NCBI RefSeq assembly: GCF_011305995.1
Contig: NZ_CP049910.1
Span: forward strand, 5,222,501 to 5,286,500
Reading direction: 5' to 3'
Length of the DNA stretch: 64,000 bases
Source: Diaphorobacter sp. HDW4A
GTDB taxonomy: Bacteria; Pseudomonadota; Gammaproteobacteria; Burkholderiales; Burkholderiaceae_C
Shown piece by piece: positions 1 to 64,000 of the stretch (position 1 is its first letter; each line of letters opens with the position of its first letter). The translations under genes were made by a program, and so were the position numbers. Under the pieces are notes generated by a model. It was not told the origin of the DNA. It ran no database searches and saw only the letters and a program-made list of their open reading frames with translations.

Positions 1-281
<281 letters not shown>

Positions 282-376
282 CTGGAAAACAGCATTCAAG
301 ATTGAACGCCCACACTTATCGGTTGTTGGAACAAGCCAAGGCTGAGCAGCAGGACCTGTTGCTCTGGTTGAGGAAT

Positions 377-453
377 GGGTCTGTAGCTCAGCTGGTTAGA
401 GCACCGTCTTGATAAGGCGGGGGTCGTTGGTTCGAGCCCAACTAGACCCACCA
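377..453 (+). tRNA. tRNA-Ile (GAT anticodon)
   Basis: A 77-nt cloverleaf begins GGGTCTG and closes with the paired 3' arm plus encoded CCA. The anticodon loop reads CTTGATAAGG, giving GAT for isoleucine, and the T arm contains GGTTCGAGCCC. The position in the 16S-23S spacer, followed by tRNA-Ala, is the usual one in Burkholderiales. Confidence 0.97.
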
Positions 454-499
454 AACTCTTTATTGGAAGCGCCAACACTCTGGTCGAGGAAGAAATCCT

Positions 500-575
500 G
501 GGGGATTAGCTCAGCTGGGAGAGCACCTGCTTTGCAAGCAGGGGGTCGTCGGTTCGATCCCGTCATCCTCCACCA
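500..575 (+). tRNA. tRNA-Ala (TGC anticodon)
   Basis: A 76-nt cloverleaf with acceptor stem GGGGGAT pairing with ATCCTCC (one G-U pair), anticodon loop CTTTGCAAG (TGC) and encoded CCA. It is the second tRNA of the rRNA spacer, 46 nt after tRNA-Ile. Confidence 0.97.
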
Positions 576-953
576 ACACTTATCAAGATAAAAAATCAAC
601 ACCAAAGCAGTTTGGAGACAGACTGCTTTGTTGTTGACCCGGATTACCGGATCAATACGGCTGTTCTTTAAAAATTCATAGAGTCGAAATCAGCGTTGTT
701 AGCGGAAAGCAGAAATTCGTAAAGGTTTTACTGCACCGTGCCGCTAGCAACAAATTTGATTGCGTCAAAACGAATAGACAATAACTTTGTTTAATTCAAG
801 TAATGACGAATCGTTCTCAAAGCAGTGATCCAGAGATGGATTACAGCTAAGAAAATCATTCACATTACGGCATAACGCGTGAGGTGTGAGACCTCACAAA
901 ACAAGTCTGCGATCTGACAATTGGGTCATCTCGAAAGAGATGTCAAAGTTATA
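576..953 (+). other. tRNA-Ala to 23S rRNA spacer
   Basis: No gene is seen in this 378-bp spacer. It contains a strong hairpin at about 602-630 (AAAGCAG pairing with CTGCTTT), a boxA-like site at 662-672, and at its end the left arm of the 23S processing stalk. The hairpin lacks a clean T run and lies inside an rRNA operon, so it is more likely a processing structure than a terminator. Confidence 0.7.
662..672 (+). promoter_or_regulatory. boxA-like rRNA antitermination site
   Basis: TGTTCTTTAAA resembles the boxA element (TGCTCTTTAACA in E. coli) that binds NusB/S10 as RNA and makes rRNA transcription resistant to Rho. It lies in the usual place between the spacer tRNAs and 23S. Matched by eye only. 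Confidence 0.6.
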
Positions 954-3829
<2,876 letters not shown>

Positions 3830-3973
3830 ATAACTTTGATAAATTCAAAGACTTGTAGTTATGCCAAGTACGCAATCAAATTAAGTTCAGTGAAACAGTC
3901 TGGACACAACCTCAGCTGATTGAGACTCTATGAATTCGTTGTGCAGACCATAAGTCTGCATGACACCCAGTTA

Positions 3974-4088
3974 TGCCTGATGACCATAGCAAGTTGGTAC
4001 CACTCCTTCCCATCCCGAACAGGACAGTGAAACGACTTCGCGCCGATGATAGTGCGGGTTCCCGTGTGAAAGTAGGTCATCGTCAGGC
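3974..4088 (+). rRNA. rrf: 5S rRNA
   Basis: A segment of about 115 nt starting GCCTGATGACC and ending GGTCATCGTCAGGC, whose ends pair as helix I of 5S rRNA. It carries the typical CCATCCCGAAC motif near 4010-4020. It is the last gene of the rrn operon; no tRNA follows before the terminator. Confidence 0.95.
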
Positions 4089-4103
4089 TCTTACAGCCCA
4101 AAC

Positions 4104-4141
4104 CGCCCCTAGCTCTGATGAGTTAGGGGCGTTTTGCTTTT
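4104..4141 (+). terminator. rrn operon terminator
   Basis: CGCCCCTAGCTC and GAGTTAGGGGCG form a 12-bp stem with one mismatch and a TGAT loop, followed by TTTTGCTTTTT. It lies 16 nt after 5S rRNA. Confidence 0.9.
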
Positions 4142-4204
4142 AGGAAATCGAATGTGGGAAAGCGCCTTGCTCACGCTCCTCAAACCCCACACTCGCTCCC
4201 AATA

Positions 4205-4290
4205 CCTGCGGCAAAACTCACTGATTGCCCAAGCCTCCCCGTTCAGGCTCCTTGCCGCAAGTCAGAGCGGACGAACTGGGATCAGCACTT
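4205..4290 (+). repeat. Dispersed structured repeat, copy E (5'-truncated, interrupted by IS)
   Basis: This stretch matches the middle and 3' part of the dispersed repeat seen complete at 50899-51118. It has the stem TGCGGCAA...TTGCCGCA and then GATCAGCACTT, where the full copy has GATCGGCACTT. The match resumes after the insertion sequence at 5766 with CGCATGACTCATGCG. The first two hairpins of the repeat are missing; the upstream border is close to the rrn terminator. Confidence 0.75.
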
Positions 4291-4346
4291 TGAATCGCTC
4301 CGAGTTTGAACTGCCCCCAGAAGTTGGACAAACTTCAAGAGGTTTC

Positions 4347-4865
4347 ATGAAGAAGTACAAAACGGAGTTCAAGCTGGAAGTGGTCCAAAGCTTCTTGGCA
4401 GGCGAAGGCGGCGCGAAGCTTTTGGCTCGGCGGTGGTCGGTTCCCGAGGAGAAGATCCGCACGTGGGCGAGCCACTACCACTTGCACGGCATGGACGGTT
4501 TGCGCCCCAAGCGCAGCGCGTACAGTGCGCAGTTCAAGTTGCAGGTGCTGGCTCATCAGGATCGAGAGCAGCTCTCCAGCCGTCAGGTCGCGGCGCTCTA
4601 TGACATCCGCAATCCCAACCAGGTCGTAGTCTGGCGGCGTAATCTCAATCAAGGCCGTCTGCAGGCGCGCGAAATCGGGAAAGAAGAACAGCCCAAGATG
4701 AAACCAGAACGACGCTCTGCAACACCGCCGAGCACGGTCGTTGCCAATGCGGAGAAAACCCTGCGGGAAGAGAACGACCGCCTGCGCGCGGAGGTCGCGT
4801 ACCTAAAAAAATTGCAGGCCTTGATCCGGTCGAAGAGGTCAGCTGCGCCGACAAAGCGCGTCTGA
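4347..4865 (+). CDS. IS3-family transposase OrfA
   Basis: 172 aa, the DNA-binding half of an IS150-group transposase. It has two helix-turn-helix-type repeats (about residues 5-45 and 55-105, with KTEFKLEVVQSFL and SAQFKLQVLAHQ starts) and a C-terminal leucine-zipper-like coiled coil (REENDRLRAEVAYLKKLQAL). The ATG at 4347 has AAGAGG four bases upstream and lies 56 bp inside the left end. Near its end the gene has an A7 run (4805-4811), the classic slippery site for -1 frameshifting into orfB; frame -1 is open from there to orfB without a stop. OrfA alone usually acts as a regulator of transposition. Confidence 0.9.
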   Translation: MKKYKTEFKLEVVQSFLAGEGGAKLLARRWSVPEEKIRTWASHYHLHGMDGLRPKRSAYSAQFKLQVLAHQDREQLSSRQVAALYDIRNPNQVVVWRRNLNQGRLQAREIGKEEQPKMKPERRSATPPSTVVANAEKTLREENDRLRAEVAYLKKLQALIRSKRSAAPTKRV

Positions 4866-4873
4866 TTGACGGG

Positions 4874-5705
4874 TTGAGGCATGACCATAAATTGGCGGAC
4901 CTGTTGCAGGTGGCGGGCCTGGCGCGCAGCACGTTCTACTACCAATGCCAGGCGACCCAGCGCGCCGACCAGCAATGCGCCATGGAGGCCAGAATTCGCA
5001 CTGCCTATGACGAGCACAAGGGCCGCTACGGATACCGGCGGATCACGGCAGCGCTGTGCAATTCAATGGCGGAGCCGGTCAACCACAAGTGCGTGCAGCG
5101 TCTGATGCAAAAAATGGGGCTGCGTGCGTTGATCCGGGCGAGGAAGCGTTCCTGGCGTGTCCCGGGCACCGGCGATGTGCACGTACCCAACGTTCTGCAG
5201 CGCGACTTCAGCGCAACCGCGCTGAATCAGAAGTGGGCGACCGATATCACCGAGTTCAATGTACGCGGCCACAAGCTCTACCTGTCGGCCCGTATGGACC
5301 TGTACAACGGCGAGATCGTCGCCTACCGCATGGCAAGGCGGCCGGTCTTCGAGATGGTTTCCAGCATGCTTGAGGCCGCGCTCTCGCGGACCAGTTGCGC
5401 CGCTGGCCTGATCGTGCATTCCGACCAAGGTTGGCACTACAAGATGCAGCCCTACCGAGCGATGCGTCGTGCGACGCGGAGTCAAGCAAAGCATGAGCCG
5501 CAAGGGCAACTGCTTCGACAACGCGGCGATTGAAAGCTTCTTCGGCACCCTGAAAGCCGAGTACTTCCATCTCGAAAGGCCCGACAGCATTGATACGCTC
5601 GAAGCGGACGTGCATGATTACGTCCACTACTACAACCACGAGCGCATCAAGCTCGGGCTGCAGGGGCTCAGTCCGGTGGAGTACCGATTGAGAAGCACCG
5701 CCTGA
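4874..5705 (+). pseudogene. IS3-family transposase OrfB, frameshifted (DDE integrase)
   Basis: The catalytic half of the transposase, in two frames. The first frame (to 5533) carries the HTH_21 region (KLADLLQVAGLARSTFYY, YGYRRITAAL) and the rve core with WATDITEF (first Asp) and HSDQGW (second Asp). The last part, MSRKGNCFDNAAIESFFGTLK with the catalytic Glu and the YNHERIKLGL block, is in the +1 frame and ends at 5705. The break lies near 5464-5480, where one extra base relative to the expected MLRDAGVKQSMSRKGN coding would explain it. OrfB is normally made as an OrfAB fusion through the A7 slip at 4805-4811. As read here the transposase is inactive unless the shift is a sequencing error. 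Confidence 0.85.
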
Positions 5706-5791
5706 TAGGCGGAATCGTGACCGTCCAACTTCTGGGGGGCAGTTCAAAACCGGGGCGATTCACTTCGCATGACTCATGCGTACCTAAGAAC

Positions 5792-5826
5792 AAAAAGCGC
5801 GAAGTATTTTTACTTCGCGCTTTTTC
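5792..5826. terminator. Bidirectional terminator before dadA stop
   Basis: AAAAAGCGCGAAGTA and TACTTCGCGCTTTTT form a nearly perfect stem around a short T loop, with T runs readable on both strands. It can end dadA transcription on the minus strand and any read-through from the IS element. Confidence 0.85.
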
Positions 5827-5853
5827 TTTGGCTTTTGTTTGCTTCTGATTGGA

Positions 5854-7197
5854 TCAGGCAGTTCTTGGCATGGGATGAATGGCGCGCTGAGAGGTTTCGT
5901 ATCCGGTGAAATTGAACGCCATTGCTGGACGTTCGCCGCAGATCAGCTCGGCCATGGCTTTGCCGGAGCCTGCACCGTGGGTCCATCCCAGAGTACCGTG
6001 GCCGGAGTTGATCCAGAGGCCCTTGAGTTTAGTGCGACCGATCAGCGGAATGTTGGTCGGTGTGGCGGGGCGAAGGCCGGTCCAGTATTGTGGATTGCCA
6101 CCTTCTTCAGGTGTTCGGGTGTCGCAGACGCCTGGCAGGATGGTTTCGATGCGGTGCGAGAGCATGTGGCAGCGGGCGCGGGCGACGGGGGAGTCCAGGT
6201 CGTGATCGAACCCGCCGAGCTCGATGGTGCCTGCGACGCGCAGCTGGTTCCCCAGACGGCTGATGGCGACTTTTTTGCCGTCGTCGATGGTCGAGACGAA
6301 CGGTGCCTCATCCGGTTTGAGGATGTTGAAGGTCGCGCTGTAGCCCTTGCCGGGATAAATGGGCACGTTGATGCCGACGGTGCGCAGCATCGGGGCGGTG
6401 TAGCTGCCGCAGGCCACGACGACGGCGTCGCCTTTCAGTTCAAAGGCGCTTGGGCCGCCGTTAGCTGATGTGCGGGCGCGGACATGGACCGACTTGACGG
6501 CATCGTCGACCTTGTTCAGGCGTACGATGTCGTGGTTGTAGAGGAACTGCGCGCCGCGTTCGGCGCACAGTTGGGCGAGTTTCTGGGTGAACACCCGCGC
6601 GTCGCCGCTTTCGTCTGAACTAGTGAAGGTGCCGCCGGTGATGTGTTCACCGTAGGCCTTGAACGCGGGCTCGATCTTGAAAAGCTCTTCCTTGCTGACC
6701 AGACGGCGCTGCACGCCATAGCGGCGCATGACTTCCACGGCATCACCAGCGGCATCGAAGGATTTCTGGTCGGTGTAGAAGTGGGCGATGCCTCGCTCGA
6801 GCCGTTCGAACTCAAAATTCGTCTTGCTGATCACGTCCTTGAGCGCCGAGTGGCTGTACGCGCCGAGCGCGACGATCTGCTGAACGTTGCGCTCGAAGGC
6901 CGTGTCATTGCATTGACCGAGGAACTTGAGCAGCCAGCCCCACTGGTGCGGGTCCATCTGCGGGCGCAGCAGCAGCGGTGCTTCCTTGTCGAACAGCCAC
7001 TTGATGGCCTTCAGTGGCGCTTCCCGGTTGGCCCAGGGCTCGCAGTAGCTCACCGAAATCTGCGCACCGTTGGCGAAACTGGTCTCCAGCGCCGCGCCGG
7101 GCTGGCGATCGACAACGACGACTTCATGGCCGCGTTCAAGCAAGTGCCACGCAGTGGAGATGCCGATGATGCCGGCGCCGAGGACGATGGTTTTCAT
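5854..7197 (-). CDS. dadA: D-amino acid dehydrogenase small subunit
   Basis: 447 aa FAD-dependent deaminating dehydrogenase. It oxidises D-amino acids (D-alanine best) to 2-oxo acids and passes electrons to the respiratory chain from the inner face of the membrane. The N-terminal dinucleotide fold GAGIIG is at residues 7-12, and the DAO fold continues through a C-terminal GHGTLGWTHGAGSGKA block that holds FAD. E. coli DadA has 432 aa, so this is full length. The ATG at 7197 puts the Rossmann strand right at the N-terminus; an in-frame start 10 codons upstream adds nothing recognisable. It is divergent from a LysR gene, whereas Pseudomonas dadA is controlled by an Lrp-type protein. Related FAD oxidases such as glycine oxidase remain possible. 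Confidence 0.88.
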   Translation of the reverse strand: MKTIVLGAGIIGISTAWHLLERGHEVVVVDRQPGAALETSFANGAQISVSYCEPWANREAPLKAIKWLFDKEAPLLLRPQMDPHQWGWLLKFLGQCNDTAFERNVQQIVALGAYSHSALKDVISKTNFEFERLERGIAHFYTDQKSFDAAGDAVEVMRRYGVQRRLVSKEELFKIEPAFKAYGEHITGGTFTSSDESGDARVFTQKLAQLCAERGAQFLYNHDIVRLNKVDDAVKSVHVRARTSANGGPSAFELKGDAVVVACGSYTAPMLRTVGINVPIYPGKGYSATFNILKPDEAPFVSTIDDGKKVAISRLGNQLRVAGTIELGGFDHDLDSPVARARCHMLSHRIETILPGVCDTRTPEEGGNPQYWTGLRPATPTNIPLIGRTKLKGLWINSGHGTLGWTHGAGSGKAMAELICGERPAMAFNFTGYETSQRAIHPMPRTA

Positions 7198-7251
7198 GAA
7201 CGCGAGTGTGCAAGCTCTTGCGCACAAATAAAAGTGAAATTAAAGTTATTC

Positions 7252-7269
7252 GAAAAACATCAGTTTTTC
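7252..7269. promoter_or_regulatory. Candidate LysR operator between dadA and the LysR gene
   Basis: GAAAAAC-ATCA-GTTTTTC is a perfect 7-bp inverted repeat in the 96-bp divergent intergenic region, 24 bp before the regulator start codon. Its AT-rich dyad form suits a LysR-type binding site. The assignment is inferred from position. Confidence 0.45.
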
Positions 7270-7293
7270 TAATAATTCAATTCACCAAAGCGA

Positions 7294-8205
7294 ATGAACA
7301 CTTACGATCCTGCCGCGTTGGAATGCCTTGCCGCGATTGTTGAAGAGGGTGGCTTCGAGCGCGCCGCGCAGCGGCTGAACGTCACGCAGTCCGCTGTGTC
7401 ACAGCGCTTGCGGGCACTGGAGGCGCAGGTCGGGTCGGTACTGATCGTGCGCAGCAGGCCGCTACGGCCCACCCATGCGGGGCAATTGCTGCTCAAGCAC
7501 ACGAAGCAGATGCGCCTTTTGAGGGCGGATCTCGAACGTGATCTGCAGGACCTGGCCCCGCGCTCACCAGGTGGAGCACGGGACGAGGAGCGCATTTCGA
7601 TTGCGATCAACGCGGACAGCATCGCCACCTGGGCGCTGGATGCGCTTACGCCTCTCGCGCGGCGCAATCTGCCCATCGAGATCATCACCGATGATCAGGA
7701 TTTCACGCAAGAATGGCTGCGCTCGGGGCAGGTGCTGGGCTGCGTCACCACGCTCAAGCAGCCGCTGCGTGGCTGCCGGGTGTTGCCGCTCGGGGCGATG
7801 GAATATGTGGCGGTCGCCTCGCCGGAATTTGCCAAAAGCCAGTTGCCCGATGGCCTGAGCGCCCACAATTTCCGTGACGTGACCTTCATCTGCTTCAATC
7901 GCAAGGACGACATGCAGGCCGAGTTCGTGGCGCGGCGCTTCGGGCTCAAGCGGGTGTCGCTGGCCAGCATTTTCGTGCCGAGTTCCGAAGGCCAGGTCCG
8001 CGCTGTCGCCGCAGGCTGGGGCGTGACGGTGGTGCCCGAGCTGATGGCCGCCCCGCTGATAGCCAAGGGCTTGCTTGTGGATCTGGCACCGGGGTTCAAG
8101 CTGCAGATTCAGCTCTACTGGCACTCTTGGAATCTCGAGTCTGAAGTACTGAACGCGCTGGCAGAGGCGCTGACGCACGCGGCGGGACAGTCGCTGGTGG
8201 CCTAG
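7294..8205 (+). CDS. LysR-family regulator, ArgP/IciA type
   Basis: 303 aa. The N-terminal winged helix-turn-helix reads DPAALECLAAIVEEGGFERA then QRLNVTQSAVSQRLRALE (about residues 5-45). This closely follows the ArgP/IciA group, whose members sense basic amino acids and often control LysE-type exporters. The rest is the usual two-lobed periplasmic-binding-like effector domain (about 95-295). It is transcribed away from dadA over a short shared intergenic region with a dyad, so control of dadA is the natural guess, although ArgP homologues usually sit beside argO/lysE. Length is typical of the family. Confidence 0.85.
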   Translation: MNTYDPAALECLAAIVEEGGFERAAQRLNVTQSAVSQRLRALEAQVGSVLIVRSRPLRPTHAGQLLLKHTKQMRLLRADLERDLQDLAPRSPGGARDEERISIAINADSIATWALDALTPLARRNLPIEIITDDQDFTQEWLRSGQVLGCVTTLKQPLRGCRVLPLGAMEYVAVASPEFAKSQLPDGLSAHNFRDVTFICFNRKDDMQAEFVARRFGLKRVSLASIFVPSSEGQVRAVAAGWGVTVVPELMAAPLIAKGLLVDLAPGFKLQIQLYWHSWNLESEVLNALAEALTHAAGQSLVA

Positions 8206-8253
8206 TGGAAGGCGGGAACGCCAGCCTCGAAGGAGGATTTCCATCAGCGGTGC

Positions 8254-9045
8254 TCATTGCCACTGCACCTCAAAATCCTCCTTCAGCCGGTGGCCGCGCC
8301 GGTCTTTCTCCATCAACAAATGCTGCCCATCGTATTTACTTTCTTCGAGGCGGATGCTCCGGTGCAAACGCAGCGTGGGATGAACCGAAGTACCTGCCAC
8401 CACCTCACCCCATTGCACCGCGTGCGCGGGATTGTTGACGGTGGAATTGGAGTGCAGCAGGACGCGGCCATTGCGCTCCACCAGAATCATGTTGCCGCCA
8501 GTGCCATAGACACCGAGCAGCGGAGCATCGGCCGCAACGATGCGTGCGATGCCGGTAACCCCCAGCTGCGCCCGGGTCTTCATCAGTCCCAACAAGATGG
8601 AGCCGTGGATTTTCGTGCGCTCCATGTCCTGCCGGATCTGTGTCTGACGGGCGGTGAGGCATGTCGCCAGACGCTCCGCCTGCGCGGCTGGAAACCGGGA
8701 GGGCTGCAGATACAACGTGTCGCCTCGGTCGGGACCGTATTTCTTGCTGCCTCCGCTAGTGTCCAGCTTGAGTCCGAGGTGGTAGATCGCCGGCTGGCCC
8801 CGGAGCAGGTAAGAGTCTAGATTCTTGTAATACAGCTCGTACTGCAGCGCATCAAGCGTGATGCCGCGAAACTGGTAGCGTATATCGACCCGCGAGCTGC
8901 CGCCTTCGTTCAATTCAAAGGGACGGGCATCGACGATGAATTCGCCGTCGGGACAACGGATGCGGGTGACAGGCTGGAACGCATCGGCCATGGCCACAGC
9001 TCCTGGCAGGGTCAGACTCAGCAGAACAGGCAACAGTTGCTTCAT
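8254..9045 (-). CDS. Secreted protein of unknown function
   Basis: 263 aa. It begins with a clear signal peptide (MKQLLPVLLSLTLPGAVAMA, cleavage near ADA-F), which is why the ATG at 9045 was chosen over an upstream in-frame start. The mature part has two Cys (in IRCPDGEF near residue 30 and in ATCLTA near residue 125) that could form a disulfide in the periplasm. I recognise no catalytic motif or family. It converges with the LysR gene; the 48-bp gap shows no clear terminator. Confidence 0.7.
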   Translation of the reverse strand: MKQLLPVLLSLTLPGAVAMADAFQPVTRIRCPDGEFIVDARPFELNEGGSSRVDIRYQFRGITLDALQYELYYKNLDSYLLRGQPAIYHLGLKLDTSGGSKKYGPDRGDTLYLQPSRFPAAQAERLATCLTARQTQIRQDMERTKIHGSILLGLMKTRAQLGVTGIARIVAADAPLLGVYGTGGNMILVERNGRVLLHSNSTVNNPAHAVQWGEVVAGTSVHPTLRLHRSIRLEESKYDGQHLLMEKDRRGHRLKEDFEVQWQ

Positions 9046-9146
9046 GGGGGTCCACGGCAGAGAAAGGGGTGCAGAGCCGACCACTCTGCGCTTCCGTCCC
9101 ATATTAGCCGCTGTGTCTGCCGGGAAGAAGGGCTGCGCAAGAACGG

Positions 9147-9170
9147 AAAAAGGGCCGCATCCTGCAGCCC
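9147..9170 (-). terminator. Terminator of the universal stress protein gene
   Basis: On the minus strand GGGCTGC-AGGAT-GCGGCCC (one G-T pair) is followed by TTTTT, 17 nt after the stop codon. Confidence 0.7.
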
Positions 9171-9186
9171 CTTGTGCTTCTATCGA

Positions 9187-9609
9187 TCAGCGGATCAGCA
9201 TCACCGGCACGCTGCACTGGGCCAGCACCTTGGTGCTGACCGAGCCCATTACCAATTTGTTCAGGGCGCTCACGCCGTGCGTGCCCATGATGATCAGGTC
9301 GTACTTACCGGTTTCGGCGATCTTGGCGATGGTGTCTCCGGCCGATCCGACTTTGGACAGCGAGTCCACTTTCATCCCGTGCTTCTTCAGAAACCTCATC
9401 ACCGGGTTGAGGACTTTGTCGCACTCCTCAGTGTAATACTGGTCCACCATAGTCTTGCCAAGTGCCTTGCGCGCGCGCGGAGGGACTTCAGGGCAGACGG
9501 TGAGTGCGGTGTACTCCACCGACTCACTCATGGTGGCTTCGTGTGTCACCAAATAGGCGAGCATCTTTTTTGTGTAAGGGCTTCCGTCAACTGCGAGCAA
9601 GATCTTCAT
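9187..9609 (-). CDS. Universal stress protein, UspA family
   Basis: 140 aa single-domain cytoplasmic Usp. It starts MKILLAVDGSPYTKK and ends with the ATP-binding signature G-2x-G-9x-GS in MGTHGVSALNKLVMGS, followed by SVPVMLIR. That signature marks the nucleotide-binding branch (MJ0577-like) rather than the E. coli UspA branch. ATG 9609 has GGAG seven bases upstream and is preferred over TTG 9615. A palindrome of FNR/Anr form lies about 60 bp upstream, suggesting induction when oxygen is low. Single gene with its own terminator. Confidence 0.92.
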   Translation of the reverse strand: MKILLAVDGSPYTKKMLAYLVTHEATMSESVEYTALTVCPEVPPRARKALGKTMVDQYYTEECDKVLNPVMRFLKKHGMKVDSLSKVGSAGDTIAKIAETGKYDLIIMGTHGVSALNKLVMGSVSTKVLAQCSVPVMLIR

Positions 9610-9666
9610 CAACAATCTCCATGTGAGTGAGTGATCCCAGATTACGTGTCGTTGAAATTCAGGGGC

Positions 9667-9680
9667 TTGACTTGAGTCAA
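9667..9680. promoter_or_regulatory. Putative FNR/Anr-type box upstream of the usp gene
   Basis: TTGACTTGAGTCAA is a perfect 14-bp palindrome of the form TTGAC-N4-GTCAA, close to the FNR/Anr/Dnr consensus TTGAT-N4-ATCAA. Its centre lies about 64 bp upstream of the usp ATG. Usp genes are known FNR/Anr targets in other proteobacteria. No clear -10 hexamer was assigned. Confidence 0.5.
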
Positions 9681-9734
9681 CTTGGCGGCCGGTTGATAGA
9701 TCTCAATGCATTTGCGACGGCGCGCTGTGGCATG

Positions 9735-10583
9735 TCAGATATCGACACAGCGGTGAGGCTGAAACGTCTCCTGCTCCCCCTTGACCGCATATCCGAGCGG
9801 ATTGGCCAATACGCGGCACTTTCCTGAGCTGCCATCGGCTCGTGGTCCAGTGACAATGTAGTCGCTAGGCGCATGCAGATGGCCGTGAATCCACAGATCG
9901 GCGTAGGGCAAAAGGTAATCCAGCGCGTTGCAGAAGCCCGCGGTGCCGGGCACCAATCCATAGCGCGGATCGGCGCTGAGCAGACTGGGCGCAAAGTGGG
10001 TGATGACCACTGTGCGGTCAGCTTCGCTGGGAGTCATGAGCGCATGAGTGAGCCATTCTTGGCAGACCAGCGACTGTTCGCGCACCTGTTCGGCCAGATA
10101 GGGCTCGCCGCCCCGGGTTCCGCCCGTCTTGCGCAGGTAGAAGTTGGCAGCGCGAAACGCCTTCTCCCGTTTTTGCAGGTAGCGCGCGGGATGGGATTTG
10201 ACGTCGTCTTGCGCGAGCGCGTCGAAGTCGCTCCACAGCGTGGTGCCGACAAAGCGCACGCCGTTCATCTCCAGCGATTTTCGCTCCAGCCAGATCAGGC
10301 CAAGCCTCTCGCAACTGCGCTTGAGTCGTTCGTGGGCGTCGTCGAAGTCGAGGCCGTCATATTCATGATTGCCGGGCACGAAGATCACTGGCGTGGGCCA
10401 ATGTGCAAACTGCGGCAGCGGAGAAAAGCGCTCGAGTCCGAAATATTCACTCGTCAGCCGGGAGCCCTGCTGGTAAGAGCCCACATCGCCGGCCAGCACC
10501 AGCACGTCGGCCCCTGGCGCGGGACTGGGTTGGAACTGTGGATGGGTTTCGAGATGCAAGTCGGACAGGAACTGAAGCCGCAT
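9735..10583 (-). CDS. Calcineurin-like metallophosphoesterase
   Basis: 282 aa. It has the full dinuclear metal motif set of the superfamily: SDLHLE (D8, H10), AGDVG near residue 32, GNHEYD near residue 72, a central ITHFAPS near residue 195 and GHLHAPSDY near residue 235. The C-terminal LANPLGY is typical of small cytosolic phosphoesterases that cleave phosphodiesters or nucleotides. The substrate cannot be told from sequence. The start fits because the first metal ligand is only eight residues in. Its start lies 28 bp from the divergent membrane-protein gene. Confidence 0.88.
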   Translation of the reverse strand: MRLQFLSDLHLETHPQFQPSPAPGADVLVLAGDVGSYQQGSRLTSEYFGLERFSPLPQFAHWPTPVIFVPGNHEYDGLDFDDAHERLKRSCERLGLIWLERKSLEMNGVRFVGTTLWSDFDALAQDDVKSHPARYLQKREKAFRAANFYLRKTGGTRGGEPYLAEQVREQSLVCQEWLTHALMTPSEADRTVVITHFAPSLLSADPRYGLVPGTAGFCNALDYLLPYADLWIHGHLHAPSDYIVTGPRADGSSGKCRVLANPLGYAVKGEQETFQPHRCVDI

Positions 10584-10611
10584 GTGAAACTGGTATTACT
10601 AATGAGGGAAA

Positions 10612-11385
10612 ATGACAATAGTGTGGCAACCTCGTGTCCCCACACGTTATTTCAATCATTGTGTGCCGATTGCCTTGTCAAACATAAAACATATTTCATT
10701 GACTGATGCTGGGCCGCGCAGTGGGCGTGCTCGACGGCTCGATGGATCGGACAGTCTCTGGAAAGGGACTTTGCTGATGGGCGTGGCGTCCGCCCTACCG
10801 GTATCTGCCTGGCTGCCGAGCCACTGGGGCTGGGAAAATGGCCCGCTCGAAAGCACTCAAGTGGTCATTCTGCTGGCCGGTTGCCTGGCCGCAGTCTGGG
10901 CCGCCTTGCGCCAATCGGGACGGGCAGCCCGCTCGGTCTGGTGGATGGCCGCCGTGATCTGGCTTATCCTCGCGGGCCGTGAGTTGGCTTGGGGTGCCGC
11001 TTTTCTGCCGCCCGTGGCTTTCGACGATCACGGACCGGTGATCAGCTCGCGGGTTCTCTGGTACCGTCCCGCAGTTCCTTGGGTGTGCCTGTCGTTGGTG
11101 TTGGTTAGCTTGACCAATATGTGGCGCAGCAAGGCGTTCAGTCGCGTGGTTCTGGTGCTTCAGCGAGAACACGCTTGGCCGTGGTTCCGACTGACGGTGC
11201 TGGTGGTGTGCGCGGTGCTGTCAGCGGTGGCGGAAGGTCACGGCAAGATCCATCTGCCATTTCTGGATCACACGGCGCTGATCGTTTCGGAGGAATTGTT
11301 CGAGACGTGGGGCTACCTCGCGCTCTGGCTCGCGCAGTGGCAGGTGATTCGTCATATGGACGGCTGGGCCCGTCGCTTGTATTGA
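10612..11385 (+). CDS. Integral membrane protein of unknown function
   Basis: 257 aa. Roughly six hydrophobic segments can be counted from about residue 54 onward, including a Trp-rich stretch (SVWWMAAVIWLILAGRELAWG). The first 45 residues are polar and basic, so the true start may be the internal ATG at 10777; the ATG used here has GAGGG four bases upstream. No transport or enzymatic signature is recognised. It is divergent from the phosphoesterase and convergent with the LysR gene 18 bp downstream. Confidence 0.65.
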   Translation: MTIVWQPRVPTRYFNHCVPIALSNIKHISLTDAGPRSGRARRLDGSDSLWKGTLLMGVASALPVSAWLPSHWGWENGPLESTQVVILLAGCLAAVWAALRQSGRAARSVWWMAAVIWLILAGRELAWGAAFLPPVAFDDHGPVISSRVLWYRPAVPWVCLSLVLVSLTNMWRSKAFSRVVLVLQREHAWPWFRLTVLVVCAVLSAVAEGHGKIHLPFLDHTALIVSEELFETWGYLALWLAQWQVIRHMDGWARRLY

Positions 11386-11403
11386 GCCCGAACGCTCAAC
11401 CGA

Positions 11404-12369
11404 TCACACCAGCGCGTGAGCCGCCCGCTGAAAGGCTCCCAGCAACCAAGCCGTGGCCGCCAGATGCCGACTGCGGCGCAGCCACAGCGCATCCACATGC
11501 ACGGCCGTCACATCAAGTGGCAAGGGTTGCTGTTGCAACTGATCGGCAATGCCGGTCAGCGGAACGAAATGTTTTGGCAGCACGGTCACCATATCGGAGT
11601 GAGCAACCACTCTTGCGGCGGTAGCATATTGATTAACGGTCAGTGCAATGCGCCGCTGCTTGCCCAGCAACGCGAGCGCCTCGTCGATGAAGCCCCAGGC
11701 CTGCCCCGAAAAACTCACCAGCAGATGGCGGGCATTACAGTAATCGTCCAAAGACAACGGGCCGTTCGCGAGTGTGTGGCCTTTTCGCATCACCGCCACA
11801 TACTGGCCGTCGTAGAGGCGGCGGGTTTCGTACTCGGGAAGTCCGCCGGACTGGGCCTCGGCCGTCAGATCGGCGAGCACCGCCGGAAAATAGCCCACGG
11901 CCAGATCTGCTGAAGCCTCGTTGAGCAGATGGCGTGGGTCGCGGTTGATCAGCGGCACCACGCGCAGCGCCAACCCGGGGGCCTCGCGTTCGACGATTTC
12001 GACCAAGGACGGGATCAACGTGGCGGCGGTCGAGTCGGCCATTGCCAATACAAGCGGGGATGTCGCCGTTGCAGGATCGAAACTGTCGGGGACGAGGGAC
12101 TCTTGAAGCATCTCCAGCGACTGCCGTACCACCGGCCAGATGGCCAACGCGCGCGGAGTGGGCTCGACGCCGTGGCCCTTGCGCACCAATAACTCGTCAT
12201 CCAACAGTTCTCGCAGGCGGCGCAAAGCGTTGCTGACGGCTGGTTGGGTGATCGACAGATTGGCGGCCGCGCGCGTGAGGTTGCGTTCTGCCATCACCTC
12301 GTCAAACACGCGCAGTAGATTCAGGTCGAGGGAGCGGAAGTTGAATGGAGGAGTCACAGCTGCAATCAT
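11404..12369 (-). CDS. LysR-family transcriptional regulator
   Basis: 321 aa. The HTH is at about residues 18-55 (LDLNLLRVFDEVMAERNLTRAA then SITQPAVSNALRRLRELL). This is the NodD/LeuO/PcaQ-like subgroup (SVSNAL-type recognition helix). The effector domain follows from about residue 95. ATG 12369 was taken over the adjacent GTG 12372. The gene is divergent from a small unknown gene, with a perfect 12-bp palindrome in the shared region. No effector can be assigned. Confidence 0.85.
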   Translation of the reverse strand: MIAAVTPPFNFRSLDLNLLRVFDEVMAERNLTRAAANLSITQPAVSNALRRLRELLDDELLVRKGHGVEPTPRALAIWPVVRQSLEMLQESLVPDSFDPATATSPLVLAMADSTAATLIPSLVEIVEREAPGLALRVVPLINRDPRHLLNEASADLAVGYFPAVLADLTAEAQSGGLPEYETRRLYDGQYVAVMRKGHTLANGPLSLDDYCNARHLLVSFSGQAWGFIDEALALLGKQRRIALTVNQYATAARVVAHSDMVTVLPKHFVPLTGIADQLQQQPLPLDVTAVHVDALWLRRSRHLAATAWLLGAFQRAAHALV

Positions 12370-12416
12370 CACTCATGTGAATGACTGAGATTCAAAATAT
12401 AAAGTGGAAATTAACT

Positions 12417-12428
12417 AGGGTTAACCCT
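12417..12428. promoter_or_regulatory. 12-bp palindrome overlapping a candidate promoter
   Basis: AGGGTTAACCCT is a perfect palindrome in the LysR / small-gene intergenic region. It directly abuts TATGAT (12428-12433), a good -10 hexamer for the downstream small gene, with TGGAAA (12405-12410) at 17-bp spacing as a weak -35. An operator in the promoter spacer would normally act in repression. Inference from arrangement. Confidence 0.45.
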
Positions 12429-12492
12429 ATGATATGGGTTCTGCAGGGGAAATCATCTCGAAACAGCCCGGCAGACACCAAAGGTTCACATC

Positions 12493-12828
12493 ATGACAAG
12501 CTATGTACGTACAGACGCTCACGCCACCCAGGCGGGTTTGGAGCGCGTGCAGCGCGCGGCTGAAAACCTGGGCACTTTCCGCGCACACAACAACGGTACG
12601 TCTGTTGCGCCCTCTCCGTTGCTGGATCTGTTCCTGCTGTTGGGGGGCTCTACTTACCGCGTGGTGAATGCCTTCAATCGCGCCCGCACCAACTGGCTGG
12701 AAGCCCGTCGCCGTGCCAAGGAAGAAGAGCATCACTACAACAGCGCGCTGCGTGACGCGCGCCGCATCGCCGATCTGAGCCGCGCGATGAACGGTCTGGC
12801 TGTGGAAAACGTTCGCCGTTACGACTGA
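12493..12828 (+). CDS. Small protein of unknown function
   Basis: 111 aa. The middle is hydrophobic (PSPLLDLFLLLGG, about residues 41-53). The C-terminal half is highly charged and probably helical (FNRARTNWLEARRRAKEEEHH...), which suggests a peripheral membrane or amphipathic helical protein. There is no signal peptide and no family I know. It has its own promoter candidate, a weak ribosome site (AAAGG) and a strong terminator at 12874, so it is likely a real single-gene unit. Confidence 0.7.
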   Translation: MTSYVRTDAHATQAGLERVQRAAENLGTFRAHNNGTSVAPSPLLDLFLLLGGSTYRVVNAFNRARTNWLEARRRAKEEEHHYNSALRDARRIADLSRAMNGLAVENVRRYD

Positions 12829-12873
12829 GCTGAGCGATCATTGTCCAAAGTGGTGGCAACGCCACACACAGCA

Positions 12874-12912
12874 TAAAAAGCACTTCAACGTATTGAAGTG
12901 CTTTTTGTTTTT
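12874..12912 (+). terminator. Rho-independent terminator after the small gene
   Basis: AAAAAGCACTTCAA and TTGAAGTGCTTTTT form a perfect stem with loop CGTA, followed by a long T run. Confidence 0.92.
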
Positions 12913-13022
12913 TTGGGGCCCGATGGTGTTCCTCGATTGTGCAAAATCGCCCTAGAGGGTGATTTCCCATGTCGTTGACAACCGTTGTCGGGGATGTCTA
13001 ATCGATATCCGTTGAGCCGTAG

Positions 13023-13060
13023 CAAAAAAATAGGAGTCCAGCGAACACGGGACTCCTATT
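13023..13060 (-). terminator. pckG terminator
   Basis: On the minus strand AATAGGAGTCC and GGACTCCTATT pair perfectly and are followed by seven T. It lies about 50 bp after the pckG stop. Confidence 0.92.
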
Positions 13061-13111
13061 CATTGGGCATCCGGGGTGCTCGGCAGAGACACTCCGGATG
13101 ACTTCGCTCGA

Positions 13112-14983
13112 TCAGACGGCCAGACGCTTTTCCAGCTCTGCCTTGATCTCCAGCATTTCCTTGGGCAGCTTGTAGGCCAGCTTGTCGAAGTGCTCGGTGT
13201 GCAGTTTCATCTCTTCGGCCCATGCGGCCTTGTCGATGTTGGTCACGCTGTCGAACTGCGCAGGAGTGAACTCGATACCGGTCCAGGTGATCTCTTCGTA
13301 GGTCGGAGCCACGCCGAAGGCGGTTTGTTGGCCAGCGGCCTTGCCGTCGATGCGGTCGAGCATCCACTTCAGAACGCGCATGTTCTCGCCGTAGCCTGGC
13401 CAGACGAACTTGCCGTCGGCGTTCTTGCGGAACCAGTTGGTCGTGAAGATCTTGGGCAGGGCGGTCTGGCCGATCTGCTCGATCTTGGAGCCCATGTCCA
13501 GCCAGTGCTGGAAGTACTCGGCCATGTTGTAGCCCATGAACGGCAGCATCGCGAACGGGTCACGGCGCACCACGCCTTGCGCGCCGAAGGCGGCGGCGGT
13601 GGTTTCGGAGCCCATGGTCGCGGCCATGTAGACGCCTTCCTTCCAGTCACGCGCTTCGGTGACCAGCGGCACGGTGGTGGAGCGGCGGCCACCGAAGATG
13701 ATGGCGTCGATCTTCACCCCCTTAGGGTCGTCCCAGGCTTCGTCGAGCGCCGGGTTGTTGGTGGCGGCCACGGTGAAGCGGGCGTTGGGGTGCGCAGCCT
13801 TGGCACCGGTTTCCTTGGCGATCTGTGGCGTCCAGTCCTTGCCTTGCCAGTCGATCAGGTGATCGGGCAGCTTGCCTTCATGGTCCTTTTCGATGCCTTC
13901 CCACCACACATCGCCGTCATCGGTCAGCGCGACGTTCGTGAAGATCACGTTCTTGTCGAGGCTGGCCATGCAGTTCGGGTTGGTGTGATAGTTCGTGCCC
14001 GGAGCCACGCCGAAGTAACCGGCTTCTGGGTTGATCGCGCGCAGCGAGCCATCGGCTTGGGGCTTGATCCAGGCGATGTCGTCACCGATGGTCGTGACCT
14101 TCCAGCCGCCGAAGGCTGCGGGTGGCACCAGCATCGAGAAGTTGGTCTTGCCGCAGGCGCTTGGGAAAGCGGCTGCCACGTGCGATTTCTTGCCTTCGGG
14201 GTTGGTCACGCCGAGGATGAGCATGTGCTCGGCCAGCCAGCCTTGTTCCAGACCCATGACGGAGGCCATGCGCAGCGCCAGGCACTTCTTGCCCAAGAGC
14301 GCGTTGCCGCCGTAGCCCGAGCCGTAGGACCAGATTTCACGGGTCTCAGGGTAGTGAACGATGTACTTGGTTTTGTTGCAAGGCCACGAAGTCGTGTCCT
14401 TCTCACCGGCCTTCAGAGGCGCGCCGATGGTGTGCACGCAGGGAACGAAGTCGCCGTCGGTGCCGATCACGTCGTACACGGCCTTGCCCATGCGCGTCAT
14501 GATCTTCATGTTCACAGCCACGTAGGCGCTGTCGGAGAGTTCCACGCCGACGTGAGCGATGGGCGAGCCGAGCGGGCCCATCGAGAACGGCACCACGTAC
14601 ATCGTGCGGCCTTCCATGCAGCCGTCGAACAGCGGGTTCAGCGTCGCGCGCATCTCCGCGGGAGCCATCCAGTTGTTGGTCGGGCCCGCGTCTTCCTTCT
14701 TGGCCGAGCAAATGTAGGTGCGGTCTTCCACACGCGCCACGTCAGATGGATCGGACCATGCGAGGTAGCTGCCGGGGCGCTTGGAGGGGTTGAGCTTCTT
14801 GAAGGTGCCGGCATCAACGAGCTGCTGGCACAGGGCTTCGTACTCTTCCTGGGAACCGTCGCACCAGTGGATCTTGGCGGGCTTGCACAGAGCAGCCATC
14901 TCGGCGACCCAGGCGATCAGCTTGGCATTCTTGACATATGCGGGCGCCTGAATGGTCAGGCCTTGCATCGTGGGTGCGTTCAT
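13112..14983 (-). CDS. pckG: Phosphoenolpyruvate carboxykinase (GTP)
   Basis: 623 aa cytosolic enzyme that converts oxaloacetate and GTP to phosphoenolpyruvate, GDP and CO2, the entry step of gluconeogenesis. The GTP-type enzyme is recognised by length and by FPSACGKTN (P-loop at residues 276-280 with the hyper-reactive Cys277), GDDIAW (metal-binding Asp pair near 301) and the guanine-site WWEGI and NWFR regions. It is a single gene with its own terminator and a 400-bp leader/promoter region upstream. The start is the only sensible ATG before the conserved N-terminal [10 protein letters not shown] block. Confidence 0.97.
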
Positions 14984-15336
14984 CTCAAAGCTTCCTAATG
15001 TTGAAAAACAGTCTTTTCAAAGGAAGCGGCGGCGCAAGGTGAGCGGCGGGCTGAGGCGTCAATCCAAGGCGCATGTCCCACTGTCGTCATTCCTGCTGAG
15101 CGTTGCCTTTGAAAAAACGGCTTCTCGCTGCGTCGGCTGGCACAGGAAGGAGCGCAGGAGGGAAACCGGCCTCACTGAACAACAACCATGCGCGAGTCGA
15201 CTGGGATGACGATTTTATGAAGCCCACGCCGATTTGTCTGTCAGCAGGGATTGAAATCTATGCAAACGACGCATGAGGTTATGCATATGATTTCGGATTT
15301 TTCAAATTTGATAGCAATCATCGGCAGTGCGCTAAC
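14984..15336. other. Intergenic region upstream of pckG
   Basis: No gene is seen. TTTTCAAAGG (15014-15023) and CCTTTGAAAA (15106-15115) form an inverted repeat about 80 bp apart in what would be the pckG leader. The stretch 15250-15315 is AT-rich and a reasonable place for the promoter, but no confident -35/-10 pair was found. Confidence 0.5.
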
Positions 15337-15360
15337 GAAAAAGCCCCGCTCAGCGGGGCT
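15337..15360 (-). terminator. Terminator of the 54-aa membrane peptide gene
   Basis: AGCCCCGCT and AGCGGGGCT form a tight stem; read on the minus strand it is followed by five T. It begins about 25 bp after the stop codon at 15386. Confidence 0.85.
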
Positions 15361-15385
15361 TCTGTCGAAACGGAGGTGACCTGCG

Positions 15386-15550
15386 TCAGGCCATGCTCAC
15401 CGCGATGAACGCCAGCAGGAACATCATCAGCGCGCCCACCACCGGTAACACCACCGGGATGATCGGCACCACGGTCTCGGTGACATCGGTGGCGTGCGCG
15501 GCTTCGACGTCGGCGGCGTTGGGGGCCAGGTGGGAGTGATCGTGGGCCAT
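15386..15550 (-). CDS. 54-aa single-pass membrane peptide
   Basis: Translation gives a His-rich N-terminal tail (MAHDHSHLAPNAADVEAAH), a short acidic linker, and one hydrophobic helix from about residue 27 (VVPIIPVVLPVVGALMMFLL...) to the end. The ATG has GAGGAGA eight bases upstream, an excellent ribosome site, and a strong terminator follows the stop, so the unit is well framed despite its size. It lies 131 bp downstream of ilvA on the same strand. Function unknown; the proline pattern and size recall small accessory subunits of membrane complexes, but this is only an impression. Confidence 0.75.
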   Translation of the reverse strand: MAHDHSHLAPNAADVEAAHATDVTETVVPIIPVVLPVVGALMMFLLAFIAVSMA

Positions 15551-15681
15551 GTGGGTGTCTCCTCGTGCGTTCAGTTCTGCGAAATGACGGTGATGGATGA
15601 AGGGCGGGCTGCAGGCCCACCTTGCTATGCCTGAAGTTTAAGCGAATGCCGGAATTCCGGACGGCGGGGTTTATCCCGTGC

Positions 15682-16881
15682 TCACATGAGATCGGCTTCC
15701 ATGCCCGCCGCGCGCAACTGCGCGATCACCTGCTGCACATGTTCTTTGCCGCGCGTTTGCAGCACCAGCTCGATCTCCACGTTCTGTGCGGCCAGCAGCG
15801 TGAAGGCGCGTTGATGGTGGACTTCGTCGATGTTCGCTCCCGCTGCCGCCACGGTGGCGGTGATCTGCGCGAGCACGCCGGGCACGTCACGGGCGCTGAC
15901 CTTGACGCGGGCGAGTCGCCCCGAGCGCACCATGCCGCGCTCGATGATGGCGGCCAGCAGCAGTGGGTCGATGTTGCCGCCGCTCAGCACGAGGCCGACT
16001 TTCTTGCCCCGAAACCGCTCGGGATAGCGCACCAGCGCCGCCAGACCGGCCGCACCGGCACCTTCGACCAGCGTCTTCTCGATCTCGAGCAGCATCAGCA
16101 CGGCCTGTTCGATGTCGCCCTCCTGCACCAGCACGAGGTCATCGACCAGCTGCGCGATGATCTCCTGCGTGATCTTGCCGGGGCTGGATACGGCGATGCC
16201 CTCGGCGATGGTCGAGGTGCCCTGCTCGTGGTGCGTGCCCTTGATCGCATTCACCATCGAGGGGAAGCGCGCGGTCTGCACGCCGATCAGCTCGATGCTC
16301 GGTTGGAGCGCTTTAGCTGCCGTAGCGATGCCCGCGAGCAGGCCGCCGCCGCCGATGGCGATGACCAGCGTGTCCAGATCAGGCTGCTCGGCCAGCATCT
16401 CGAGCGCCACTGTGCCCTGACCGGCGGCGATCTGCTCGTCGTCATAGGGGTGCACGAAGGTCAGTCCGCGCTCATCGGCCAGTTGGTAGGCGTGGGCGCG
16501 TGACTCTTCAAGCGTGTCGCCATGCAGCAGCACCTCGGCGCCAAAGCCGCGCGTGCGCTCGACCTTCACACCGGGCGTGAAGCGCGGCATGACGATCACG
16601 GCCTTCATGCCCAGACGCTGCGCGTGATAGGCCACGCCCTGCGCGTGGTTGCCTGCGCTCATCGCGATCACGCCGCGTGCGCGCTCCTCATCGGAGAGCT
16701 GGGCCAGCTTGTTGCACGCGCCGCGTTCTTTGAATGATGCGGTGAACTGCAGGTTCTCGAATTTGAGAAACACCTGAGCACCGACGATCTGCGACAGCGT
16801 CTTGGATTCGACGCAGGGGGTGTCCAGGACCTGGCCTTGTAGGCGGGTGGCGGCAGCTTGGATGTCTTGGAGTTGGAGCAT
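15682..16881 (-). CDS. ilvA: Threonine ammonia-lyase (threonine dehydratase)
   Basis: 399 aa PLP enzyme turning L-threonine into 2-oxobutanoate and ammonia. The PLP lysine is K51 in TASFKERGACNKL. The Ser/Gly phosphate-binding loop AIGGGGLLAG and the SAGNHAQGVA motif are present. A single C-terminal ACT domain (about residues 325-399, VKVSARDVPGVLAQIT...) replaces the two ACT-like domains of the 500-aa biosynthetic E. coli IlvA, so this is the short form, either catabolic-like or differently regulated. The start at 16881 is chosen over ATG 16890 without a clear ribosome site for either. It follows the AidB-like gene by about 65 bp and may be cotranscribed. Confidence 0.92.
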   Translation of the reverse strand: MLQLQDIQAAATRLQGQVLDTPCVESKTLSQIVGAQVFLKFENLQFTASFKERGACNKLAQLSDEERARGVIAMSAGNHAQGVAYHAQRLGMKAVIVMPRFTPGVKVERTRGFGAEVLLHGDTLEESRAHAYQLADERGLTFVHPYDDEQIAAGQGTVALEMLAEQPDLDTLVIAIGGGGLLAGIATAAKALQPSIELIGVQTARFPSMVNAIKGTHHEQGTSTIAEGIAVSSPGKITQEIIAQLVDDLVLVQEGDIEQAVLMLLEIEKTLVEGAGAAGLAALVRYPERFRGKKVGLVLSGGNIDPLLLAAIIERGMVRSGRLARVKVSARDVPGVLAQITATVAAAGANIDEVHHQRAFTLLAAQNVEIELVLQTRGKEHVQQVIAQLRAAGMEADLM

Positions 16882-16945
16882 GAGGTGCATTGTGGCGCAG
16901 GTGGGCTGGATGGCGTCTTTTATGCGAAAGGGGTAAAGCGGTGGC

Positions 16946-18628
16946 TCACTGCGGCAGCGCGCGCTCCAGAATCGCGTCCACATCGAGCCCGCGCGCATCG
17001 ATGGCGCCCACCACACCGTTGATGCCCGTGGGGCTGGCAAGGCGCGTGGCGATGAAGGCGTCGGCCATGAAGGCCGGGGCGTGGCGCTTGAGCAGGCAGG
17101 CCTGGGCGATCAGAACCAGCCGCTGCACCAGCAGGCGCGCAATGCCTTCGAGTTGCTCGGGCGGAGCGGTGAAGAGGGCGTGCAGCTCGCGCAGGGCCTT
17201 GGCAATGCGTGGCTCGTCGAGCGCGGCGTTGGTGAAGTCGGCGTAGAGCTGCTCCAGCGCGTCTCGCTCGCGCGAAAGCGCGCGCAGCACGTCGAGGCAC
17301 ATCACATTGCCTGAGCCTTCCCAGATCGAATTGACGGGCGCCTCGCGGAACAGGCGCGCGACGAGGCTCTCGTTCACATAGCCGTTGCCGCCGAATACTT
17401 CCATGGCCTCGCCGGTCAGCTCCACGCTGCGCTTGCAGACCCAGAATTTCGCGGCCGGCGTCATCACGCGCTTCCATGCGCGGGCGAGCGGGTTGTCGTT
17501 GCCTGCATCGTCGTCCTCATAGGCTTGCGCCAATCGCATGGACAGCGCCAGCGCGGCCTCGCTTTCAATGGCGAGATCGGCGAGCACCGCGCGCATCAGC
17601 GGCTGCTCCGCCAGATGCTTGCCGAAGGCAGAGCGCCTGCGCGTGTACGCGAGCGCCTGCACCAGCGCCGAGCGCAGCATGGCCGCACTGCCGAGCACAC
17701 AGTTCAGCCGCGTATAGGTCGCCATCTCGATGATGGTGGGGATGCCACGTCCCTCCTCGCCGATCAGCGTGCCGATGGCGTCGACGAACTCGACCTCGCT
17801 GCTCGAGTTGCTGCGGTTGCCGACCTTGTCCTTGAGGCGCTGCACTTGCACGCCATTGCGCACGCCGTCGTCCCGCCAGCGCGGAACGAAGAAGCAGCCG
17901 AGCGGGCCGTCCTCCTGCCCCAGTCGCGCGACGACCAGATGCGCGTCGCTCATCGGCGCGGAGTAGAACCATTTGTGGCCGTTGATGCGGTACGCGCCGC
18001 CGCGCCCGCCCGCATCCAGTGGCACAGCCAGCGTGGCGTTGGCGCGCACGTCGGAGCCGCCTTGTTTCTCGGTCATGCCCATGCCAATCCAGATGCTGGT
18101 CTTCTCGGCGATGGGCATGTCGCGCGCATCGTAGGCGTGACTCAGAAGCTTGCTGCCCAGCATGGCCCAGAGTGCGGGCTCGCGTGCCATCAGCGGAATG
18201 CAGGCCTGCGTCATCGTCGCAGGGCAGAGCGTGCCCTGCTCGATCTGCCCATGCAGATAAAAGCCTGCGGCCCACGCTGTCCAGCGGCCCTTCTGCGCGG
18301 TGTTTTCGAATGGCAGCGACACCAGCCCGCGCTCGCGGTACATACCCAGCAACGCGTGCCACGCGGGGTGAAACTCCACTTTGTTGATGCGGTGCCCGCG
18401 CATGTCGAAACTTTGCAACTCGGGCGTGTGGCGATTGGCCAGCTCGGCAAGTTCGAAGGTTTGCGCGTGGCCCAGCTGCTGTGCGTAGACCTTGAGCATG
18501 GGCTCTGCCCAGTCGGCACCGGCATGGGTGAGCGATTCCTTGAGTGCAGGATCGGTTGCGAGCAGGTTGTAGCCGGTCCAGTCGGGGAACTGGTTGGAGA
18601 CTTCGGTGCGTGCGTTTGTCGTGGACAT
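16946..18628 (-). CDS. aidB: AidB-like acyl-CoA dehydrogenase
   Basis: 560 aa. Length and several blocks follow AidB, the acyl-CoA dehydrogenase homologue of the E. coli adaptive response to alkylation: DYNLxxxDPALxE-like start (GYNLLATDPALKES), GMGMTEKQGGSDV, RLKDKVGNRSNSSSEVEF, TPAAKFWVCKR and APVNSIWEGSGNVMCLDVLR. These cover the FAD-binding core; AidB additionally has a C-terminal DNA-binding region, here about residues 450-560. No ada or alkA lies nearby, so whether it serves DNA protection or fatty acid oxidation is open. ATG 18628 matches the AidB N-terminus; the longer upstream reading runs into REP-like sequence. Confidence 0.85.
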   Translation of the reverse strand: MSTTNARTEVSNQFPDWTGYNLLATDPALKESLTHAGADWAEPMLKVYAQQLGHAQTFELAELANRHTPELQSFDMRGHRINKVEFHPAWHALLGMYRERGLVSLPFENTAQKGRWTAWAAGFYLHGQIEQGTLCPATMTQACIPLMAREPALWAMLGSKLLSHAYDARDMPIAEKTSIWIGMGMTEKQGGSDVRANATLAVPLDAGGRGGAYRINGHKWFYSAPMSDAHLVVARLGQEDGPLGCFFVPRWRDDGVRNGVQVQRLKDKVGNRSNSSSEVEFVDAIGTLIGEEGRGIPTIIEMATYTRLNCVLGSAAMLRSALVQALAYTRRRSAFGKHLAEQPLMRAVLADLAIESEAALALSMRLAQAYEDDDAGNDNPLARAWKRVMTPAAKFWVCKRSVELTGEAMEVFGGNGYVNESLVARLFREAPVNSIWEGSGNVMCLDVLRALSRERDALEQLYADFTNAALDEPRIAKALRELHALFTAPPEQLEGIARLLVQRLVLIAQACLLKRHAPAFMADAFIATRLASPTGINGVVGAIDARGLDVDAILERALPQ

Positions 18629-18691
18629 GGCGGGCCTCGTCACTGCTGGAAAAGCAGTGTAGTTCGATGCAAGCTGCGGAGGTATCCGTAT

Positions 18692-18825
18692 TAGCTCCCT
18701 CTCCCGCTTGCGGGAGAGGTTTGGGGTGAGGGTGACAGCAACGTGCAATACCAGCGTGGCGCGGGTTTGGAGGCCGTTGCCCCCTCATCCCTGCCCTCTC
18801 CCTCAAGGGGGAGAGGGAGTAAGAG
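18692..18825. repeat. Pair of inverted REP-like palindromes
   Basis: Two related elements face each other. The first (18695-18735) has CTCTCCCGC-TT-GCGGGAGAG followed by GTTTGGGGTGAGGG. The second (18781-18820), read on the minus strand, has CTCCCTCTCCCCCTTGAGGG with GAGAGGGCAGGGATGAGGGG. This is the arrangement of a BIME-type unit. The second supplies the stop codon of the hydroxylase gene. A third similar element lies at 36716-36752. Confidence 0.7.
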
Positions 18826-19873
18826 GGGCGCAGCTTTTAGTTTCGTCCACATCATGAATCGGTCTGTATCCCGGCCCGAATGACACATCCCCCAAACGCC
18901 AACCCGCGCGGCATGTCACCGCGCCAATGAAGCGGAGCGTGCTGAACCACTGCATGCGGATCACGCCACGCGCGTTGTCGGCGTCCACCTCGGGGTCGCT
19001 CACGCCTGTGCGGCGCAGGGGCTCGTCGTGATAGAGCGTAGTGCCGAAAAGCTGGTCCCACCACGGAAGCACTTGGCCGAAATTGCAGTTGTGGCGCTGG
19101 GGCCGTTCGGCATCGCGCAGCATGTGGTGATTGCGGTGAAAACGTGGCCCGACAAACAGGCGTTCGCCTATCTTGCCGAGCCGGCCCAGACGCAGCGCCA
19201 CGTTGGCGTGCGAGAAGTTCTGCACCAGCTCGCTCAACAACCCGAGTAGCGCGAATTCGGACGGCTCGACGCCCATCACGAGGCCGACGCTGGCGAGAAT
19301 GAGAGACTGCAGCATGCCATCCACATAGTTGCTGCGGTCATTGCTCCAACAGCTCATCTGACGCTGGCTGTGGTGCATGCTGTGCATCGCCCACCACCAC
19401 GGAATCGCGTGTTGGGCACGGTGCATCCAGTAGTAGACGCAGTCATAGACCACGTAGTACACCGCGAACAGCAGATACGGGTGATCGTTGAACCACGGCA
19501 CCCAGGCCTTGAGACCGCTGTGCTCGTCGGTGGCGGGGCCGCCGCCCAACAGGTGCGCAAACGGCATCAGCACGATGAAGCTGAAGATCGGGAACAGGCC
19601 CAGCAGCATCAGCAAGGTGAAGTTGCGGTCGACGGTGGTGTGGCGACGGTCGGCCCAGTGCTCGGCGGGAATCAGGCTCTCGAGCGGTCGCATCACGCAG
19701 CCGATCAGGAACAGCTGCAAGAGGGCGATCATGGTCGCCTGTGCGATCTCGCGCGGATCGCCTGCGGTCTGTGCAATGCCAAGGGCCTGCGTTGCGGGGA
19801 CGACGATGTGGGCCGAGAGGGCGTCGACGACCTGATTCCAGAGTGGGCTGAGGAGATCGGAAATGAACTGCAT
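18803..19873 (-). CDS. Fatty acid hydroxylase / sterol desaturase family membrane enzyme
   Basis: 356 aa. It has several membrane segments (about residues 45-70, 83-105, 128-150, 185-210) and the His clusters of the non-haem di-iron family: HRAQH, HSMHHS and HRNHH. These oxidise or desaturate acyl chains or sterol-like lipids in the membrane; the exact substrate is unknown. The ATG at 19873 (MQFISDLL) is preferred over a longer reading. The last residues (APLTPSPP) and the stop are encoded by a REP-like palindrome, so the original C-terminus may have been altered by that element. Confidence 0.87.
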   Translation of the reverse strand: MQFISDLLSPLWNQVVDALSAHIVVPATQALGIAQTAGDPREIAQATMIALLQLFLIGCVMRPLESLIPAEHWADRRHTTVDRNFTLLMLLGLFPIFSFIVLMPFAHLLGGGPATDEHSGLKAWVPWFNDHPYLLFAVYYVVYDCVYYWMHRAQHAIPWWWAMHSMHHSQRQMSCWSNDRSNYVDGMLQSLILASVGLVMGVEPSEFALLGLLSELVQNFSHANVALRLGRLGKIGERLFVGPRFHRNHHMLRDAERPQRHNCNFGQVLPWWDQLFGTTLYHDEPLRRTGVSDPEVDADNARGVIRMQWFSTLRFIGAVTCRAGWRLGDVSFGPGYRPIHDVDETKSCAPLTPSPP

Positions 19874-19963
19874 ACCGTGCGTGCTACATGCAAACAACGG
19901 CAGGTCGTTCGCGACGCGTCGATTATGAATTTGCTGTGTGTGCGTTGTGTGGAGACACCGCGA

Positions 19964-21130
19964 TCAGGCGTGTGCAAAGCGCAAGACGAAGCTCGTTCCT
20001 CCGCGCGCGGAGGTGGATGTCTGCACCGTGCCGCCCTGGGATTCAGTCAGCGCACGCACGATGGAAAGCCCGAGGCCCGAACCTTCGCGTCGGCGCTTGC
20101 CGGGCGCTATCGCAAAGCGCTGGAATGGATGGCTCTGGAGTTCCTGTGGCAGTCCGGGGCCAGCATCGCTGATCGTTAGCTGCACCCACTCCACGCCATC
20201 TTCGTCTTCTTTCAACTGGACCAGTACATCGAGCCAGTGCCCGGATGCTGCATAGCGGATTGCATTGCTCACCAGGTTCGTGACGATTTGCCGCATTCGG
20301 TCGGCATCGGCGCGGATGTCGCTTTCTGCTTCGTTGGAAGGCAGAGTCAGTTTCAGTTCCATGTCGGCCGCTTGCAGTTGCGGCAGCAGGGCCGAGAGCG
20401 TTTCACTGACCACGATGTTCAGGCACAAGAGCTGCTTTTGCAGCGAGAGCTGCCCGGCGTCGGCCACGGACAATGTGTGCAGATCCTCCACCAGCCGGCT
20501 CAGGTGCTCGGTCTGCGCGAGTAGGGTGCGGAGCTCAGCCTCGTCCGCGACGATGATACCGTCGCACACGGCATGCAATCGCGCTTTGAGCACGGTGATG
20601 GGCGTGCGCAGTTCGTGCGAAATCGAGGCCGCTGTCGCACGCCGCTCTGCCTCCAGTTCGTCGAGCGAATCAATCATATTGTTGAAGGTATGAATGACTT
20701 CGCCCATCTCCCCATGGGCTCCGGAGGAGACAGCGCGCGCAGAGAAGTCGCCCAACTCAACGCGCTTGGCGACTTCGACAATGGACGCTAAAGGCCGGGT
20801 GACGTAGCGCGACACCCAAAAGCCCACGGTCAGGCCAAACGGCAGGCACACGATCAAGCCGATGATCAGCGACATCTGCTCGCCGAAGAACATGTCGCCG
20901 CGCCAATACTGGCCGTAGATCTGCATGGCGCGCGGGCTGTCCTCCAGATCACGCGCGTTGAGCTCGTCAAGCTCTACGCGCACGGCATCGGGCAGATGGT
21001 TGTAGAACTTGTAGTACTGCACGCTGGAAAATGTCCAAGCGCAAGCGGAAAGCAGGGCAATCGTGCTCAGGACGGTGGCGGCGATCCACAGTCCAAAGCG
21101 TACCCAGATGCGGTTCAGCCCTCGCGCCAT
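19964..21130 (-). CDS. Two-component sensor histidine kinase
   Basis: 388 aa inner-membrane kinase. Transmembrane helices at about residues 11-34 and 86-107 enclose a short periplasmic sensor of roughly 50 residues. Then come HAMP (108-160), the H box with H172 in SISHELRTP, the N box (IVTNLVSNAIRYA), DAGPGL and GSGLGLSIV. It resembles BaeS/AdeS-type sensors that control drug efflux. The ATG at 21130 overlaps the regulator's stop by 16 bp, giving a regulator-kinase operon. Its neighbours make the divergent tripartite export operon the probable target. Signal unknown. Confidence 0.9.
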   Translation of the reverse strand: MARGLNRIWVRFGLWIAATVLSTIALLSACAWTFSSVQYYKFYNHLPDAVRVELDELNARDLEDSPRAMQIYGQYWRGDMFFGEQMSLIIGLIVCLPFGLTVGFWVSRYVTRPLASIVEVAKRVELGDFSARAVSSGAHGEMGEVIHTFNNMIDSLDELEAERRATAASISHELRTPITVLKARLHAVCDGIIVADEAELRTLLAQTEHLSRLVEDLHTLSVADAGQLSLQKQLLCLNIVVSETLSALLPQLQAADMELKLTLPSNEAESDIRADADRMRQIVTNLVSNAIRYAASGHWLDVLVQLKEDEDGVEWVQLTISDAGPGLPQELQSHPFQRFAIAPGKRRREGSGLGLSIVRALTESQGGTVQTSTSARGGTSFVLRFAHA

Positions 21131-21837
21131 AGGCGGTATCCGATTCCGCGCACGGTGTCGATGAGGTTCTCCTGACCCGCCAACTGCAGCTTGCGGCGCA
21201 GCTTGGAGAGGTGGGAGTCGATCACCCGCTCGAGCGCGTCGCTCTCGGGCAGGCAATGCTCGATCAGATGCATGCGTGAAAAGCAGCGCCGTGGCTGGGA
21301 CGCGAGCAGCGCCAGCAGTCGGAACTCGGTGAGCGTCAGGGACAGCGGCTGGGCACGGCCGTCCGCGTCATAGAGCACCGCGCTGTGAGCTTCAGCGTCG
21401 ATCTCGAGCGCGCCAATGCGAATGGGGGTAGCGACTGGCAGCGGCTTGGCCTGCGTGCGCCGGAGCACGGCACGCACGCGGGCCACCACTTCGGCCGGGT
21501 TGAACGGTTTGACCACATAGTCGTCCGCGCCGAGGCGCAGCGCCACCAGCTTGTCCACATCGTCAGCCATGGCGGTGACTATGATGACCGGCGTCTGTCC
21601 ATGATCGCGGATGGTGCGCAGCACGTCGATGCCATCCATGGTGGGCAGGTGAATGTCCAGCAGCACCAGATCGGGATGGTGCTGGCGAAACGCCATCACC
21701 GCTTCGGGCCCGTCGTGCGCCATCACGGTACGCAGTCCGTCGCGTTCGAGATAGGCGTTGAGGATGGTGGCGATACCGGGCTCGTCCTCGACAACGAGAA
21801 TTTGTGGGGTCGCGGTGGTGGCGTGCGTCGTGATCAT
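21115..21837 (-). CDS. OmpR-family response regulator
   Basis: 240 aa. Receiver domain: acidic pocket E17/D18, phospho-acceptor D61 in LLDIHLPTMDG, T88 and K110 in DDYVVKPF. The winged-helix output domain runs from about 140 to 235 (LTLTEFRLLALLASQPRR, DSHLSKLRRKL, VRGIGYRL). The form is like BaeR/AdeR. ATG 21837 places the receiver's first strand ten residues in. Divergent from the outer membrane factor gene over about 190 bp that carries two related palindromes. Confidence 0.93.
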   Translation of the reverse strand: MITTHATTATPQILVVEDEPGIATILNAYLERDGLRTVMAHDGPEAVMAFRQHHPDLVLLDIHLPTMDGIDVLRTIRDHGQTPVIIVTAMADDVDKLVALRLGADDYVVKPFNPAEVVARVRAVLRRTQAKPLPVATPIRIGALEIDAEAHSAVLYDADGRAQPLSLTLTEFRLLALLASQPRRCFSRMHLIEHCLPESDALERVIDSHLSKLRRKLQLAGQENLIDTVRGIGYRLWREG

Positions 21838-21904
21838 GACAGGTGCTCGAAAAGACGAGCAAACCGCTGGTTGCGGACTTTGCTTGAAGTCATTATGGAC
21901 GCAA

Positions 21905-21967
21905 GTCGCAAAGCTTGCGACCATTGTAGGTGTCTCCATCTTTCCTCCATGAATCCTGCAAGCTTGC
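21905..21967. promoter_or_regulatory. Two related palindromes between regulator and export operon
   Basis: GTCGCAA-AGC-TTGCGAC (21905-21921) is a perfect inverted repeat, and GCAAGCTTGC (21958-21967) is a perfect 10-bp palindrome sharing the GCAAGCTTGCG core. They lie between the divergent regulator (ATG 21837) and export operon (start 22031). Their position suits operators for the response regulator, though OmpR-family sites are more often direct repeats. Confidence 0.4.
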
Positions 21968-22030
21968 GCAAGTTTGAGGCGGCCCAATCGGACAAATCCA
22001 TAGGTATCGGCCTGTCGCGGGGAGCGTTCC

Positions 22031-23485
22031 GTGAAGCCATGTTGCCCTCGCATCAGAGTGAAATTTCGTTCGCTTTCCTTCGCTTGTGTTCTTGCTGTGA
22101 CGGCCGTGTTGGCCGGTTGCATGAGCGCGCCTGCGCCCGAGCTGGATCACTCCACGCCGTCGCAATGGACCGAGGCATCGTCGGGAGCCGTGCCCGGCAC
22201 GGGAGCGCGCCTGACGGTGGCCGATCTGCAGACATGGTGGAAGCGCTGGGATGATCCTCAGCTGAATGTGCTGGTGGACCGCGCGCTCGCGCAGAACCTC
22301 AATCTTGCGCAGGCGTTGGGGCGCCTCAAACAGCAGCGCTTGCTGATGGGCGTTGCCTCCGCCAGCTACAAGCCCGAATTCACGGCGGGCGCACGCACGT
22401 TGCAGGATGTCGCTGCCGTCGATTCGTATTTCCACGCCAGCATCGACGCCACATGGGACTTGGGTCTCTTTGGTGCGCGTGAATCGTCCATGGCGGCGGC
22501 GCGCGGAGAACTGCTCAACGCCCAGGCGCAGTTGCGCGGCGCAAGCATCAATCTGGTGGCCGATACCGTGCGCCGCTATCTCGACATCCGGCTCGCCCAG
22601 AGCCAGCGCGTCTTGCTCGCGCAGCGTGTGGCATTGGATCAGCGTGCATTGGGCCTCAGCGAGGTGCGACTGGCTCAGCAGATCGATTCGTCCGACAGCG
22701 TGCACCAAGCCCGCATGCAGTGGCAGCAAAGCCGCAGCCAGCTCATCGAGCTCAAGGAGCAGCAAAGTCGCGCCGCTCATGCGTTGGCGGTGCTGCTCGG
22801 GCAAGCCCAGCCGGACGCCGAATGGCTGGCCGAGACTTCCATGGTGCGACTGCCTCTGCCCGAGCAGTTTGCGCTGCAGGTGCTGCCCGCTGATCTTCTG
22901 CGCACGCGGCCCGACATCGAGACGGCGGAGGCCTCTGTGCAGCGCGCGGCGGGCGCACTCGGTTTGTCGCGCTCGGCGCTCTATCCTCGCTTTGCGCTGT
23001 CGGGCTCGCTGCTGTATTCCTACAACCTCACGCAAAATTTGCGCACTACATCGAATCAGATGCCGCTTGTCGGACCGATCATCGACATACCGCTCTTCGA
23101 CTGGTGGCGTCGACGCTCGCAAGCCGATGCTGACGAGGCCGCGCTTGATGTGGCTATCGCGGGCTACCGTCAGAGCGTGCTCGAGGGCATTGCCGATGTC
23201 GAGGGGGCGCTGGCAGGGCTGAATGCACAGCGCGAGCGCATGGCCGCTCTGCTGGAGGCCGAAGCCTTGATCCGCAAGCGCGAGGGCGTGCTCGAGCGCC
23301 GCCAGAAGTTGGGTCTTTCCAGTGATTGGGGGCGCCTTGCCGAGCAGCGTGCCGATCTGGTCAACCGTGCCGATCAGAACATTGCGCAGGGTGCTCAGGC
23401 CCTCGCCTATGTGGCGCTGTTCAAGGCGCTGGGTGGTGCGCCGTTGCCGGTGGAGCCTGAGTCTGCGACGGAGGCCGCGCGATGA
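22031..23485 (+). CDS. Outer membrane efflux lipoprotein (NodT/TolC-like)
   Basis: 484 aa. An N-terminal lipoprotein signal with lipobox LAGC precedes two outer membrane efflux repeats (about residues 60-260 and 275-470), the trimeric channel-tunnel fold. Typical blocks are WWKRWDDPQLNVLVDRAL, YPRFALSGS and LPLVGPIIDIPLFDWWRRR. It provides the outer membrane exit of a tripartite pump. The GTG at 22031 has GGGGAG seven bases upstream; a GTG nine codons later is an alternative. First gene of a nine-gene operon, overlapping the permease by 4 bp. Confidence 0.9.
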   Translation: MKPCCPRIRVKFRSLSFACVLAVTAVLAGCMSAPAPELDHSTPSQWTEASSGAVPGTGARLTVADLQTWWKRWDDPQLNVLVDRALAQNLNLAQALGRLKQQRLLMGVASASYKPEFTAGARTLQDVAAVDSYFHASIDATWDLGLFGARESSMAAARGELLNAQAQLRGASINLVADTVRRYLDIRLAQSQRVLLAQRVALDQRALGLSEVRLAQQIDSSDSVHQARMQWQQSRSQLIELKEQQSRAAHALAVLLGQAQPDAEWLAETSMVRLPLPEQFALQVLPADLLRTRPDIETAEASVQRAAGALGLSRSALYPRFALSGSLLYSYNLTQNLRTTSNQMPLVGPIIDIPLFDWWRRRSQADADEAALDVAIAGYRQSVLEGIADVEGALAGLNAQRERMAALLEAEALIRKREGVLERRQKLGLSSDWGRLAEQRADLVNRADQNIAQGAQALAYVALFKALGGAPLPVEPESATEAAR

Positions 23486-24627
23486 TCGCTCTGGCGCGCA
23501 AGACCCTCGCCTACGAATGGCGCCGTTTTGTGCCATCGGTGTTCGCTGTGGGCTTCGCTGGCGTGCTGCTGGTGATGCAGGCGGCGCTGGTGCTGGGCAT
23601 CTTCAGCACCGCAGCAATCTATGTGAGCGCGACCTCGGCCGATCTGTGGGTCGGTTACCCCGGCACGCAGAGCGTGAACTTCGGTCGCAACATTGGCCCC
23701 GATGTCGAGATGCGCCTGCGCATGGATCCCGACATCGCCGCCGTCGAACCCTATGTCTGGGTCGATGGTGACTGGCGCGCGCGCAGCGTCACGGCTGAGG
23801 CGGTGGGTGGCGTGTCCATCTACCTCTCCGGTATCTCGACGTCCTCGGACGCGATGATGTTCGACCACGTGCTCGCGCCTTGGCAGCGCAACATGCTGCG
23901 CGAGCCCGGAGCGGTCATCGTCGACCGTGCGGATCTGCCCACGCTGGCTTCGGCCGAAGGCGGTGCGGCATGGATCAACAACCACCCGGTGCGCATCGTC
24001 GCTGCGGTCGACGGACTGCGGGGGCTGGGCGGTGTCAACGTGATCACGTCACTTGAAAGCGCGCGCGAGATTTCGGAACAATCGGCCAACCACGGCAGCA
24101 CCTATCTGGTCGCTCGTGTGCGCAGCGGCGCCGCGCTGCCTGCCGTGCAGGACCGACTCAACAAGGGCGGCGTGAATTTCGGACCACATGAAGTCTGGAC
24201 AGCAGCGGCCTTCGCACGCCGCTCGCAGTTCTACTGGATGTTCGATACCGGTGCGGGCGCTGGCGTGCTGTTCATGGCCATCATTGTGTGCTTTGTGGGT
24301 GCTGTGGTGACGAGCCAGTCACTCAAGTCGGTTGTGGCGGGGTCGGCACGCGAGTATGCTGTGCTCAACGCGTTGGGCGTGAGCCGCGGCGCTTTGGGCC
24401 GAGTGGTCGTGGAGCAGGCGCTGTGGATTGGTGGGCTGGGCCTGCTGATGGCGGCGCTCGCCAGCCTGGCGCTGCTGTCTGTAGCGCGTGTGTACCGCGT
24501 GCCGGTGGCGCTCAATGGTCAGGCGATGCTCGCCTGCGCGGCGCTCATTGCTGTGCTGGCATTTCTCTCGGGCATCGGCGCGATGCGTGGACTTCTGCGC
24601 GCTGATCCGGCCACATTGCTGAGGTGA
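23482..24627 (+). CDS. ABC transporter permease, FtsX/DevC-like
   Basis: 381 aa. One N-terminal transmembrane helix (about residues 17-40), a periplasmic domain of roughly 200 residues, and three C-terminal helices (about 260-285, 310-335, 345-370) are the topology of MacB/FtsX-type permeases. The sequence closely recalls DevC of heterocyst glycolipid export. Such permeases act as mechanotransmitters, pushing periplasmic substrates through a TolC-like channel. It starts inside the last codons of the outer membrane factor gene, so translation is coupled. Confidence 0.88.
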   Translation: MIALARKTLAYEWRRFVPSVFAVGFAGVLLVMQAALVLGIFSTAAIYVSATSADLWVGYPGTQSVNFGRNIGPDVEMRLRMDPDIAAVEPYVWVDGDWRARSVTAEAVGGVSIYLSGISTSSDAMMFDHVLAPWQRNMLREPGAVIVDRADLPTLASAEGGAAWINNHPVRIVAAVDGLRGLGGVNVITSLESAREISEQSANHGSTYLVARVRSGAALPAVQDRLNKGGVNFGPHEVWTAAAFARRSQFYWMFDTGAGAGVLFMAIIVCFVGAVVTSQSLKSVVAGSAREYAVLNALGVSRGALGRVVVEQALWIGGLGLLMAALASLALLSVARVYRVPVALNGQAMLACAALIAVLAFLSGIGAMRGLLRADPATLLR

Positions 24628-24640
24628 TGGCGTCCTGAAC

Positions 24641-25414
24641 ATGATGATGAACCCCACCACCCCCGAACCCGTCACCACCCGGCTGCAGGCCGAGCCCAGC
24701 CTGCAGGCCGTGGCGCTCAAGAAGTCCTATCTCTCTGGCGTGGTGCGGGTGCATGTGCTGCAGGGGCTGAGCGTGTCGCTTTATCCCGGTGAGCTGTCGC
24801 TGATTTCCGGTCCATCGGGCTGCGGCAAAAGCACGCTGTTGTCATTGATGTCGGGACTGCTCACGCCGGACAGCGGCAAAGCGCTCGCGCTGGGGCAGGA
24901 CCTTGAACGCCTGAGCGCGAGCGAGCTTGAACGTTTCCGTCTGCGCCACACCGGGTTCGTGTTTCAGGGCTTCAACCTGTTCCCGGCGCTCACGGCCATG
25001 GAGCAGGTCCAGTTGCCGCTGGGCTATATGGGCATCCGCTCGTCAGAGACAAAGCGCCGTGCACAGCAGGCGTTGGACGAGGTCGGCCTCTCGCACCGGG
25101 CACACATGCGCCCGGCCGAGCTCTCGGGCGGCGAAAAGCAGCGTGTGGCCATCGCCCGCGCCATGGCCAAGCAGCCGCAGTTGCTGTTTGCCGATGAACC
25201 CACCAGTGCGCTGGATGCCGAAAGCGGCCAGCGCGTGATTGACATCCTGCACCGCGCGGCGCGCGCGCACGGCACGACGGTGCTATGCGTGAGCCACGAC
25301 CCGCGTCTGGTGCGCCACGCGGATCGCGTGCTCAGCATGGAGGACGGCGCCATTCGCAGCGACTGGCGTCAGAACGCTTCGCTCGCAGCAGACGATCAAG
25401 GAACGGAGCAATGA
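24641..25414 (+). CDS. ABC transporter ATP-binding protein (DevA/MacB-type)
   Basis: 257 aa cytoplasmic ATPase partner of the permease. Walker A GPSGCGKS, Q-loop FVFQGFN, signature LSGGEKQR, Walker B LLFADEP and the H-loop VSHD are all present, so it should be active. The three consecutive ATG codons at 24641 leave the exact start open. It overlaps the following lipoprotein gene by ATGA. Confidence 0.93.
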   Translation: MMMNPTTPEPVTTRLQAEPSLQAVALKKSYLSGVVRVHVLQGLSVSLYPGELSLISGPSGCGKSTLLSLMSGLLTPDSGKALALGQDLERLSASELERFRLRHTGFVFQGFNLFPALTAMEQVQLPLGYMGIRSSETKRRAQQALDEVGLSHRAHMRPAELSGGEKQRVAIARAMAKQPQLLFADEPTSALDAESGQRVIDILHRAARAHGTTVLCVSHDPRLVRHADRVLSMEDGAIRSDWRQNASLAADDQGTEQ

Positions 25415-26346
25415 ACAAGACCCTGCGCCTTTCAACGGCTTATCTGGCGGTGGCCGCGGCAATTGCAGCGCTGCTTGCGGGATGCTCGCCATCGAAAGGT
25501 GACCTGCCTGCATCCACCGCTCAAGCGGCCATCGCTGCGACGCCGCAGAGCGGACCCGCTGCGGTGGCACGCGGCAAGATCGAAGTGGAGGGTGGCCTGA
25601 TCGACCTTGCGCCTGGCATCAACGGCACCGTTCAGCAATTGCCGGTGAAGGAAGGCCAGAGCGTGCCACGCGGCCAACTGCTGATGCGCATGGCCGACGA
25701 TGCCTCGCGCGCCGATCTGTTGGTGGCCGAATCGGAATGGAAGCTCGCCGAGGCGCGCCTTTCGGCCAAGACCAAGCGCCTGCCGTTGGTCAAGACCATG
25801 CACGCCCGCTGGCAGAACGCCGCGCGTGAAGGCGCTGCGGATGCGCACAGCGTGGACGAGGCAGCCCAGCAACTGCGTGATGCGCAATCCGAAGCCGATG
25901 TGGCGCAGGCCGAGGTGAAGGTGGCTCAGGCCAAGGTCGAGCAGCTGCGCGCCGTGCAAAGGCGCTTCGAGCTGCATGCGCCTGAGGCCGGAACCATTGT
26001 GCGCATACGCACCCATGCAGGCAGCCAGGCCGGACCCGCGCAGACGGTGATCACGCTGCTGCCGCAAAAACCGCTCATCGTGCGGGCCGAACTCAATGAA
26101 AGCTTTGCCAACGCGGTGCGCGAAGGCATGCACGCCACCGTGGTGCTGGACGGCGACGCTGGCAACAACACGGTGGCGCTTCCCGATGCCAAGGTGCTGC
26201 GCATCAGCCCGGTGTTCGGTGCCGCGCATCTACAGGAAGACACACAACGCGGGCCCGTACGCATCATCGAATGCGTGCTGGTATTCGACCAACCACCAGC
26301 CAAGGCCCGTGTGGGTCAGAACGTGAGGGTGACTTTCCATGAATAA
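25411..26346 (+). CDS. Membrane fusion (periplasmic adaptor) lipoprotein, HlyD/DevB-like
   Basis: 311 aa. The signal ends in a lipobox (LLAGC). It then shows a lipoyl/barrel-sandwich half (GTVQQLPVKEGQSVPRGQLLMRM), a long coiled-coil hairpin rich in Ala, Glu and Gln (about residues 95-185), the second lipoyl half (FELHAPEAGTIVRI) and a beta-barrel domain. It links the ABC permease with the outer membrane channel. The ATG overlaps the ATPase stop (ATGA) and its own end overlaps the HAD gene by 8 bp. Confidence 0.88.
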   Translation: MNKTLRLSTAYLAVAAAIAALLAGCSPSKGDLPASTAQAAIAATPQSGPAAVARGKIEVEGGLIDLAPGINGTVQQLPVKEGQSVPRGQLLMRMADDASRADLLVAESEWKLAEARLSAKTKRLPLVKTMHARWQNAAREGAADAHSVDEAAQQLRDAQSEADVAQAEVKVAQAKVEQLRAVQRRFELHAPEAGTIVRIRTHAGSQAGPAQTVITLLPQKPLIVRAELNESFANAVREGMHATVVLDGDAGNNTVALPDAKVLRISPVFGAAHLQEDTQRGPVRIIECVLVFDQPPAKARVGQNVRVTFHE

Positions 26347-27046
26347 CCGCATCATCCAACTGCACCCCCATCCCGCCACCCCCGGCTGGATGGTGCAATC
26401 CGACTTCGACGGCACCATCAGCGTGCTCGATGTGACCGACACCCTGCTCAACCGCTTCGGCCAACCCGGTTGGCAGGAACTGGAGGATGCATGGGAGCGC
26501 GGCGAAATCGGCTCGCGCGAATGCATGAAGGGTCAGGTCGCTCTTCTCGACATGAGCGAAGCCGAACTGCGTGCGCATCTCGACACGATTCAGATCGATC
26601 CCGGCTTTGTCGGCTTTGTCGACATCGCGCGCACTCACGGCATCACGGTGCAGGTGGTGAGCGACGGCATTGACTACGCTATCCGCCATGTGCTTGCGCG
26701 CCATTGCCTTGGGCATCTCGAAGTGATTGCGAACCGCCTCGTGCAGACCGGTGAGCGCAGCTGGCGTCTGGATTCGCCATGGGCCAGTGCCCGCTGCCAG
26801 CGCGCCAGCGGCAACTGCAAGTGCGAGCGTCTGGCAGAGCAGCAGAATCTGCATGGACGTGTGCTCTATGTGGGCGATAGCACCTCGGATTTCTGCGTCT
26901 CGCACATGGCGGATTTTGTGCTGGCCAAGTACAAGCTCATCGCGCATTGCGAGCAGCACGGCATATCGCACGCGCCCTTCGAGACCTTCACGCAGGCTAC
27001 GACACTGCTCGAGAAGGTCGCGCTGGGGCTGGAGGTACTGGCATGA
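26339..27046 (+). CDS. HAD-IB phosphatase, MtnX/SerB-like
   Basis: 235 aa. Motif I DFDGTIS (nucleophile Asp near residue 22), motif II near VVSDG and motif IV GDSTSDFCV are those of HAD-superfamily phosphatases. The overall pattern follows MtnX, the phosphatase of methionine salvage, and phosphoserine phosphatases. No other methionine-salvage gene is present, and the gene is embedded in an export operon, so a different phosphorylated small molecule is likelier. Overlaps both neighbours. Confidence 0.82.
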   Translation: MNNRIIQLHPHPATPGWMVQSDFDGTISVLDVTDTLLNRFGQPGWQELEDAWERGEIGSRECMKGQVALLDMSEAELRAHLDTIQIDPGFVGFVDIARTHGITVQVVSDGIDYAIRHVLARHCLGHLEVIANRLVQTGERSWRLDSPWASARCQRASGNCKCERLAEQQNLHGRVLYVGDSTSDFCVSHMADFVLAKYKLIAHCEQHGISHAPFETFTQATTLLEKVALGLEVLA

Positions 27047-27981
27047 ATGCGGTAGACGGTTTTCACCTCCTGCAGCAAAGCGAGAGCGAACAGAACTTGG
27101 AATCTCACTCGCAGGCGCTGCAGCGCCTGTGCCTTACTGCCAATGAATTCGTGATGCCGGGCTCCGGCCCTGAGGCGCGCACTGGCGTGCTGCTGGTACA
27201 CGGCCTCACAGGTACACCGGCTGAAATGCGCGTGCTTGCCAAAGGCTTGAACCGTCAGGGCTTCACCGTGTACGCGGTGCAACTCGCAGGCCATTGCGGC
27301 GTGATGGAAGACCTGGTGCACACGCGCTGGCAGGATTGGCTGGCGAGCGTGGAATCGGGGCTTGCACGTTTCTCCGGGCATGTCGATCAAGTGGTGGTTG
27401 GTGGCCTCTCGATGGGCGCGCTGCTGTCGCTGGCCGTGGCCGAAAAGTGTGCCGACAAGGTGGCGGGCGTGTGCGCGCTGTCCACCACGTTCCGCTATGA
27501 CGGCTGGAGCATTCCGTCATACACCAAGCTCTCGTTTCTGCTGCCGCTGTTCCGCTCGCTCGGCATCGGCCGCAATAGCGTGTTCATGGAAGCACCGCCC
27601 TACGGCATCAAGGACGAAGCGCTGCGCGCGCGCATCGTCGAGCAGATGCACAGCGGCAACAGCGCTGCGGCGGGGCTACCGGGCAATCCGTGGTGGTCGA
27701 TCATCGAGCTGCGCCGGCTGTCGACGCATGTGCAATCGCATCTGGCCGACATCCACGCGCCCTGTCTTGTGATTCATGCGAGCGAAGACGACATCTCCCA
27801 TGTCTCCAACGCGCACGACATCGAGCGCAAGGCGGTGAATGCCAAAGTCAAACTGGTGCTGCTGGACAACTGTTATCACATGATCACCATTGACCGCGAA
27901 CGCCGCACGGTGATCGCGCGCATCAACGATTTCCTTGGCCGCATCTCTGCCACACGAACGGAGGCCGCGCAGCATGGGTAG
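27043..27981 (+). CDS. Alpha/beta hydrolase (carboxylesterase-like)
   Basis: 312 aa. VLLVHGLTGTPAEM gives the oxyanion loop, GLSMGA the nucleophile elbow (Ser), and the Asp and His of the triad fit HASEDDISH and NCYHMITID. It resembles Est30-type carboxylesterases and monoacylglycerol lipases. In this operon it could cleave or transfer an acyl group. ATG overlaps the preceding stop by ATGA; its end overlaps the next gene by 8 bp. Confidence 0.87.
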   Translation: MNAVDGFHLLQQSESEQNLESHSQALQRLCLTANEFVMPGSGPEARTGVLLVHGLTGTPAEMRVLAKGLNRQGFTVYAVQLAGHCGVMEDLVHTRWQDWLASVESGLARFSGHVDQVVVGGLSMGALLSLAVAEKCADKVAGVCALSTTFRYDGWSIPSYTKLSFLLPLFRSLGIGRNSVFMEAPPYGIKDEALRARIVEQMHSGNSAAAGLPGNPWWSIIELRRLSTHVQSHLADIHAPCLVIHASEDDISHVSNAHDIERKAVNAKVKLVLLDNCYHMITIDRERRTVIARINDFLGRISATRTEAAQHG

Positions 27982-28345
27982 TGAGCTGTCGCCATTGGTC
28001 ATCACGCTGTGGGTGCTCAATGTGCTGGTGGACAGCGGGGGGCAGCTCGCTTTCAAGGCAGCGGCCAGTGAGCCGGGGGATCTGGATGGCATGGCGCGCT
28101 GGCGCTTTATGCTGGGGCGCCCGTGGCTGTGGATTGGCGTGGCTTGCTATGTGGCCGAGTTCGTTTTCTGGCTCGCGTTTCTCTCGCTCGTGCCGCTCTC
28201 GGACGGTGTGCTGCTGGGCTCCATCAACATCGTCGCCATCATGATTCTGGGCCGCATCCTGTTCAAGGAAAAAATGGCACCGCTGCGCGTAGCGGGCATC
28301 GTGCTGGTGTCGATCGGCGTGGCGATTGTGGGGCTCAAGGCATGA
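27974..28345 (+). CDS. ArnE-like small (SMR/DMT) membrane transporter subunit
   Basis: 123 aa with four predicted helices. The first helix carries GGQLAFKAA, comparable to the GQL..K motif of ArnE/ArnF, the paired subunits that flip undecaprenyl-phosphate-aminoarabinose across the inner membrane. The second small transporter starts inside its stop codon (ATGA), so the two are probably made as a pair. The lipid or amino-compound substrate is not known. Confidence 0.78.
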   Translation: MGSELSPLVITLWVLNVLVDSGGQLAFKAAASEPGDLDGMARWRFMLGRPWLWIGVACYVAEFVFWLAFLSLVPLSDGVLLGSINIVAIMILGRILFKEKMAPLRVAGIVLVSIGVAIVGLKA

Positions 28346-28797
28346 AGCGTTTCTACGTGATCGGCTTCCTGGTGCTCATGGCGTTCGACACGCTCGCGCA
28401 GCTCAGCTTCAAGATGGCGGGCAATGCCGCGTTGCCGCTCGAGTTCGGTACTGCGTGGCTTGCGCGCGTGTTCGGTCAGCCGTGGATCTATGGCGCGTTC
28501 ATCGGCTACATCGGCGCATTCTTCACCTGGATGAGTCTGCTAAAAAAAGCGCCCATCGGTCCGGCCTTTGCGGCCTCGCATCTGGAGATCATCTCGGTGC
28601 TCGCGCTTTCGCACTACCTCTTCAACGAAGACATCGGCTGGCCGCAGATCGTTGGGTGCCTGTTCATTCTCGCAGGCATCGTCTGCCTTGCCCTCAGCGA
28701 GACCGAAGAGCCGGATCAGCATGGTGATGGCGCTGCCACCGGTCATGCGGGTGCGGGCTCCACCAGCGCAAGCGCTGCGCGTCTGGCAGACAATTGA
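28342..28797 (+). CDS. ArnF-like small (SMR/DMT) membrane transporter subunit
   Basis: 151 aa. Four helices in the first 118 residues, with LAQLSFKMA in helix 1 mirroring the preceding subunit, then a hydrophilic C-terminal tail of about 30 residues rich in Gly, Ala and Ser. The tail is unusual for SMR proteins. Likely a heterodimer with the protein from 27974. Only three bases separate it from the DegT aminotransferase gene. Confidence 0.78.
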   Translation: MKRFYVIGFLVLMAFDTLAQLSFKMAGNAALPLEFGTAWLARVFGQPWIYGAFIGYIGAFFTWMSLLKKAPIGPAFAASHLEIISVLALSHYLFNEDIGWPQIVGCLFILAGIVCLALSETEEPDQHGDGAATGHAGAGSTSASAARLADN

Positions 28798-28800
28798 GGG

Positions 28801-30033
28801 ATGAGCTCTCTCCCACGCGTCACCGTTCCCCCCACCGCTGGTCTGCCACTGCGCCTGGGCGATTTGCTGCCGTGGGGCAACGCGAATTTCGATGATGCGC
28901 TCGCGCAATGGCTGGGTGTGCCCGCGGTGCAACTAGAGTGCTCAGGTACGTCGGCGCTGATGGTGGCGCTGCGCACGCTCAAGAAGCTTGCGCCTGCGCG
29001 CAACGAAGTGATCGTGCCTGCCTACACCTGCCCGCTGGTGGCGCTGGCCATCTCCCAATGCGGATTGCAGGCACGTCTGTGCGATCTGAGTCGTGATGTG
29101 CTCGACATGGACGAAACCATGCTGCGCGCGCTGTGCAGCGAACACACGCTGGCCATCGTGCCCACGCATCTGGGTGGGCGCGTAGCGGATGTGCGTGTGG
29201 CGCAGCACTTTGCGCAGATGGTCGGCGCCTACGTGATCGAAGACGCCGCACAGGCACTTGGCGCACGCGTTCATGGCGAGGCCGTGGGCATGCAGGGCGA
29301 TATCGGCATCTACAGCCTGGCCGTGGGCAAGGGCCTCACCACCTACGAGGGCGGCGTGCTGATTGCGCGTGACCCCGAGATGCGCAAGAGCCTTCGTGCC
29401 ATGCACCGTCGCACCATCGGCCCGAGCCTCGGATGGGAGCTGCTGCGCAGCGCTGAGCTGGTGGGCTATGCGGCGATCTACCGTCCTGCGACCTTGGATT
29501 GGGCCTACGGTGCGCCGCTGCGCAAGAGCCTTGCGGAGGACGACTGGATCGCTGCAGCCGGTGACGATTTTGACGCCTTTATTCCGCAGCACACGCTGGG
29601 CACCTGGCGCCAGCGTGTCGGTGTGCGCGCGCTGGTGCGGCTGTCGGCCCATCTGCTGCAGGCGCACGAGCGCGCGCAGCCGCGCATTGCGCAGCTCATG
29701 CAGCTGCCCGGTGTCGAGGTGGTCGGCGACATGGCGCCGGATGCGCAGGGCACTTGGCCAGCGCTGCTGTTGCGCATGCCGAACCGCGCCGCGCGCGACG
29801 CGCTGATGCGGGCACATTGGGCATCGGGGCTGGGGCTTTCGCTGCCGTTTGTGAACATCCTCTCCGACTATGTGCGCTACGCACCGCTGCTCGGCAGCGC
29901 GGTGCTCGACAGCGTGATGATCGCGCGCGACTGGGCACAGCGTCTGATCTCGGTGAGCAACAGTGAATGGCTTACGGACGAGAAGTTTGCGCAATTGATG
30001 CGTACGCTGGAATCTGCTGTTCACGAACCTTGA
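28801..30033 (+). CDS. DegT/DnrJ/EryC1/StrS-family PLP aminotransferase
   Basis: 410 aa. The family usually aminates keto sugars. The internal aldimine lysine is K177 in LAVGKGLTTYEGG, D148 in IEDAAQALGA holds the pyridine nitrogen, and VPAYTCPLVALAI is the substrate-side loop. It is related to ArnB in fold, and follows two ArnE/F-like genes, but no other sugar-nucleotide gene is present. The last 62 bp overlap the 3' end of the convergent cfa-like gene on the other strand. Confidence 0.85.
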   Translation: MSSLPRVTVPPTAGLPLRLGDLLPWGNANFDDALAQWLGVPAVQLECSGTSALMVALRTLKKLAPARNEVIVPAYTCPLVALAISQCGLQARLCDLSRDVLDMDETMLRALCSEHTLAIVPTHLGGRVADVRVAQHFAQMVGAYVIEDAAQALGARVHGEAVGMQGDIGIYSLAVGKGLTTYEGGVLIARDPEMRKSLRAMHRRTIGPSLGWELLRSAELVGYAAIYRPATLDWAYGAPLRKSLAEDDWIAAAGDDFDAFIPQHTLGTWRQRVGVRALVRLSAHLLQAHERAQPRIAQLMQLPGVEVVGDMAPDAQGTWPALLLRMPNRAARDALMRAHWASGLGLSLPFVNILSDYVRYAPLLGSAVLDSVMIARDWAQRLISVSNSEWLTDEKFAQLMRTLESAVHEP

Positions 30034-31255
30034 GCGCATCGCGGCGCGGGCCGATGTAGTCGCGCGTGAGCGGCACGGCTTCTTGTTTGCGCGCGAGTTG
30101 AATCTGGAAAATCGCGATGTCCTGGTATCGGAACGCGGTCTCCGACATCGACAGGTAGAACTCCCACATCAGGCAGAAGCGCTCGTCGTACAGCGCCTTG
30201 GCTTCACTCCGCCGCGCCATGAAGCGCTCGCGCCATAGCCGCAGCGTGCGGGCGTAGTGCAGGCGCAGCACTTCGATGTCGATCACGATGAGGCCCGAGC
30301 GCTCGATGGCGCTGCTGAACTCTGACATCGCGGGCAGATTGCCGCCGGGGAAAATATAGCGCTCGATCCACGGATTGTTGAAGTCCGGCGTTTCAAGGTT
30401 GCCAATGAAGTGCAGCAGCATCACGCCGTCTTCGTTCAGAAGGTCAAAGCACTGCTTGAAAAATGCATTGTGAAACCGCGCTCCCACATGCTCGAACATG
30501 CCGACGGAGACGATGCGGTCGAACGGGCCCTTGGTGTCGCGATAGTCTTCCAGCGCGTATTCCAGCCGCTCGGGCACGGAGGTGTTCGCCGCGCGCTTCT
30601 TAGCGCCTTCAAGCTGCTCTGTAGAGAGGGTTACTCCGCGCACGTGCCCCGCGCCAGCCACTTCGGCGATATAGCGCGAGAGCCCGCCCCAGCCGCAACC
30701 GATGTCGAGCACGCGTTGGCCCGGTTCCACCAGCAGCTTGGCGGCGATGTGGCGCTTTTTGGCGAGTTGCGCGGTTTCCAGATCTTCGTCGCCATGTTCA
30801 AAATACGCGCAGGAATATTGGCGATCGCTGTCCAGAAAGAGCTGGTACAGCCGGTCATCCAGATCGTAGTGATGGGCCACGTTGGCGCGTGATTTGCTGC
30901 GCAGGTTGTTCTGCAGGATCGGGCGCAGCCTCATGCGCCATGCGTCCAGCATCTGCACGGCCTTGCTGTCGGGCACATCCTTGGCGTGGCGCAGCACGAG
31001 TTCGAGCACGTCGTAGACCGAGCCTTTGTCGATGACGATGCGCTGCTGCATGAACATCTCGCCAAAGTTCAAGTCCGGGTCGCGCAACAGATTGAACACG
31101 GCGCGTTGATCGGTGAAGCGCATGCGCGCCTGGGGCTGGCCGCCATCGCCAAACGTGAGTACCTTGCCCGAAGGGGTTAGCACTTCGAGCTGGCCAGTTT
31201 TCAACAGCGGCGCAAATGCGCGCTGCAGCATGTTTTCACTCAGACTCTCGATCAC
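29972..31255 (-). CDS. Cyclopropane-fatty-acyl-phospholipid synthase family methyltransferase
   Basis: 427 aa. An N-terminal region of about 110 residues precedes the SAM-binding core with VLDIGCGWGGLSRY (about 180-193). The CFA blocks AHHYDLDDRLYQLFLDSDRQYSC and EHVGARFHNAFF are present. Members add a methylene from SAM across an acyl-chain double bond in phospholipids, but relatives modify other lipids. It is the last gene of a four-gene operon with an aminotransferase, an acyltransferase and an arginase-like protein, so a specialised substrate is possible. Confidence 0.88.
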   Translation of the reverse strand: MIESLSENMLQRAFAPLLKTGQLEVLTPSGKVLTFGDGGQPQARMRFTDQRAVFNLLRDPDLNFGEMFMQQRIVIDKGSVYDVLELVLRHAKDVPDSKAVQMLDAWRMRLRPILQNNLRSKSRANVAHHYDLDDRLYQLFLDSDRQYSCAYFEHGDEDLETAQLAKKRHIAAKLLVEPGQRVLDIGCGWGGLSRYIAEVAGAGHVRGVTLSTEQLEGAKKRAANTSVPERLEYALEDYRDTKGPFDRIVSVGMFEHVGARFHNAFFKQCFDLLNEDGVMLLHFIGNLETPDFNNPWIERYIFPGGNLPAMSEFSSAIERSGLIVIDIEVLRLHYARTLRLWRERFMARRSEAKALYDERFCLMWEFYLSMSETAFRYQDIAIFQIQLARKQEAVPLTRDYIGPRRDALKVREQQIPAYASIAQTSRP

Positions 31256-31299
31256 GGTGTGTGCTCCTCGGGAGGTTGTTGTGCGCTGTGCCTCTGCGG

Positions 31300-32235
31300 T
31301 TATGCCTGCGCCGATCCTATGGGGGCAATGTGACAGCGCGCCAGTTGTTCCACCAAGCGTTCATTGAGTGCGTGTTGCCCGATCTGGCTGGTAGCCAGTT
31401 GCATCTCGGGGATTTGCGTGTCCTGCCCGTCGCCTGCGCTCAGCAAACGCTTCCACCATGTCGCGTACCGCCACGCCGAAATATCGCCGGTGATATCGCT
31501 GCCCGCTATCTGCCCGCGCAGGGCGGCGATGATCTGCGCCGCATCTTCCTCGCGCATGCGGCCCTGGTCCCAGTTGGTGCGCACCACATCGGGTGAGAAC
31601 ACATCTTTGTCGATACTGAGATAAGTGGGTTGCGGCGCGGCTTGCAGCGTCTGCGCGAGTTCGGAAGACAAGGCGCTCACGTTGTCGAAACTGCGAAACG
31701 CCTTGCCAAAGCCCGCACGCTGCGCCCAATCGGTGTTCACGCCGCAGCTCCAGTAACTGAGCTTGCCAGCGCGCAGCGGCTCTTTGTAGTTCTCCCACGC
31801 GTGACCTGCACCGATGTCGCTTGATGTGATGCCCGCGACAGTCACGTGCGACACCGCAGGATGCATCGCCACGCGCCGCACCCACGAGCCACAGTGCACG
31901 CCCCAGAGGAAGCGCATGTTGTCGGGGTGGTTGTCCAGCACGATAACGCGCAGTGGATTGGCTGGAGTGTGGCCGCGCAGCGCAATGCGATGCTCGATCA
32001 ACAACCAGCTCAGATGATGAAAATCCCCACTGCCCATGAGCGCCGTGCCCCAATCGGCGGGCAACCGTTTTTCCACTTCTGCGCGGAATGCGGCATATCG
32101 ATTCAGCGTGCAGCCAAAGCGCACGCCCTCTTGCCAATCCTTGAGCGGCAAGCGCGTTTCATCATCCAGCGGGCCCACTGAGCCATCCACATCCAGCACC
32201 AACGGGTGCAAGGCTTGTGCTGCAGTGTTCGTCAT
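31300..32235 (-). CDS. Arginase-superfamily-like protein (UPF0489-like)
   Basis: 311 aa. Metal-ligand-like motifs of the ureohydrolase fold appear in order: GSGDFHH (near residue 70), VLDNHPDNM (near 100), HCGSW, and SIDKDVFSPD (near 210). They are diverged from true arginase/agmatinase (which have DxHxD and SxDxDxxDP), and LDNHPD is reminiscent of the UPF0489 family. It may hydrolyse a guanidino, amide or related bond; the reaction is unknown. ATG 32235 overlaps the stop of the upstream acyltransferase gene by 4 bp. Confidence 0.65.
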   Translation of the reverse strand: MTNTAAQALHPLVLDVDGSVGPLDDETRLPLKDWQEGVRFGCTLNRYAAFRAEVEKRLPADWGTALMGSGDFHHLSWLLIEHRIALRGHTPANPLRVIVLDNHPDNMRFLWGVHCGSWVRRVAMHPAVSHVTVAGITSSDIGAGHAWENYKEPLRAGKLSYWSCGVNTDWAQRAGFGKAFRSFDNVSALSSELAQTLQAAPQPTYLSIDKDVFSPDVVRTNWDQGRMREEDAAQIIAALRGQIAGSDITGDISAWRYATWWKRLLSAGDGQDTQIPEMQLATSQIGQHALNERLVEQLARCHIAPIGSAQA

Positions 32236-33299
32236 GCGGCGTCGCTCCATTGCCGGTCGCTTTCGAAATGACCGGCAAACTTGTGACCCAGTGCGCGAAG
32301 CAAAGGGTTGCGGATGAACACAGCGTGCTGCGTGAAGGTAAATCGCGCGCCGAGCTGGGCCTTGACTTCAGGGTCCGTCCAGCCCGCCACGTAGTGCGCG
32401 AGGTTGCGTTCGATGGCGTATTCCAGATTGATCATCCAGCTCACGAAATAAAGATTCGCCTCGCGTGCTTTGGGGTACGAAAGGCCGATGTATTTGTCGA
32501 TGAGCTTGCCTTGGTGCTCGAAACACAGGTTCCAGCCGAGCAGGTCGCAGCTCACCGCATCGCGGTATTCGAACACAATGCCTCCGTTGTGTTCATCACG
32601 CAGAAGCGCCGAGAAAAAGCTGCGTGTGAGCTTGTCGAAATGAATTTCGCTCTGTGCGTAGACCGCATCGAACAGCGCGTAATACGCATCCACACGCGCG
32701 TCGTCAGCAAACGCAGCTCCGGTGGGAATGCGCGTGATCTGCAACTGATCGCGGCTCTTGAGCTTGCGTTTCAGATTCTGGCGGCGACTTTTGGAGAGGC
32801 GCGCCAGGTACTCGGCGAGATTCGCAAAATCGATGGGCACGTAAGCCAACGCCTGGCCTTCGACAGTGATGAAACCTGCGGTGCCCAACTCTTGCAACAG
32901 CAAGGCCGCAGCGGCGTTGTCTTCAGCGCAGAGCAGCGGCGATTGTCTCGGCAGATCTTTCACGATGGTGAGCATGCGTGCGCCGGCTTTCTGGCGCAGT
33001 TGCTGGGCGATGGCTGCGGGCTCGATATCTGCGGGCAGCAGGGCGTACTCGCTCACCGTCGTGCCCACAAAGTCTGCCCGCAACCGCAAATGCCGCGACA
33101 ACCACGTGCCGCCGGGGAGCCTCTGCAGCTTCAATTTCAAGTCGTCATCGGCCGTGGTCAATAGATCAAACGGCGCGGTGAACGCGGGCGCACCCCAATC
33201 GGCAAGAACGACAAAACCTTCGGGCGGATGCGCGGCAAATTGCCGCATCAGCGCCGAAGGTTCCAGTTGATTGCGAAACGGTGTTTCTACCGCTGGCAT
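32232..33299 (-). CDS. GNAT / FemAB-like acyltransferase
   Basis: 355 aa. The C-terminal half has the layout of acyl-CoA- or aminoacyl-dependent N-acyltransferases: KSRRQNLKRKLK near residue 168, then YYALFDAVY, GGIVFEYRD and YIGLSYPKAREANLYFVSWMINLEYAIE, with the YIGLSYPxAR...LY pattern seen in FemAB-like/GNAT proteins. The N-terminal half is less clear. ATG 33299 overlaps the aminotransferase stop by one base (TGATG). Predicted to acylate an amine made by the upstream aminotransferase; this is inference from the operon. Confidence 0.68.
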   Translation of the reverse strand: MPAVETPFRNQLEPSALMRQFAAHPPEGFVVLADWGAPAFTAPFDLLTTADDDLKLKLQRLPGGTWLSRHLRLRADFVGTTVSEYALLPADIEPAAIAQQLRQKAGARMLTIVKDLPRQSPLLCAEDNAAAALLLQELGTAGFITVEGQALAYVPIDFANLAEYLARLSKSRRQNLKRKLKSRDQLQITRIPTGAAFADDARVDAYYALFDAVYAQSEIHFDKLTRSFFSALLRDEHNGGIVFEYRDAVSCDLLGWNLCFEHQGKLIDKYIGLSYPKAREANLYFVSWMINLEYAIERNLAHYVAGWTDPEVKAQLGARFTFTQHAVFIRNPLLRALGHKFAGHFESDRQWSDAA

Positions 33300-34675
33300 C
33301 AAGCTTTCTTGGCTTTGGTGAGCAGTTGATCCAAGAGCACCATCGCCTCATCAATCTCAGGACGGGAAATCATCAGAGACGGTGCGAACGTGATCACGTT
33401 CTTGTAGTAACCGCCAACGTCCAGCACCAGGCCGCGTTGTTGGCCCTTATATTCCAGACCGCCTTCAAGACCGATATCGACCATCTTGTCGAGCAGCGCC
33501 TTGTTGGGGGTGAAGCCGTCTTCGGTGCAGATCTCGGCGCGCAGCGCGAGGCCGATGCCGTCCACATCGCCGATTTCCTTGTGGCGCTTTTGCAGTTCTT
33601 TGAGGCCTTCGAGGAAGTAGGCGCCCGATTCGCGCACTTGTCTGCCGAAGTCCATCTCGTGGGTCATCTTCATCACTTCCAGACCCAACGCGGTGCCGAG
33701 CGGGTTCGAAGCGAATGTGGAGTGCGTGGAGCCCGGAGGGAACACGGTCGGGTTGATGAGTTCTTCGCGCGCCCACAGGCCCGAGAGCGCATTCAGGCCA
33801 TTGGTCAGCGCCTTGGCGAACACCAGCACATCGGGCTTCACGCCAAAGTTTTCCACCGACCATAAGGTACCGGTGCGCCAGAAACCCATCTGGATTTCGT
33901 CGACCACCATCAGCACGCCGTGGTCGTCCAGAACCTTCTTCAAGCCCTTGAAGAAGTTCGGCGGTGGAACGACATAGCCACCCGTGCCCTGAATCGGCTC
34001 CACGTAGAACGCGGCGTATTCGCACTGATTGGTCTTGGGGTCCCACACCGCGTGGTATTCGTTTTCGAACTTGCGCTCGAATTCCTTGACGATGGAATCT
34101 GCATATTCCTCGGACGTCATGCCCTTGGGGCGGCGGAACGGGTAAGGAAACGGAATGAATTGCGCCCGGTCGCTGAAGTGACCAAAGCGGCGACGATAAC
34201 GGTAGCTCGACGTGATCGACGAAGCACCCAGCGTGCGGCCGTGGTAGCCACCTTCGAACGCGAACATCAGGCTCTTGCCGTTGCTGGCGTTGCGAACCAC
34301 CTTGAGCGAATCTTCAATCGCCTGTGCACCGCCCACATTGAAGTGCACGCGGCCGTCGAGCCCCCATTTCTTCTGCGCATCCTGCGCGATGAACTTGGCC
34401 AACTCGATCTTGGTGGGATGCAGGTACTGGCTTGCGACCTGCGGCAGCTCCTTGAGCTGCTCGATCATCTTGTCTTCAAGACGCTTGTTCTTGTAGCCAA
34501 AGTTGACCGCCGAATACCACATCTGCAAATCCAGATACGGCGTGCCCGCGTCGTCATACATGTAGCTGCCTTCGCAGCCAGTAAAGATCTTGGGAGGATT
34601 GACGTAGTGGACGGTGTCGCCAAACGAGCAGTATTTGGCTTCGTCAGCCAACAATTGAGCGGTATTGAGGGTCAC
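33299..34675 (-). CDS. Class III PLP-dependent aminotransferase
   Basis: 458 aa. PLP lysine K288 in VFAKALTNGL, D259/E260 in VVDEIQMGFWRTG, and the phosphate loop around GGAQAIEDSLK are intact. The family moves amino groups from omega-amino acids, polyamines or ornithine derivatives to 2-oxo acids. The closest substrate class cannot be fixed by eye. First gene of a four-gene operon (aminotransferase, acyltransferase, arginase-like, Cfa-like) with overlapping or close junctions. Confidence 0.9.
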   Translation of the reverse strand: MTLNTAQLLADEAKYCSFGDTVHYVNPPKIFTGCEGSYMYDDAGTPYLDLQMWYSAVNFGYKNKRLEDKMIEQLKELPQVASQYLHPTKIELAKFIAQDAQKKWGLDGRVHFNVGGAQAIEDSLKVVRNASNGKSLMFAFEGGYHGRTLGASSITSSYRYRRRFGHFSDRAQFIPFPYPFRRPKGMTSEEYADSIVKEFERKFENEYHAVWDPKTNQCEYAAFYVEPIQGTGGYVVPPPNFFKGLKKVLDDHGVLMVVDEIQMGFWRTGTLWSVENFGVKPDVLVFAKALTNGLNALSGLWAREELINPTVFPPGSTHSTFASNPLGTALGLEVMKMTHEMDFGRQVRESGAYFLEGLKELQKRHKEIGDVDGIGLALRAEICTEDGFTPNKALLDKMVDIGLEGGLEYKGQQRGLVLDVGGYYKNVITFAPSLMISRPEIDEAMVLLDQLLTKAKKA

Positions 34676-34800
34676 AGCGGGAAGGCTCCTGATTTAAGCC
34701 TTCGCAGTGTCGGAACCCAATCTTGTGGGTCGGTTAAGAGTTTTTGGAGGAATTGTGGAGAGTGGTGATCTTGTGATGAGCTTTTGCTGCTTTGCTGAGG
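34676..34800. other. Upstream region of the aminotransferase operon
   Basis: No gene is seen. This holds the likely promoter of the minus-strand operon and then runs into dispersed repeat copy A. No confident hexamers were found. Confidence 0.5.
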
Positions 34801-35008
34801 GCGGAGGCCGGGACTGCCCCCGGCGGGGCAATCACTTTTTGGTCTTGCCCAAAAAGTGATCAAAAATGCGCTTTGAAGTCATCCGGCGGAACTCGCGGCG
34901 TTCCTTCGTCACTCTGCTCGGACAACCGCCGGAAATCAGTTGTGAAAGAGGTGTGTTCGGCACTTCGCTGCGCTCGTGTCGGGGCATCGCCCGACTTCGG
35001 ACGATGTG
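34801..35008 (+). repeat. Dispersed structured repeat, copy A
   Basis: About 208 bp with four stem-loops: TGCCCC-CGGC-GGGGCA (34815-34830), ATCACTTTTTGG pairing with CCAAAAAGTGAT (34831-34860), TCCGGCGG pairing with CCGCCGGA (34882-34932) enclosing a weaker hairpin, and a CGGCAC...GTGTCG stem near 34959-34982. Near-identical in part to copy C and related to copies B, D and E. Confidence 0.85.
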
Positions 35009-35019
35009 GCGCGCGGGGT

Positions 35020-36084
35020 TTACGCTGCTTCGGGATAGAAGATGCGGCGCGTCTTCGTGCCGTCCACCGCCTTGCCGATGGCGGCGATGTGGTCGGGCGT
35101 GGTTCCGCAGCAGCCGCCGACCACGTTCACCAGACCTTCAGCCGCGAACTCGTGCACCAGGCGTGAGGTCACGTCCGGTGTTTCGTCGAAGCCGGTGTCG
35201 CTCATCGGATTGGGCAGGCCCGCGTTCGGGTAGCAGCTGATGAAGGTGTCGGGCGCGGCCTTGTTCAGCTCCTGGATGTAGGGGCGCATCAGGGTCGCGC
35301 CGAGGGCGCAGTTCAGGCCGATGGTCAGCGGGTTGGCGTGGCGCACGCTGTGCCAGAAGGCGGTCACGGTCTGGCCGGAGAGGATGCGGCCCGAGGCGTC
35401 GGTCACTGTGCCGCTGATCATGATGGGCAGCACTTCGCCGGTCGCGTCGAAGGCTTCTTCCACGGCAAACAGCGCGGCCTTGGCGTTGAGCGTGTCGAAG
35501 ATGGTCTCGACGAGGATCACGTCCGCGCCGCCTTCGATCAGCGCGACGGTCTGCTCAAAGTAGGCTGCGCGCAGTTGCTCGAAGGTGACGTTGCGTGCGC
35601 CCGGGTCATTCACATCGGGGCTGATGCTCGCCGTCTTGGGCGTGGGGCCGAGGGCGCCAGCCACGTAACGCGGCTTGTCGGGGGTGGAGTATTTGTCGCA
35701 GGCGGCGCGGGCGAGCTTGGCGGAGGCCAGGTTCATCTCGCGCGCGAGCTCGGCCATGCCGTAGTCGTCCTGGGCGACGGTGGTCGCGCCGAAGGTGTTG
35801 GTTTCGATCAGGTCGGCACCGGCGGCGAGGTATTTTTCGTGGATGTCACGGATCACGTCGGGGCGGGTGATCGAGAGCAGCTCGTTGTTGCCCTTGACGT
35901 CGCGCGGGAAGTCCTTGAAGCGCTCGCCTGCGCCGTCCGGGCCGCTGTAGCCCTCGCCACGGTACTGTGCCTCGCCCAGCTTGAAGCGCTGGATCATGGT
36001 GCCCATGGCGCCGTCGAGGATGGCGATGCGGTTTTCCAGGATTTCGGGGAGCTGTTGGGCGCGGGTGTAGAGGGGGAGGGTCAT
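35020..36084 (-). CDS. Homocysteine S-methyltransferase domain protein (MetH N-terminal module)
   Basis: 354 aa. [15 protein letters not shown] at the N-terminus and the zinc-site [10 protein letters not shown] near residue 325, with an upstream NCALGA Cys, match module 1 of cobalamin-dependent methionine synthase MetH. The folate, cobalamin and activation modules are missing and are not encoded next to it, so MetH is split in this organism and the remaining modules must be elsewhere. ATG 36084 gives the conserved start; longer readings extend into dispersed repeat copy B. An ATG at 36105 is an alternative. Confidence 0.9.
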
Positions 36085-36181
36085 GCCTCGATTGTATGAA
36101 AGCATCGAGGGTGGCTTTGTGTTGTCGCCGGAACCCTTTTGGAATTGGGTTCTTTTCCACCTGCGCTGGTGGGGGTGAGGG

Positions 36182-36405
36182 CGGAGGCCGGGTCTCGCCC
36201 CGGCGGGCGAGTCACTTTTTGGTCTTGCCCAAAAAGTCACCAAAAATGCGCTTTTCAATACCCGCGGCAGAACTCACAGCGTGCCCTTCGGGCACTCCGT
36301 TCGGGCAACCGCCGCGAGTCAGTGGTTTCATAAGAGGAATATTCGGCACGTCGCTTCGCTCGTGGCGCTCATCTCGCGACTTCGCGAGATGTTGGTGCAC
36401 CGGCC
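36182..36405 (+). repeat. Dispersed structured repeat, copy B
   Basis: About 224 bp. Same hairpin order as copy A but with changed, still complementary arms: CTCGCCC-CGGC-GGGCGAG, GTCACTTTTTGG with CCAAAAAGTCAC-like pairing, CGCGGC with GCCGCG enclosing GTGCCC-TTC-GGGCAC, and a final ATCTCGCGA-CTT-CGCGAGAT hairpin. It lies just upstream of the MetH-module gene. Confidence 0.85.
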
Positions 36406-36475
36406 TTGGGCGATTTTTTGATTTGCGCATTGGATCAACTTCGTTCAAAGAGCAGTGGGCGTTTGCGCTCCAACC

Positions 36476-36672
36476 CAACTTCGCAAACGTCCCCGGCACG
36501 AGCGCAGCGACGTGCCGAACACACCTCTTTCACAACTGATTTCCGGCGGTTGTCCGAGCAGAGTGACGAAGGAACGCCGCGAGTTCCGCCGGAGGTATTG
36601 AAAAGCGCGTTTTTGATTACTTTTTGCGCGCAAGCAAAAAGTGATTGCCCAGCCGGGGGCAGTCCCGGCCTC
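36476..36672 (-). repeat. Dispersed structured repeat, copy C
   Basis: About 197 bp on the opposite strand to copies A, B and D. Read on the minus strand it has TGCCC...GGGCA, ATCACTTTTTGC with GCAAAAAGTAAT, the TCCGGCGG...CCGCCGGA stem almost identical to copy A, and CGGCAC...GTGCCG. Together with copy B it fills most of the 690-bp gap between 36085 and 36777. Confidence 0.85.
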
Positions 36673-36715
36673 TGTAAGTAACGCCCAAACAGAAGCCAGC
36701 AAGAAACCGAATACC

Positions 36716-36752
36716 AGCCCTCCCCCGCTGAGAGAGGGCTGGGGTGGGAGGT
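36716..36752. repeat. REP-like palindrome
   Basis: AGCCCTCCCCCGCTGAGAG followed by AGGGCTGGGGTGGGAGG is similar in layout to the REP-like elements at 18692-18825. It lies just after the Bug receptor gene's stop codon. Confidence 0.55.
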
Positions 36753-36777
36753 ATCCCCGCCGGTAGCCCCGAATCTC

Positions 36778-37758
36778 TTACTTGACTTCCACGCCCATCG
36801 ACTTGAGCGCCTCGCGTTCGCCGTTGAAGGTTTCGGTAGCGTACTTGGTGTAGTCGGCGGCGTTCATGTAGAGCGCGGACATGCCGAGTTTTTTGAGGCC
36901 TGCCTGGTACTCGGGGTCGTTGTAGGCCTCGCGGAAGGCGGCTTCGAGCTTTTTCACGACGGCTGGGTCCATGCCCTTGGGGCCTGCGATGCCCATGGGC
37001 GAAGTGTGCACGATGTTGTAGCCCTGTTCCTTGAGCGTGGGGACGTTGGGCAAGTCGGGGGAGCGGACGTCGCCCAGAGAGGCGAGAACTCGGATCTTGC
37101 CGGTGTTCACGTAGGGGAGGATGGAGCTGGAGCTGACCACGGCCTGGATGTGGTTGCCGAGCAGGGCCGAGATGGCGTCGGCGTCGCCCTTGAAGGGGAC
37201 ATGCGTCCAGTCTGCTTTTGCCTTGACGCCGAGCTGGGCCATGCCGATGTGCTGGCTGCTGTTGGCGCCAGGCGTGCCGTAGGAGACGGCTCCGTTGCTC
37301 TTTTTCGCGTACGCGACGAGGTCGTTCACGTTCATCCATGGCGAGTTGGAGTTGACCGCGATGTAGTAGTTGAAGCCGGAGATCACCGAGATGTAGGTGA
37401 AGTCCTTGAGCGGGTTGAATTGCGCTCCGGTGATGTGCGGCATGCGGAAGGTGCCGATGGGCAGCATGGTGAGCGAGTAGCCGGCCGGGTCAGCCGAGAG
37501 CATCTGCACGCCGCCGAGGGTGCCGTTGGCGCCGGTCTTGTTTTCGATGATGACCGACTGGCCGAGGCGCTTGCTGGCCTGTTCGGCGAATAGGCGGCCC
37601 ATGATGTCGGTGACGCCGCCTGCGGTGTAGGGCACGATGAGCTTGACGGGCGCGTTCGGGTAGTTGGCCGCGTTGCCGCCTTGGGCCGCAGCGGGGACGG
37701 CCGCGGTGATGAGGCCGATGGCGGTGAGTGCGGTGGCGAACAGTTGATGCTTCTTCAT
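36778..37758 (-). CDS. Bug-family tripartite tricarboxylate transporter receptor
   Basis: 326 aa periplasmic solute-binding protein. Signal peptide of about 25 residues (cleavage near AAAQ-GG), then YPNAPVKLIVPYTAGGVTDIMGR, the Bug signature near the N-terminus, and VPFKGDADAISALLGNHIQ in the middle. Such receptors capture small carboxylates; membrane TctAB partners are not here, which is common for orphan Bug proteins. ATG 37758 has GAGGAGA nine bases upstream. Last gene of an operon with fumarylacetoacetase and an SDR, so its ligand may be related to those substrates. Confidence 0.93.
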   Translation of the reverse strand: MKKHQLFATALTAIGLITAAVPAAAQGGNAANYPNAPVKLIVPYTAGGVTDIMGRLFAEQASKRLGQSVIIENKTGANGTLGGVQMLSADPAGYSLTMLPIGTFRMPHITGAQFNPLKDFTYISVISGFNYYIAVNSNSPWMNVNDLVAYAKKSNGAVSYGTPGANSSQHIGMAQLGVKAKADWTHVPFKGDADAISALLGNHIQAVVSSSSILPYVNTGKIRVLASLGDVRSPDLPNVPTLKEQGYNIVHTSPMGIAGPKGMDPAVVKKLEAAFREAYNDPEYQAGLKKLGMSALYMNAADYTKYATETFNGEREALKSMGVEVK

Positions 37759-37821
37759 GATGGGTTGTCTCCTCGGATTCTGGATTCGGATGGATGAATG
37801 GGGGCTGGCAGGCTGACTGGA

Positions 37822-39165
37822 TCAGTCCTGCACGCAGCCACGGCATTCGCCGAGGCCGATGCGGGCATGGCCTTCGCGTTCGCACCAGCCGCGCAGGATG
37901 ATCTCGTCGCCGTCCAGCAGGAAGGTGCGGCTTTCACCGCTGGCCAGTTCCACCGCGCGCTTGCCGCCTTCGGTGATTTCAAGCAGCGCGCCAAAGCCGC
38001 CCTGCGTCGGGGTTGAGATGGTGCCCGAGCCGAGCAGGTCGCCGGGGCGTGCGTTGCAGCCGCCCACGGTTTGCTGGGTCAGCATCTGTGCGGGCGTCCA
38101 CCAGAGGTAGCTCGAATCGCCGATCGACAGGCGGTGCGGCGCGAGGCCCTGCTCGCGCATCTTGGCGGTGCTCAGCAGCACTTCGAGCTGGATGACGAGG
38201 CCGCCGCACTTTTGGTCGTGCGCGTTGGTCAGATAGGGCAGCGGGGCTGGGTCGCCTTCGCCGCGCGCCATCACCGGGCCGCGAAAGGGCGCGAGCGCCT
38301 CTTGCGTGATGACCCAGGGCGAGACGGTGGACATGAAATTCTTGCCGGTGAACGGGCCGAGCGGCTGGTATTCCCAGGCCTGCAGGTCGCGCGCGGACCA
38401 GTCGTTGAACAGGCCAAAACCTGCGATGTGCGCGCTGGCCTCGGCCACCGGAATCTGCTCACCGAGCGCGTTGCCCGCGCCCACCCAGATGGCGAGTTCA
38501 AGCTCGTAGTCGAGGCGCTCGCTCGGGCCGTATTCGGGCACGGGGCCGTTTGGCGTGTCGCGGCGGATCTGGCCGCTCGGGCGCTTGAGCACCGTGCCCG
38601 AGGGGCGGATGCTGGAGCTGCGGCCGTGGTAGGCGATGGGCACGTGCTTGTAGTTGGGCAGCAGCGGGTTGTCGGGGCGGAAGAACTTGCCCGCGTTGGT
38701 CGCGTGATGGATGCCCGCGTAGAAGTCGGAATAGTCGCCCACGGTGGCGGGCAGCAGCATGCGGCAGGCGTCCTGCGGGTGCAGCAGTTGGCGACCGATG
38801 GAGCAGGCCTGTCGGCCGGATTCGGTGCCGGCCTGCAGCAGGTCGGAGAGCGCGGCGCGCAGTAGGCCGCGCTGGGCGGCGGAAAGCGCCATCCAGGCGT
38901 TCAGCGTGTCGCTGTGCAGCGCCGCTTCAGTGGTGGTGTCCAGCGAGGACAGCAGGCCGCATTCGAGCGTGGCGGCCAGATCCAGCACCTCGTTGCCGAT
39001 GGCCACACCGACGCGCGCGCCCTCGCCAGCGTCGAACACGCCCATGGGCAGGTTCTGGATCGGAAATTGCGGATGGCCGTTGGCGGACATCACCCAGCTC
39101 TGGAGCGCGGTGTCGTGCGTTTCGTCGATGGCGGGCAGGGCGGAGAGCGGCTGCGTGGTCGTCAT
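37822..39165 (-). CDS. fahA: Fumarylacetoacetase
   Basis: 447 aa, full length. The N-terminal SH3-like domain (about 15-125) precedes the FAH hydrolase domain with YSDFYAGIHHATNAGKFFRP, YHGRSSS, DYELELAIWVG and FNDWSARDLQAWEYQPLGPFTGKNF segments that hold metal and catalytic residues. It splits fumarylacetoacetate into fumarate and acetoacetate, the last step of tyrosine/homogentisate breakdown. The following SDR could act on the acetoacetate. Homogentisate dioxygenase is not in the window. Start ATG 39165 is preceded by AAGAG. Confidence 0.95.
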   Translation of the reverse strand: MTTTQPLSALPAIDETHDTALQSWVMSANGHPQFPIQNLPMGVFDAGEGARVGVAIGNEVLDLAATLECGLLSSLDTTTEAALHSDTLNAWMALSAAQRGLLRAALSDLLQAGTESGRQACSIGRQLLHPQDACRMLLPATVGDYSDFYAGIHHATNAGKFFRPDNPLLPNYKHVPIAYHGRSSSIRPSGTVLKRPSGQIRRDTPNGPVPEYGPSERLDYELELAIWVGAGNALGEQIPVAEASAHIAGFGLFNDWSARDLQAWEYQPLGPFTGKNFMSTVSPWVITQEALAPFRGPVMARGEGDPAPLPYLTNAHDQKCGGLVIQLEVLLSTAKMREQGLAPHRLSIGDSSYLWWTPAQMLTQQTVGGCNARPGDLLGSGTISTPTQGGFGALLEITEGGKRAVELASGESRTFLLDGDEIILRGWCEREGHARIGLGECRGCVQD

Positions 39166-39202
39166 GTCTCTTGGAATTTTGGAAAAAGGAAAGCTGGACG
39201 GA

Positions 39203-40027
39203 TCAGGCGGCGGTGGTCGCGCCGTCCATGGTCCAGGCGGCGCCGCGCACTTCCTGCGCATCGTCGGAGCACAGATAGGAGGCGAGCGAGGCGAGCTGGT
39301 CGACGGTGACGAAGCGGCCCGAGGGCTGGCGCGCGCCCAGCAGCATGCGCGTGGCGGCCTCATTGTCGAGCGATTCGCGTGCGGCGAGCGCGTCCACCTG
39401 CTTTTGCACCAGCGCGGTGAGCGCCCAGCCGGGGCAGATCGCGTTGCAGGTGATGTCGGTGGTGGCGGTCTCCAGCGCCACTGACTTGGTCAGGCCGATC
39501 AGGCCGTGCTTGGTGGCGTTGTAAGCCACCTTGCCCGCACGCCCACGCAGGCCGCTGATCGAGGCCATGTTGATGATGCGGCCCCAGCCGTGCTTGCGCA
39601 TGGCGGGCAGCGCGAGGCGGATGGTGTGGAAGCTCGCTGAGAGGTTCAGCGCCAGCATGTCGTTCCACTTGTCTACGGGGAAGTCCTCGATGTTGCTCAC
39701 GTGCTGCATGCCGGCGTTGTTCACCAGAATCTGGATCGCGCCATGTTCCTGCTCCACGGCGCGGATCATGGTCTCGATCTCGGCGGGGTTGCGCAGGTCG
39801 GCGCGAAGGTAGCGGGCGCTCACGCCATGGGCGGAGGCGAGCTCCAGTGCCACCGCGCCGCCTTCTTCATCGCTCACGATGCCGTTGATCACCACGTCGG
39901 CGCCGTCGCGCGCCAAGCGCTTGGCGATGGCATGGCCAATGCCGGAATTGCCACCTGTCACCAGGGCCACACGGTTCTTCAGATCTGCCACTTCTTGCTG
40001 CTCCAGAATTTTTTCAACTGCGGGCAT
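39203..40027 (-). CDS. Short-chain dehydrogenase, 3-hydroxybutyrate dehydrogenase-like
   Basis: 274 aa. TGGNSGIG is the NAD-binding loop, NNAG follows, and the Ser-Tyr-Lys triad is in MASISGL and YNATK. The stretches GMQHVSNIEDFPVDKW and NAICPGWALTALVQKQVD are typical of D-3-hydroxybutyrate dehydrogenase, which interconverts acetoacetate and 3-hydroxybutyrate with NAD. This fits the neighbouring fumarylacetoacetase, which releases acetoacetate. First gene of its operon and divergent from a LysR gene. Confidence 0.9.
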   Translation of the reverse strand: MPAVEKILEQQEVADLKNRVALVTGGNSGIGHAIAKRLARDGADVVINGIVSDEEGGAVALELASAHGVSARYLRADLRNPAEIETMIRAVEQEHGAIQILVNNAGMQHVSNIEDFPVDKWNDMLALNLSASFHTIRLALPAMRKHGWGRIINMASISGLRGRAGKVAYNATKHGLIGLTKSVALETATTDITCNAICPGWALTALVQKQVDALAARESLDNEAATRMLLGARQPSGRFVTVDQLASLASYLCSDDAQEVRGAAWTMDGATTAA

Positions 40028-40110
40028 CGTAGAAATCGTGGGTTTATATGTCCAATACTCAATTTCACTCTGATTTATATTCCCTGCGTCTTAATCAGCG
40101 GGCGCAGGTC

Positions 40111-41013
40111 ATGGAATTGCGGCATTTGAGAGGTTTTCTGGCGGTGGCGCAGGAGCAGAGCTTCACCCGTGCGGCCGACAAGCTGCACATGGCGCAGCCG
40201 CCGCTGAGCCAGCGCATTCGCGAGCTGGAGGAGGAGCTGGGCGTGAAGCTCTTCGAGCGCTGCACCCGTCGCGTGCATCTCACGCAGGCAGGCGAGACCT
40301 TCCTGGAGGGCGTGCAGTCGCTGTTTCTGCAGCTCGACAAGGCGGTGGAGGCCTGCCGGTTGGTGGAGCGCGGCGACACCGGCATGCTGCGCGTGGGCTA
40401 CACCGGCCGCGCCAGCCAGCAACTGCTGCCGCGCCTCGTGCTGCACTTTCGTCAGCGCTATCCCGACGTGCAGCTCGACATTCAGGGTCCGCATCCCACG
40501 GGGCTGTTGCGCTCGCGGCTGCTCGATGGTCAGCTGGACGTGGCGCTGTGCTTTCTGCCCTTGCGCGACACGCAGATCGACTCGCGCAGCTTCATCAGCA
40601 GCGAATTCATGCTGGCCCTGCCCGCGAGCCACCCGCTCGCAGGGGAGGCGCATGTGCCGCTGGCGGCGCTGGCCGCCGAGCCCTTCGTCGGTTATCCGTC
40701 CAATCAGGGCTTTCACCTGCGCGACGTCATGGACGCTGCCTGCCGCGATGCGGGTTTCACCCCGCATGTGGTGCACGAGAGCGAGACCTCACAGGTGCTG
40801 ATCTGCCACATCGCGGCGGGCACGGGTGTATCGGTCATTCCCGCCGAGCTGCAGGCGCTGGAGCATCTGGGCGGCGTGGTGTTCAAGTCGCTCGGCGACG
40901 ACGCGCTGCGTCTTGAGCACGGCATGGCTTGGCTCAAGAGCAACCGCAACCCCGCGCTGCGCAATTTGCTGGGGCTTGATCTGACCGAAAACCCCTCGCC
41001 GGGCACCCGGTAG
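40111..41013 (+). CDS. LysR-family regulator of the SDR-fahA-Bug operon (probable)
   Basis: 300 aa. HTH at residues 1-60 (MELRHLRGFLAVAQEQSFTRAA, PPLSQRIRELEEELGVKLFER), in the BenM/CatM-like subgroup, and effector domain from about 90. ATG 40111 gives the canonical MELRHL start; ATG 40048 would add 21 untypical residues. It is transcribed away from the SDR operon over a short shared region (40028-40110), the usual layout for a regulator and its target. Effector unknown, perhaps an aromatic breakdown product. Confidence 0.88.
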   Translation: MELRHLRGFLAVAQEQSFTRAADKLHMAQPPLSQRIRELEEELGVKLFERCTRRVHLTQAGETFLEGVQSLFLQLDKAVEACRLVERGDTGMLRVGYTGRASQQLLPRLVLHFRQRYPDVQLDIQGPHPTGLLRSRLLDGQLDVALCFLPLRDTQIDSRSFISSEFMLALPASHPLAGEAHVPLAALAAEPFVGYPSNQGFHLRDVMDAACRDAGFTPHVVHESETSQVLICHIAAGTGVSVIPAELQALEHLGGVVFKSLGDDALRLEHGMAWLKSNRNPALRNLLGLDLTENPSPGTR

Positions 41014-41099
41014 CACAATAGAAGGTTTGGGGCGGGTGCGTATCGCATCGCCTCCACACCAGTCAATAGGTCTGCAATCCTTCAACCAATAAGGGCGGC

Positions 41100-42992
41100 A
41101 TGCTATCGAAAAGAGAGAGTTCCGGTTTGTCTCCCGCGCAGTTTGTTCTCAATGATGTCTTCGGCTACGAGCAATTCCGTGGCTCCCAGGAGGCGATCAT
41201 CGAGCATGTGATCGCGGGTGGCGACGCTCTCGTGCTCATGCCCACCGGTGGTGGCAAGTCGCTGTGCTACCAGGTCCCGGCCATCGTGCGCCGCGATGCG
41301 GGCAAGGGCGTGGCCATCGTGGTCTCGCCGCTGATCGCGCTGATGCACGACCAGGTCGGCGCGCTGCACGAGGCGGGCGTGGACGCCGCGTTTCTCAATT
41401 CGACGCTCGACTGGCCTTCCACGCTGGATGTGGAAAACCGCGTCTCGCGCGGCGAGATCACCTTGCTCTATGCCGCGCCCGAGCGGCTCAACACCGACCG
41501 TTTTCTGGGCCTGCTCGACGGCCTTTACGAGCGCGGCCAGTTGGGGTTGTTTGCCATCGACGAGGCCCACTGCGTGAGCCAGTGGGGCCATGATTTTCGG
41601 CCCGAATACCGTGCGCTCTCGGTGCTGCACAACCGCTATCCCGGCGTGCCGCGCATCGCGCTCACCGCCACCGCCGACGACCTTACGCGCGCGGACATCG
41701 TCGAAGGCCTCAAGCTGCAGGACGCGCGCCAGTTCGTCAGCAGCTTCGACCGGCCCAACATCCGCTACACCATCGTCGAGAAGAAGGAGCCGCTCGCGCA
41801 GTTGCTCAAGTTCATCGAGCGCGAACATCTGGGCGATGCGGGCGTGGTCTATTGCCAGTCACGCAAGCGCGTGGAAGAACTCGCGGCGGGGCTGGTGGAG
41901 GCGGGCATCACCGCGCTGCCTTACCACGCCGGTCTGCCGCAGGAAGTGCGCCAGCAGAATCAGGACCGCTTTCTGCGCGAGGACGGCATCGTGATGACCG
42001 CCACCATCGCCTTTGGCATGGGCATCGACAAGCCCGATGTGCGCTTTGTCGCCCATGTGGACATGCCCAAGAACATCGAGGGCTACTACCAGGAAACCGG
42101 CCGCGCGGGCCGCGACGGCCTGCCTGCGGATGCGTGGATGGTTTACGGCCTCAACGACGTGGTGAATCAGCGCCGCATGATCGACGACAGCCCCGCCACC
42201 GAGGAGTTCAAGCAGATCATGCGCGGCAAGCTCGACGCGCTGCTCGGCCTCGCCGAAGCCACCGACTGCCGCCGCGTGCGTCTGCTCTCCTACTTCGGAG
42301 AGCACTCCGAGCCATGCGGCAATTGCGACAACTGCCTGCATCCGCCCGAAGTCTGGGACGGCACCGACGCCGCACGCAAGCTGCTCTCGACCATCTATCG
42401 CGTGCAGGAAGCCAGCGGCATCGCCTTCGGCACCGGCCACATCATGGACATCGTGCGCGGTAAGGACACCGACAAGGTCAAGCAGTTCGGCCACGAAAAG
42501 CTCTCCACCTTCGGCCTCGGCCCCGAGTATTCCGAACCGCAACTGCGCGGCGTGCTGCGCCAGCTGCTCGCGACCGGCGCGGTCGGTCTGCAGAAGGTGC
42601 AGCTGGAAAGCGGCTACAGCTTCGACACCCTGAGCCTCACCCACGGCTCGCGCCCCGTGCTGCGCGGCGAACAACCCGTGCTGCTGCGCGAGGCCATGGC
42701 CAGCGCGGGCAAGCGCACCAAGAAGAAAACCGGCGTCAAGCTGTCGGTCGCCGCCGAGAGCCTCAACCAGGACGGCCAGGTGCGCTTCATCAACCTCAAG
42801 GCCTGGCGTGCCGAGGTTGCCCGCGAACACAACCTGCCCGCCTACGTCATCTTCCACGACGCCACCCTCGCAGCCATCGCCGAGCGCAACCCCGCCTCTC
42901 TCGAAGACCTGCAGGGCATCACGGGCATCGGCACCAAGAAGCTCGAGGCCTATGGCGCGGAAGTGCTGCGGGTCTGCGTGAGCCCGGGCTGA
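41100..42992 (+). CDS. recQ: ATP-dependent DNA helicase RecQ
   Basis: 630 aa 3'-5' helicase that starts and resolves recombination intermediates. Walker A GGGKS at 50-54, DEAH at 154-157, FGMGIDKPDVRF and QETGRAGRDG of the second RecA fold, the zinc-binding Cys cluster (CGNCDNC near 400), the RQC winged-helix domain and a C-terminal HRDC domain (about 545-625) are all present. Length is normal. It stands alone between a LysR gene and the first secreted paralogue. Confidence 0.96.
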   Translation: MLSKRESSGLSPAQFVLNDVFGYEQFRGSQEAIIEHVIAGGDALVLMPTGGGKSLCYQVPAIVRRDAGKGVAIVVSPLIALMHDQVGALHEAGVDAAFLNSTLDWPSTLDVENRVSRGEITLLYAAPERLNTDRFLGLLDGLYERGQLGLFAIDEAHCVSQWGHDFRPEYRALSVLHNRYPGVPRIALTATADDLTRADIVEGLKLQDARQFVSSFDRPNIRYTIVEKKEPLAQLLKFIEREHLGDAGVVYCQSRKRVEELAAGLVEAGITALPYHAGLPQEVRQQNQDRFLREDGIVMTATIAFGMGIDKPDVRFVAHVDMPKNIEGYYQETGRAGRDGLPADAWMVYGLNDVVNQRRMIDDSPATEEFKQIMRGKLDALLGLAEATDCRRVRLLSYFGEHSEPCGNCDNCLHPPEVWDGTDAARKLLSTIYRVQEASGIAFGTGHIMDIVRGKDTDKVKQFGHEKLSTFGLGPEYSEPQLRGVLRQLLATGAVGLQKVQLESGYSFDTLSLTHGSRPVLRGEQPVLLREAMASAGKRTKKKTGVKLSVAAESLNQDGQVRFINLKAWRAEVAREHNLPAYVIFHDATLAAIAERNPASLEDLQGITGIGTKKLEAYGAEVLRVCVSPG

Positions 42993-43137
42993 ATTCGTTC
43001 ATCCGCAAGCGCGGAGGCCACGCACGCCTTGATCCCGGGCGCTTTCGCTTTGCAAACAGGCCCTTGAATCCAGCCAGTTGAACCAAAACCCACTTCAATT
43101 TAACTAACGACACACCGCATACTCTTGATGTAATTGA

Positions 43138-43153
43138 TTGTAAATAATTACAA
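43138..43153. promoter_or_regulatory. AT-rich dyad upstream of the first secreted paralogue
   Basis: TTGTAA-ATAA-TTACAA is a perfect 6-bp inverted repeat in an AT-rich patch about 55 bp before the GTG start at 43207. It could be an operator or part of the promoter. No regulator is suggested by the sequence. Confidence 0.35.
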
Positions 43154-43206
43154 AGAATTGCTAACATCTCGCGAATCAACGAGTTTGTTCAATAGAGAGG
43201 TGTGCG

Positions 43207-44070
43207 GTGTTCAAGAAAGTGATTGCGGTCAGTGCTCTTTTGGCGGCCGGATGTGTTCAGGCGTTCACCCCGCAGGCGGGAACCTGGATTGTGAATTCGG
43301 AAAACAATGGCCAGCCCGGCCGCGGATTCGGTCTCGATGTGCAGGGCACGACTCTGGTCCTGCAGATGTATGCCTACGATGCGGCGGGAAATTCAACCTT
43401 TTATTTGAGCGCCGGCAAACTTGGCGGCAATCACCAGTATTCGGGGGCGCTCAACCAGTATCGTGGCGGTCGCCATTTCGGCAGTGGCGATCTGTCCGGC
43501 AGGGAAGTGGGTAGTGCCGGTCAGGTGAGCATGCGTTTCGTGTCCGGTACCCAAGGCTACATCACCTTTCCGAACGAATCCGAAAAGGAAATCAGCCGAT
43601 ACAGCTTCGCGTATGGCACCGGTCCCGAGAGCCTGCTCGGCATATGGCTCTTCAGCGGAATCGACGTCTATGGCGTGGAATCCGATTTCGTCGGACTCAG
43701 CAAGATTTCCAAAGGCACCGACGACGGCTCCGGAATGGTGTCGACAAGCGACTACCGGTTCGCATGCGAAAACATGACCCGGGGCTCATTGGCCGGCAAG
43801 GTGCTGTGCATCAAGCTGAACGCGAGCGGGCAATGGATACGTGGATACTTGTTCGCCTACAGCGTCAATGACGGTGAGGGTGTTTCGGGACCCAAGGCCG
43901 ATACCAGCAGTGAATTGTTGATCGTGCGACGTCTCACGAACGTGGACTCGGATGGCACAGGCATTCTTGCGAAAAACGAGGCGGTTGAATCCAGCGAAAA
44001 CGATGTGCAGGTGCAGCAGTTGCAAGGCGCGATGCAGCAATTCGTGCAACTGAGTCAGATTCAGGAATGA
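43207..44070 (+). CDS. Secreted protein of unknown family, paralogue 1
   Basis: 287 aa, first of three paralogues in 6 kb. Signal peptide then conserved mature start FTPQAGTWIV. Shared blocks: [60 protein letters not shown], a Cys pair 15 residues apart (ACENM...LCIKL), SVNDGEGVSG and LLIVRRLTN. The repeated aromatic and Gly pattern suggests a beta-rich exported domain with one disulfide. GTG start with GAGAGG six bases upstream. Function unknown. The region is visibly less GC-rich than RecQ. Confidence 0.82.
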   Translation: MFKKVIAVSALLAAGCVQAFTPQAGTWIVNSENNGQPGRGFGLDVQGTTLVLQMYAYDAAGNSTFYLSAGKLGGNHQYSGALNQYRGGRHFGSGDLSGREVGSAGQVSMRFVSGTQGYITFPNESEKEISRYSFAYGTGPESLLGIWLFSGIDVYGVESDFVGLSKISKGTDDGSGMVSTSDYRFACENMTRGSLAGKVLCIKLNASGQWIRGYLFAYSVNDGEGVSGPKADTSSELLIVRRLTNVDSDGTGILAKNEAVESSENDVQVQQLQGAMQQFVQLSQIQE

Positions 44071-44244
44071 GCGTTCGGGGTGCAGTAGATTTGCCAAATC
44101 AATCGCACTTTGAGGCTTCAATTTGTCTGGGCTACCTTGATTGAGTCGAGATGCTCGATCTATGCCGGTTAGAGGGGATTTGAGCCCGAATTGTTATCAT
44201 TGACAGTTTGCACAGCCCCATATTGTGGAACTTTGGAGAAACCT

Positions 44245-45072
44245 ATGTTGAAGAAATTCGTCCTGATTGGCGGTCTTTTGGGCGCAAGCATGGCTCAGGC
44301 TTTTGCCCCGCAGGCAGGCGTGTGGGTGATTACCACTGAAAACAACGGCCAGCCTGGTCGCGGCATGGCTTTGGATGTCCAGGGCGAAAAGCTCGTGATG
44401 CAGATGTATGCATACGACTCCACAGGCAATCCCACGTTCTATCTGACCTCTGGCGCCATTTCGGACAACGCGTTCACAGGCAAGCTCCACCAATACCGTG
44501 GCGGCCGTTATTTCGGCAGCGGCGCGTTGGTGGGTGCGGAAACCGGCGACGCGGGTCAGGTTACGATGCGATTCGTATCGGGCGTGAAGGGCTATGTCAC
44601 CTTCCCGAACGAAGGCGAGAAGGAAATTTCCCGCTTCCAATTCAACTACAACACCGATCCCGACAGTCTCAAGGGTCAGTGGCTGATGACATCGGTGGGC
44701 GACCTGGGCATTACGACCGAGTTCTACAAGCTGGACACGCCCACCACGGGTTCCGGCTCCGGCACGGGCATGATGTCCACGAGCGACAAGCGTTTTGGTT
44801 GCGAGAATATCATTTATGGCGATCACGCGGGCTCCGTGCAGTGCACCAAGCGTGATGCCAATTCGCTCATCATGCGCATCTACCGTTTTGCCTACAGCGT
44901 GAACGAAGGGGAAGGTGTTGCTGGAACCCTGTCCAAGCCCGGCACGGATCTGCTGTACGTGCGTCGTCTGACTACGGCTGGCTCGGTCGGCACCGGTATC
45001 ACGATGAAGAACGATGTGGCGCCAACGGTGCAAAGCATCTCCGAGACCCAATTGTCGAACGAAGCGAAGTAA
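44245..45072 (+). CDS. Secreted protein of unknown family, paralogue 2
   Basis: 275 aa. Signal peptide MLKKFVLIGGLLGASMAQA then FAPQAGVWVI. It follows paralogue 1 along its length ([44 protein letters not shown], Cys pair GCENI...[23 protein letters not shown]). It has its own start region with TTGACA at 44200-44205, an SD GGAG seven bases before ATG, and a terminator at 45099, so it is transcribed separately. A longer in-frame reading from 44191 has no ribosome site. Confidence 0.83.
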   Translation: MLKKFVLIGGLLGASMAQAFAPQAGVWVITTENNGQPGRGMALDVQGEKLVMQMYAYDSTGNPTFYLTSGAISDNAFTGKLHQYRGGRYFGSGALVGAETGDAGQVTMRFVSGVKGYVTFPNEGEKEISRFQFNYNTDPDSLKGQWLMTSVGDLGITTEFYKLDTPTTGSGSGTGMMSTSDKRFGCENIIYGDHAGSVQCTKRDANSLIMRIYRFAYSVNEGEGVAGTLSKPGTDLLYVRRLTTAGSVGTGITMKNDVAPTVQSISETQLSNEAK

Positions 45073-45098
45073 TTTTCTCCTTCGGTTCGCAGAACTAG

Positions 45099-45130
45099 CC
45101 CGCCGCTCCATGAGTCCGGCGGTTTTTTTT
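45099..45130 (+). terminator. Terminator after paralogue 2
   Basis: CCGCCG and CGGCGG form a stem with an 11-nt loop, followed by eight T. Confidence 0.85.
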
Positions 45131-45184
45131 CGTCCGCGTCCCCAATTTGGCAGAATCAAGAGCTGTATATAAAATCAGTGTTTC

Positions 45185-46051
45185 ATGTCTGCCTCACTGC
45201 CTCAACGGGCTCTCACCCGCCACCACCGCACCCGCCTGATGCAGATCTGGCGTTCGGCGGGCTGGCCGTGTCAGGACGCGGTGGAGATCGAGTTGCTGGC
45301 CGCTGGGCTAGTGTGGCTGCAGGTCTCGCATGAGGGGCGTGAGCAGTTGCGGCTCACCGATGCCGCCATCGCGCTGCTGGCCGATGCACGGCGGCAGGGG
45401 CTGAGGTCAGCCACGCTGCATGACCGGATCGAGCACCGGTTTGCGCAGCAGCATCTGCTGCCGCAAGGGCGCATCGTGTGGCGCGAGTTGATGCTGCGTG
45501 CGGCGCTGGAGGAGGAGGCCGCCAAACCCGAGGATGCGGCAGCGCCGCCTGTGGATGCTCCGGCGAGCGACATGCTCTGGGCTGATGAGTCACAACTGCC
45601 GGTGCCGCTGAGGCGTGCAGCCAGAAGGGTCTGGCGGGTGGCGCGGCCCGATCTGTTTTCGGTCCGCAATACCTCGGTGCCGCGCTATCTGCAGCCGCAG
45701 GTGCACGAAGTCAAGGCGAGCCGGGCCGATCTGCTTTCGGATCTGCGCCATCGGGCCAAGCGGCTTGCGTACCAGTGGCTCAGCGAGGAGTGCCACTATG
45801 TCTTTCCCGCAGGCATTGCCGAGCCCGAGGAGCTGCCCGAGGAATTCGGCGTTTGGGTGATGCACGGCGATGTGGACGATACGCCGCGCTTTGAGCTGCT
45901 GCGTGCCGCTCGTCATGCGCATTGCAGCCTGCCGTTCACCGTGTGGATGGCGCTGTGCAAGGCTACTCCGTTGGCGCGCGATGAGGACCTGAGACATGCG
46001 CAGGGGCAGCTTGGAAGCGAGCGAGATGACGACGACACAGCTCTTGGCTGA
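45185..46051 (+). CDS. PD-(D/E)XK nuclease-like protein (MmcB-like core)
   Basis: 288 aa. Residues 1-110 look like a winged-helix-rich DNA-binding region. The core has D156 in ARPDLFSVRN, then E175-V-K177 in VHEVKASRADLLSDLRH, and YQWLSEECHYVFPAG with ELPEEFGVWVMHGD after it. This D...ExK plus YxW...YFVxP pattern is that of MmcB/VRR-type PD-(D/E)XK nucleases involved in DNA repair. The helicase gene starts 26 bp before its stop, so the two are cotranslated and probably act together. Confidence 0.72.
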   Translation: MSASLPQRALTRHHRTRLMQIWRSAGWPCQDAVEIELLAAGLVWLQVSHEGREQLRLTDAAIALLADARRQGLRSATLHDRIEHRFAQQHLLPQGRIVWRELMLRAALEEEAAKPEDAAAPPVDAPASDMLWADESQLPVPLRRAARRVWRVARPDLFSVRNTSVPRYLQPQVHEVKASRADLLSDLRHRAKRLAYQWLSEECHYVFPAGIAEPEELPEEFGVWVMHGDVDDTPRFELLRAARHAHCSLPFTVWMALCKATPLARDEDLRHAQGQLGSERDDDDTALG

Positions 46052-48347
46052 TCCACAGCCGCTCGTCTACAGCGTCGCGGTGCGCGAGCTTTGCGCGTTC
46101 ACGGCCAAGACGGGCGATCTGGATCTGCGGTTCACGCCCGCGCCGAGCGCGCAGGAAGGCATTGCAGGCCATGGCAAGGTGACGGCCAGGCGTGATGTGG
46201 CGAGCTATGAGTCGGAGATTCTGCTCGCCAGCCGCTTCGAGAATCTGCAGGTGCGAGGACGTGTCGACGGCTTTGACACCAAGGCGCGTCGGCTTGAGGA
46301 AATCAAGACTTTCAAGGGCCGGCTCGATCGTCAGTCCCCCGCGCAGCGCGAGCTGCATTGGGCACAGGCGCGCGTCTACGGTTGGCTGATGTGCGAGGCG
46401 CGGGGCTTTGCATCGCTCGACATCGCGCTGGTGTATTTCGACATCGACAGCGAACGCGAAACGGTGTTCACCGAAAGCTGGAGTCGCGATGCGCTGCGCG
46501 CTTTTTTCGAGGAGCAATGCAGCCGGTTCGTCGCCTGGGCGCAGCTTGAGGCCGAGCACCGCGTGCTGCGCGACGCGGCGCTGCGCACGCTCGCGTTCGC
46601 GCATGCTGAATTCCGCACGGGCCAGCGCGAGCTGGCCGAGGGCGTGTACCGCGCGACGACCAAGGGCCGTGTGCTGCTCGCGCAGGCGCCGACCGGCATC
46701 GGCAAGACGGCGGGCACGATCTTTCCGGCGTTGAAGGCGATGCCGGGGCAGTCCATCGACCGGCTGTTCTATCTGTCGGCCAAGACGTCCGGGCGGCAGT
46801 TGGCGCTCGACGCGCTGGGCGAGCTGCGCAGCCATGGTGGCGGGTGCATCCGCGTGCTCGAGATGGTGGCGCGCGAGAAGGCCTGCGAGAACCCCGGCAG
46901 CGCCTGCCATGGAGATGCCTGTCCGCTTGCGTGCGGCTTCTACGACCGCCTGCCCGATGCGCGCGCGGACGCGCTCGCCGAGCCCGCGCAACTGCTCGAT
47001 CAGGAGAGTGTGCGATCGGTCGCGCTGGTGCATGGCATCTGCCCGTATTACCTGTCGCAGGAGCTGGCGCGCTGGGTCGATGTGGTGGTGGGCGACTACA
47101 ACTATTTCTTCGATTTTGGCGGTTTGCTGCATGCGCTCACCCAGGCCAACGACTGGAGCGTGGCCCTGCTGGTGGACGAGGCGCACAACCTCATGGACCG
47201 TGCGCGCGGCATGTACAGCGCCACGCTGTCCCCGCAGGCGCTCAAGCTTGCATCGCAATCCGCCACTGCGGAATCCGCGCCGCGCGTGAAGAAGGCGCTC
47301 TCTGCGGTCAAGCGCCAATGGAGCGCGCTGAACAAGGAGCAGGCCGACGACTACGCGGTGCATGAGGCCTTTCCGCCCAAGCTGCTCAACGCGCTGACGC
47401 AGTGCATGCAGGCCATCGGCGAGCATTTCGCGGACCATCCCGACACGCTGGACGCCGACGTGCAGGCGTTTCAGTGGGAAGTGCTGCAGGTGCAGCGCCT
47501 GCTCGAGAGCTTCGGCGAGCATTCAATCATCGACACCCAGCGCCAACGAGGCCCGCAGGCCAAACAGGGCGATACCGACATCAGCGTGCGCAACATCGTG
47601 CCCGCGCCGTATCTGGCAGAGCGCTGGGCCAAGGTGCATGCGGCCACGCTGTTCTCCGCGACGCTCACGCCCATGCAGTTCCACGCCGATCTGCTGGGGC
47701 TGCCCGAGCCGCACGCCACGCTCGACGTGGGCTCGCCGTTTCGCGCCGAGCAGCTGTCGGTGCAGGTGGCGCGGCACATCTCCACGCGCTATGCCCACCG
47801 CAGCGCGTCCATCGCGCCGATGGTGCAGCTCATGGCTGCGCAGTTCGCCGAGCGGCCCGGCAACTATCTGGCGTTTTTCAGCAGCTACGAGTATCTGGAG
47901 CAGGCGGCCGACGCGCTCGCGCGCCAGCACCCGGAGATCACGCTTTGGCGCCAGTCGCGCCGCATGGGCGAGGCGCAGCAGCGCGAGTTTCTGCAGCAGT
48001 TCACAGAGCGCAGCCAGGGCATCGGCTTTGCTGTGCTGGGCGGCGCGTTCGCCGAGGGCATAGACCTGCCCGGCAAGCGCCTGATCGGCGCGTTTCTTGC
48101 CACGCTGGGCTTGCCGCAGTTCAATCCGGTGAACGAGCAGATCAGCGCGCGCATGGAGCGACTGTTCGCCGGGCGGGGATACGACTATGCGTATCTCTAT
48201 CCGGGCCTGCAGAAGGTGGTGCAGGCGGCGGGGCGGGTGATCCGCACGCCGCAGGACGAGGGCGTGGTGCATCTGATCGACGACCGTTTTGCAAGGGCCG
48301 AAGTGCGCAGGCTGCTGCCCGCGTGGTGGCACATCGACGCTGTTTGA
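46026..48347 (+). CDS. Fe-S DinG/XPD-like DNA helicase with Cas4-like N-terminus
   Basis: 773 aa. Residues 75-125 have D81, E92-I-K94 and a following H...Q..YGW motif, the layout of the Cas4/RecB PD-(D/E)XK fold. The helicase part has Walker A APTGIGKTAG (221-230), four Cys (C287, C294, C299, C303) for a 4Fe-4S cluster, VDEAHN, and C-terminal AEGIDLPGK and QAAGRVIRTPQDEG motifs. Superfamily 2, 5'-3' polarity is typical. Together with the upstream nuclease it forms a two-gene DNA-processing unit. ATG 46026 overlaps the nuclease end; ATG 45996 is an alternative. Confidence 0.85.
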   Translation: MTTTQLLADPQPLVYSVAVRELCAFTAKTGDLDLRFTPAPSAQEGIAGHGKVTARRDVASYESEILLASRFENLQVRGRVDGFDTKARRLEEIKTFKGRLDRQSPAQRELHWAQARVYGWLMCEARGFASLDIALVYFDIDSERETVFTESWSRDALRAFFEEQCSRFVAWAQLEAEHRVLRDAALRTLAFAHAEFRTGQRELAEGVYRATTKGRVLLAQAPTGIGKTAGTIFPALKAMPGQSIDRLFYLSAKTSGRQLALDALGELRSHGGGCIRVLEMVAREKACENPGSACHGDACPLACGFYDRLPDARADALAEPAQLLDQESVRSVALVHGICPYYLSQELARWVDVVVGDYNYFFDFGGLLHALTQANDWSVALLVDEAHNLMDRARGMYSATLSPQALKLASQSATAESAPRVKKALSAVKRQWSALNKEQADDYAVHEAFPPKLLNALTQCMQAIGEHFADHPDTLDADVQAFQWEVLQVQRLLESFGEHSIIDTQRQRGPQAKQGDTDISVRNIVPAPYLAERWAKVHAATLFSATLTPMQFHADLLGLPEPHATLDVGSPFRAEQLSVQVARHISTRYAHRSASIAPMVQLMAAQFAERPGNYLAFFSSYEYLEQAADALARQHPEITLWRQSRRMGEAQQREFLQQFTERSQGIGFAVLGGAFAEGIDLPGKRLIGAFLATLGLPQFNPVNEQISARMERLFAGRGYDYAYLYPGLQKVVQAAGRVIRTPQDEGVVHLIDDRFARAEVRRLLPAWWHIDAV

Positions 48348-48474
48348 AGACTCCTGCAATGAGCGCGAGACAGTACAACTGTTTTCAATTGCTATCAGAT
48401 ATGTTCAATTCATAACATATCATGGACCGTTCTTGGTGGCCTGTTCGGCCCGCAACCTGACTGAGGAGAACGCG

Positions 48475-49377
48475 ATGATGTTGAAGAAATGGGTAGTGAT
48501 TGGCGCAGTGCTGGCTACTGGCGTGGCCCACGCTTTTGCACCGCAAGCTGGCACATGGGTGGTGACGGCCGAGAACAATGGCAAGCCTGGACGCGGGTTC
48601 GGTCTGGATGTGCAGAACGACACGCTGGTCATGCAGATGTATGCGTATGACGCAAGCGGCAATCCGTCGTTCTATCTGTCCGCTGGCAAAATTGCCAACA
48701 ACAGCTACAGCGGCGCGTTGAACAAGTACCGCGGCGGCCGCTACTTCGGCAGTGGCGATCTCACCGGCCGCGAAGACGGCAGCGCGGGTACGGTCAGCAT
48801 GCGTTTCGTTTCGGGCACGGAGGGCTTTATCCAGTTCCCGAACGAGCCGGAGAAGGCCATCAACCGCTTCAGCTTCGGCTACTCGAACGCGCCCGCTCAC
48901 CTGCGCGGCATCTGGACGCTCGTGGCGATCAACAAGACCTCGGAAACGCTGGATAAGCTCGATTATTTCGGGCTCGAGAAGCTGGTGGACGGCTCGGGTT
49001 ACGGCACGGGCGGAATCGCCTCGACGGACTACCAGTACGTGTGCGAGAACCTGACCAGCGGCCCCAACGCCGGTCTGACGATGTGCCTGAAATTCAACAC
49101 CAGCGGCTCCGTCATTCGTGCCAATTATTTCCGCCTCAGCGTCAACGAAGGCGAGGGTGTGGCGGGTGCAAGCGGCGCCACGGCAAATGATCTGCTGTTC
49201 GTCAAGCGCATCACCAACACGGTGGGCGATGCGACCGGCATTCAGATCAAGAACCAGCCTGCGGATGCCGTGCCGGTGGATGCGGCCCAACTCTCGAACG
49301 CGATGCAGCGTGCGGCCGAGAACCCCGTGGACCGCAGCCTGCTGGAGTCACGTCAGGACGACGCGCCGGTGCGCTGA
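48475..49377 (+). CDS. Secreted protein of unknown family, paralogue 3
   Basis: 300 aa. Signal peptide [20 protein letters not shown] then [10 protein letters not shown]. All family blocks are present ([44 protein letters not shown], Cys pair VCENL...[24 protein letters not shown]), with a longer C-terminal tail (about 30 residues, polar). AGGAG lies six bases before the ATG. It is separated from the other two by the nuclease-helicase pair. Function unknown. Confidence 0.83.
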
Positions 49378-49460
49378 TTTTTTGCGAACTCCCCGCTGAT
49401 AGGTGTCTGTGGTGTTTGCACGCCACAATACAGGCTGTCGCAATCGTGTGGGAGAACGGC

Positions 49461-50852
49461 ATGGCGGTCAGTGTTTTCGATCTCTTCAAAATCGGCATCG
49501 GTCCTTCGAGCTCGCACACCGTCGGGCCGATGCGCGCCGCGCGGCAGTTTGTGCAGCGGCTGGCGCGCAATGAGCCACTGAGCCGCGTCGCGCGCCTGCG
49601 CAGCGTGCTCTATGGTTCGCTGGGCGCGACTGGGCGCGGGCATGCGAGTGACCGGGCCGTGATGCTGGGGCTCGCGGGGTTCGCGCCGGACACGGTCGAT
49701 GTCGATGCGATCGACGGCTTCATCGCACAGGTGCGCCGTGATCACCAGTTGCCGCTCGCCGAAGGCGGTCCGCTGATCCCCTTCAAGGAAGGCGAGGACT
49801 TGGTGCTTGACCCCATGGTCACCCTGCCGTTCCATGCCAATGGCATGCGCTTTGAGGCCTGGGATGCTGCGGGCGATTTGCTCGACACGCAGGTGTATTA
49901 CTCGGTCGGCGGCGGCTTCATCGTGAGCGAGGAAGCGGCGTCGGATACCCAGCGCCAGGCCGAGATCGCGCCCGATACCGAGGTGCTGCCCCTGCCGTTT
50001 CACAGCGGCGAACAACTGCTCTTGCAAGCACGTGCACATGGCGGCTCCATCGCGAACGTGATGCGCGTGAACGAGCGCCACTGGCGCGGTGATGTGGAGA
50101 TCGACAGCGGTCTGCTCGTCATCTGGCAGGCCATGCAAGCCTGCGTGGAGCGCGGCTGCGGCACGGCGGGTGAGCTGCCCGGAGGCTTTCGCGTGCGTCG
50201 CCGCGCGCCCGCGCTGCACAAGGCGCTGGTGAGCGCACCCGATGTGAATGACGATCCGCTGCAGGTGATCGACTGGGTCAACCTGTTCGCGCTCGCGGTG
50301 AACGAGGAAAACGCGGCAGGCGGCCGTGTCGTGACCGCGCCGACCAACGGTGCTGCGGGCATCGTTCCGGCTGTGCTGCATTACTACACGCGCTTCATCA
50401 AGGGCGCGGACGAGCGCGGGGTGGTCGACTTCCTGCTGACCGCCGGAGCCATCGGCATTCTGTACAAGGAAAATGCGTCGATCTCGGGCGCGGAGGTGGG
50501 CTGTCAGGGCGAGGTGGGCGTGGCCTGTTCGATGGCGGCGGCCGGGCTCTGCGCGGTGCTGGGCGGCACGCCCGAGCAGGTGGAGAACGCGGCCGAGATC
50601 GGCATGGAGCATCACCTGGGGCTGACCTGCGATCCCGTGGGTGGGCTGGTGCAGATTCCTTGCATCGAGCGCAATGCGCTGGCTGCGGTGAAGGCGATCA
50701 ATGCGGCGCGGATGGCGTTGCGGGGGGATGGGACGCACCATGTGAGTCTGGATCAGGTGATCAAGACGATGCGGGAGACTGGGGCGGACATGATGACGAA
50801 GTACAAGGAGACTTCGCGTGGGGGGTTGGCGGTCAACATTGTCGAATGTTGA
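49461..50852 (+). CDS. sdaA: L-serine ammonia-lyase (serine dehydratase), iron-sulfur type
   Basis: 463 aa, single-chain form converting L-serine to pyruvate and ammonia. [21 protein letters not shown] opens the beta domain. The alpha domain has [14 protein letters not shown] and Cys residues in [18 protein letters not shown] and [18 protein letters not shown] that bind the 4Fe-4S cluster. Length matches SdaA/SdaB of E. coli. ATG 49461 with GGGAG close upstream is preferred over a start 15 codons earlier. Confidence 0.96.
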
Positions 50853-50898
50853 CGGCACTCTTTTGTTGTTGTTTTTGGCTTTTGCTGAGTGGTTGCTT

Positions 50899-51118
50899 GC
50901 GGAGGCCGAGACTGCCCCTGGCGGGGCAATCACTTTTTGCTTGCGCGCAAAAAGTAATCAAAAACGCGCTTGGAAGTCATGCGGCAAAACTCACTGCGCG
51001 ACTTCGTCGCTCCGTTCAAACAGCTTGCCGCAAAAGTGACCTGAAGAGGTGTGATCGGCACTTCGCTTCGCTCGTGCTGCATCTCGCTGTTCGCGAGATG
51101 CTTGTGCGCCTGCGGCGG
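50899..51118 (+). repeat. Dispersed structured repeat, copy D
   Basis: About 220 bp between two convergent genes (sdaA and ribD). Hairpins: TGCCCC-TGGC-GGGGCA, ATCACTTTTTGC with GCAAAAAGTAAT, TGCGGCAA with TTGCCGCA enclosing GCGAC-TTC-GTCGC, and a final CATCTCGC...GCGAGATG stem. The third stem differs from copies A and C at several positions, but on both sides, so pairing is kept. Confidence 0.85.
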
Positions 51119-51127
51119 GTGACGCGC

Positions 51128-52276
51128 TCAAAATTCGTAATGCCCCGCTACCGTCGTACTGATCCGCAGGTCCTGCCCCAGCGGTTCAATTTTCGTGAAC
51201 TCCAGTTGCGGCGCGTCTTTCAGGTCGGTCAGCGCCATGCCGTCGAACGCGCCCTGCGCCGCGCCAAGAATGCGGGGCGCGATGTACAGCAGGCATTCGT
51301 CCACCAGATTCGCTTGCATCAACGTACCGTTCAACTTGCCTCCGGCTTCGACGTGCAGTTCGTTGATTTCGCGTTGTCCCAGGTCTTTGAGCATGGCTGG
51401 CAGGTCGACCTGACCGTTGGATGTGGGCAGGTGGATTACCGTTGCGCCGCGTGCTTCCAATGCGGCCTGACGTGAGGCGTCAGGGGTTGCGCAGTAGATC
51501 AGCACCTTGCGCGGTACGTCGAAAAGTCGGGCGGTGAGTGGGGTGCGCAGATGGCTGTCGACGATCACGAGCTTTGGTTGGCGTGGGGTGTCGATGTTGC
51601 GTACGTTAAGCAGCGGGTCGTCGCCGAGGATGGTGCCAATGCCGGTGAGGATGGCGCAGGCTTGTGCGCGCCAGCGGTGGCCGTCGGTGCGTGCAGCTTC
51701 GCTGGTGATCCATTGGCTTTGGCCGTTGGAAAGAGCGGTGGCGCCATCGAGGGACATGCCTGCTTTCAGGCGCACCCAAGGCTGGCGGCGGACCATGCGG
51801 CTGAAGAAGCCGATGTTGAGGTCGCGCGATTGTTGGCCTGCCTGTTCGTCCATCGACACTGCTATGCCTGCCGCGCGCAGGCGGTCGAAGCCTTGGCCTG
51901 CTACGCGGGGGTTGGGGTCGGTGATGGCGCCTACGACCTTGCCTATGCCCGCGTGGATCAGCGCGTCGCAGCAGGGGCCGGTGCGGCCTTGGTGGGAGCA
52001 GGGTTCGAGCGTTACATAGGCGGTTGCGCCGTGCACGTCCGAGCCGCGTGCGGCCGCGTCGCGCAGGGCCATGACTTCCGCGTGCGGGCCGCCGGCCTGT
52101 TGGGTGAAGCCGGCGCCGAGTTCGGTGCGGCCGTCGGCGCTCATGATCACGCAGCCTACGCGTGGGTTGGGGTTGGAGAGGAACAGCGCATTGCGGGCGA
52201 GCGCAAGGGCGCGCTGCATGGGGGCTTGTTCATCGAGAGGGGCGGAGGCAGCGGGGGGGGAAGGTTCGGTCGTCAT
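51128..52276 (-). CDS. ribD: Riboflavin biosynthesis deaminase/reductase
   Basis: 382 aa bifunctional enzyme for the second and third steps of riboflavin synthesis. The N-terminal deaminase domain (about 15-150) has the zinc motif HAEVMAL and PCSHQGRTGPCC. The C-terminal reductase domain (about 160-380) carries PWVRLKAGMSLDGATAL and the ELHVEAGGKLNGTL NADPH-site block. It stands apart from other rib genes and follows the pilin gene by only 24 bp on the same strand, so read-through from the pilus operon is possible. Confidence 0.95.
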   Translation of the reverse strand: MTTEPSPPAASAPLDEQAPMQRALALARNALFLSNPNPRVGCVIMSADGRTELGAGFTQQAGGPHAEVMALRDAAARGSDVHGATAYVTLEPCSHQGRTGPCCDALIHAGIGKVVGAITDPNPRVAGQGFDRLRAAGIAVSMDEQAGQQSRDLNIGFFSRMVRRQPWVRLKAGMSLDGATALSNGQSQWITSEAARTDGHRWRAQACAILTGIGTILGDDPLLNVRNIDTPRQPKLVIVDSHLRTPLTARLFDVPRKVLIYCATPDASRQAALEARGATVIHLPTSNGQVDLPAMLKDLGQREINELHVEAGGKLNGTLMQANLVDECLLYIAPRILGAAQGAFDGMALTDLKDAPQLEFTKIEPLGQDLRISTTVAGHYEF

Positions 52277-52300
52277 GGCAGGGCGATGTTACTTGAGCCT

Positions 52301-52726
52301 TCATCGTCCCCAGCATTGTCTGGCCACGTTGCTCACGCTGTATCCGGTGGCGCCGCGCGTGCCGGTGTGGGTGAACGTCAGGTCTCCGCAGGCATCGCCG
52401 AGCATCACGTCCGCGCGGGTGGCAATCACGGTGAAGCCGCTCGCGGTGCTGGGCTGCAGGCTCAGCGTGTAGTGCGGGGGCTTGAGGGCCTGCAGCATGA
52501 GCACCGTGGGCTGGCCGGTGGGAAACTCACCGTTGGCGGTGTTGGCGCGTTCCATCCATTGCACGACCTGCAGCAGCGCGGCCTTGGCCTCGGCGCGGTG
52601 GCCGCGTGCGATGAATTGGCGGTAGCTTGGCAGGGCTACGGCGGCGAGGATGGCGATCACGACGAGCACGATCAGCATTTCGATCAGTGTGAAGCCGCGC
52701 GGGAATTTTCGTTGCATCTGCCTCAT
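52301..52726 (-). CDS. pilE: Type IV pilin-like protein (PilE-type minor pilin)
   Basis: 141 aa. Class III leader: short basic leader ending in Gly, then FTLIEMLIVLVVIAILAAVALPSY, with the conserved Glu5 of type IV pilins after prepilin-peptidase cleavage at G-F. A C-terminal Cys pair (DACGDL and RQCWGR) forms the usual D-loop disulfide. As last gene of a pilV-W-X-Y1-E operon it is most likely the minor pilin PilE rather than the main pilus subunit. Four bases separate it from pilY1. Confidence 0.9.
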   Translation of the reverse strand: MRQMQRKFPRGFTLIEMLIVLVVIAILAAVALPSYRQFIARGHRAEAKAALLQVVQWMERANTANGEFPTGQPTVLMLQALKPPHYTLSLQPSTASGFTVIATRADVMLGDACGDLTFTHTGTRGATGYSVSNVARQCWGR

Positions 52727-52729
52727 CCC

Positions 52730-55700
52730 CTACTTAAGCTGTCGCCAGCTCGGGCGCAGCACGCGTGTGGGCAGGGCTTCGAGGCGGTCGGTCTTGCCGT
52801 CGGAGCCTTGGCGCGTCTGGGCACCGCCCTTGGCAGTCAAGCGCAGCTCGTGCCGGGCGGCGGTGGCGCGCGAGGCGGGGGCGTCTTCGCTGCTGACCTG
52901 GCCGTCGCCGTTGGTGTCGAGAATGCGCGCTTTCTGGGCCGCGCCGGTGGCGATGTGGAGCAGCGTGCGGTACGTCAGGCCGGGGCGCGGGTCCTGCTCG
53001 CAGGCCTCCACGGGCGCGCCGCTGGCGGTTTCGGAGCTGGTGGTGGTTGCGGGCACTCGGCTGATGATCTCGAGCACATTGCCGCCGCCATAGAAACTCA
53101 GCGGATCGAGCACGCGTTCCCGGTCTGCAGGCAGGTCGAGATACCAGCCCTTCTTCTCGTTCACCGCGCAGGGCATGCGCAGGCAGTAGGCGAAGGGCGC
53201 GCCCTGCAGTGCCCAGTAGGTGCGGCTTGCGGCGGCGGTGCCAGTCAGCGCTTCGCTCTGCACGCCTTGGGCCATCAGTTCCGCGCACGATGCGGCGGGG
53301 TTTGGCAGCTCGCTGCGCGATGCATCGACTGCTGCCTTACCCTTGTCCGCGCCGCTGTCCTGCAGGCGGTAGCGCGTGTAGTCCATGACCGAGTAGACGC
53401 TTTGCACGGAGTCGTCGCCGCTGTCTGTCTCGCTGAGTTCCTGGCCGGTGCCGAAGGCGACGAGCAGGCCGCCGGTGTCGGTGTTGACGCGCAGCAGCGG
53501 GGCGGTGGTAATGGGCTGCATCTTTCCATTGCGAACCGCCGCGAACAGGGGCGATCCATCGAACGCCACCTTCCAGCGTTGATCGGATGCGGCGGCGATG
53601 TCGAATTTCCAGAGCCTGCCCTGCAGATCGCCCGCGTAGACCACATCGGGAATGCCATCGCTGTTCACATCGAGAAACTGCGGGGCCGAGAGACCGTTGG
53701 AGATGGGCGTGGCGCCGTTTGCGGATGATTTCGCCGCGATCTTGAGCAGTTCTTGTGCGCCGTCGAGGTACTGGATCAGCAGCACTGGCTGGCCGTTGGC
53801 GCTGCCGTAGCCATTGCCGAGCACCAGCGCCCAGCGGCCGTTGTTCAGCCGCGTGACCTGCAGGCTGCGCTGCGAATTGGCCTGATCCACGGTGGGTGCG
53901 GCGAAGACATGGCCGATGTCGGCATCGGCGTCGTCGGTGCGGTCCAGCACCACAAGGGCGGCAGCGCCGGATTCCGCGAACTTGTCGGGCGTCGTCACGT
54001 CAAGCACAAAGAAGCCCGGCCCACCCGCGCCCATGCTGCCCACCAGTAGCGTCTTCCATTCGGTGCCGACCAACGCATCGGCGGTAAACGGCGAGCCGTC
54101 AACGTAGTAGTGATGGCGGTAGTCGTGCGCGGCGAGCAGGTGCAGATTCGCATGCACGCCGCGCGGTACATAGGCGATGCGCTCGTCGCCCGTCTTCGCG
54201 CTGAAGCCGTGCAGCATGCCGTCGTTGCCGCCGACATAGAGCATAGGCGCGCGTGCCGCTTGCTGCGCGGCAAAGCGGCGATAGCTGTTGTCCGTATGGC
54301 CCGATGCGGGCTTGGCCACATGCCACATTCGCGAGTGCACGATGTCGCCCAGGCGCGATGCGCGGGCGCGAAAGCCGGTGGCTGTGCCCACGGATTCCAA
54401 GGTGCGGTCGCCGCGCAGAAAGCGCACGAGGTCGGGGCCATAGCTCATCGACGCGCCATGTGACTGCAACTGTGTCTGCTGCGGCTTGGCGAGTGCGTCC
54501 CAGCGGAAAGGCACGCCACGATCACCGTCATGCGTGAGGATCACGCGCTGGTCGATGCTGGTGAGCGCGTCCAGTTTGTCCGCCGTGCTATTGCGGGGAG
54601 GCTGGCCCCAGTTGGGGTTGGGCGGGACGTCGCCTGTGCCCGATCCCGCTGCCAGCAGGTTCGAGACGATCTGACCGGACCAGTGGGTCGCTTCATACGA
54701 CGACACATACATCGCGCTGCCGCCATTGCTCGCATAGCCACTGATCGTCTGCCCGCCGTTGGGCGCGATGCGCGCGAGGATGGTGCTCATCGCCTGCTGC
54801 AGCGCCGTGAGCGAGCCGCCGATCTGGAAATGCCGACCGCGCGAGTTCAGCGCCGTGTGCCACAGGTCCTGTCGCATGGCCTCGGTGCTAGATGAAGGAT
54901 CGGGCCATGCGAGGCTGCCGAGCAGCAGACGGTCGTAGTCCGCACCGCCGAAGTTGCCATCCAGCGCGGAGAACAGCGGCGGTGCGCCTGCCTTGGCGCT
55001 GCCGCTCCCCAGATCCACCGTGAAGTTCACCATGTGCTGCCAGGTCGCGGGGTCGTTCTGCGGATTCCAGTAGGGGCAGAGGACCAGACTGCGGGAGTCT
55101 GCTGTGTGCACTTCGTCGCCGGGCTGTGTGTAGATCGGGCTGATGCGGTTGGTGAGCGTGGGCTGCAGGTCCTGCGCCCAGTAGTGCAGCGCCAGCGCAG
55201 AGGGCGAAGTCATGGTGGCGGCGGTGGCCGATTTGTCCTGGTAGACCTGCAACTGCGGGTTGGATGCGGGTTCGAAGACCGTGCCGTCCGGCAGGCGGGT
55301 GATTGCTGCGGGCGCAGGCAGGCTGGACGGGTTCTGTTTGGCAAAAGCGCCATCGGTCAGAAACAGGTGGTAGGCGCGGCGGCAGGTTTTCAGGGTACTG
55401 GCGGCTTGCGGCGTGCCGGGGCTGTCGCTCCATGGGTTTTCGGCGTCGGTCTGCATCAGGTGGGCGCCCGCGTTGTCCAGCAGGGCGGTGGCGGGCAGGC
55501 CGTCGCCGGTCTTGAGTTCATCGAGCCAGCGCCAGAACGCGCCGCGCGTCGATGCCTCGGCCAGGCTGGCCGCACCGCGCAACGGCGCCATGCGGTTGGT
55601 CTGCTGGTTGCGCGTGCAGGTGGTGGGGATGATCCGGCCCTCGGCGGGCAACTGGTTGCAGCCTTGGGTGGATTGGTAGGCCAAGCGGATCGCGTCGTCG

Positions 55701-55951
55701 GGCAGGGCGTCGGGCGTGAAAAGTGTCTGCAGCAGCTGCCTGAGCGCCTGCAGCCGGGTGATCCGGCCGGCCTCGGCGGTGGGCACGTCTTGTGTGTCCA
55801 TGCTGCGCGCGTTGTCCACCGAGACGATGACATTGGGCGCGGGCGTGCGGAAGGCGGACTCGGCAGGGAACTGCGCGAAGTTCGCGGCGGCCATGGCGGA
55901 GGGCCGAATGGATATCAATACGATCAAAAACATCAAACCAAAGCGTCGCAT
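52730..55951 (-). CDS. pilY1: Type IV pilus tip adhesin/assembly protein PilY1
   Basis: 1073 aa. Signal peptide (MRRFGLMFLIVLISIRPSAMA). The N-terminal half should be the von Willebrand A-like region, but its metal site reads VSVDNARSMD rather than the usual DxSGS. The C-terminal half is the PilY1 beta-propeller with LYVGGNDGMLHGF, GSMGAGGPGFFVLDV and a Ca-binding DVNSDGIPDVV; a further DTNGDGQVSSEDA loop sits near residue 1030. PilY1 caps pili and controls retraction and surface sensing. ATG 55951 has GAGGAGA eight bases upstream, favoured over an in-frame start 13 codons earlier. Confidence 0.93.
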   Translation of the reverse strand: MRRFGLMFLIVLISIRPSAMAAANFAQFPAESAFRTPAPNVIVSVDNARSMDTQDVPTAEAGRITRLQALRQLLQTLFTPDALPDDAIRLAYQSTQGCNQLPAEGRIIPTTCTRNQQTNRMAPLRGAASLAEASTRGAFWRWLDELKTGDGLPATALLDNAGAHLMQTDAENPWSDSPGTPQAASTLKTCRRAYHLFLTDGAFAKQNPSSLPAPAAITRLPDGTVFEPASNPQLQVYQDKSATAATMTSPSALALHYWAQDLQPTLTNRISPIYTQPGDEVHTADSRSLVLCPYWNPQNDPATWQHMVNFTVDLGSGSAKAGAPPLFSALDGNFGGADYDRLLLGSLAWPDPSSSTEAMRQDLWHTALNSRGRHFQIGGSLTALQQAMSTILARIAPNGGQTISGYASNGGSAMYVSSYEATHWSGQIVSNLLAAGSGTGDVPPNPNWGQPPRNSTADKLDALTSIDQRVILTHDGDRGVPFRWDALAKPQQTQLQSHGASMSYGPDLVRFLRGDRTLESVGTATGFRARASRLGDIVHSRMWHVAKPASGHTDNSYRRFAAQQAARAPMLYVGGNDGMLHGFSAKTGDERIAYVPRGVHANLHLLAAHDYRHHYYVDGSPFTADALVGTEWKTLLVGSMGAGGPGFFVLDVTTPDKFAESGAAALVVLDRTDDADADIGHVFAAPTVDQANSQRSLQVTRLNNGRWALVLGNGYGSANGQPVLLIQYLDGAQELLKIAAKSSANGATPISNGLSAPQFLDVNSDGIPDVVYAGDLQGRLWKFDIAAASDQRWKVAFDGSPLFAAVRNGKMQPITTAPLLRVNTDTGGLLVAFGTGQELSETDSGDDSVQSVYSVMDYTRYRLQDSGADKGKAAVDASRSELPNPAASCAELMAQGVQSEALTGTAAASRTYWALQGAPFAYCLRMPCAVNEKKGWYLDLPADRERVLDPLSFYGGGNVLEIISRVPATTTSSETASGAPVEACEQDPRPGLTYRTLLHIATGAAQKARILDTNGDGQVSSEDAPASRATAARHELRLTAKGGAQTRQGSDGKTDRLEALPTRVLRPSWRQLK

Positions 55952-55986
55952 GGTGAATATCTCCTCGTGATGTAATGACCGCGTTT

Positions 55987-56742
55987 TCATTCACTTGACT
56001 GCAGTGAAATCAGTGATTGCAAAACCACCTCGGTGCCATTTTTCCGGCCCTTCGCAAACACTGTGATCCGGTAAATCCATGGCTGGCGGCTGTCCGGCGC
56101 GTAGGTTTTAAGATGCGGGTTGTTTTCGTAACTAGACAACAAACCGATTTGCGCATCGGCGAAAGGCAAAACCTCGATCCAATACCAAGCACCCTTCAAA
56201 TCCTTGGCGTTTTTTGCGGTTTCGTTGATGGCGAGCACCGGATTACCACCGGGACCGGAAACTGCTCCGGTGAATTGGCCATAGCGCGCGCCGACGTTGG
56301 TGGCCGTCATGTTGAGAAGCAATACCGCGTCGGACCAAAAATCCTGAATGCCCGGGCGTTTTCTGCAAATGCCGAGAGCACAGCCGGTGGGCAGAGTATC
56401 GAGATAGGTGACCAGATCCACCATTTCCCCGCGATCGACGGGAAAATGAACTGGAGCGGATACACGGCAGATATTTCCATCGCTGCTTGTCATCGGGCAT
56501 AGAGCACCGGAAGCCAGCATATGGCGGATATCCAGCTCCGCATCCTTCATGAGAATCTGGGCGGCCTCAAACGTCTTCTGATGATCAGCCTCGTTGCTTG
56601 TGAGAATCTCGTGAAAGAACGCAATGCGTGCCGCCCAGATGGAGAGCAGGCTGATCATCAGAACGATGATGATGACCACATACAGCGCGACGCCGGTTTC
56701 TCTTCCGATGGGGTGGGATTTTTGGTGCGAAGACATTTTCAT
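55987..56742 (-). CDS. pilX: Type IV pilus minor pilin assembly protein PilX
   Basis: 251 aa. After a short leader (SHPIGRETG) comes a hydrophobic helix VALYVVIIIVLMISLLSIWAA, the PilX/PilX_N type in which the Glu of the pilin motif is replaced. The soluble part has four to five Cys that could pair. PilX, with PilV, PilW and PilE, primes pilus assembly and places PilY1 at the tip. ATG 56742 overlaps the pilW stop (ATGA); ATG 56736 is possible. Confidence 0.82.
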   Translation of the reverse strand: MKMSSHQKSHPIGRETGVALYVVIIIVLMISLLSIWAARIAFFHEILTSNEADHQKTFEAAQILMKDAELDIRHMLASGALCPMTSSDGNICRVSAPVHFPVDRGEMVDLVTYLDTLPTGCALGICRKRPGIQDFWSDAVLLLNMTATNVGARYGQFTGAVSGPGGNPVLAINETAKNAKDLKGAWYWIEVLPFADAQIGLLSSYENNPHLKTYAPDSRQPWIYRITVFAKGRKNGTEVVLQSLISLQSSE

Positions 56743-57593
56743 TTCCCATGCGAACGAATATGGAAAAGCTGCTTTGCCAAAACGATCAATTTGCTGCCTT
56801 TGGATTTTGTCTGGCCATTGCATGGCTGATACTCGACACCGACATCGGGAGCTTTCATCGCAGGAGCCTCTAGTTCCAGGCATATCTCCACCGCGCTCAC
56901 GCTCTGCCATTGCGCGGCATTGGCATTCAGGCTGGCGGGCGTCGCATATTGAAACTGCGGCTCGCCCCCGGATAATTCCGCCGGAATCTCGCGTAACAGG
57001 CGAATGGCGAAATCCTTCACGTTGGCGATGAGCGGCTGTGGAGTCCCGGCGACTCCGGTGCACATCAGATTGCCTTCGCGCAGAAAGAAGGTGCTGGTCA
57101 TGATGCTTGAAAGTGAGCGGTTGCTTTTGTTTTGTCCAAGACAATCCCGCAATGCCGAATCCCAGCTGGGGCTGGTCGCGTCCGAGAGCAGCGATTCCAC
57201 GAAATTCTCATACTGGATCTGCAGCGCCGATCCCACCGATTTGGAGACATTCGGGGCCGAGACGGCGGAGATGGCTTTCTCGACTACGACCGCCGGTTCG
57301 TCTGCATTCAAAACTGGCTCGAACATGACCGGACGCAGCGCCGCAATATCGATATTGGCGCCCAAGGCGGGTTGAAGATTCAATGCCACGCTTTCGGTCT
57401 GGCGAATCTGGGTGCCGATGATCCGCAGGGCTGTATTGGCGTCTTGGAGCAGCGTGGTGGATTCATTCACTGTGGTGGAGATGAATTGAGAAACCTGCAG
57501 CGAGGTGAGTGCAATGCCGATGATCACCAATCCAATGGCGAGGCCGATCAACAGCTCCACCAGCGACATTCCGCTCTGCCTTCCTATTCGCAT
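56739..57593 (-). CDS. pilW: Type IV pilus minor pilin PilW
   Basis: 284 aa. Prepilin leader MRIGRQSG then MSLVELLIGLAIGLVIIGIAL, with Glu at position 5 after cleavage. The remainder fits PilW: long alpha-spine, a QIRQTESV region and a Cys pair near the end (VEICLELEA, YQPCNGQ). Overlaps pilV by 10 bp and pilX by 4 bp, so the operon is translated in a coupled way. Confidence 0.87.
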   Translation of the reverse strand: MRIGRQSGMSLVELLIGLAIGLVIIGIALTSLQVSQFISTTVNESTTLLQDANTALRIIGTQIRQTESVALNLQPALGANIDIAALRPVMFEPVLNADEPAVVVEKAISAVSAPNVSKSVGSALQIQYENFVESLLSDATSPSWDSALRDCLGQNKSNRSLSSIMTSTFFLREGNLMCTGVAGTPQPLIANVKDFAIRLLREIPAELSGGEPQFQYATPASLNANAAQWQSVSAVEICLELEAPAMKAPDVGVEYQPCNGQTKSKGSKLIVLAKQLFHIRSHGK

Positions 57594-58180
57594 GATTCGC
57601 CTGCCTGATTCGATAGTCTGCAGCGGGCCGAAATGCTGATGTATTGCAGGTGGCAGACATATTGCTCGGGGCAGGTTTTCTGCGAGGCATCGGCGGCGGA
57701 TATCTGGAGAAAGGCATTGAGTGCCTCCGTCGTTGCGGAATCGTTGCTTTGGCGCCCGGTTTCTTTCCACGCGATCATCACGCCCAGTTGCAGGGGGTGA
57801 TGTGATTGAGCATCGGCATTGCTTCTGAATACGGCAGCGCGGCCGCTCCCCAAAGTGAACTGCACTTGCTGATGCCATTGATAACTGTCGAGCACGGCCA
57901 ACGATGCGGCGGTGCAGGGGGCAGTGCAGTCGTCCCCGGGTTTCGGCGGTGAATCCGTTGCGTAGATATCCAGATAATCGGCTGCCGCAGGATTGGATTT
58001 GATCCGTTCGCTCAAATCCTCAATCAATCGAATGGCTTGCGAGCGGCGAATACCTGCCTGTGCATCGGACAGCGTGCGCAGCTGAATGCCCAGCACGCTG
58101 AATACGCCGAGGGCCATCACCAGAATGGCGACCAGTGATTCGATCAGGGTGATTCCACGAACGGATGGGCGGTGCGGCAT
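57584..58180 (-). CDS. pilV: Type IV pilus minor pilin PilV
   Basis: 198 aa. Leader MPHRPSVRG then ITLIESLVAILVMALGVFSVLGIQL, the PilV form of the pilin N-terminus. Several Cys (DDCTAPCTA, KTCPEQYVC, ARCRLS, ESCE) suggest a disulfide-rich head. First gene of the visible operon; FimT/FimU, often upstream, is absent here. The ATG at 58180 gives a nine-residue basic leader. Confidence 0.87.
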   Translation of the reverse strand: MPHRPSVRGITLIESLVAILVMALGVFSVLGIQLRTLSDAQAGIRRSQAIRLIEDLSERIKSNPAAADYLDIYATDSPPKPGDDCTAPCTAASLAVLDSYQWHQQVQFTLGSGRAAVFRSNADAQSHHPLQLGVMIAWKETGRQSNDSATTEALNAFLQISAADASQKTCPEQYVCHLQYISISARCRLSNQAGESCE

Positions 58181-58488
58181 GGCGGTGTCCTGAAAAACCC
58201 GTTCGCCGATGGGAGCACGGCCTTGCATTAACGCAGTGGGTTTTGCCGCTTGCAATTCGCTTTGGCGAAGAAGTGTGCAATTCGAACGCGTTTGCATCGC
58301 ATCTTTTGATGTGCTTCAAAGGCCGGGGTCGGGAATCGCCGAATGCCGCCGGCTGCCGTGGCTTCATCTATGCCAAAGGGGAGCTTGCAAACACTGCGAT
58401 TGTGTTGAATTGCATCCCAAGGGAAGATGTCTGGCATTTGGAACGCCGTTCCCCCTTTTGACGAATGCGCAAGTCAGTGACAACAAAC
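58181..58488. other. Intergenic region between pilV and the CoA-ester operon
   Basis: A 308-bp divergent gap. No coding sequence, repeat or clear sigma-70 or sigma-54 promoter could be supported. A fimT-like pilin was looked for on the minus strand and not found. It presumably holds promoters for both operons. Confidence 0.5.
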
Positions 58489-59382
58489 ATGAGTGAAAAA
58501 CAAGCCTCGATCATCGACGAAGCCGGACTTGCGCATTTGCGCAGCTGGACGGGCAAGAGCGAGACCACTGCCGATCTGATCACCGCCGCGCCGGTGCGCA
58601 GCATGAGCGCGACGCTGGATCGCGATGATGCCACCCCTGTGTCCGGCACGCTGCTCGCGCCGCTGTGGCACTGGCTGTACTTTCTGCCGCATGCGCGCCA
58701 GAGCGAGATCGGCGCGGACGGCCATCCCACACGTGGTGGCTTTCTGCCACCCGCACCGCTGCCGCGCCGCATGTGGGCGGGCGGGCGGCTGACCTGGGAG
58801 ACGGGCAATCCGCTGGCGGTGGGGCAGGAGGTGCAGCGCGTTTCCACCATCCAGTCCGTGAACCACAAGGCGGGCCGCTCGGGCGAGCTGCTGTTCGTGT
58901 TGGTGCAGCACCAGTTCAGCAACGAGAACGGCCTTGCGCTGACCGAGGAGCACGACATCGTCTACCGCGCCGCCGCCGAGCCCGGCGCGCCCGAGCCCAC
59001 TCCGCAGAAGCCGCCGCTCGATGGCGAGGCCGCTTGGTCGCGCACCATCGTGCCGGATGACGTGCTGCTGTTCCGCTATTCGGCGCTCACCTTCAACGGC
59101 CACCGCATCCACTATGACCGCAAGTACGTGACCGAGGTCGAGGGCTACCCGGGCCTCATCGTGCATGGCCCGCTGATTGCCACGCTGCTGCTCGATCTGC
59201 TGCGCCGCAACCTGCCCGATGCGACGGTGCGCAAGTTCTCGTTCAAGGCCGTGCGGCCGACTTTTGATCTCAACGCCTTCAGCGTGCATGGCAAGCCGTC
59301 GGACGATGGCAAGACGGTGGAGCTCTGGGCGCAGGACCACGATGGCTGGTTGACCATGCAGGGCACGGCGGAACTGGCCTGA
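58489..59382 (+). CDS. MaoC-like / mesaconyl-CoA hydratase-type protein
   Basis: 297 aa. The fold is the two-hotdog MaoC/HTD2 type: an N-terminal FAS1-like dehydratase half (WHWLYFLPHARQSEIGADGHP, LPRRMWAGGRL) and a C-terminal half with FRYSALTFNGHRIHYDRKYV, the R-hydratase motif, then VHGPLIATLLLDLL. Relatives hydrate mesaconyl-C4-CoA or itaconyl-CoA. First gene of the catabolic operon; the next start is 19 bp away. ATG 58489 preferred, ATG 58465 also possible. Confidence 0.85.
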   Translation: MSEKQASIIDEAGLAHLRSWTGKSETTADLITAAPVRSMSATLDRDDATPVSGTLLAPLWHWLYFLPHARQSEIGADGHPTRGGFLPPAPLPRRMWAGGRLTWETGNPLAVGQEVQRVSTIQSVNHKAGRSGELLFVLVQHQFSNENGLALTEEHDIVYRAAAEPGAPEPTPQKPPLDGEAAWSRTIVPDDVLLFRYSALTFNGHRIHYDRKYVTEVEGYPGLIVHGPLIATLLLDLLRRNLPDATVRKFSFKAVRPTFDLNAFSVHGKPSDDGKTVELWAQDHDGWLTMQGTAELA

Positions 59383-59401
59383 CAACAAGGGGAACACAAC
59401 G

Positions 59402-60568
59402 ATGATCGAACAGACGCTCTCGAACAACTACGCCGAAATTCGCGACGCCATCCGCTCGCTCTGCGCGGAGTTTCCCGATGAATATTTCCGCAAGGTCGAC
59501 GAGGCGCGCGCCTATCCCGAGCAGTTTGTGGACGCGCTCACCAAGGCCGGCTGGCTGGCCGCGCTGATTCCCACCGAATACGGCGGCTCGGGCCTGGGCC
59601 TGACCGAGGCCTCGGTCATCATGGAAGAGATCAATCGCTGTGGCGGCAACTCGGGGGCCTGCCACGGCCAGATGTACAACATGGGCACGCTGCTGCGCCA
59701 TGGCTCTGAAGCGCAGAAGCAGAAGTACCTGCCGAAGATTGCATCGGGCGAATGGCGTCTGCAATCGATGGGCGTGACCGAGCCGACCACCGGCACTGAC
59801 ACCACCAAGATCAAGACCACGGCAGTGAAGAAGGATGGTCGCTACGTCATCAACGGCCAGAAGGTCTGGATCAGCCGCATCCAGCACAGCGACTGGATGA
59901 TTCTGTTGGCGCGCACCACGCCGCTGGCCGAGGTGAAGAAGAAAAGCGAAGGCATGTCGATCTTCATGGTCGATCTGCGCGAGGCCGAGAAGGCTGGCAT
60001 GACGGTGCGCCCGATTCTCAACATGGTGAACCACGAGACCAATGAGCTGTTCTTCGAGAATCTGGAAATTCCCGAAGAGAACCTGATCGGCGAGGAAGGC
60101 AAGGGTTTCAAGTACATCCTCGACGGCCTGAATGCCGAGCGCACGCTGATCGCGGCCGAGTGCATCGGTGACGGCTACTGGTTCATCGACCGCATCACCA
60201 ACTATGTGAAGGATCGCAACGTGTTCGGTCGCCCCATCGGCCAGAACCAGGGCGTGCAGTTCCCCATTGCCGATGCTTTCATTGAGATCGAGGCCGCCAA
60301 CCTCATGCGCTGGAAGGCCTGCGAGCTGTTCGACAAGCACGAGCCCATGGGCGCGCAGGCCAACATGGCGAAGTACTTGGCCGCCAAGGCGAGCTGGGAG
60401 GCGGCCAATGCTTGCCTGCAATTCCACGGCGGCTTCGGCTTTGCGTGTGAATACGACGTGGAGCGCAAGTTCCGCGAGACGCGCCTGTATCAGGTGGCAC
60501 CGATCTCCACCAACCTCATCTATTCCTACGTGGCCGAGCACATCCTCGGTTTGCCACGCTCGTTTTGA
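59402..60568 (+). CDS. Acyl-CoA dehydrogenase
   Basis: 388 aa FAD enzyme with the three-part ACAD fold: TEYGGSGLGL, the FAD/substrate loop MGVTEPTTGTDTTKI, and RNVFGRPIGQNQGVQF. The usual catalytic Glu region near the C-terminus (normally EGT) reads VAPIST at 365-370, so the common base is missing. A Glu is present at E246 (LNAERTLIAA), the place used by isovaleryl-CoA dehydrogenase. This may mean a branched or 2-methyl substrate such as methylsuccinyl-CoA. Sits between a MaoC-like hydratase and a CoA-transferase. Confidence 0.9.
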   Translation: MIEQTLSNNYAEIRDAIRSLCAEFPDEYFRKVDEARAYPEQFVDALTKAGWLAALIPTEYGGSGLGLTEASVIMEEINRCGGNSGACHGQMYNMGTLLRHGSEAQKQKYLPKIASGEWRLQSMGVTEPTTGTDTTKIKTTAVKKDGRYVINGQKVWISRIQHSDWMILLARTTPLAEVKKKSEGMSIFMVDLREAEKAGMTVRPILNMVNHETNELFFENLEIPEENLIGEEGKGFKYILDGLNAERTLIAAECIGDGYWFIDRITNYVKDRNVFGRPIGQNQGVQFPIADAFIEIEAANLMRWKACELFDKHEPMGAQANMAKYLAAKASWEAANACLQFHGGFGFACEYDVERKFRETRLYQVAPISTNLIYSYVAEHILGLPRSF

Positions 60569-60579
60569 GGAGGCGCGAG

Positions 60580-61785
60580 ATGAACGCATCAACCCAACGC
60601 CCGCGCCCGCTTGACGGCATCACCGTTGTCTCGCTCGAACACGCCGTGGCCGCGCCGTTCTGCACGCGCCAGCTCGCCGATCTGGGCGCGCGCGTCATCA
60701 AGGTGGAGCGCCCCGGTGCGGGGGATTTCGCGCGTGGCTACGACCAGCGTGTGCTGGGCCAGTCGTCGCACTTCACCTGGATCAACCGCAGCAAGGAAAG
60801 CCTCGCGCTCGATCTGAAGCAGCCGCTCGCGCAGCAAGCACTGATGCAGCTGCTGGCCGATGCGGATGTGCTGGTGCAAAATCTCGCACCCGGCGCGGCG
60901 GCGCGCATGGGGCTTTCTTATGACGCGTTGCATGACAAGTTTCCCAAGCTCATTGTTTGTGATATCAGCGGATATGGTGCCGATGGACCGTATCGCGATA
61001 AGAAGGCTTACGACCTGCTAATTCAAAGCGAAGCCGGTTTTCTCTCGATCACCGGCACGCCAGAAGTACCCAGTAAGGCGGGCATTTCCGTGGCCGACAT
61101 CGCGGCGGGCATGTATGCGTATACCAACATCATGTCGGCCCTGCTGCTGCGCGCCAAGACGGGAGAGGGCAGCCACATCGATGTGTCGATGCTCGAGGCG
61201 CTCGGCGAGTGGATGGGTTATCCGATGTACTACGCGTTCGACGGCGCACCACCACCGCCGCGCACGGGTGCATCGCACGCCAGCATCTATCCCTACGGCC
61301 CGTTCGTTGCGGGCGACGGCGGCACGGTGATGCTCGGCCTGCAGAACGAACGCGAATGGCAGGCGTTCTGCGACAAGGTGCTTGAGCAGCCGCAGCTTGC
61401 CAAGGACGCACGCTTTGACAGCAACGCGCATCGCAACGAAAACCGCGATGCGCTGAAGGCGGAAATCCTGCGCCTCTTCGGTGCGTTCACCGCGCAGCAG
61501 ATCGTCGAGCGTTTGGACTCTGCAGGCATCGCCAACGCGCATGTGAACGACATGGCGGGCCTGTGGGCGCATCCGCAGCTTGAGGCGCGCAAGCGCTGGC
61601 GCAACGTGCCCACGCCCAAGGGCGAGGTGCCCGCGCTGCTGCCACCGGGTCTGAACAGCGCGTTTGACTACCGCATGGACGGGGTGCCCGCCGTGGGCGA
61701 ACACACGGCCCGCATTCTTGTGGGGCTGGGCTGGTCCGCCGAACGGATCGAGGCACTCAACGTACCCAACAACGTCGCGGACTGA
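60580..61785 (+). CDS. Family III CoA-transferase (CaiB/BaiF)
   Basis: 401 aa. LDGITVVSLEHAVAAPFCTRQLADLGARVIKVE is the family N-terminus, with GDFARGYD and NRSKESLALDLK next. The catalytic Asp lies in KKAYDLLIQSEAGFLSITG near residue 150, and the interlocked-dimer region SHIDVSMLEALGEWMG follows. It transfers CoA between carboxylates such as succinate, mesaconate or itaconate. GAGGAG precedes the ATG by nine bases; the gene starts 11 bp after the dehydrogenase stop. Confidence 0.92.
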   Translation: MNASTQRPRPLDGITVVSLEHAVAAPFCTRQLADLGARVIKVERPGAGDFARGYDQRVLGQSSHFTWINRSKESLALDLKQPLAQQALMQLLADADVLVQNLAPGAAARMGLSYDALHDKFPKLIVCDISGYGADGPYRDKKAYDLLIQSEAGFLSITGTPEVPSKAGISVADIAAGMYAYTNIMSALLLRAKTGEGSHIDVSMLEALGEWMGYPMYYAFDGAPPPPRTGASHASIYPYGPFVAGDGGTVMLGLQNEREWQAFCDKVLEQPQLAKDARFDSNAHRNENRDALKAEILRLFGAFTAQQIVERLDSAGIANAHVNDMAGLWAHPQLEARKRWRNVPTPKGEVPALLPPGLNSAFDYRMDGVPAVGEHTARILVGLGWSAERIEALNVPNNVAD

Positions 61786-61832
61786 GCGCATCGCGCAGGC
61801 CGAACAGATCACACACTAAGGGGAATCACACC

Positions 61833-63197
61833 ATGCAACAGGAAACCGCCGCCACCACCCACCCGCTCGCGCAGTTCGCCGCCACGCTGCGCTGGTCGGA
61901 CATCCCGCCCGAGGTGCAGCGCAAGGCAGAGGACCTGCTGGTCGACTGGTTCGGCTCGGTGCTGGCGGGCCAGAGCGCGCGGCCGGTGCGGAGCATCACG
62001 CGCTTTGCGCTGTCGCAGGGGCCTGCGCTGGGAGCCTGCGAGGTCATTGGCCAATCTGCGAGCACTTCGCCGATGATGGCCGCAATGGCCAACGCCGCCG
62101 CATCGCATGTGGCCGAGCAGGATGATGTGCACAATGGCTCGGTGTTCCATCCGGCGGCCGTCGTGTTTCCGCCCGCACTCGCGGTAGCGCAGAGCATCGG
62201 CGCGAGCGGCGAGCAGTTCATGGCGGCCTGCGTGGCGGGCTATGAGGTGGGCATTCGCGTGGGCGAGTTTCTGGGCCGCAGTCACTACAAGATTTTTCAT
62301 ACCACCGGCACGGCGGGCACGATTGCCGCCGCCGCCGCCGTGGGCCATCTTCTGGAGCTCACTCCGCAGCAGATGCAGCATGCCTTTGGCTCGGCCGGAA
62401 CGCAGGCTGCGGGCCTCTGGGAGTTTCTGCGCACCGCTGCCGACAGCAAGCAGCTGCACACCGCGCATGCTGCATCCGCGGGCCTCACGGCCGCCTATCT
62501 CGCCAAGGATGGATTCACTGGCGCGCAGGACATTTTCACCGGCCCGCAGGGCATGGCGGCGGGCATGTCGACCGACTCGAATCCGGGGCGTCTTGTCGAT
62601 GGCCTCGGCACGCGTTGGGCCACGCCCGAGACCTCGTTCAAATGGCATGCCTCGTGCCGCCACACGCATCCTGCGGCGGACGCGCTGTTGCAGGTGATGC
62701 AGCAGAACCAGCTGAAGATCTCCGACATTGCGCAGGTCACCTGCCACGTGCACCAGGGCGCCATCGATGTGCTCGGTCCGGTGGTGTCACCCGCCACAGT
62801 GCACCAGAGCAAGTTCTCGATGGGCACGGTGCTGGCCATCGCAGCGCGATTCGGACATGCGGGGCTTACCGAGTTTGACGAGCAGTTCCTCGCGCCAGAC
62901 ACCGTGACGCTGCGCGACAAGGTCCGCATGGTGCTCGATGAAGAAGTGGACACTGCTTACCCGCAGCGCTGGATCGGCAAGGTCACCGTGCAGACCGTCG
63001 ATGGCCGCACGCTGCATGGCCGCGTTGACGAGCCCAAGGGCGACCCCGGCAACACGCTTTCGCGCGAAGAGATCGAGGGCAAGGCGCTGCGCTTGGCTGC
63101 CTATGGCAGTGATATCCCTGAGGACAAGGTGCGCGCTGCCGTGCAAAGTCTCTGGAGCATCGCGAAGACGCCACGGCTTGGACGTCTGCTGGACTGA
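61833..63197 (+). CDS. MmgE/PrpD-family protein
   Basis: 454 aa. Family members include 2-methylcitrate dehydratase and cis-aconitate decarboxylase. Typical blocks are ASHVAEQDDVHNGSVFHPAAVV, GYEVGIRVG, FHTTGTAGTIAAAAAVG, GSAGTQAAGLWEF and the conserved FKWHASCRHTHPAADAL. The His/Asp/Lys set of the family looks intact. The adjacent CoA-transferase, dehydrogenase and hydratase suggest work on a C5 or similar dicarboxylate, not the methylcitrate cycle, since prpB and prpC are absent. AAGGGGA lies upstream of the ATG. Confidence 0.9.
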   Translation: MQQETAATTHPLAQFAATLRWSDIPPEVQRKAEDLLVDWFGSVLAGQSARPVRSITRFALSQGPALGACEVIGQSASTSPMMAAMANAAASHVAEQDDVHNGSVFHPAAVVFPPALAVAQSIGASGEQFMAACVAGYEVGIRVGEFLGRSHYKIFHTTGTAGTIAAAAAVGHLLELTPQQMQHAFGSAGTQAAGLWEFLRTAADSKQLHTAHAASAGLTAAYLAKDGFTGAQDIFTGPQGMAAGMSTDSNPGRLVDGLGTRWATPETSFKWHASCRHTHPAADALLQVMQQNQLKISDIAQVTCHVHQGAIDVLGPVVSPATVHQSKFSMGTVLAIAARFGHAGLTEFDEQFLAPDTVTLRDKVRMVLDEEVDTAYPQRWIGKVTVQTVDGRTLHGRVDEPKGDPGNTLSREEIEGKALRLAAYGSDIPEDKVRAAVQSLWSIAKTPRLGRLLD

Positions 63198-63255
63198 CTT
63201 CGTGGTCCGCTCGTCATCAACATCATCATCACTACTACAAGCAAGGAGACAACGC

Positions 63256-64000
63256 ATGCATTCCATTTCCACCGGACATGTTCTTCGCCCTCATGCACTG
63301 GTGCTGCGCCGCACGATGCGCGGCATCGCGGCGGCATCCTTGCTGGGTGCAGCGGCGCTGCCCGCGCTGGCCTCGGGCTATCCGGACAAACCGATCATCA
63401 TGGTCGTGCCCTATAGCGCAGGTGGACCGACCGACGTGGTCGCGCGGCTGCTGGCCGTGCCCATGGGGGCGTCGCTCGGGCAGAACGTGCTGGTGGAAAA
63501 CACCGTGGGTGCGGGTGGCACGATTGCGCCGGCGCGCGTGGCAAGGTCCAAGCCCGATGGCTACACGATTCTGATCCACCATATGGGCATGGCGACGGCT
63601 CCGGCGCTGTACAAGAAGCTGCCGTACGACCCGCTCAAGGACTTTGAATACATCGGCCAGGTGCTCGACGTGCCGATGACGCTGCTCTCGCGCAAGGAGT
63701 TTCCGGCCAACACCTTTCCCGAGCTGCTTGACTACGTGAAGAAGCACCAGGAAACGGTGAGCATGGCGCATGCAGGCACGGGTGCCGTGTCACAGCTGTG
63801 CAGCATGCTGTTCATGCACCAGACGGGGGTGAAGCTCACCACCGTGCCCTACAAGGGCGCGGGTCCGGCGATGAACGATCTGATGGGTGGGCAGGTCGAT
63901 CTGCTGTGCGATCAGACCACGCAGACAGTGCCTGTCATTCAGGACGGAAAACGTGCCAAGGTGTTTGGTGTGACTACGCCCAAACGGCTGTCTTCATTGC
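63256..64000 (+). CDS. Bug-family solute receptor (partial, cut by window end)
   Basis: The first 248 codons are visible. Signal peptide with a long basic n-region (cleavage near LPALA-SG), then YPDKPIIMVVPYSAGGPTDVVAR, GQNVLVENTVGAGGTIAPA, and VPYKGAGPAMNDLMGGQVDLL, the Bug family hallmarks. Related in type to the receptor at 36778-37758 but clearly different in sequence. AAGGAGA is seven bases before the ATG. As last visible gene of the operon it probably delivers the carboxylate the enzymes use. Confidence 0.92.
   Translation, partial: MHSISTGHVLRPHALVLRRTMRGIAAASLLGAAALPALASGYPDKPIIMVVPYSAGGPTDVVARLLAVPMGASLGQNVLVENTVGAGGTIAPARVARSKPDGYTILIHHMGMATAPALYKKLPYDPLKDFEYIGQVLDVPMTLLSRKEFPANTFPELLDYVKKHQETVSMAHAGTGAVSQLCSMLFMHQTGVKLTTVPYKGAGPAMNDLMGGQVDLLCDQTTQTVPVIQDGKRAKVFGVTTPKRLSSL

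Follow-up and report, generated by a model that had tools for sequence, protein, structure and literature searches.

The described systems closest to the locus analyzed here are the envelope-stress regulons DzrR–DesABC and AdeRS–AdeABC, ArnBCADTEF, which modifies lipid A with aminoarabinose, the lysyl- and alanyl-phosphatidylglycerol synthase MprF together with FemX, the bacterial sphingolipid pathway (Spt, bCerS, and CerR), and the DevBCA–TolC glycolipid exporter. An excerpt of PMC10052836 describes, for the envelope-stress regulator DzrR, a box of CTCCA repeats with an 11-bp period, and the AdeR site that it quotes likewise contains CTCCA-N6-CTCCA on the opposite strand. For the sphingolipid pathway, an excerpt of PMC11087976 states that Spt may use acyl-ACP.

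We analyzed a window of 64,000 nucleotides from Diaphorobacter sp. HDW4A, which contains a block of 15 genes that looks like an undescribed pathway. The initial annotation knew of no described system with this gene set. In agreement with this, we found no description of it in the main texts of open-licence PMC papers, searched without Agrobacterium or Rhizobium names.

Organization and conservation of the gene block

Thirteen genes had been assigned to two convergent operons, accompanied by a divergent regulator–kinase pair, and all 15 genes were confirmed at their annotated coordinates. Together with two candidate operators, they are listed below by position in the window; amt3, gnat, and arg are short names used throughout.

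19964..21130, minus strand: HK, sensor histidine kinase with HAMP, HisKA, and HATPase domains
21115..21837, minus strand: RR, OmpR-family response regulator; best NCBIfam model AdeR
21934..21949, plus strand: candidate operator in the divergent RR/tolC region; CTCCA-N6-CTCCA, 10/10
22031..23485, plus strand: outer-membrane channel lipoprotein (OEP); NodT-type TIGR01845 over cut-off; lipobox LAGC
23482..24627, plus strand: ABC permease, FtsX-like; DevC model 42 of 290 bits
24641..25414, plus strand: ABC ATPase, DevA/LolD/MacB-like; DevA model 227 of 296 bits
25411..26346, plus strand: HlyD-type periplasmic adaptor; lipoprotein signal (LAGC)
26339..27046, plus strand: HAD-IB phosphatase, core gene; TIGR01489 (MtnX-like subfamily) and PF06888 (Put_Phosphatase) over cut-off
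27043..27981, plus strand: alpha/beta hydrolase, core gene; nearest solved relatives are monoacylglycerol lipases
27974..28345, plus strand: SMR-type membrane subunit 1 (SMR1), core gene; acidic TM1 residue
28342..28797, plus strand: SMR-type membrane subunit 2 (SMR2), core gene; acidic TM1 residue
28801..30033, plus strand: DegT-family PLP enzyme; family match confined to residues 28–205
29972..31255, minus strand: cyclopropane fatty acid synthase-like methyltransferase (Cfa), accessory
31300..32235, minus strand: arg, ureohydrolase (arginase fold), core gene; all metal ligands present
32232..33299, minus strand: gnat, FemAB_like N-(amino)acyltransferase, core gene
33299..34675, minus strand: amt3, class III PLP enzyme, core gene
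34745..34760, minus strand: second candidate operator copy, 10/10; 70 bp upstream of the reverse operon start

The junctions of the forward operon comprise overlaps of 4, 4, 8, 4, 8, and 4 bp and gaps of 13 and 3 bp, matching the overlaps of 4–8 bp and gaps of 3–13 bp given initially. In the reverse operon, amt3 and gnat overlap by 1 bp and gnat and arg by 4 bp, and a gap of 44 bp separates arg from Cfa. The convergent operons share 62 bp at their 3′ ends, where DegT stops at 30033 and Cfa at 29972, and HK and RR overlap by 16 bp. The start codon of the channel lipoprotein is uncertain.

The gene block is conserved as one unit in many related bacteria of soil and water, more than expected by chance. 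Its eleven main genes occur together in 24 of the 33 full-flank loci outside Xanthomonadales, where full-flank denotes at least 9.8 kb on both sides. This count supports the functional unit proposed in the initial annotation; the opposite arrangement, with the operons usually apart, was not seen. Five of the 33 loci have no forward operon within 10 kb, and in all five DegT is located elsewhere in the genome. The limits of the block are also the limits of conservation, as the genes just outside are rarely matched in loci L001–L142 (duplicate genomes included; flanking genes named by eye). Identities above 45% were found to the flanking acyl-CoA dehydrogenase in two loci, to the sterol-desaturase-like gene in two, to MetH in five, and to the tripartite-transporter receptor in none.

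Across 69 loci, and uncorrected for shared ancestry, distance correlations among the HAD phosphatase, the hydrolase, arg, and gnat range from 0.83 to 0.95. Those of amt3, likewise uncorrected, lie between 0.52 and 0.62; here, 0% identity in at least one pair indicates that some rows are incomplete. The metal ligands and other active-site positions are almost invariant in the alignment.

Two-component system and shared promoter repeat

The best NCBIfam model for RR is AdeR, at 256.5 of 340 bits and thus short of the cut-off, and the models nearest to HK are AdeS and BaeS, with scores well below their cut-offs. The HK reading frame probably starts at ATG 21130. That of RR can extend to 21939, but in this longer frame the response-regulator domain is preceded by about 46 residues, which makes ATG 21837 the probable start rather than a codon farther upstream.

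Both operon promoters contain the direct repeat CTCCA-N6-CTCCA, which is the core of the DzrR box as reported in the excerpt of PMC10052836. The box was first suggested by a pairwise 18-mer comparison of the two promoters (14 of 30 loci, one without usable sequence). Its strict form occurs twice in the 6.76-Mb genome, once per operon promoter, and a third, weaker repeat follows the tolC-side box as a 9/10 pair at 21945–21960. In relatives, the strict box also occurs at other sites, with 39 places in 16 genomes versus 10 for a reversed control. All 29 divergent RR/tolC regions have the box at 9/10 or better. Upstream of amt3, where the site is often degenerate, only 9 of 101 regions reach 9/10 when all lineages are counted. 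The sixth base is T at the tolC-side site and C or A at the amt3-side site, and the full CTCCAT form is present on one side only.

The perfect box is absent from lineages with other regulators. For loci without this regulator type, a simple 18-mer comparison revealed no common promoter motif in seven (six Pseudomonas and L123); the score of L117 slightly exceeded those of its three shuffles. The promoter scan of 21900–22100 returned no sigma-70 promoter or terminator match.

Since the same repeat is located at both operons and corresponds to the DzrR box core, the two operons are probably one regulon under the locus's own regulator, whose binding is predicted. The claim that the locus has its own two-component system is strengthened by this common operator. 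A single sensor of cell-surface damage seems to turn on both halves of the locus.

Enzymes, transporters, and the distribution of the core

The most conserved gene of the cassette is amt3, which matches PF00202 with 242 bits (cut-off 30.5). In class III aminotransferases, a C-terminal arginine binds the carboxylate of the amino acid. At this position, as defined by GabT and alanine/serine racemase, amt3 has Thr429 in 96 of 97 ungapped rows. The predicted structure of gnat is a tandem GNAT fold, nearest to the aminoacyl-tRNA-dependent peptide synthases, FemX, and MprF. Its donor may be an aminoacyl-tRNA, or else acyl-ACP or acyl-CoA. The ureohydrolase arg has the binuclear metal ligands and the fold of the ureohydrolase (arginase) superfamily, the alpha/beta hydrolase keeps its catalytic Ser, Asp, and His, and Lys177 of DegT is kept in 80 of 80 rows. 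Cfa, the second cyclopropane fatty acid synthase-like methyltransferase of the genome, matches PF02353 with 297 bits (cut-off 27) and CPFASynBruc with 578.9 of 600.

The transporter labels of the initial annotation were not supported. Its DevBCA-like assignment is not borne out by the curated models, as DevC, DevA, and DevB all score far below their NCBIfam cut-offs (42.0 of 290.35, 226.6 of 295.8, and 52.5 of 129 bits). In L082 (by family match) and L086 (by membership in the same sequence cluster), the exporter has a spermine-synthase-like gene next to it. The ArnE/F-like flippase label also misses the cut-offs, with 29.3 of 92 bits for ArnE and 23 of 99 for ArnF in SMR1, and 25.6 of 99 for ArnF in SMR2; a profile scan found no other Arn pathway genes among the block's 15 proteins. 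An acidic residue in TM1, like that of EmrE, is present in 101 of 101 rows of SMR1 and in 100 of 101 ungapped rows of SMR2, which points to a cationic cargo.

The core of the cassette recurs, reshuffled, in Pseudomonas and on Rhizobium/Agrobacterium plasmids, and comprises amt3, the HAD phosphatase, the lipase-like hydrolase, gnat, arg, and the two SMR subunits. DegT and the exporter are lineage-specific and Cfa is optional. All three are absent from the ten mapped Pseudomonas cassettes; DegT and the exporter are also missing from the mapped locus L101 and from the two annotated cassettes of rhizobia. Because the pump is absent from the mapped Pseudomonas cassettes and from most of those in the rhizobial order, export is not essential to the function. 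Most loci lack Cfa, which is found at 50% identity or more in 11 of the 33 full-flank loci outside Xanthomonadales. Of the 28 genomes with amt3, 8 have no arg; the HAD phosphatase and hydrolase are kept in 7 of these 8, and gnat yields one weak match only in the stretches examined. This suggests that an amt3 module and an arg/gnat module may have separable roles.

The distribution of the cassette is patchy (21 of 397 genomes), and 47 records are plasmid-borne, 17 of them typed conjugative. The gene set is also found in Comamonas, Delftia, Variovorax, Acidovorax, Dyella, and Rhodanobacter. A ureohydrolase of the cassette type is present in 19 of 99 sampled Pseudomonas species, with the whole core in 10 of the 10 mapped; named relatives include P. 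protegens and P. chlororaphis. A KAS and an ACP accompany 35 of the 80 named loci and stand beside HAD–amt3 in three further genomes (L133–L135), with KAS alone in the short contig L142. In Rhodanobacteraceae the cassette comes with a dedicated ACP and a FabF-like synthase, and the rhizobial operon includes a desaturase and a Cfa. These partners point to an acyl chain.

Proposed function and relation to known systems

The most likely reading, to which we give an even chance, is that the 15 genes form a single envelope-stress regulon for the synthesis and transport of an amine-bearing lipid, a chemistry that we infer. The amino-containing, possibly lipid-linked product of the initial annotation is upheld to this extent, and is probably lipid-linked. 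Upon envelope damage, for example by cationic amphiphiles, the DzrR/AdeR-type regulator would turn on both operons. An amine-bearing intermediate would be generated by amt3, the HAD phosphatase, and the lipase-like hydrolase, and fatty acid synthesis would provide the acyl chain, through the ACP and FabF-like synthase in Rhodanobacteraceae and with the desaturase and Cfa in rhizobia. With their closely matched divergence, the FemAB/MprF-fold transferase and the ureohydrolase would attach or cut back an amino-acid-like group. The cationic product would then be flipped across the inner membrane by the SMR pair, which has one acidic residue per subunit, and in this lineage the DevBCA-like ABC pump and the lipoprotein channel would transport it outwards. 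The product may lower the surface charge or otherwise protect the envelope.

A more specific scheme, which we consider unlikely, is an undescribed and widespread proteobacterial cationic-lipid route, a resistance pathway parallel to Arn and MprF that a DzrR-type regulator would turn on under envelope stress. Here amt3 and the phosphatase would make an amino-alcohol backbone, the MprF/FemX-fold transferase would load an arginine-type residue from tRNA, the ureohydrolase, which co-diverges closely with this transferase, would cut off urea to leave an ornithine-like cationic group, and the SMR heterodimer would flip the product. A serinol or ceramide-like product, attractive for a PLP enzyme without the carboxylate arginine next to a phosphatase, found no support in a search of open-licence PMC papers and was set aside. 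Anti-phage defence was also discarded, as six block proteins have no PADLOC match.

A rival reading, which we consider somewhat unlikely, is that the locus makes no membrane lipid but a cationic amphiphile that is secreted as an antibiotic or a signal. The two-component system would then respond to this compound or to the harm it does to the membrane, in the way that DzrR responds to zeamine, while the ABC pump and the channel would serve both secretion and protection of the producer. That pump and channel share an operon with biosynthetic genes, and the AdeR-like regulator, the DzrR-type box, the patchy distribution, and the plasmid carriage fit this reading, as does the likeness of gnat to an antibiotic peptide synthase of the streptothricin type, its closest fold. 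However, the pump is missing from the mapped Pseudomonas and rhizobial cassettes, in which the core and the SMR pair are retained, and NRPS or PKS are absent among the block's 15 proteins scanned.

Chlorhexidine is a bis-biguanide. DzrR responds to it (excerpt of PMC10052836), the nearest folds of arg include metformin hydrolase, guanidinase, and guanidinopropionase, and SMR proteins export cations. These points would suit a detoxification system, induced by cationic biocides, in which the ureohydrolase, aminotransferase, esterase, and phosphatase dismantle guanidine- or amine-bearing amphiphiles and the SMR pair and ABC pump expel them. We judge it quite improbable, given that the ACP, FabF-like synthase, desaturase, and extra Cfa serve synthesis or chain modification, that the transferase fold of gnat is anabolic, and that the near-invariant active-site and metal-ligand positions are unlike a flexible detoxification set. 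Improbable, too, is a water-soluble amine or polyamine derivative that is made and exported with Cfa, desaturase, FabF, and ACP as bystanders: the recurrence of KAS with ACP and the in-operon rhizobial desaturase and Cfa are hard to call chance, and the hydrolase is nearest to monoacylglycerol lipases. Speaking in its favor are the ureohydrolase and the class III aminotransferase, enzyme types characteristic of polyamine and arginine metabolism, the export of spermidine by SMR pairs such as MdtIJ, and the spermine-synthase-like gene beside the exporter in L082 and L086.

If the protective amine lipid is real, many environmental bacteria would own an unrecognised means to withstand membrane-active compounds, and several enzymes would gain a substrate assignment.

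Each of the known systems resembles the locus in part. The permease, ATPase, adaptor, and channel are arranged as an ABC export pump as in DevBCA–TolC, but the Dev models stay below their curated cut-offs and the pump is lineage-specific here. An N-acyltransferase and, in relatives, a dedicated ACP recall the amide-linked lipids of the sphingolipid pathway, whereas the PLP enzyme of the block is class III and not of the serine palmitoyltransferase type; membership in that pathway was rejected, with no Spt-type PLP family among the 15 proteins scanned. Unlike MprF/FemX, the block has an SMR pair in place of the MprF flippase domain, alongside a ureohydrolase and a class III PLP enzyme. With ArnBCADTEF it shares a DegT-family aminotransferase and a small EamA/SMR-type membrane pair under a two-component system, but it has no ArnA, ArnC, ArnT, or nucleotide-sugar gene, and both SMR subunits have the acidic TM1 residue. 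In contrast to DzrR–DesABC and AdeRS–AdeABC, the block has an ABC pump with a biosynthetic set, a second distant promoter, and no RND pump; with these systems it shares the AdeR-type response regulator, the CTCCA repeats with an 11-bp period, and a regulator gene divergent from the pump operon.

Gene content of the block and its conservation

The block lies in a genome of 6.76 Mb (3 contigs) and is arranged as follows.

Block, 19964-34675: 15 genes
Forward operon (+), in order: channel lipoprotein, ABC permease, ABC ATPase, adaptor lipoprotein, HAD phosphatase, alpha/beta hydrolase, two SMR-type proteins (SMR1, SMR2), DegT-family PLP enzyme
Reverse operon (-), in order: class III PLP enzyme (amt3), FemAB_like transferase (gnat), arginase-like protein (arg), Cfa-like methyltransferase
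Divergent from the forward operon: response regulator and kinase pair

The junctions described for the forward operon in the initial annotation are right. The 3' ends of the DegT and Cfa genes overlap by 62 bp (29972-30033), so that the two operons have common ends.

The block is conserved as a unit. Loci were collected by scanning genome contigs with a profile from aligned arg proteins, and the best 80 of 554 confirmed relatives were mapped by tblastn with all window proteins. Flanks of at least 9.8 kb on each side are available for 61 of these 80 loci, 33 of them outside Xanthomonadales (Burkholderiales, two Pseudomonas and a few MAGs) and 28 within. In this sample, which was picked via arg and over-represents several genera, all eleven main genes (amt3, gnat, arg, DegT, SMR1, SMR2, hydrolase, HAD and the three ABC genes) occur together in 24/33 full-flank loci outside Xanthomonadales, which bears out the earlier proposal that both operons form a single locus. 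The forward operon is absent within 10 kb in five of the 33, and all five genomes carry DegT elsewhere. Among the 28 full-flank Xanthomonadales loci, 25 have gnat, arg, DegT, both SMR genes and the hydrolase together, and nine have all eleven genes. Of the 80 loci, 35, every one of the Xanthomonadales type, have ketoacyl synthase (KAS) and ACP genes next to gnat or the SMR genes.

Dyella genomes divide the set between two loci. The four second loci fetched (L125-L127, L141) group HAD and amt3 with MipA and the ABC pump and channel; a kinase-regulator pair lies 0.3-4 kb beyond this group. The first locus carries gnat, arg, DegT, the SMR genes and the hydrolase in three of these four genomes; in the fourth (L063/L141), gnat and arg are at the other locus and DegT is elsewhere.

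The arg match in the Diaphorobacter aerolatus genome G001 (L006, L008) is split into two overlapping pieces in different frames, which may reflect disruption of the gene or a sequence error. An Alcaligenaceae bacterium (L082) and a Pigmentiphaga MAG (L086) have a rearranged block in which the exporter has a spermine-synthase-like gene beside it.

A smaller core in other lineages

The core of the cassette is a smaller gene set than the full block and is more widely distributed. In a draw of 397 genomes from the phylum, arg is found in 21 (20 strong matches and one at E 4e-4) and amt3, at E 1e-80 or better, in 28, which include all 20 genomes with strong arg. HAD and the hydrolase are present in the stretch around amt3 in seven of the eight genomes with amt3 and no strong arg; four of these seven stretches have a FabF-like synthase, three of the four with ACP. 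Across the eight stretches, gnat gave a single short, weak match (L132). The eighth genome carries a divergent amt3 relative (54% identity; L131:9911-12231) beside a sulfotransferase-family gene, with the rest of the cassette absent.

Among 99 Pseudomonas species, 22 have arg, 19 of one type and three like the window type. All ten mapped loci of the 19 contain arg, SMR1, SMR2, MipA, HAD, amt3, the hydrolase, gnat and the kinase-regulator pair, and four have a desaturase match. In contrast to these ten, P. asuensis and P. luteola (L042, L053) carry the entire Burkholderiales-type block with regulator and promoter box, without Cfa, and this difference suggests horizontal transfer.

In the order of L101, a locus from a class other than that of the window, arg occurs in 5/150 genomes. 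Two loci of this order (L121, L122) have arg without recognisable partners in the fetched stretches, which counts against a fixed cassette. Among plasmid records, the L101 arg has 47 matches (Rhizobium 16, Roseomonas 11, Agrobacterium 10, Bartonella 5, five others 1 each) and the L101 amt3 has 34 (threshold E 1e-80), the best (90.7%) in Rhizobium. The annotated loci of Agrobacterium fabrum pAt2788a (L145) and Rhizobium leguminosarum pRL23b4 have a common gene order.

Gene sets of rhizobial cassettes
L101 (gene set): regulator, kinase, HAD, amt3, arg, SMR-like subunit, FA-desaturase family gene, hydrolase, gnat, SMR2, Cfa, MipA
pAt2788a and pRL23b4 (order): regulator, HAD, aminotransferase, arginase, EamA, desaturase, hydrolase, transferase, EamA, Cfa; MipA on the opposite strand

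The pRL23b4 record, whose gene table is incomplete, lists no kinase gene between the regulator and HAD. The plasmid that carries the pAt2788a cassette is typed as conjugative, and immediately beyond the cassette lie genes with the annotations lipid A phosphoethanolamine transferase and diacylglycerol kinase; the neighbours after the pRL23b4 cassette are neither of these. Loci of Pseudomonas, rhizobia and Rhodanobacteraceae often have a gene for a MipA-family outer-membrane protein nearby (L102, L108-L117, L101, L074, L125-L127, L141, L145, L146).

A box common to both operon promoters

Comparison of the two operon promoters with each other suggests a common word, the direct repeat CTCCA-N6-CTCCA. 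At 9/10 or better, this box is present in 29/29 divergent regions of relatives (24 distinct sites; some regions are from duplicate genomes), against a background of 0.06 per kb over all loci. A matrix built from the relatives' sites only has its top two window matches at 21932(+) (27.4 bits) and 34741(-) (27.0 bits); the next independent match scores 11.4 bits. Upstream of amt3, 27 of 29 loci, the window included, score better than 60 shuffles (p < 0.05). The two misses are L038 (p 0.066) and L130, where the gene start is uncertain and a 9/10 site precedes the likely start. The box upstream of amt3 is often degenerate, and 9/101 such regions from all lineages meet the plain 9/10 rule.

The genome as a whole has two copies of the strict pattern CTCCAYNNNNYCTCCA, one per operon promoter. 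Since the reversed control is found three times, this count alone is about that expected by chance, and the positions carry the weight. In 16 relatives the strict pattern is found in 39 places and its reverse in 10, so that it is not limited to the locus there. Among 22 loci, mostly of other lineages, a perfect box is present only in L124, which has a closer regulator with two overlapping perfect boxes beside it; 13 of the remaining loci have scattered 9/10 matches. Judged from these sites, both operons probably form one regulon with a putative operator in common.

A near-perfect palindromic repeat, TCACTTTTTGG...CCAAAAAGTGA, is present in two copies (34832-34861 and 36212-36241) around metH and the amt3 promoter; none is expected by chance, and the strict form of the pattern occurs once in the genome. 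In three genomes (G246:C23:569989, G697:C1:440894, G700:C3:420891), a second site, CTCCATCATTTCTCCA, is close to the published footprint of the response regulator DzrR and possibly marks an RND pump promoter.

Active sites, product and known systems

Residue conservation was counted on alignments in the correct frame. The catalytic or ligand residues are retained in HAD (DxD and CKC motifs, 87-88/88 rows), the hydrolase (Ser-Asp-His, 101-102/103), arg (metal ligands, 114-115/120, the remainder gaps) and DegT (Lys177, 80/80). The closest solved structures are monoacylglycerol lipases for the hydrolase and the MtnX phosphatase for HAD. In amt3, Thr429 (96/97 ungapped rows) replaces the Arg of GabT and alanine/serine racemase, and an unusual substrate or donor is therefore probable on this residue pattern. 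In SMR1 and SMR2, the residue eight positions ahead of the TM1 lysine is acidic (101/101 and 100/101 ungapped rows) and is placed like Glu14 of EmrE in a hand alignment to the EmrE letters, the program alignment not covering TM1.

On our reading, the likeliest role of the block is to make an amine-bearing lipid by a pathway induced under envelope stress. The evidence directly shows the conserved unit, the operator common to both promoters and the folds, while the product, the sequence of steps and the protective role are what we infer. Among the main rivals, a secreted cationic amphiphile has against it that the Pseudomonas and rhizobial cassettes lack the pump. The product could instead be a polyamine-like metabolite, or the block could detoxify guanidine compounds, but the conserved chain-making or chain-modifying partners (ACP, FabF, desaturase, Cfa) argue against both.

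The components of the block are members of known families, and literature searches of open-licence PMC papers found no described pathway matching the gene set. The logic of the block is similar to that of Arn, although the block fails the Arn tests, and to that of MprF, a likeness checked on the fold alone. According to PMC10052836, DzrR of Dickeya oryzae is a zeamine- and chlorhexidine-responsive regulator, conserved in Dickeya, Ralstonia and Burkholderia; the repeat in the window is the core of the box reported there. That paper treats the site of the response regulator AdeR as distinct from the DzrR box, yet the AdeR repeat as printed there, by our own reading of the letters on the other strand, contains CTCCA-N6-CTCCA too.
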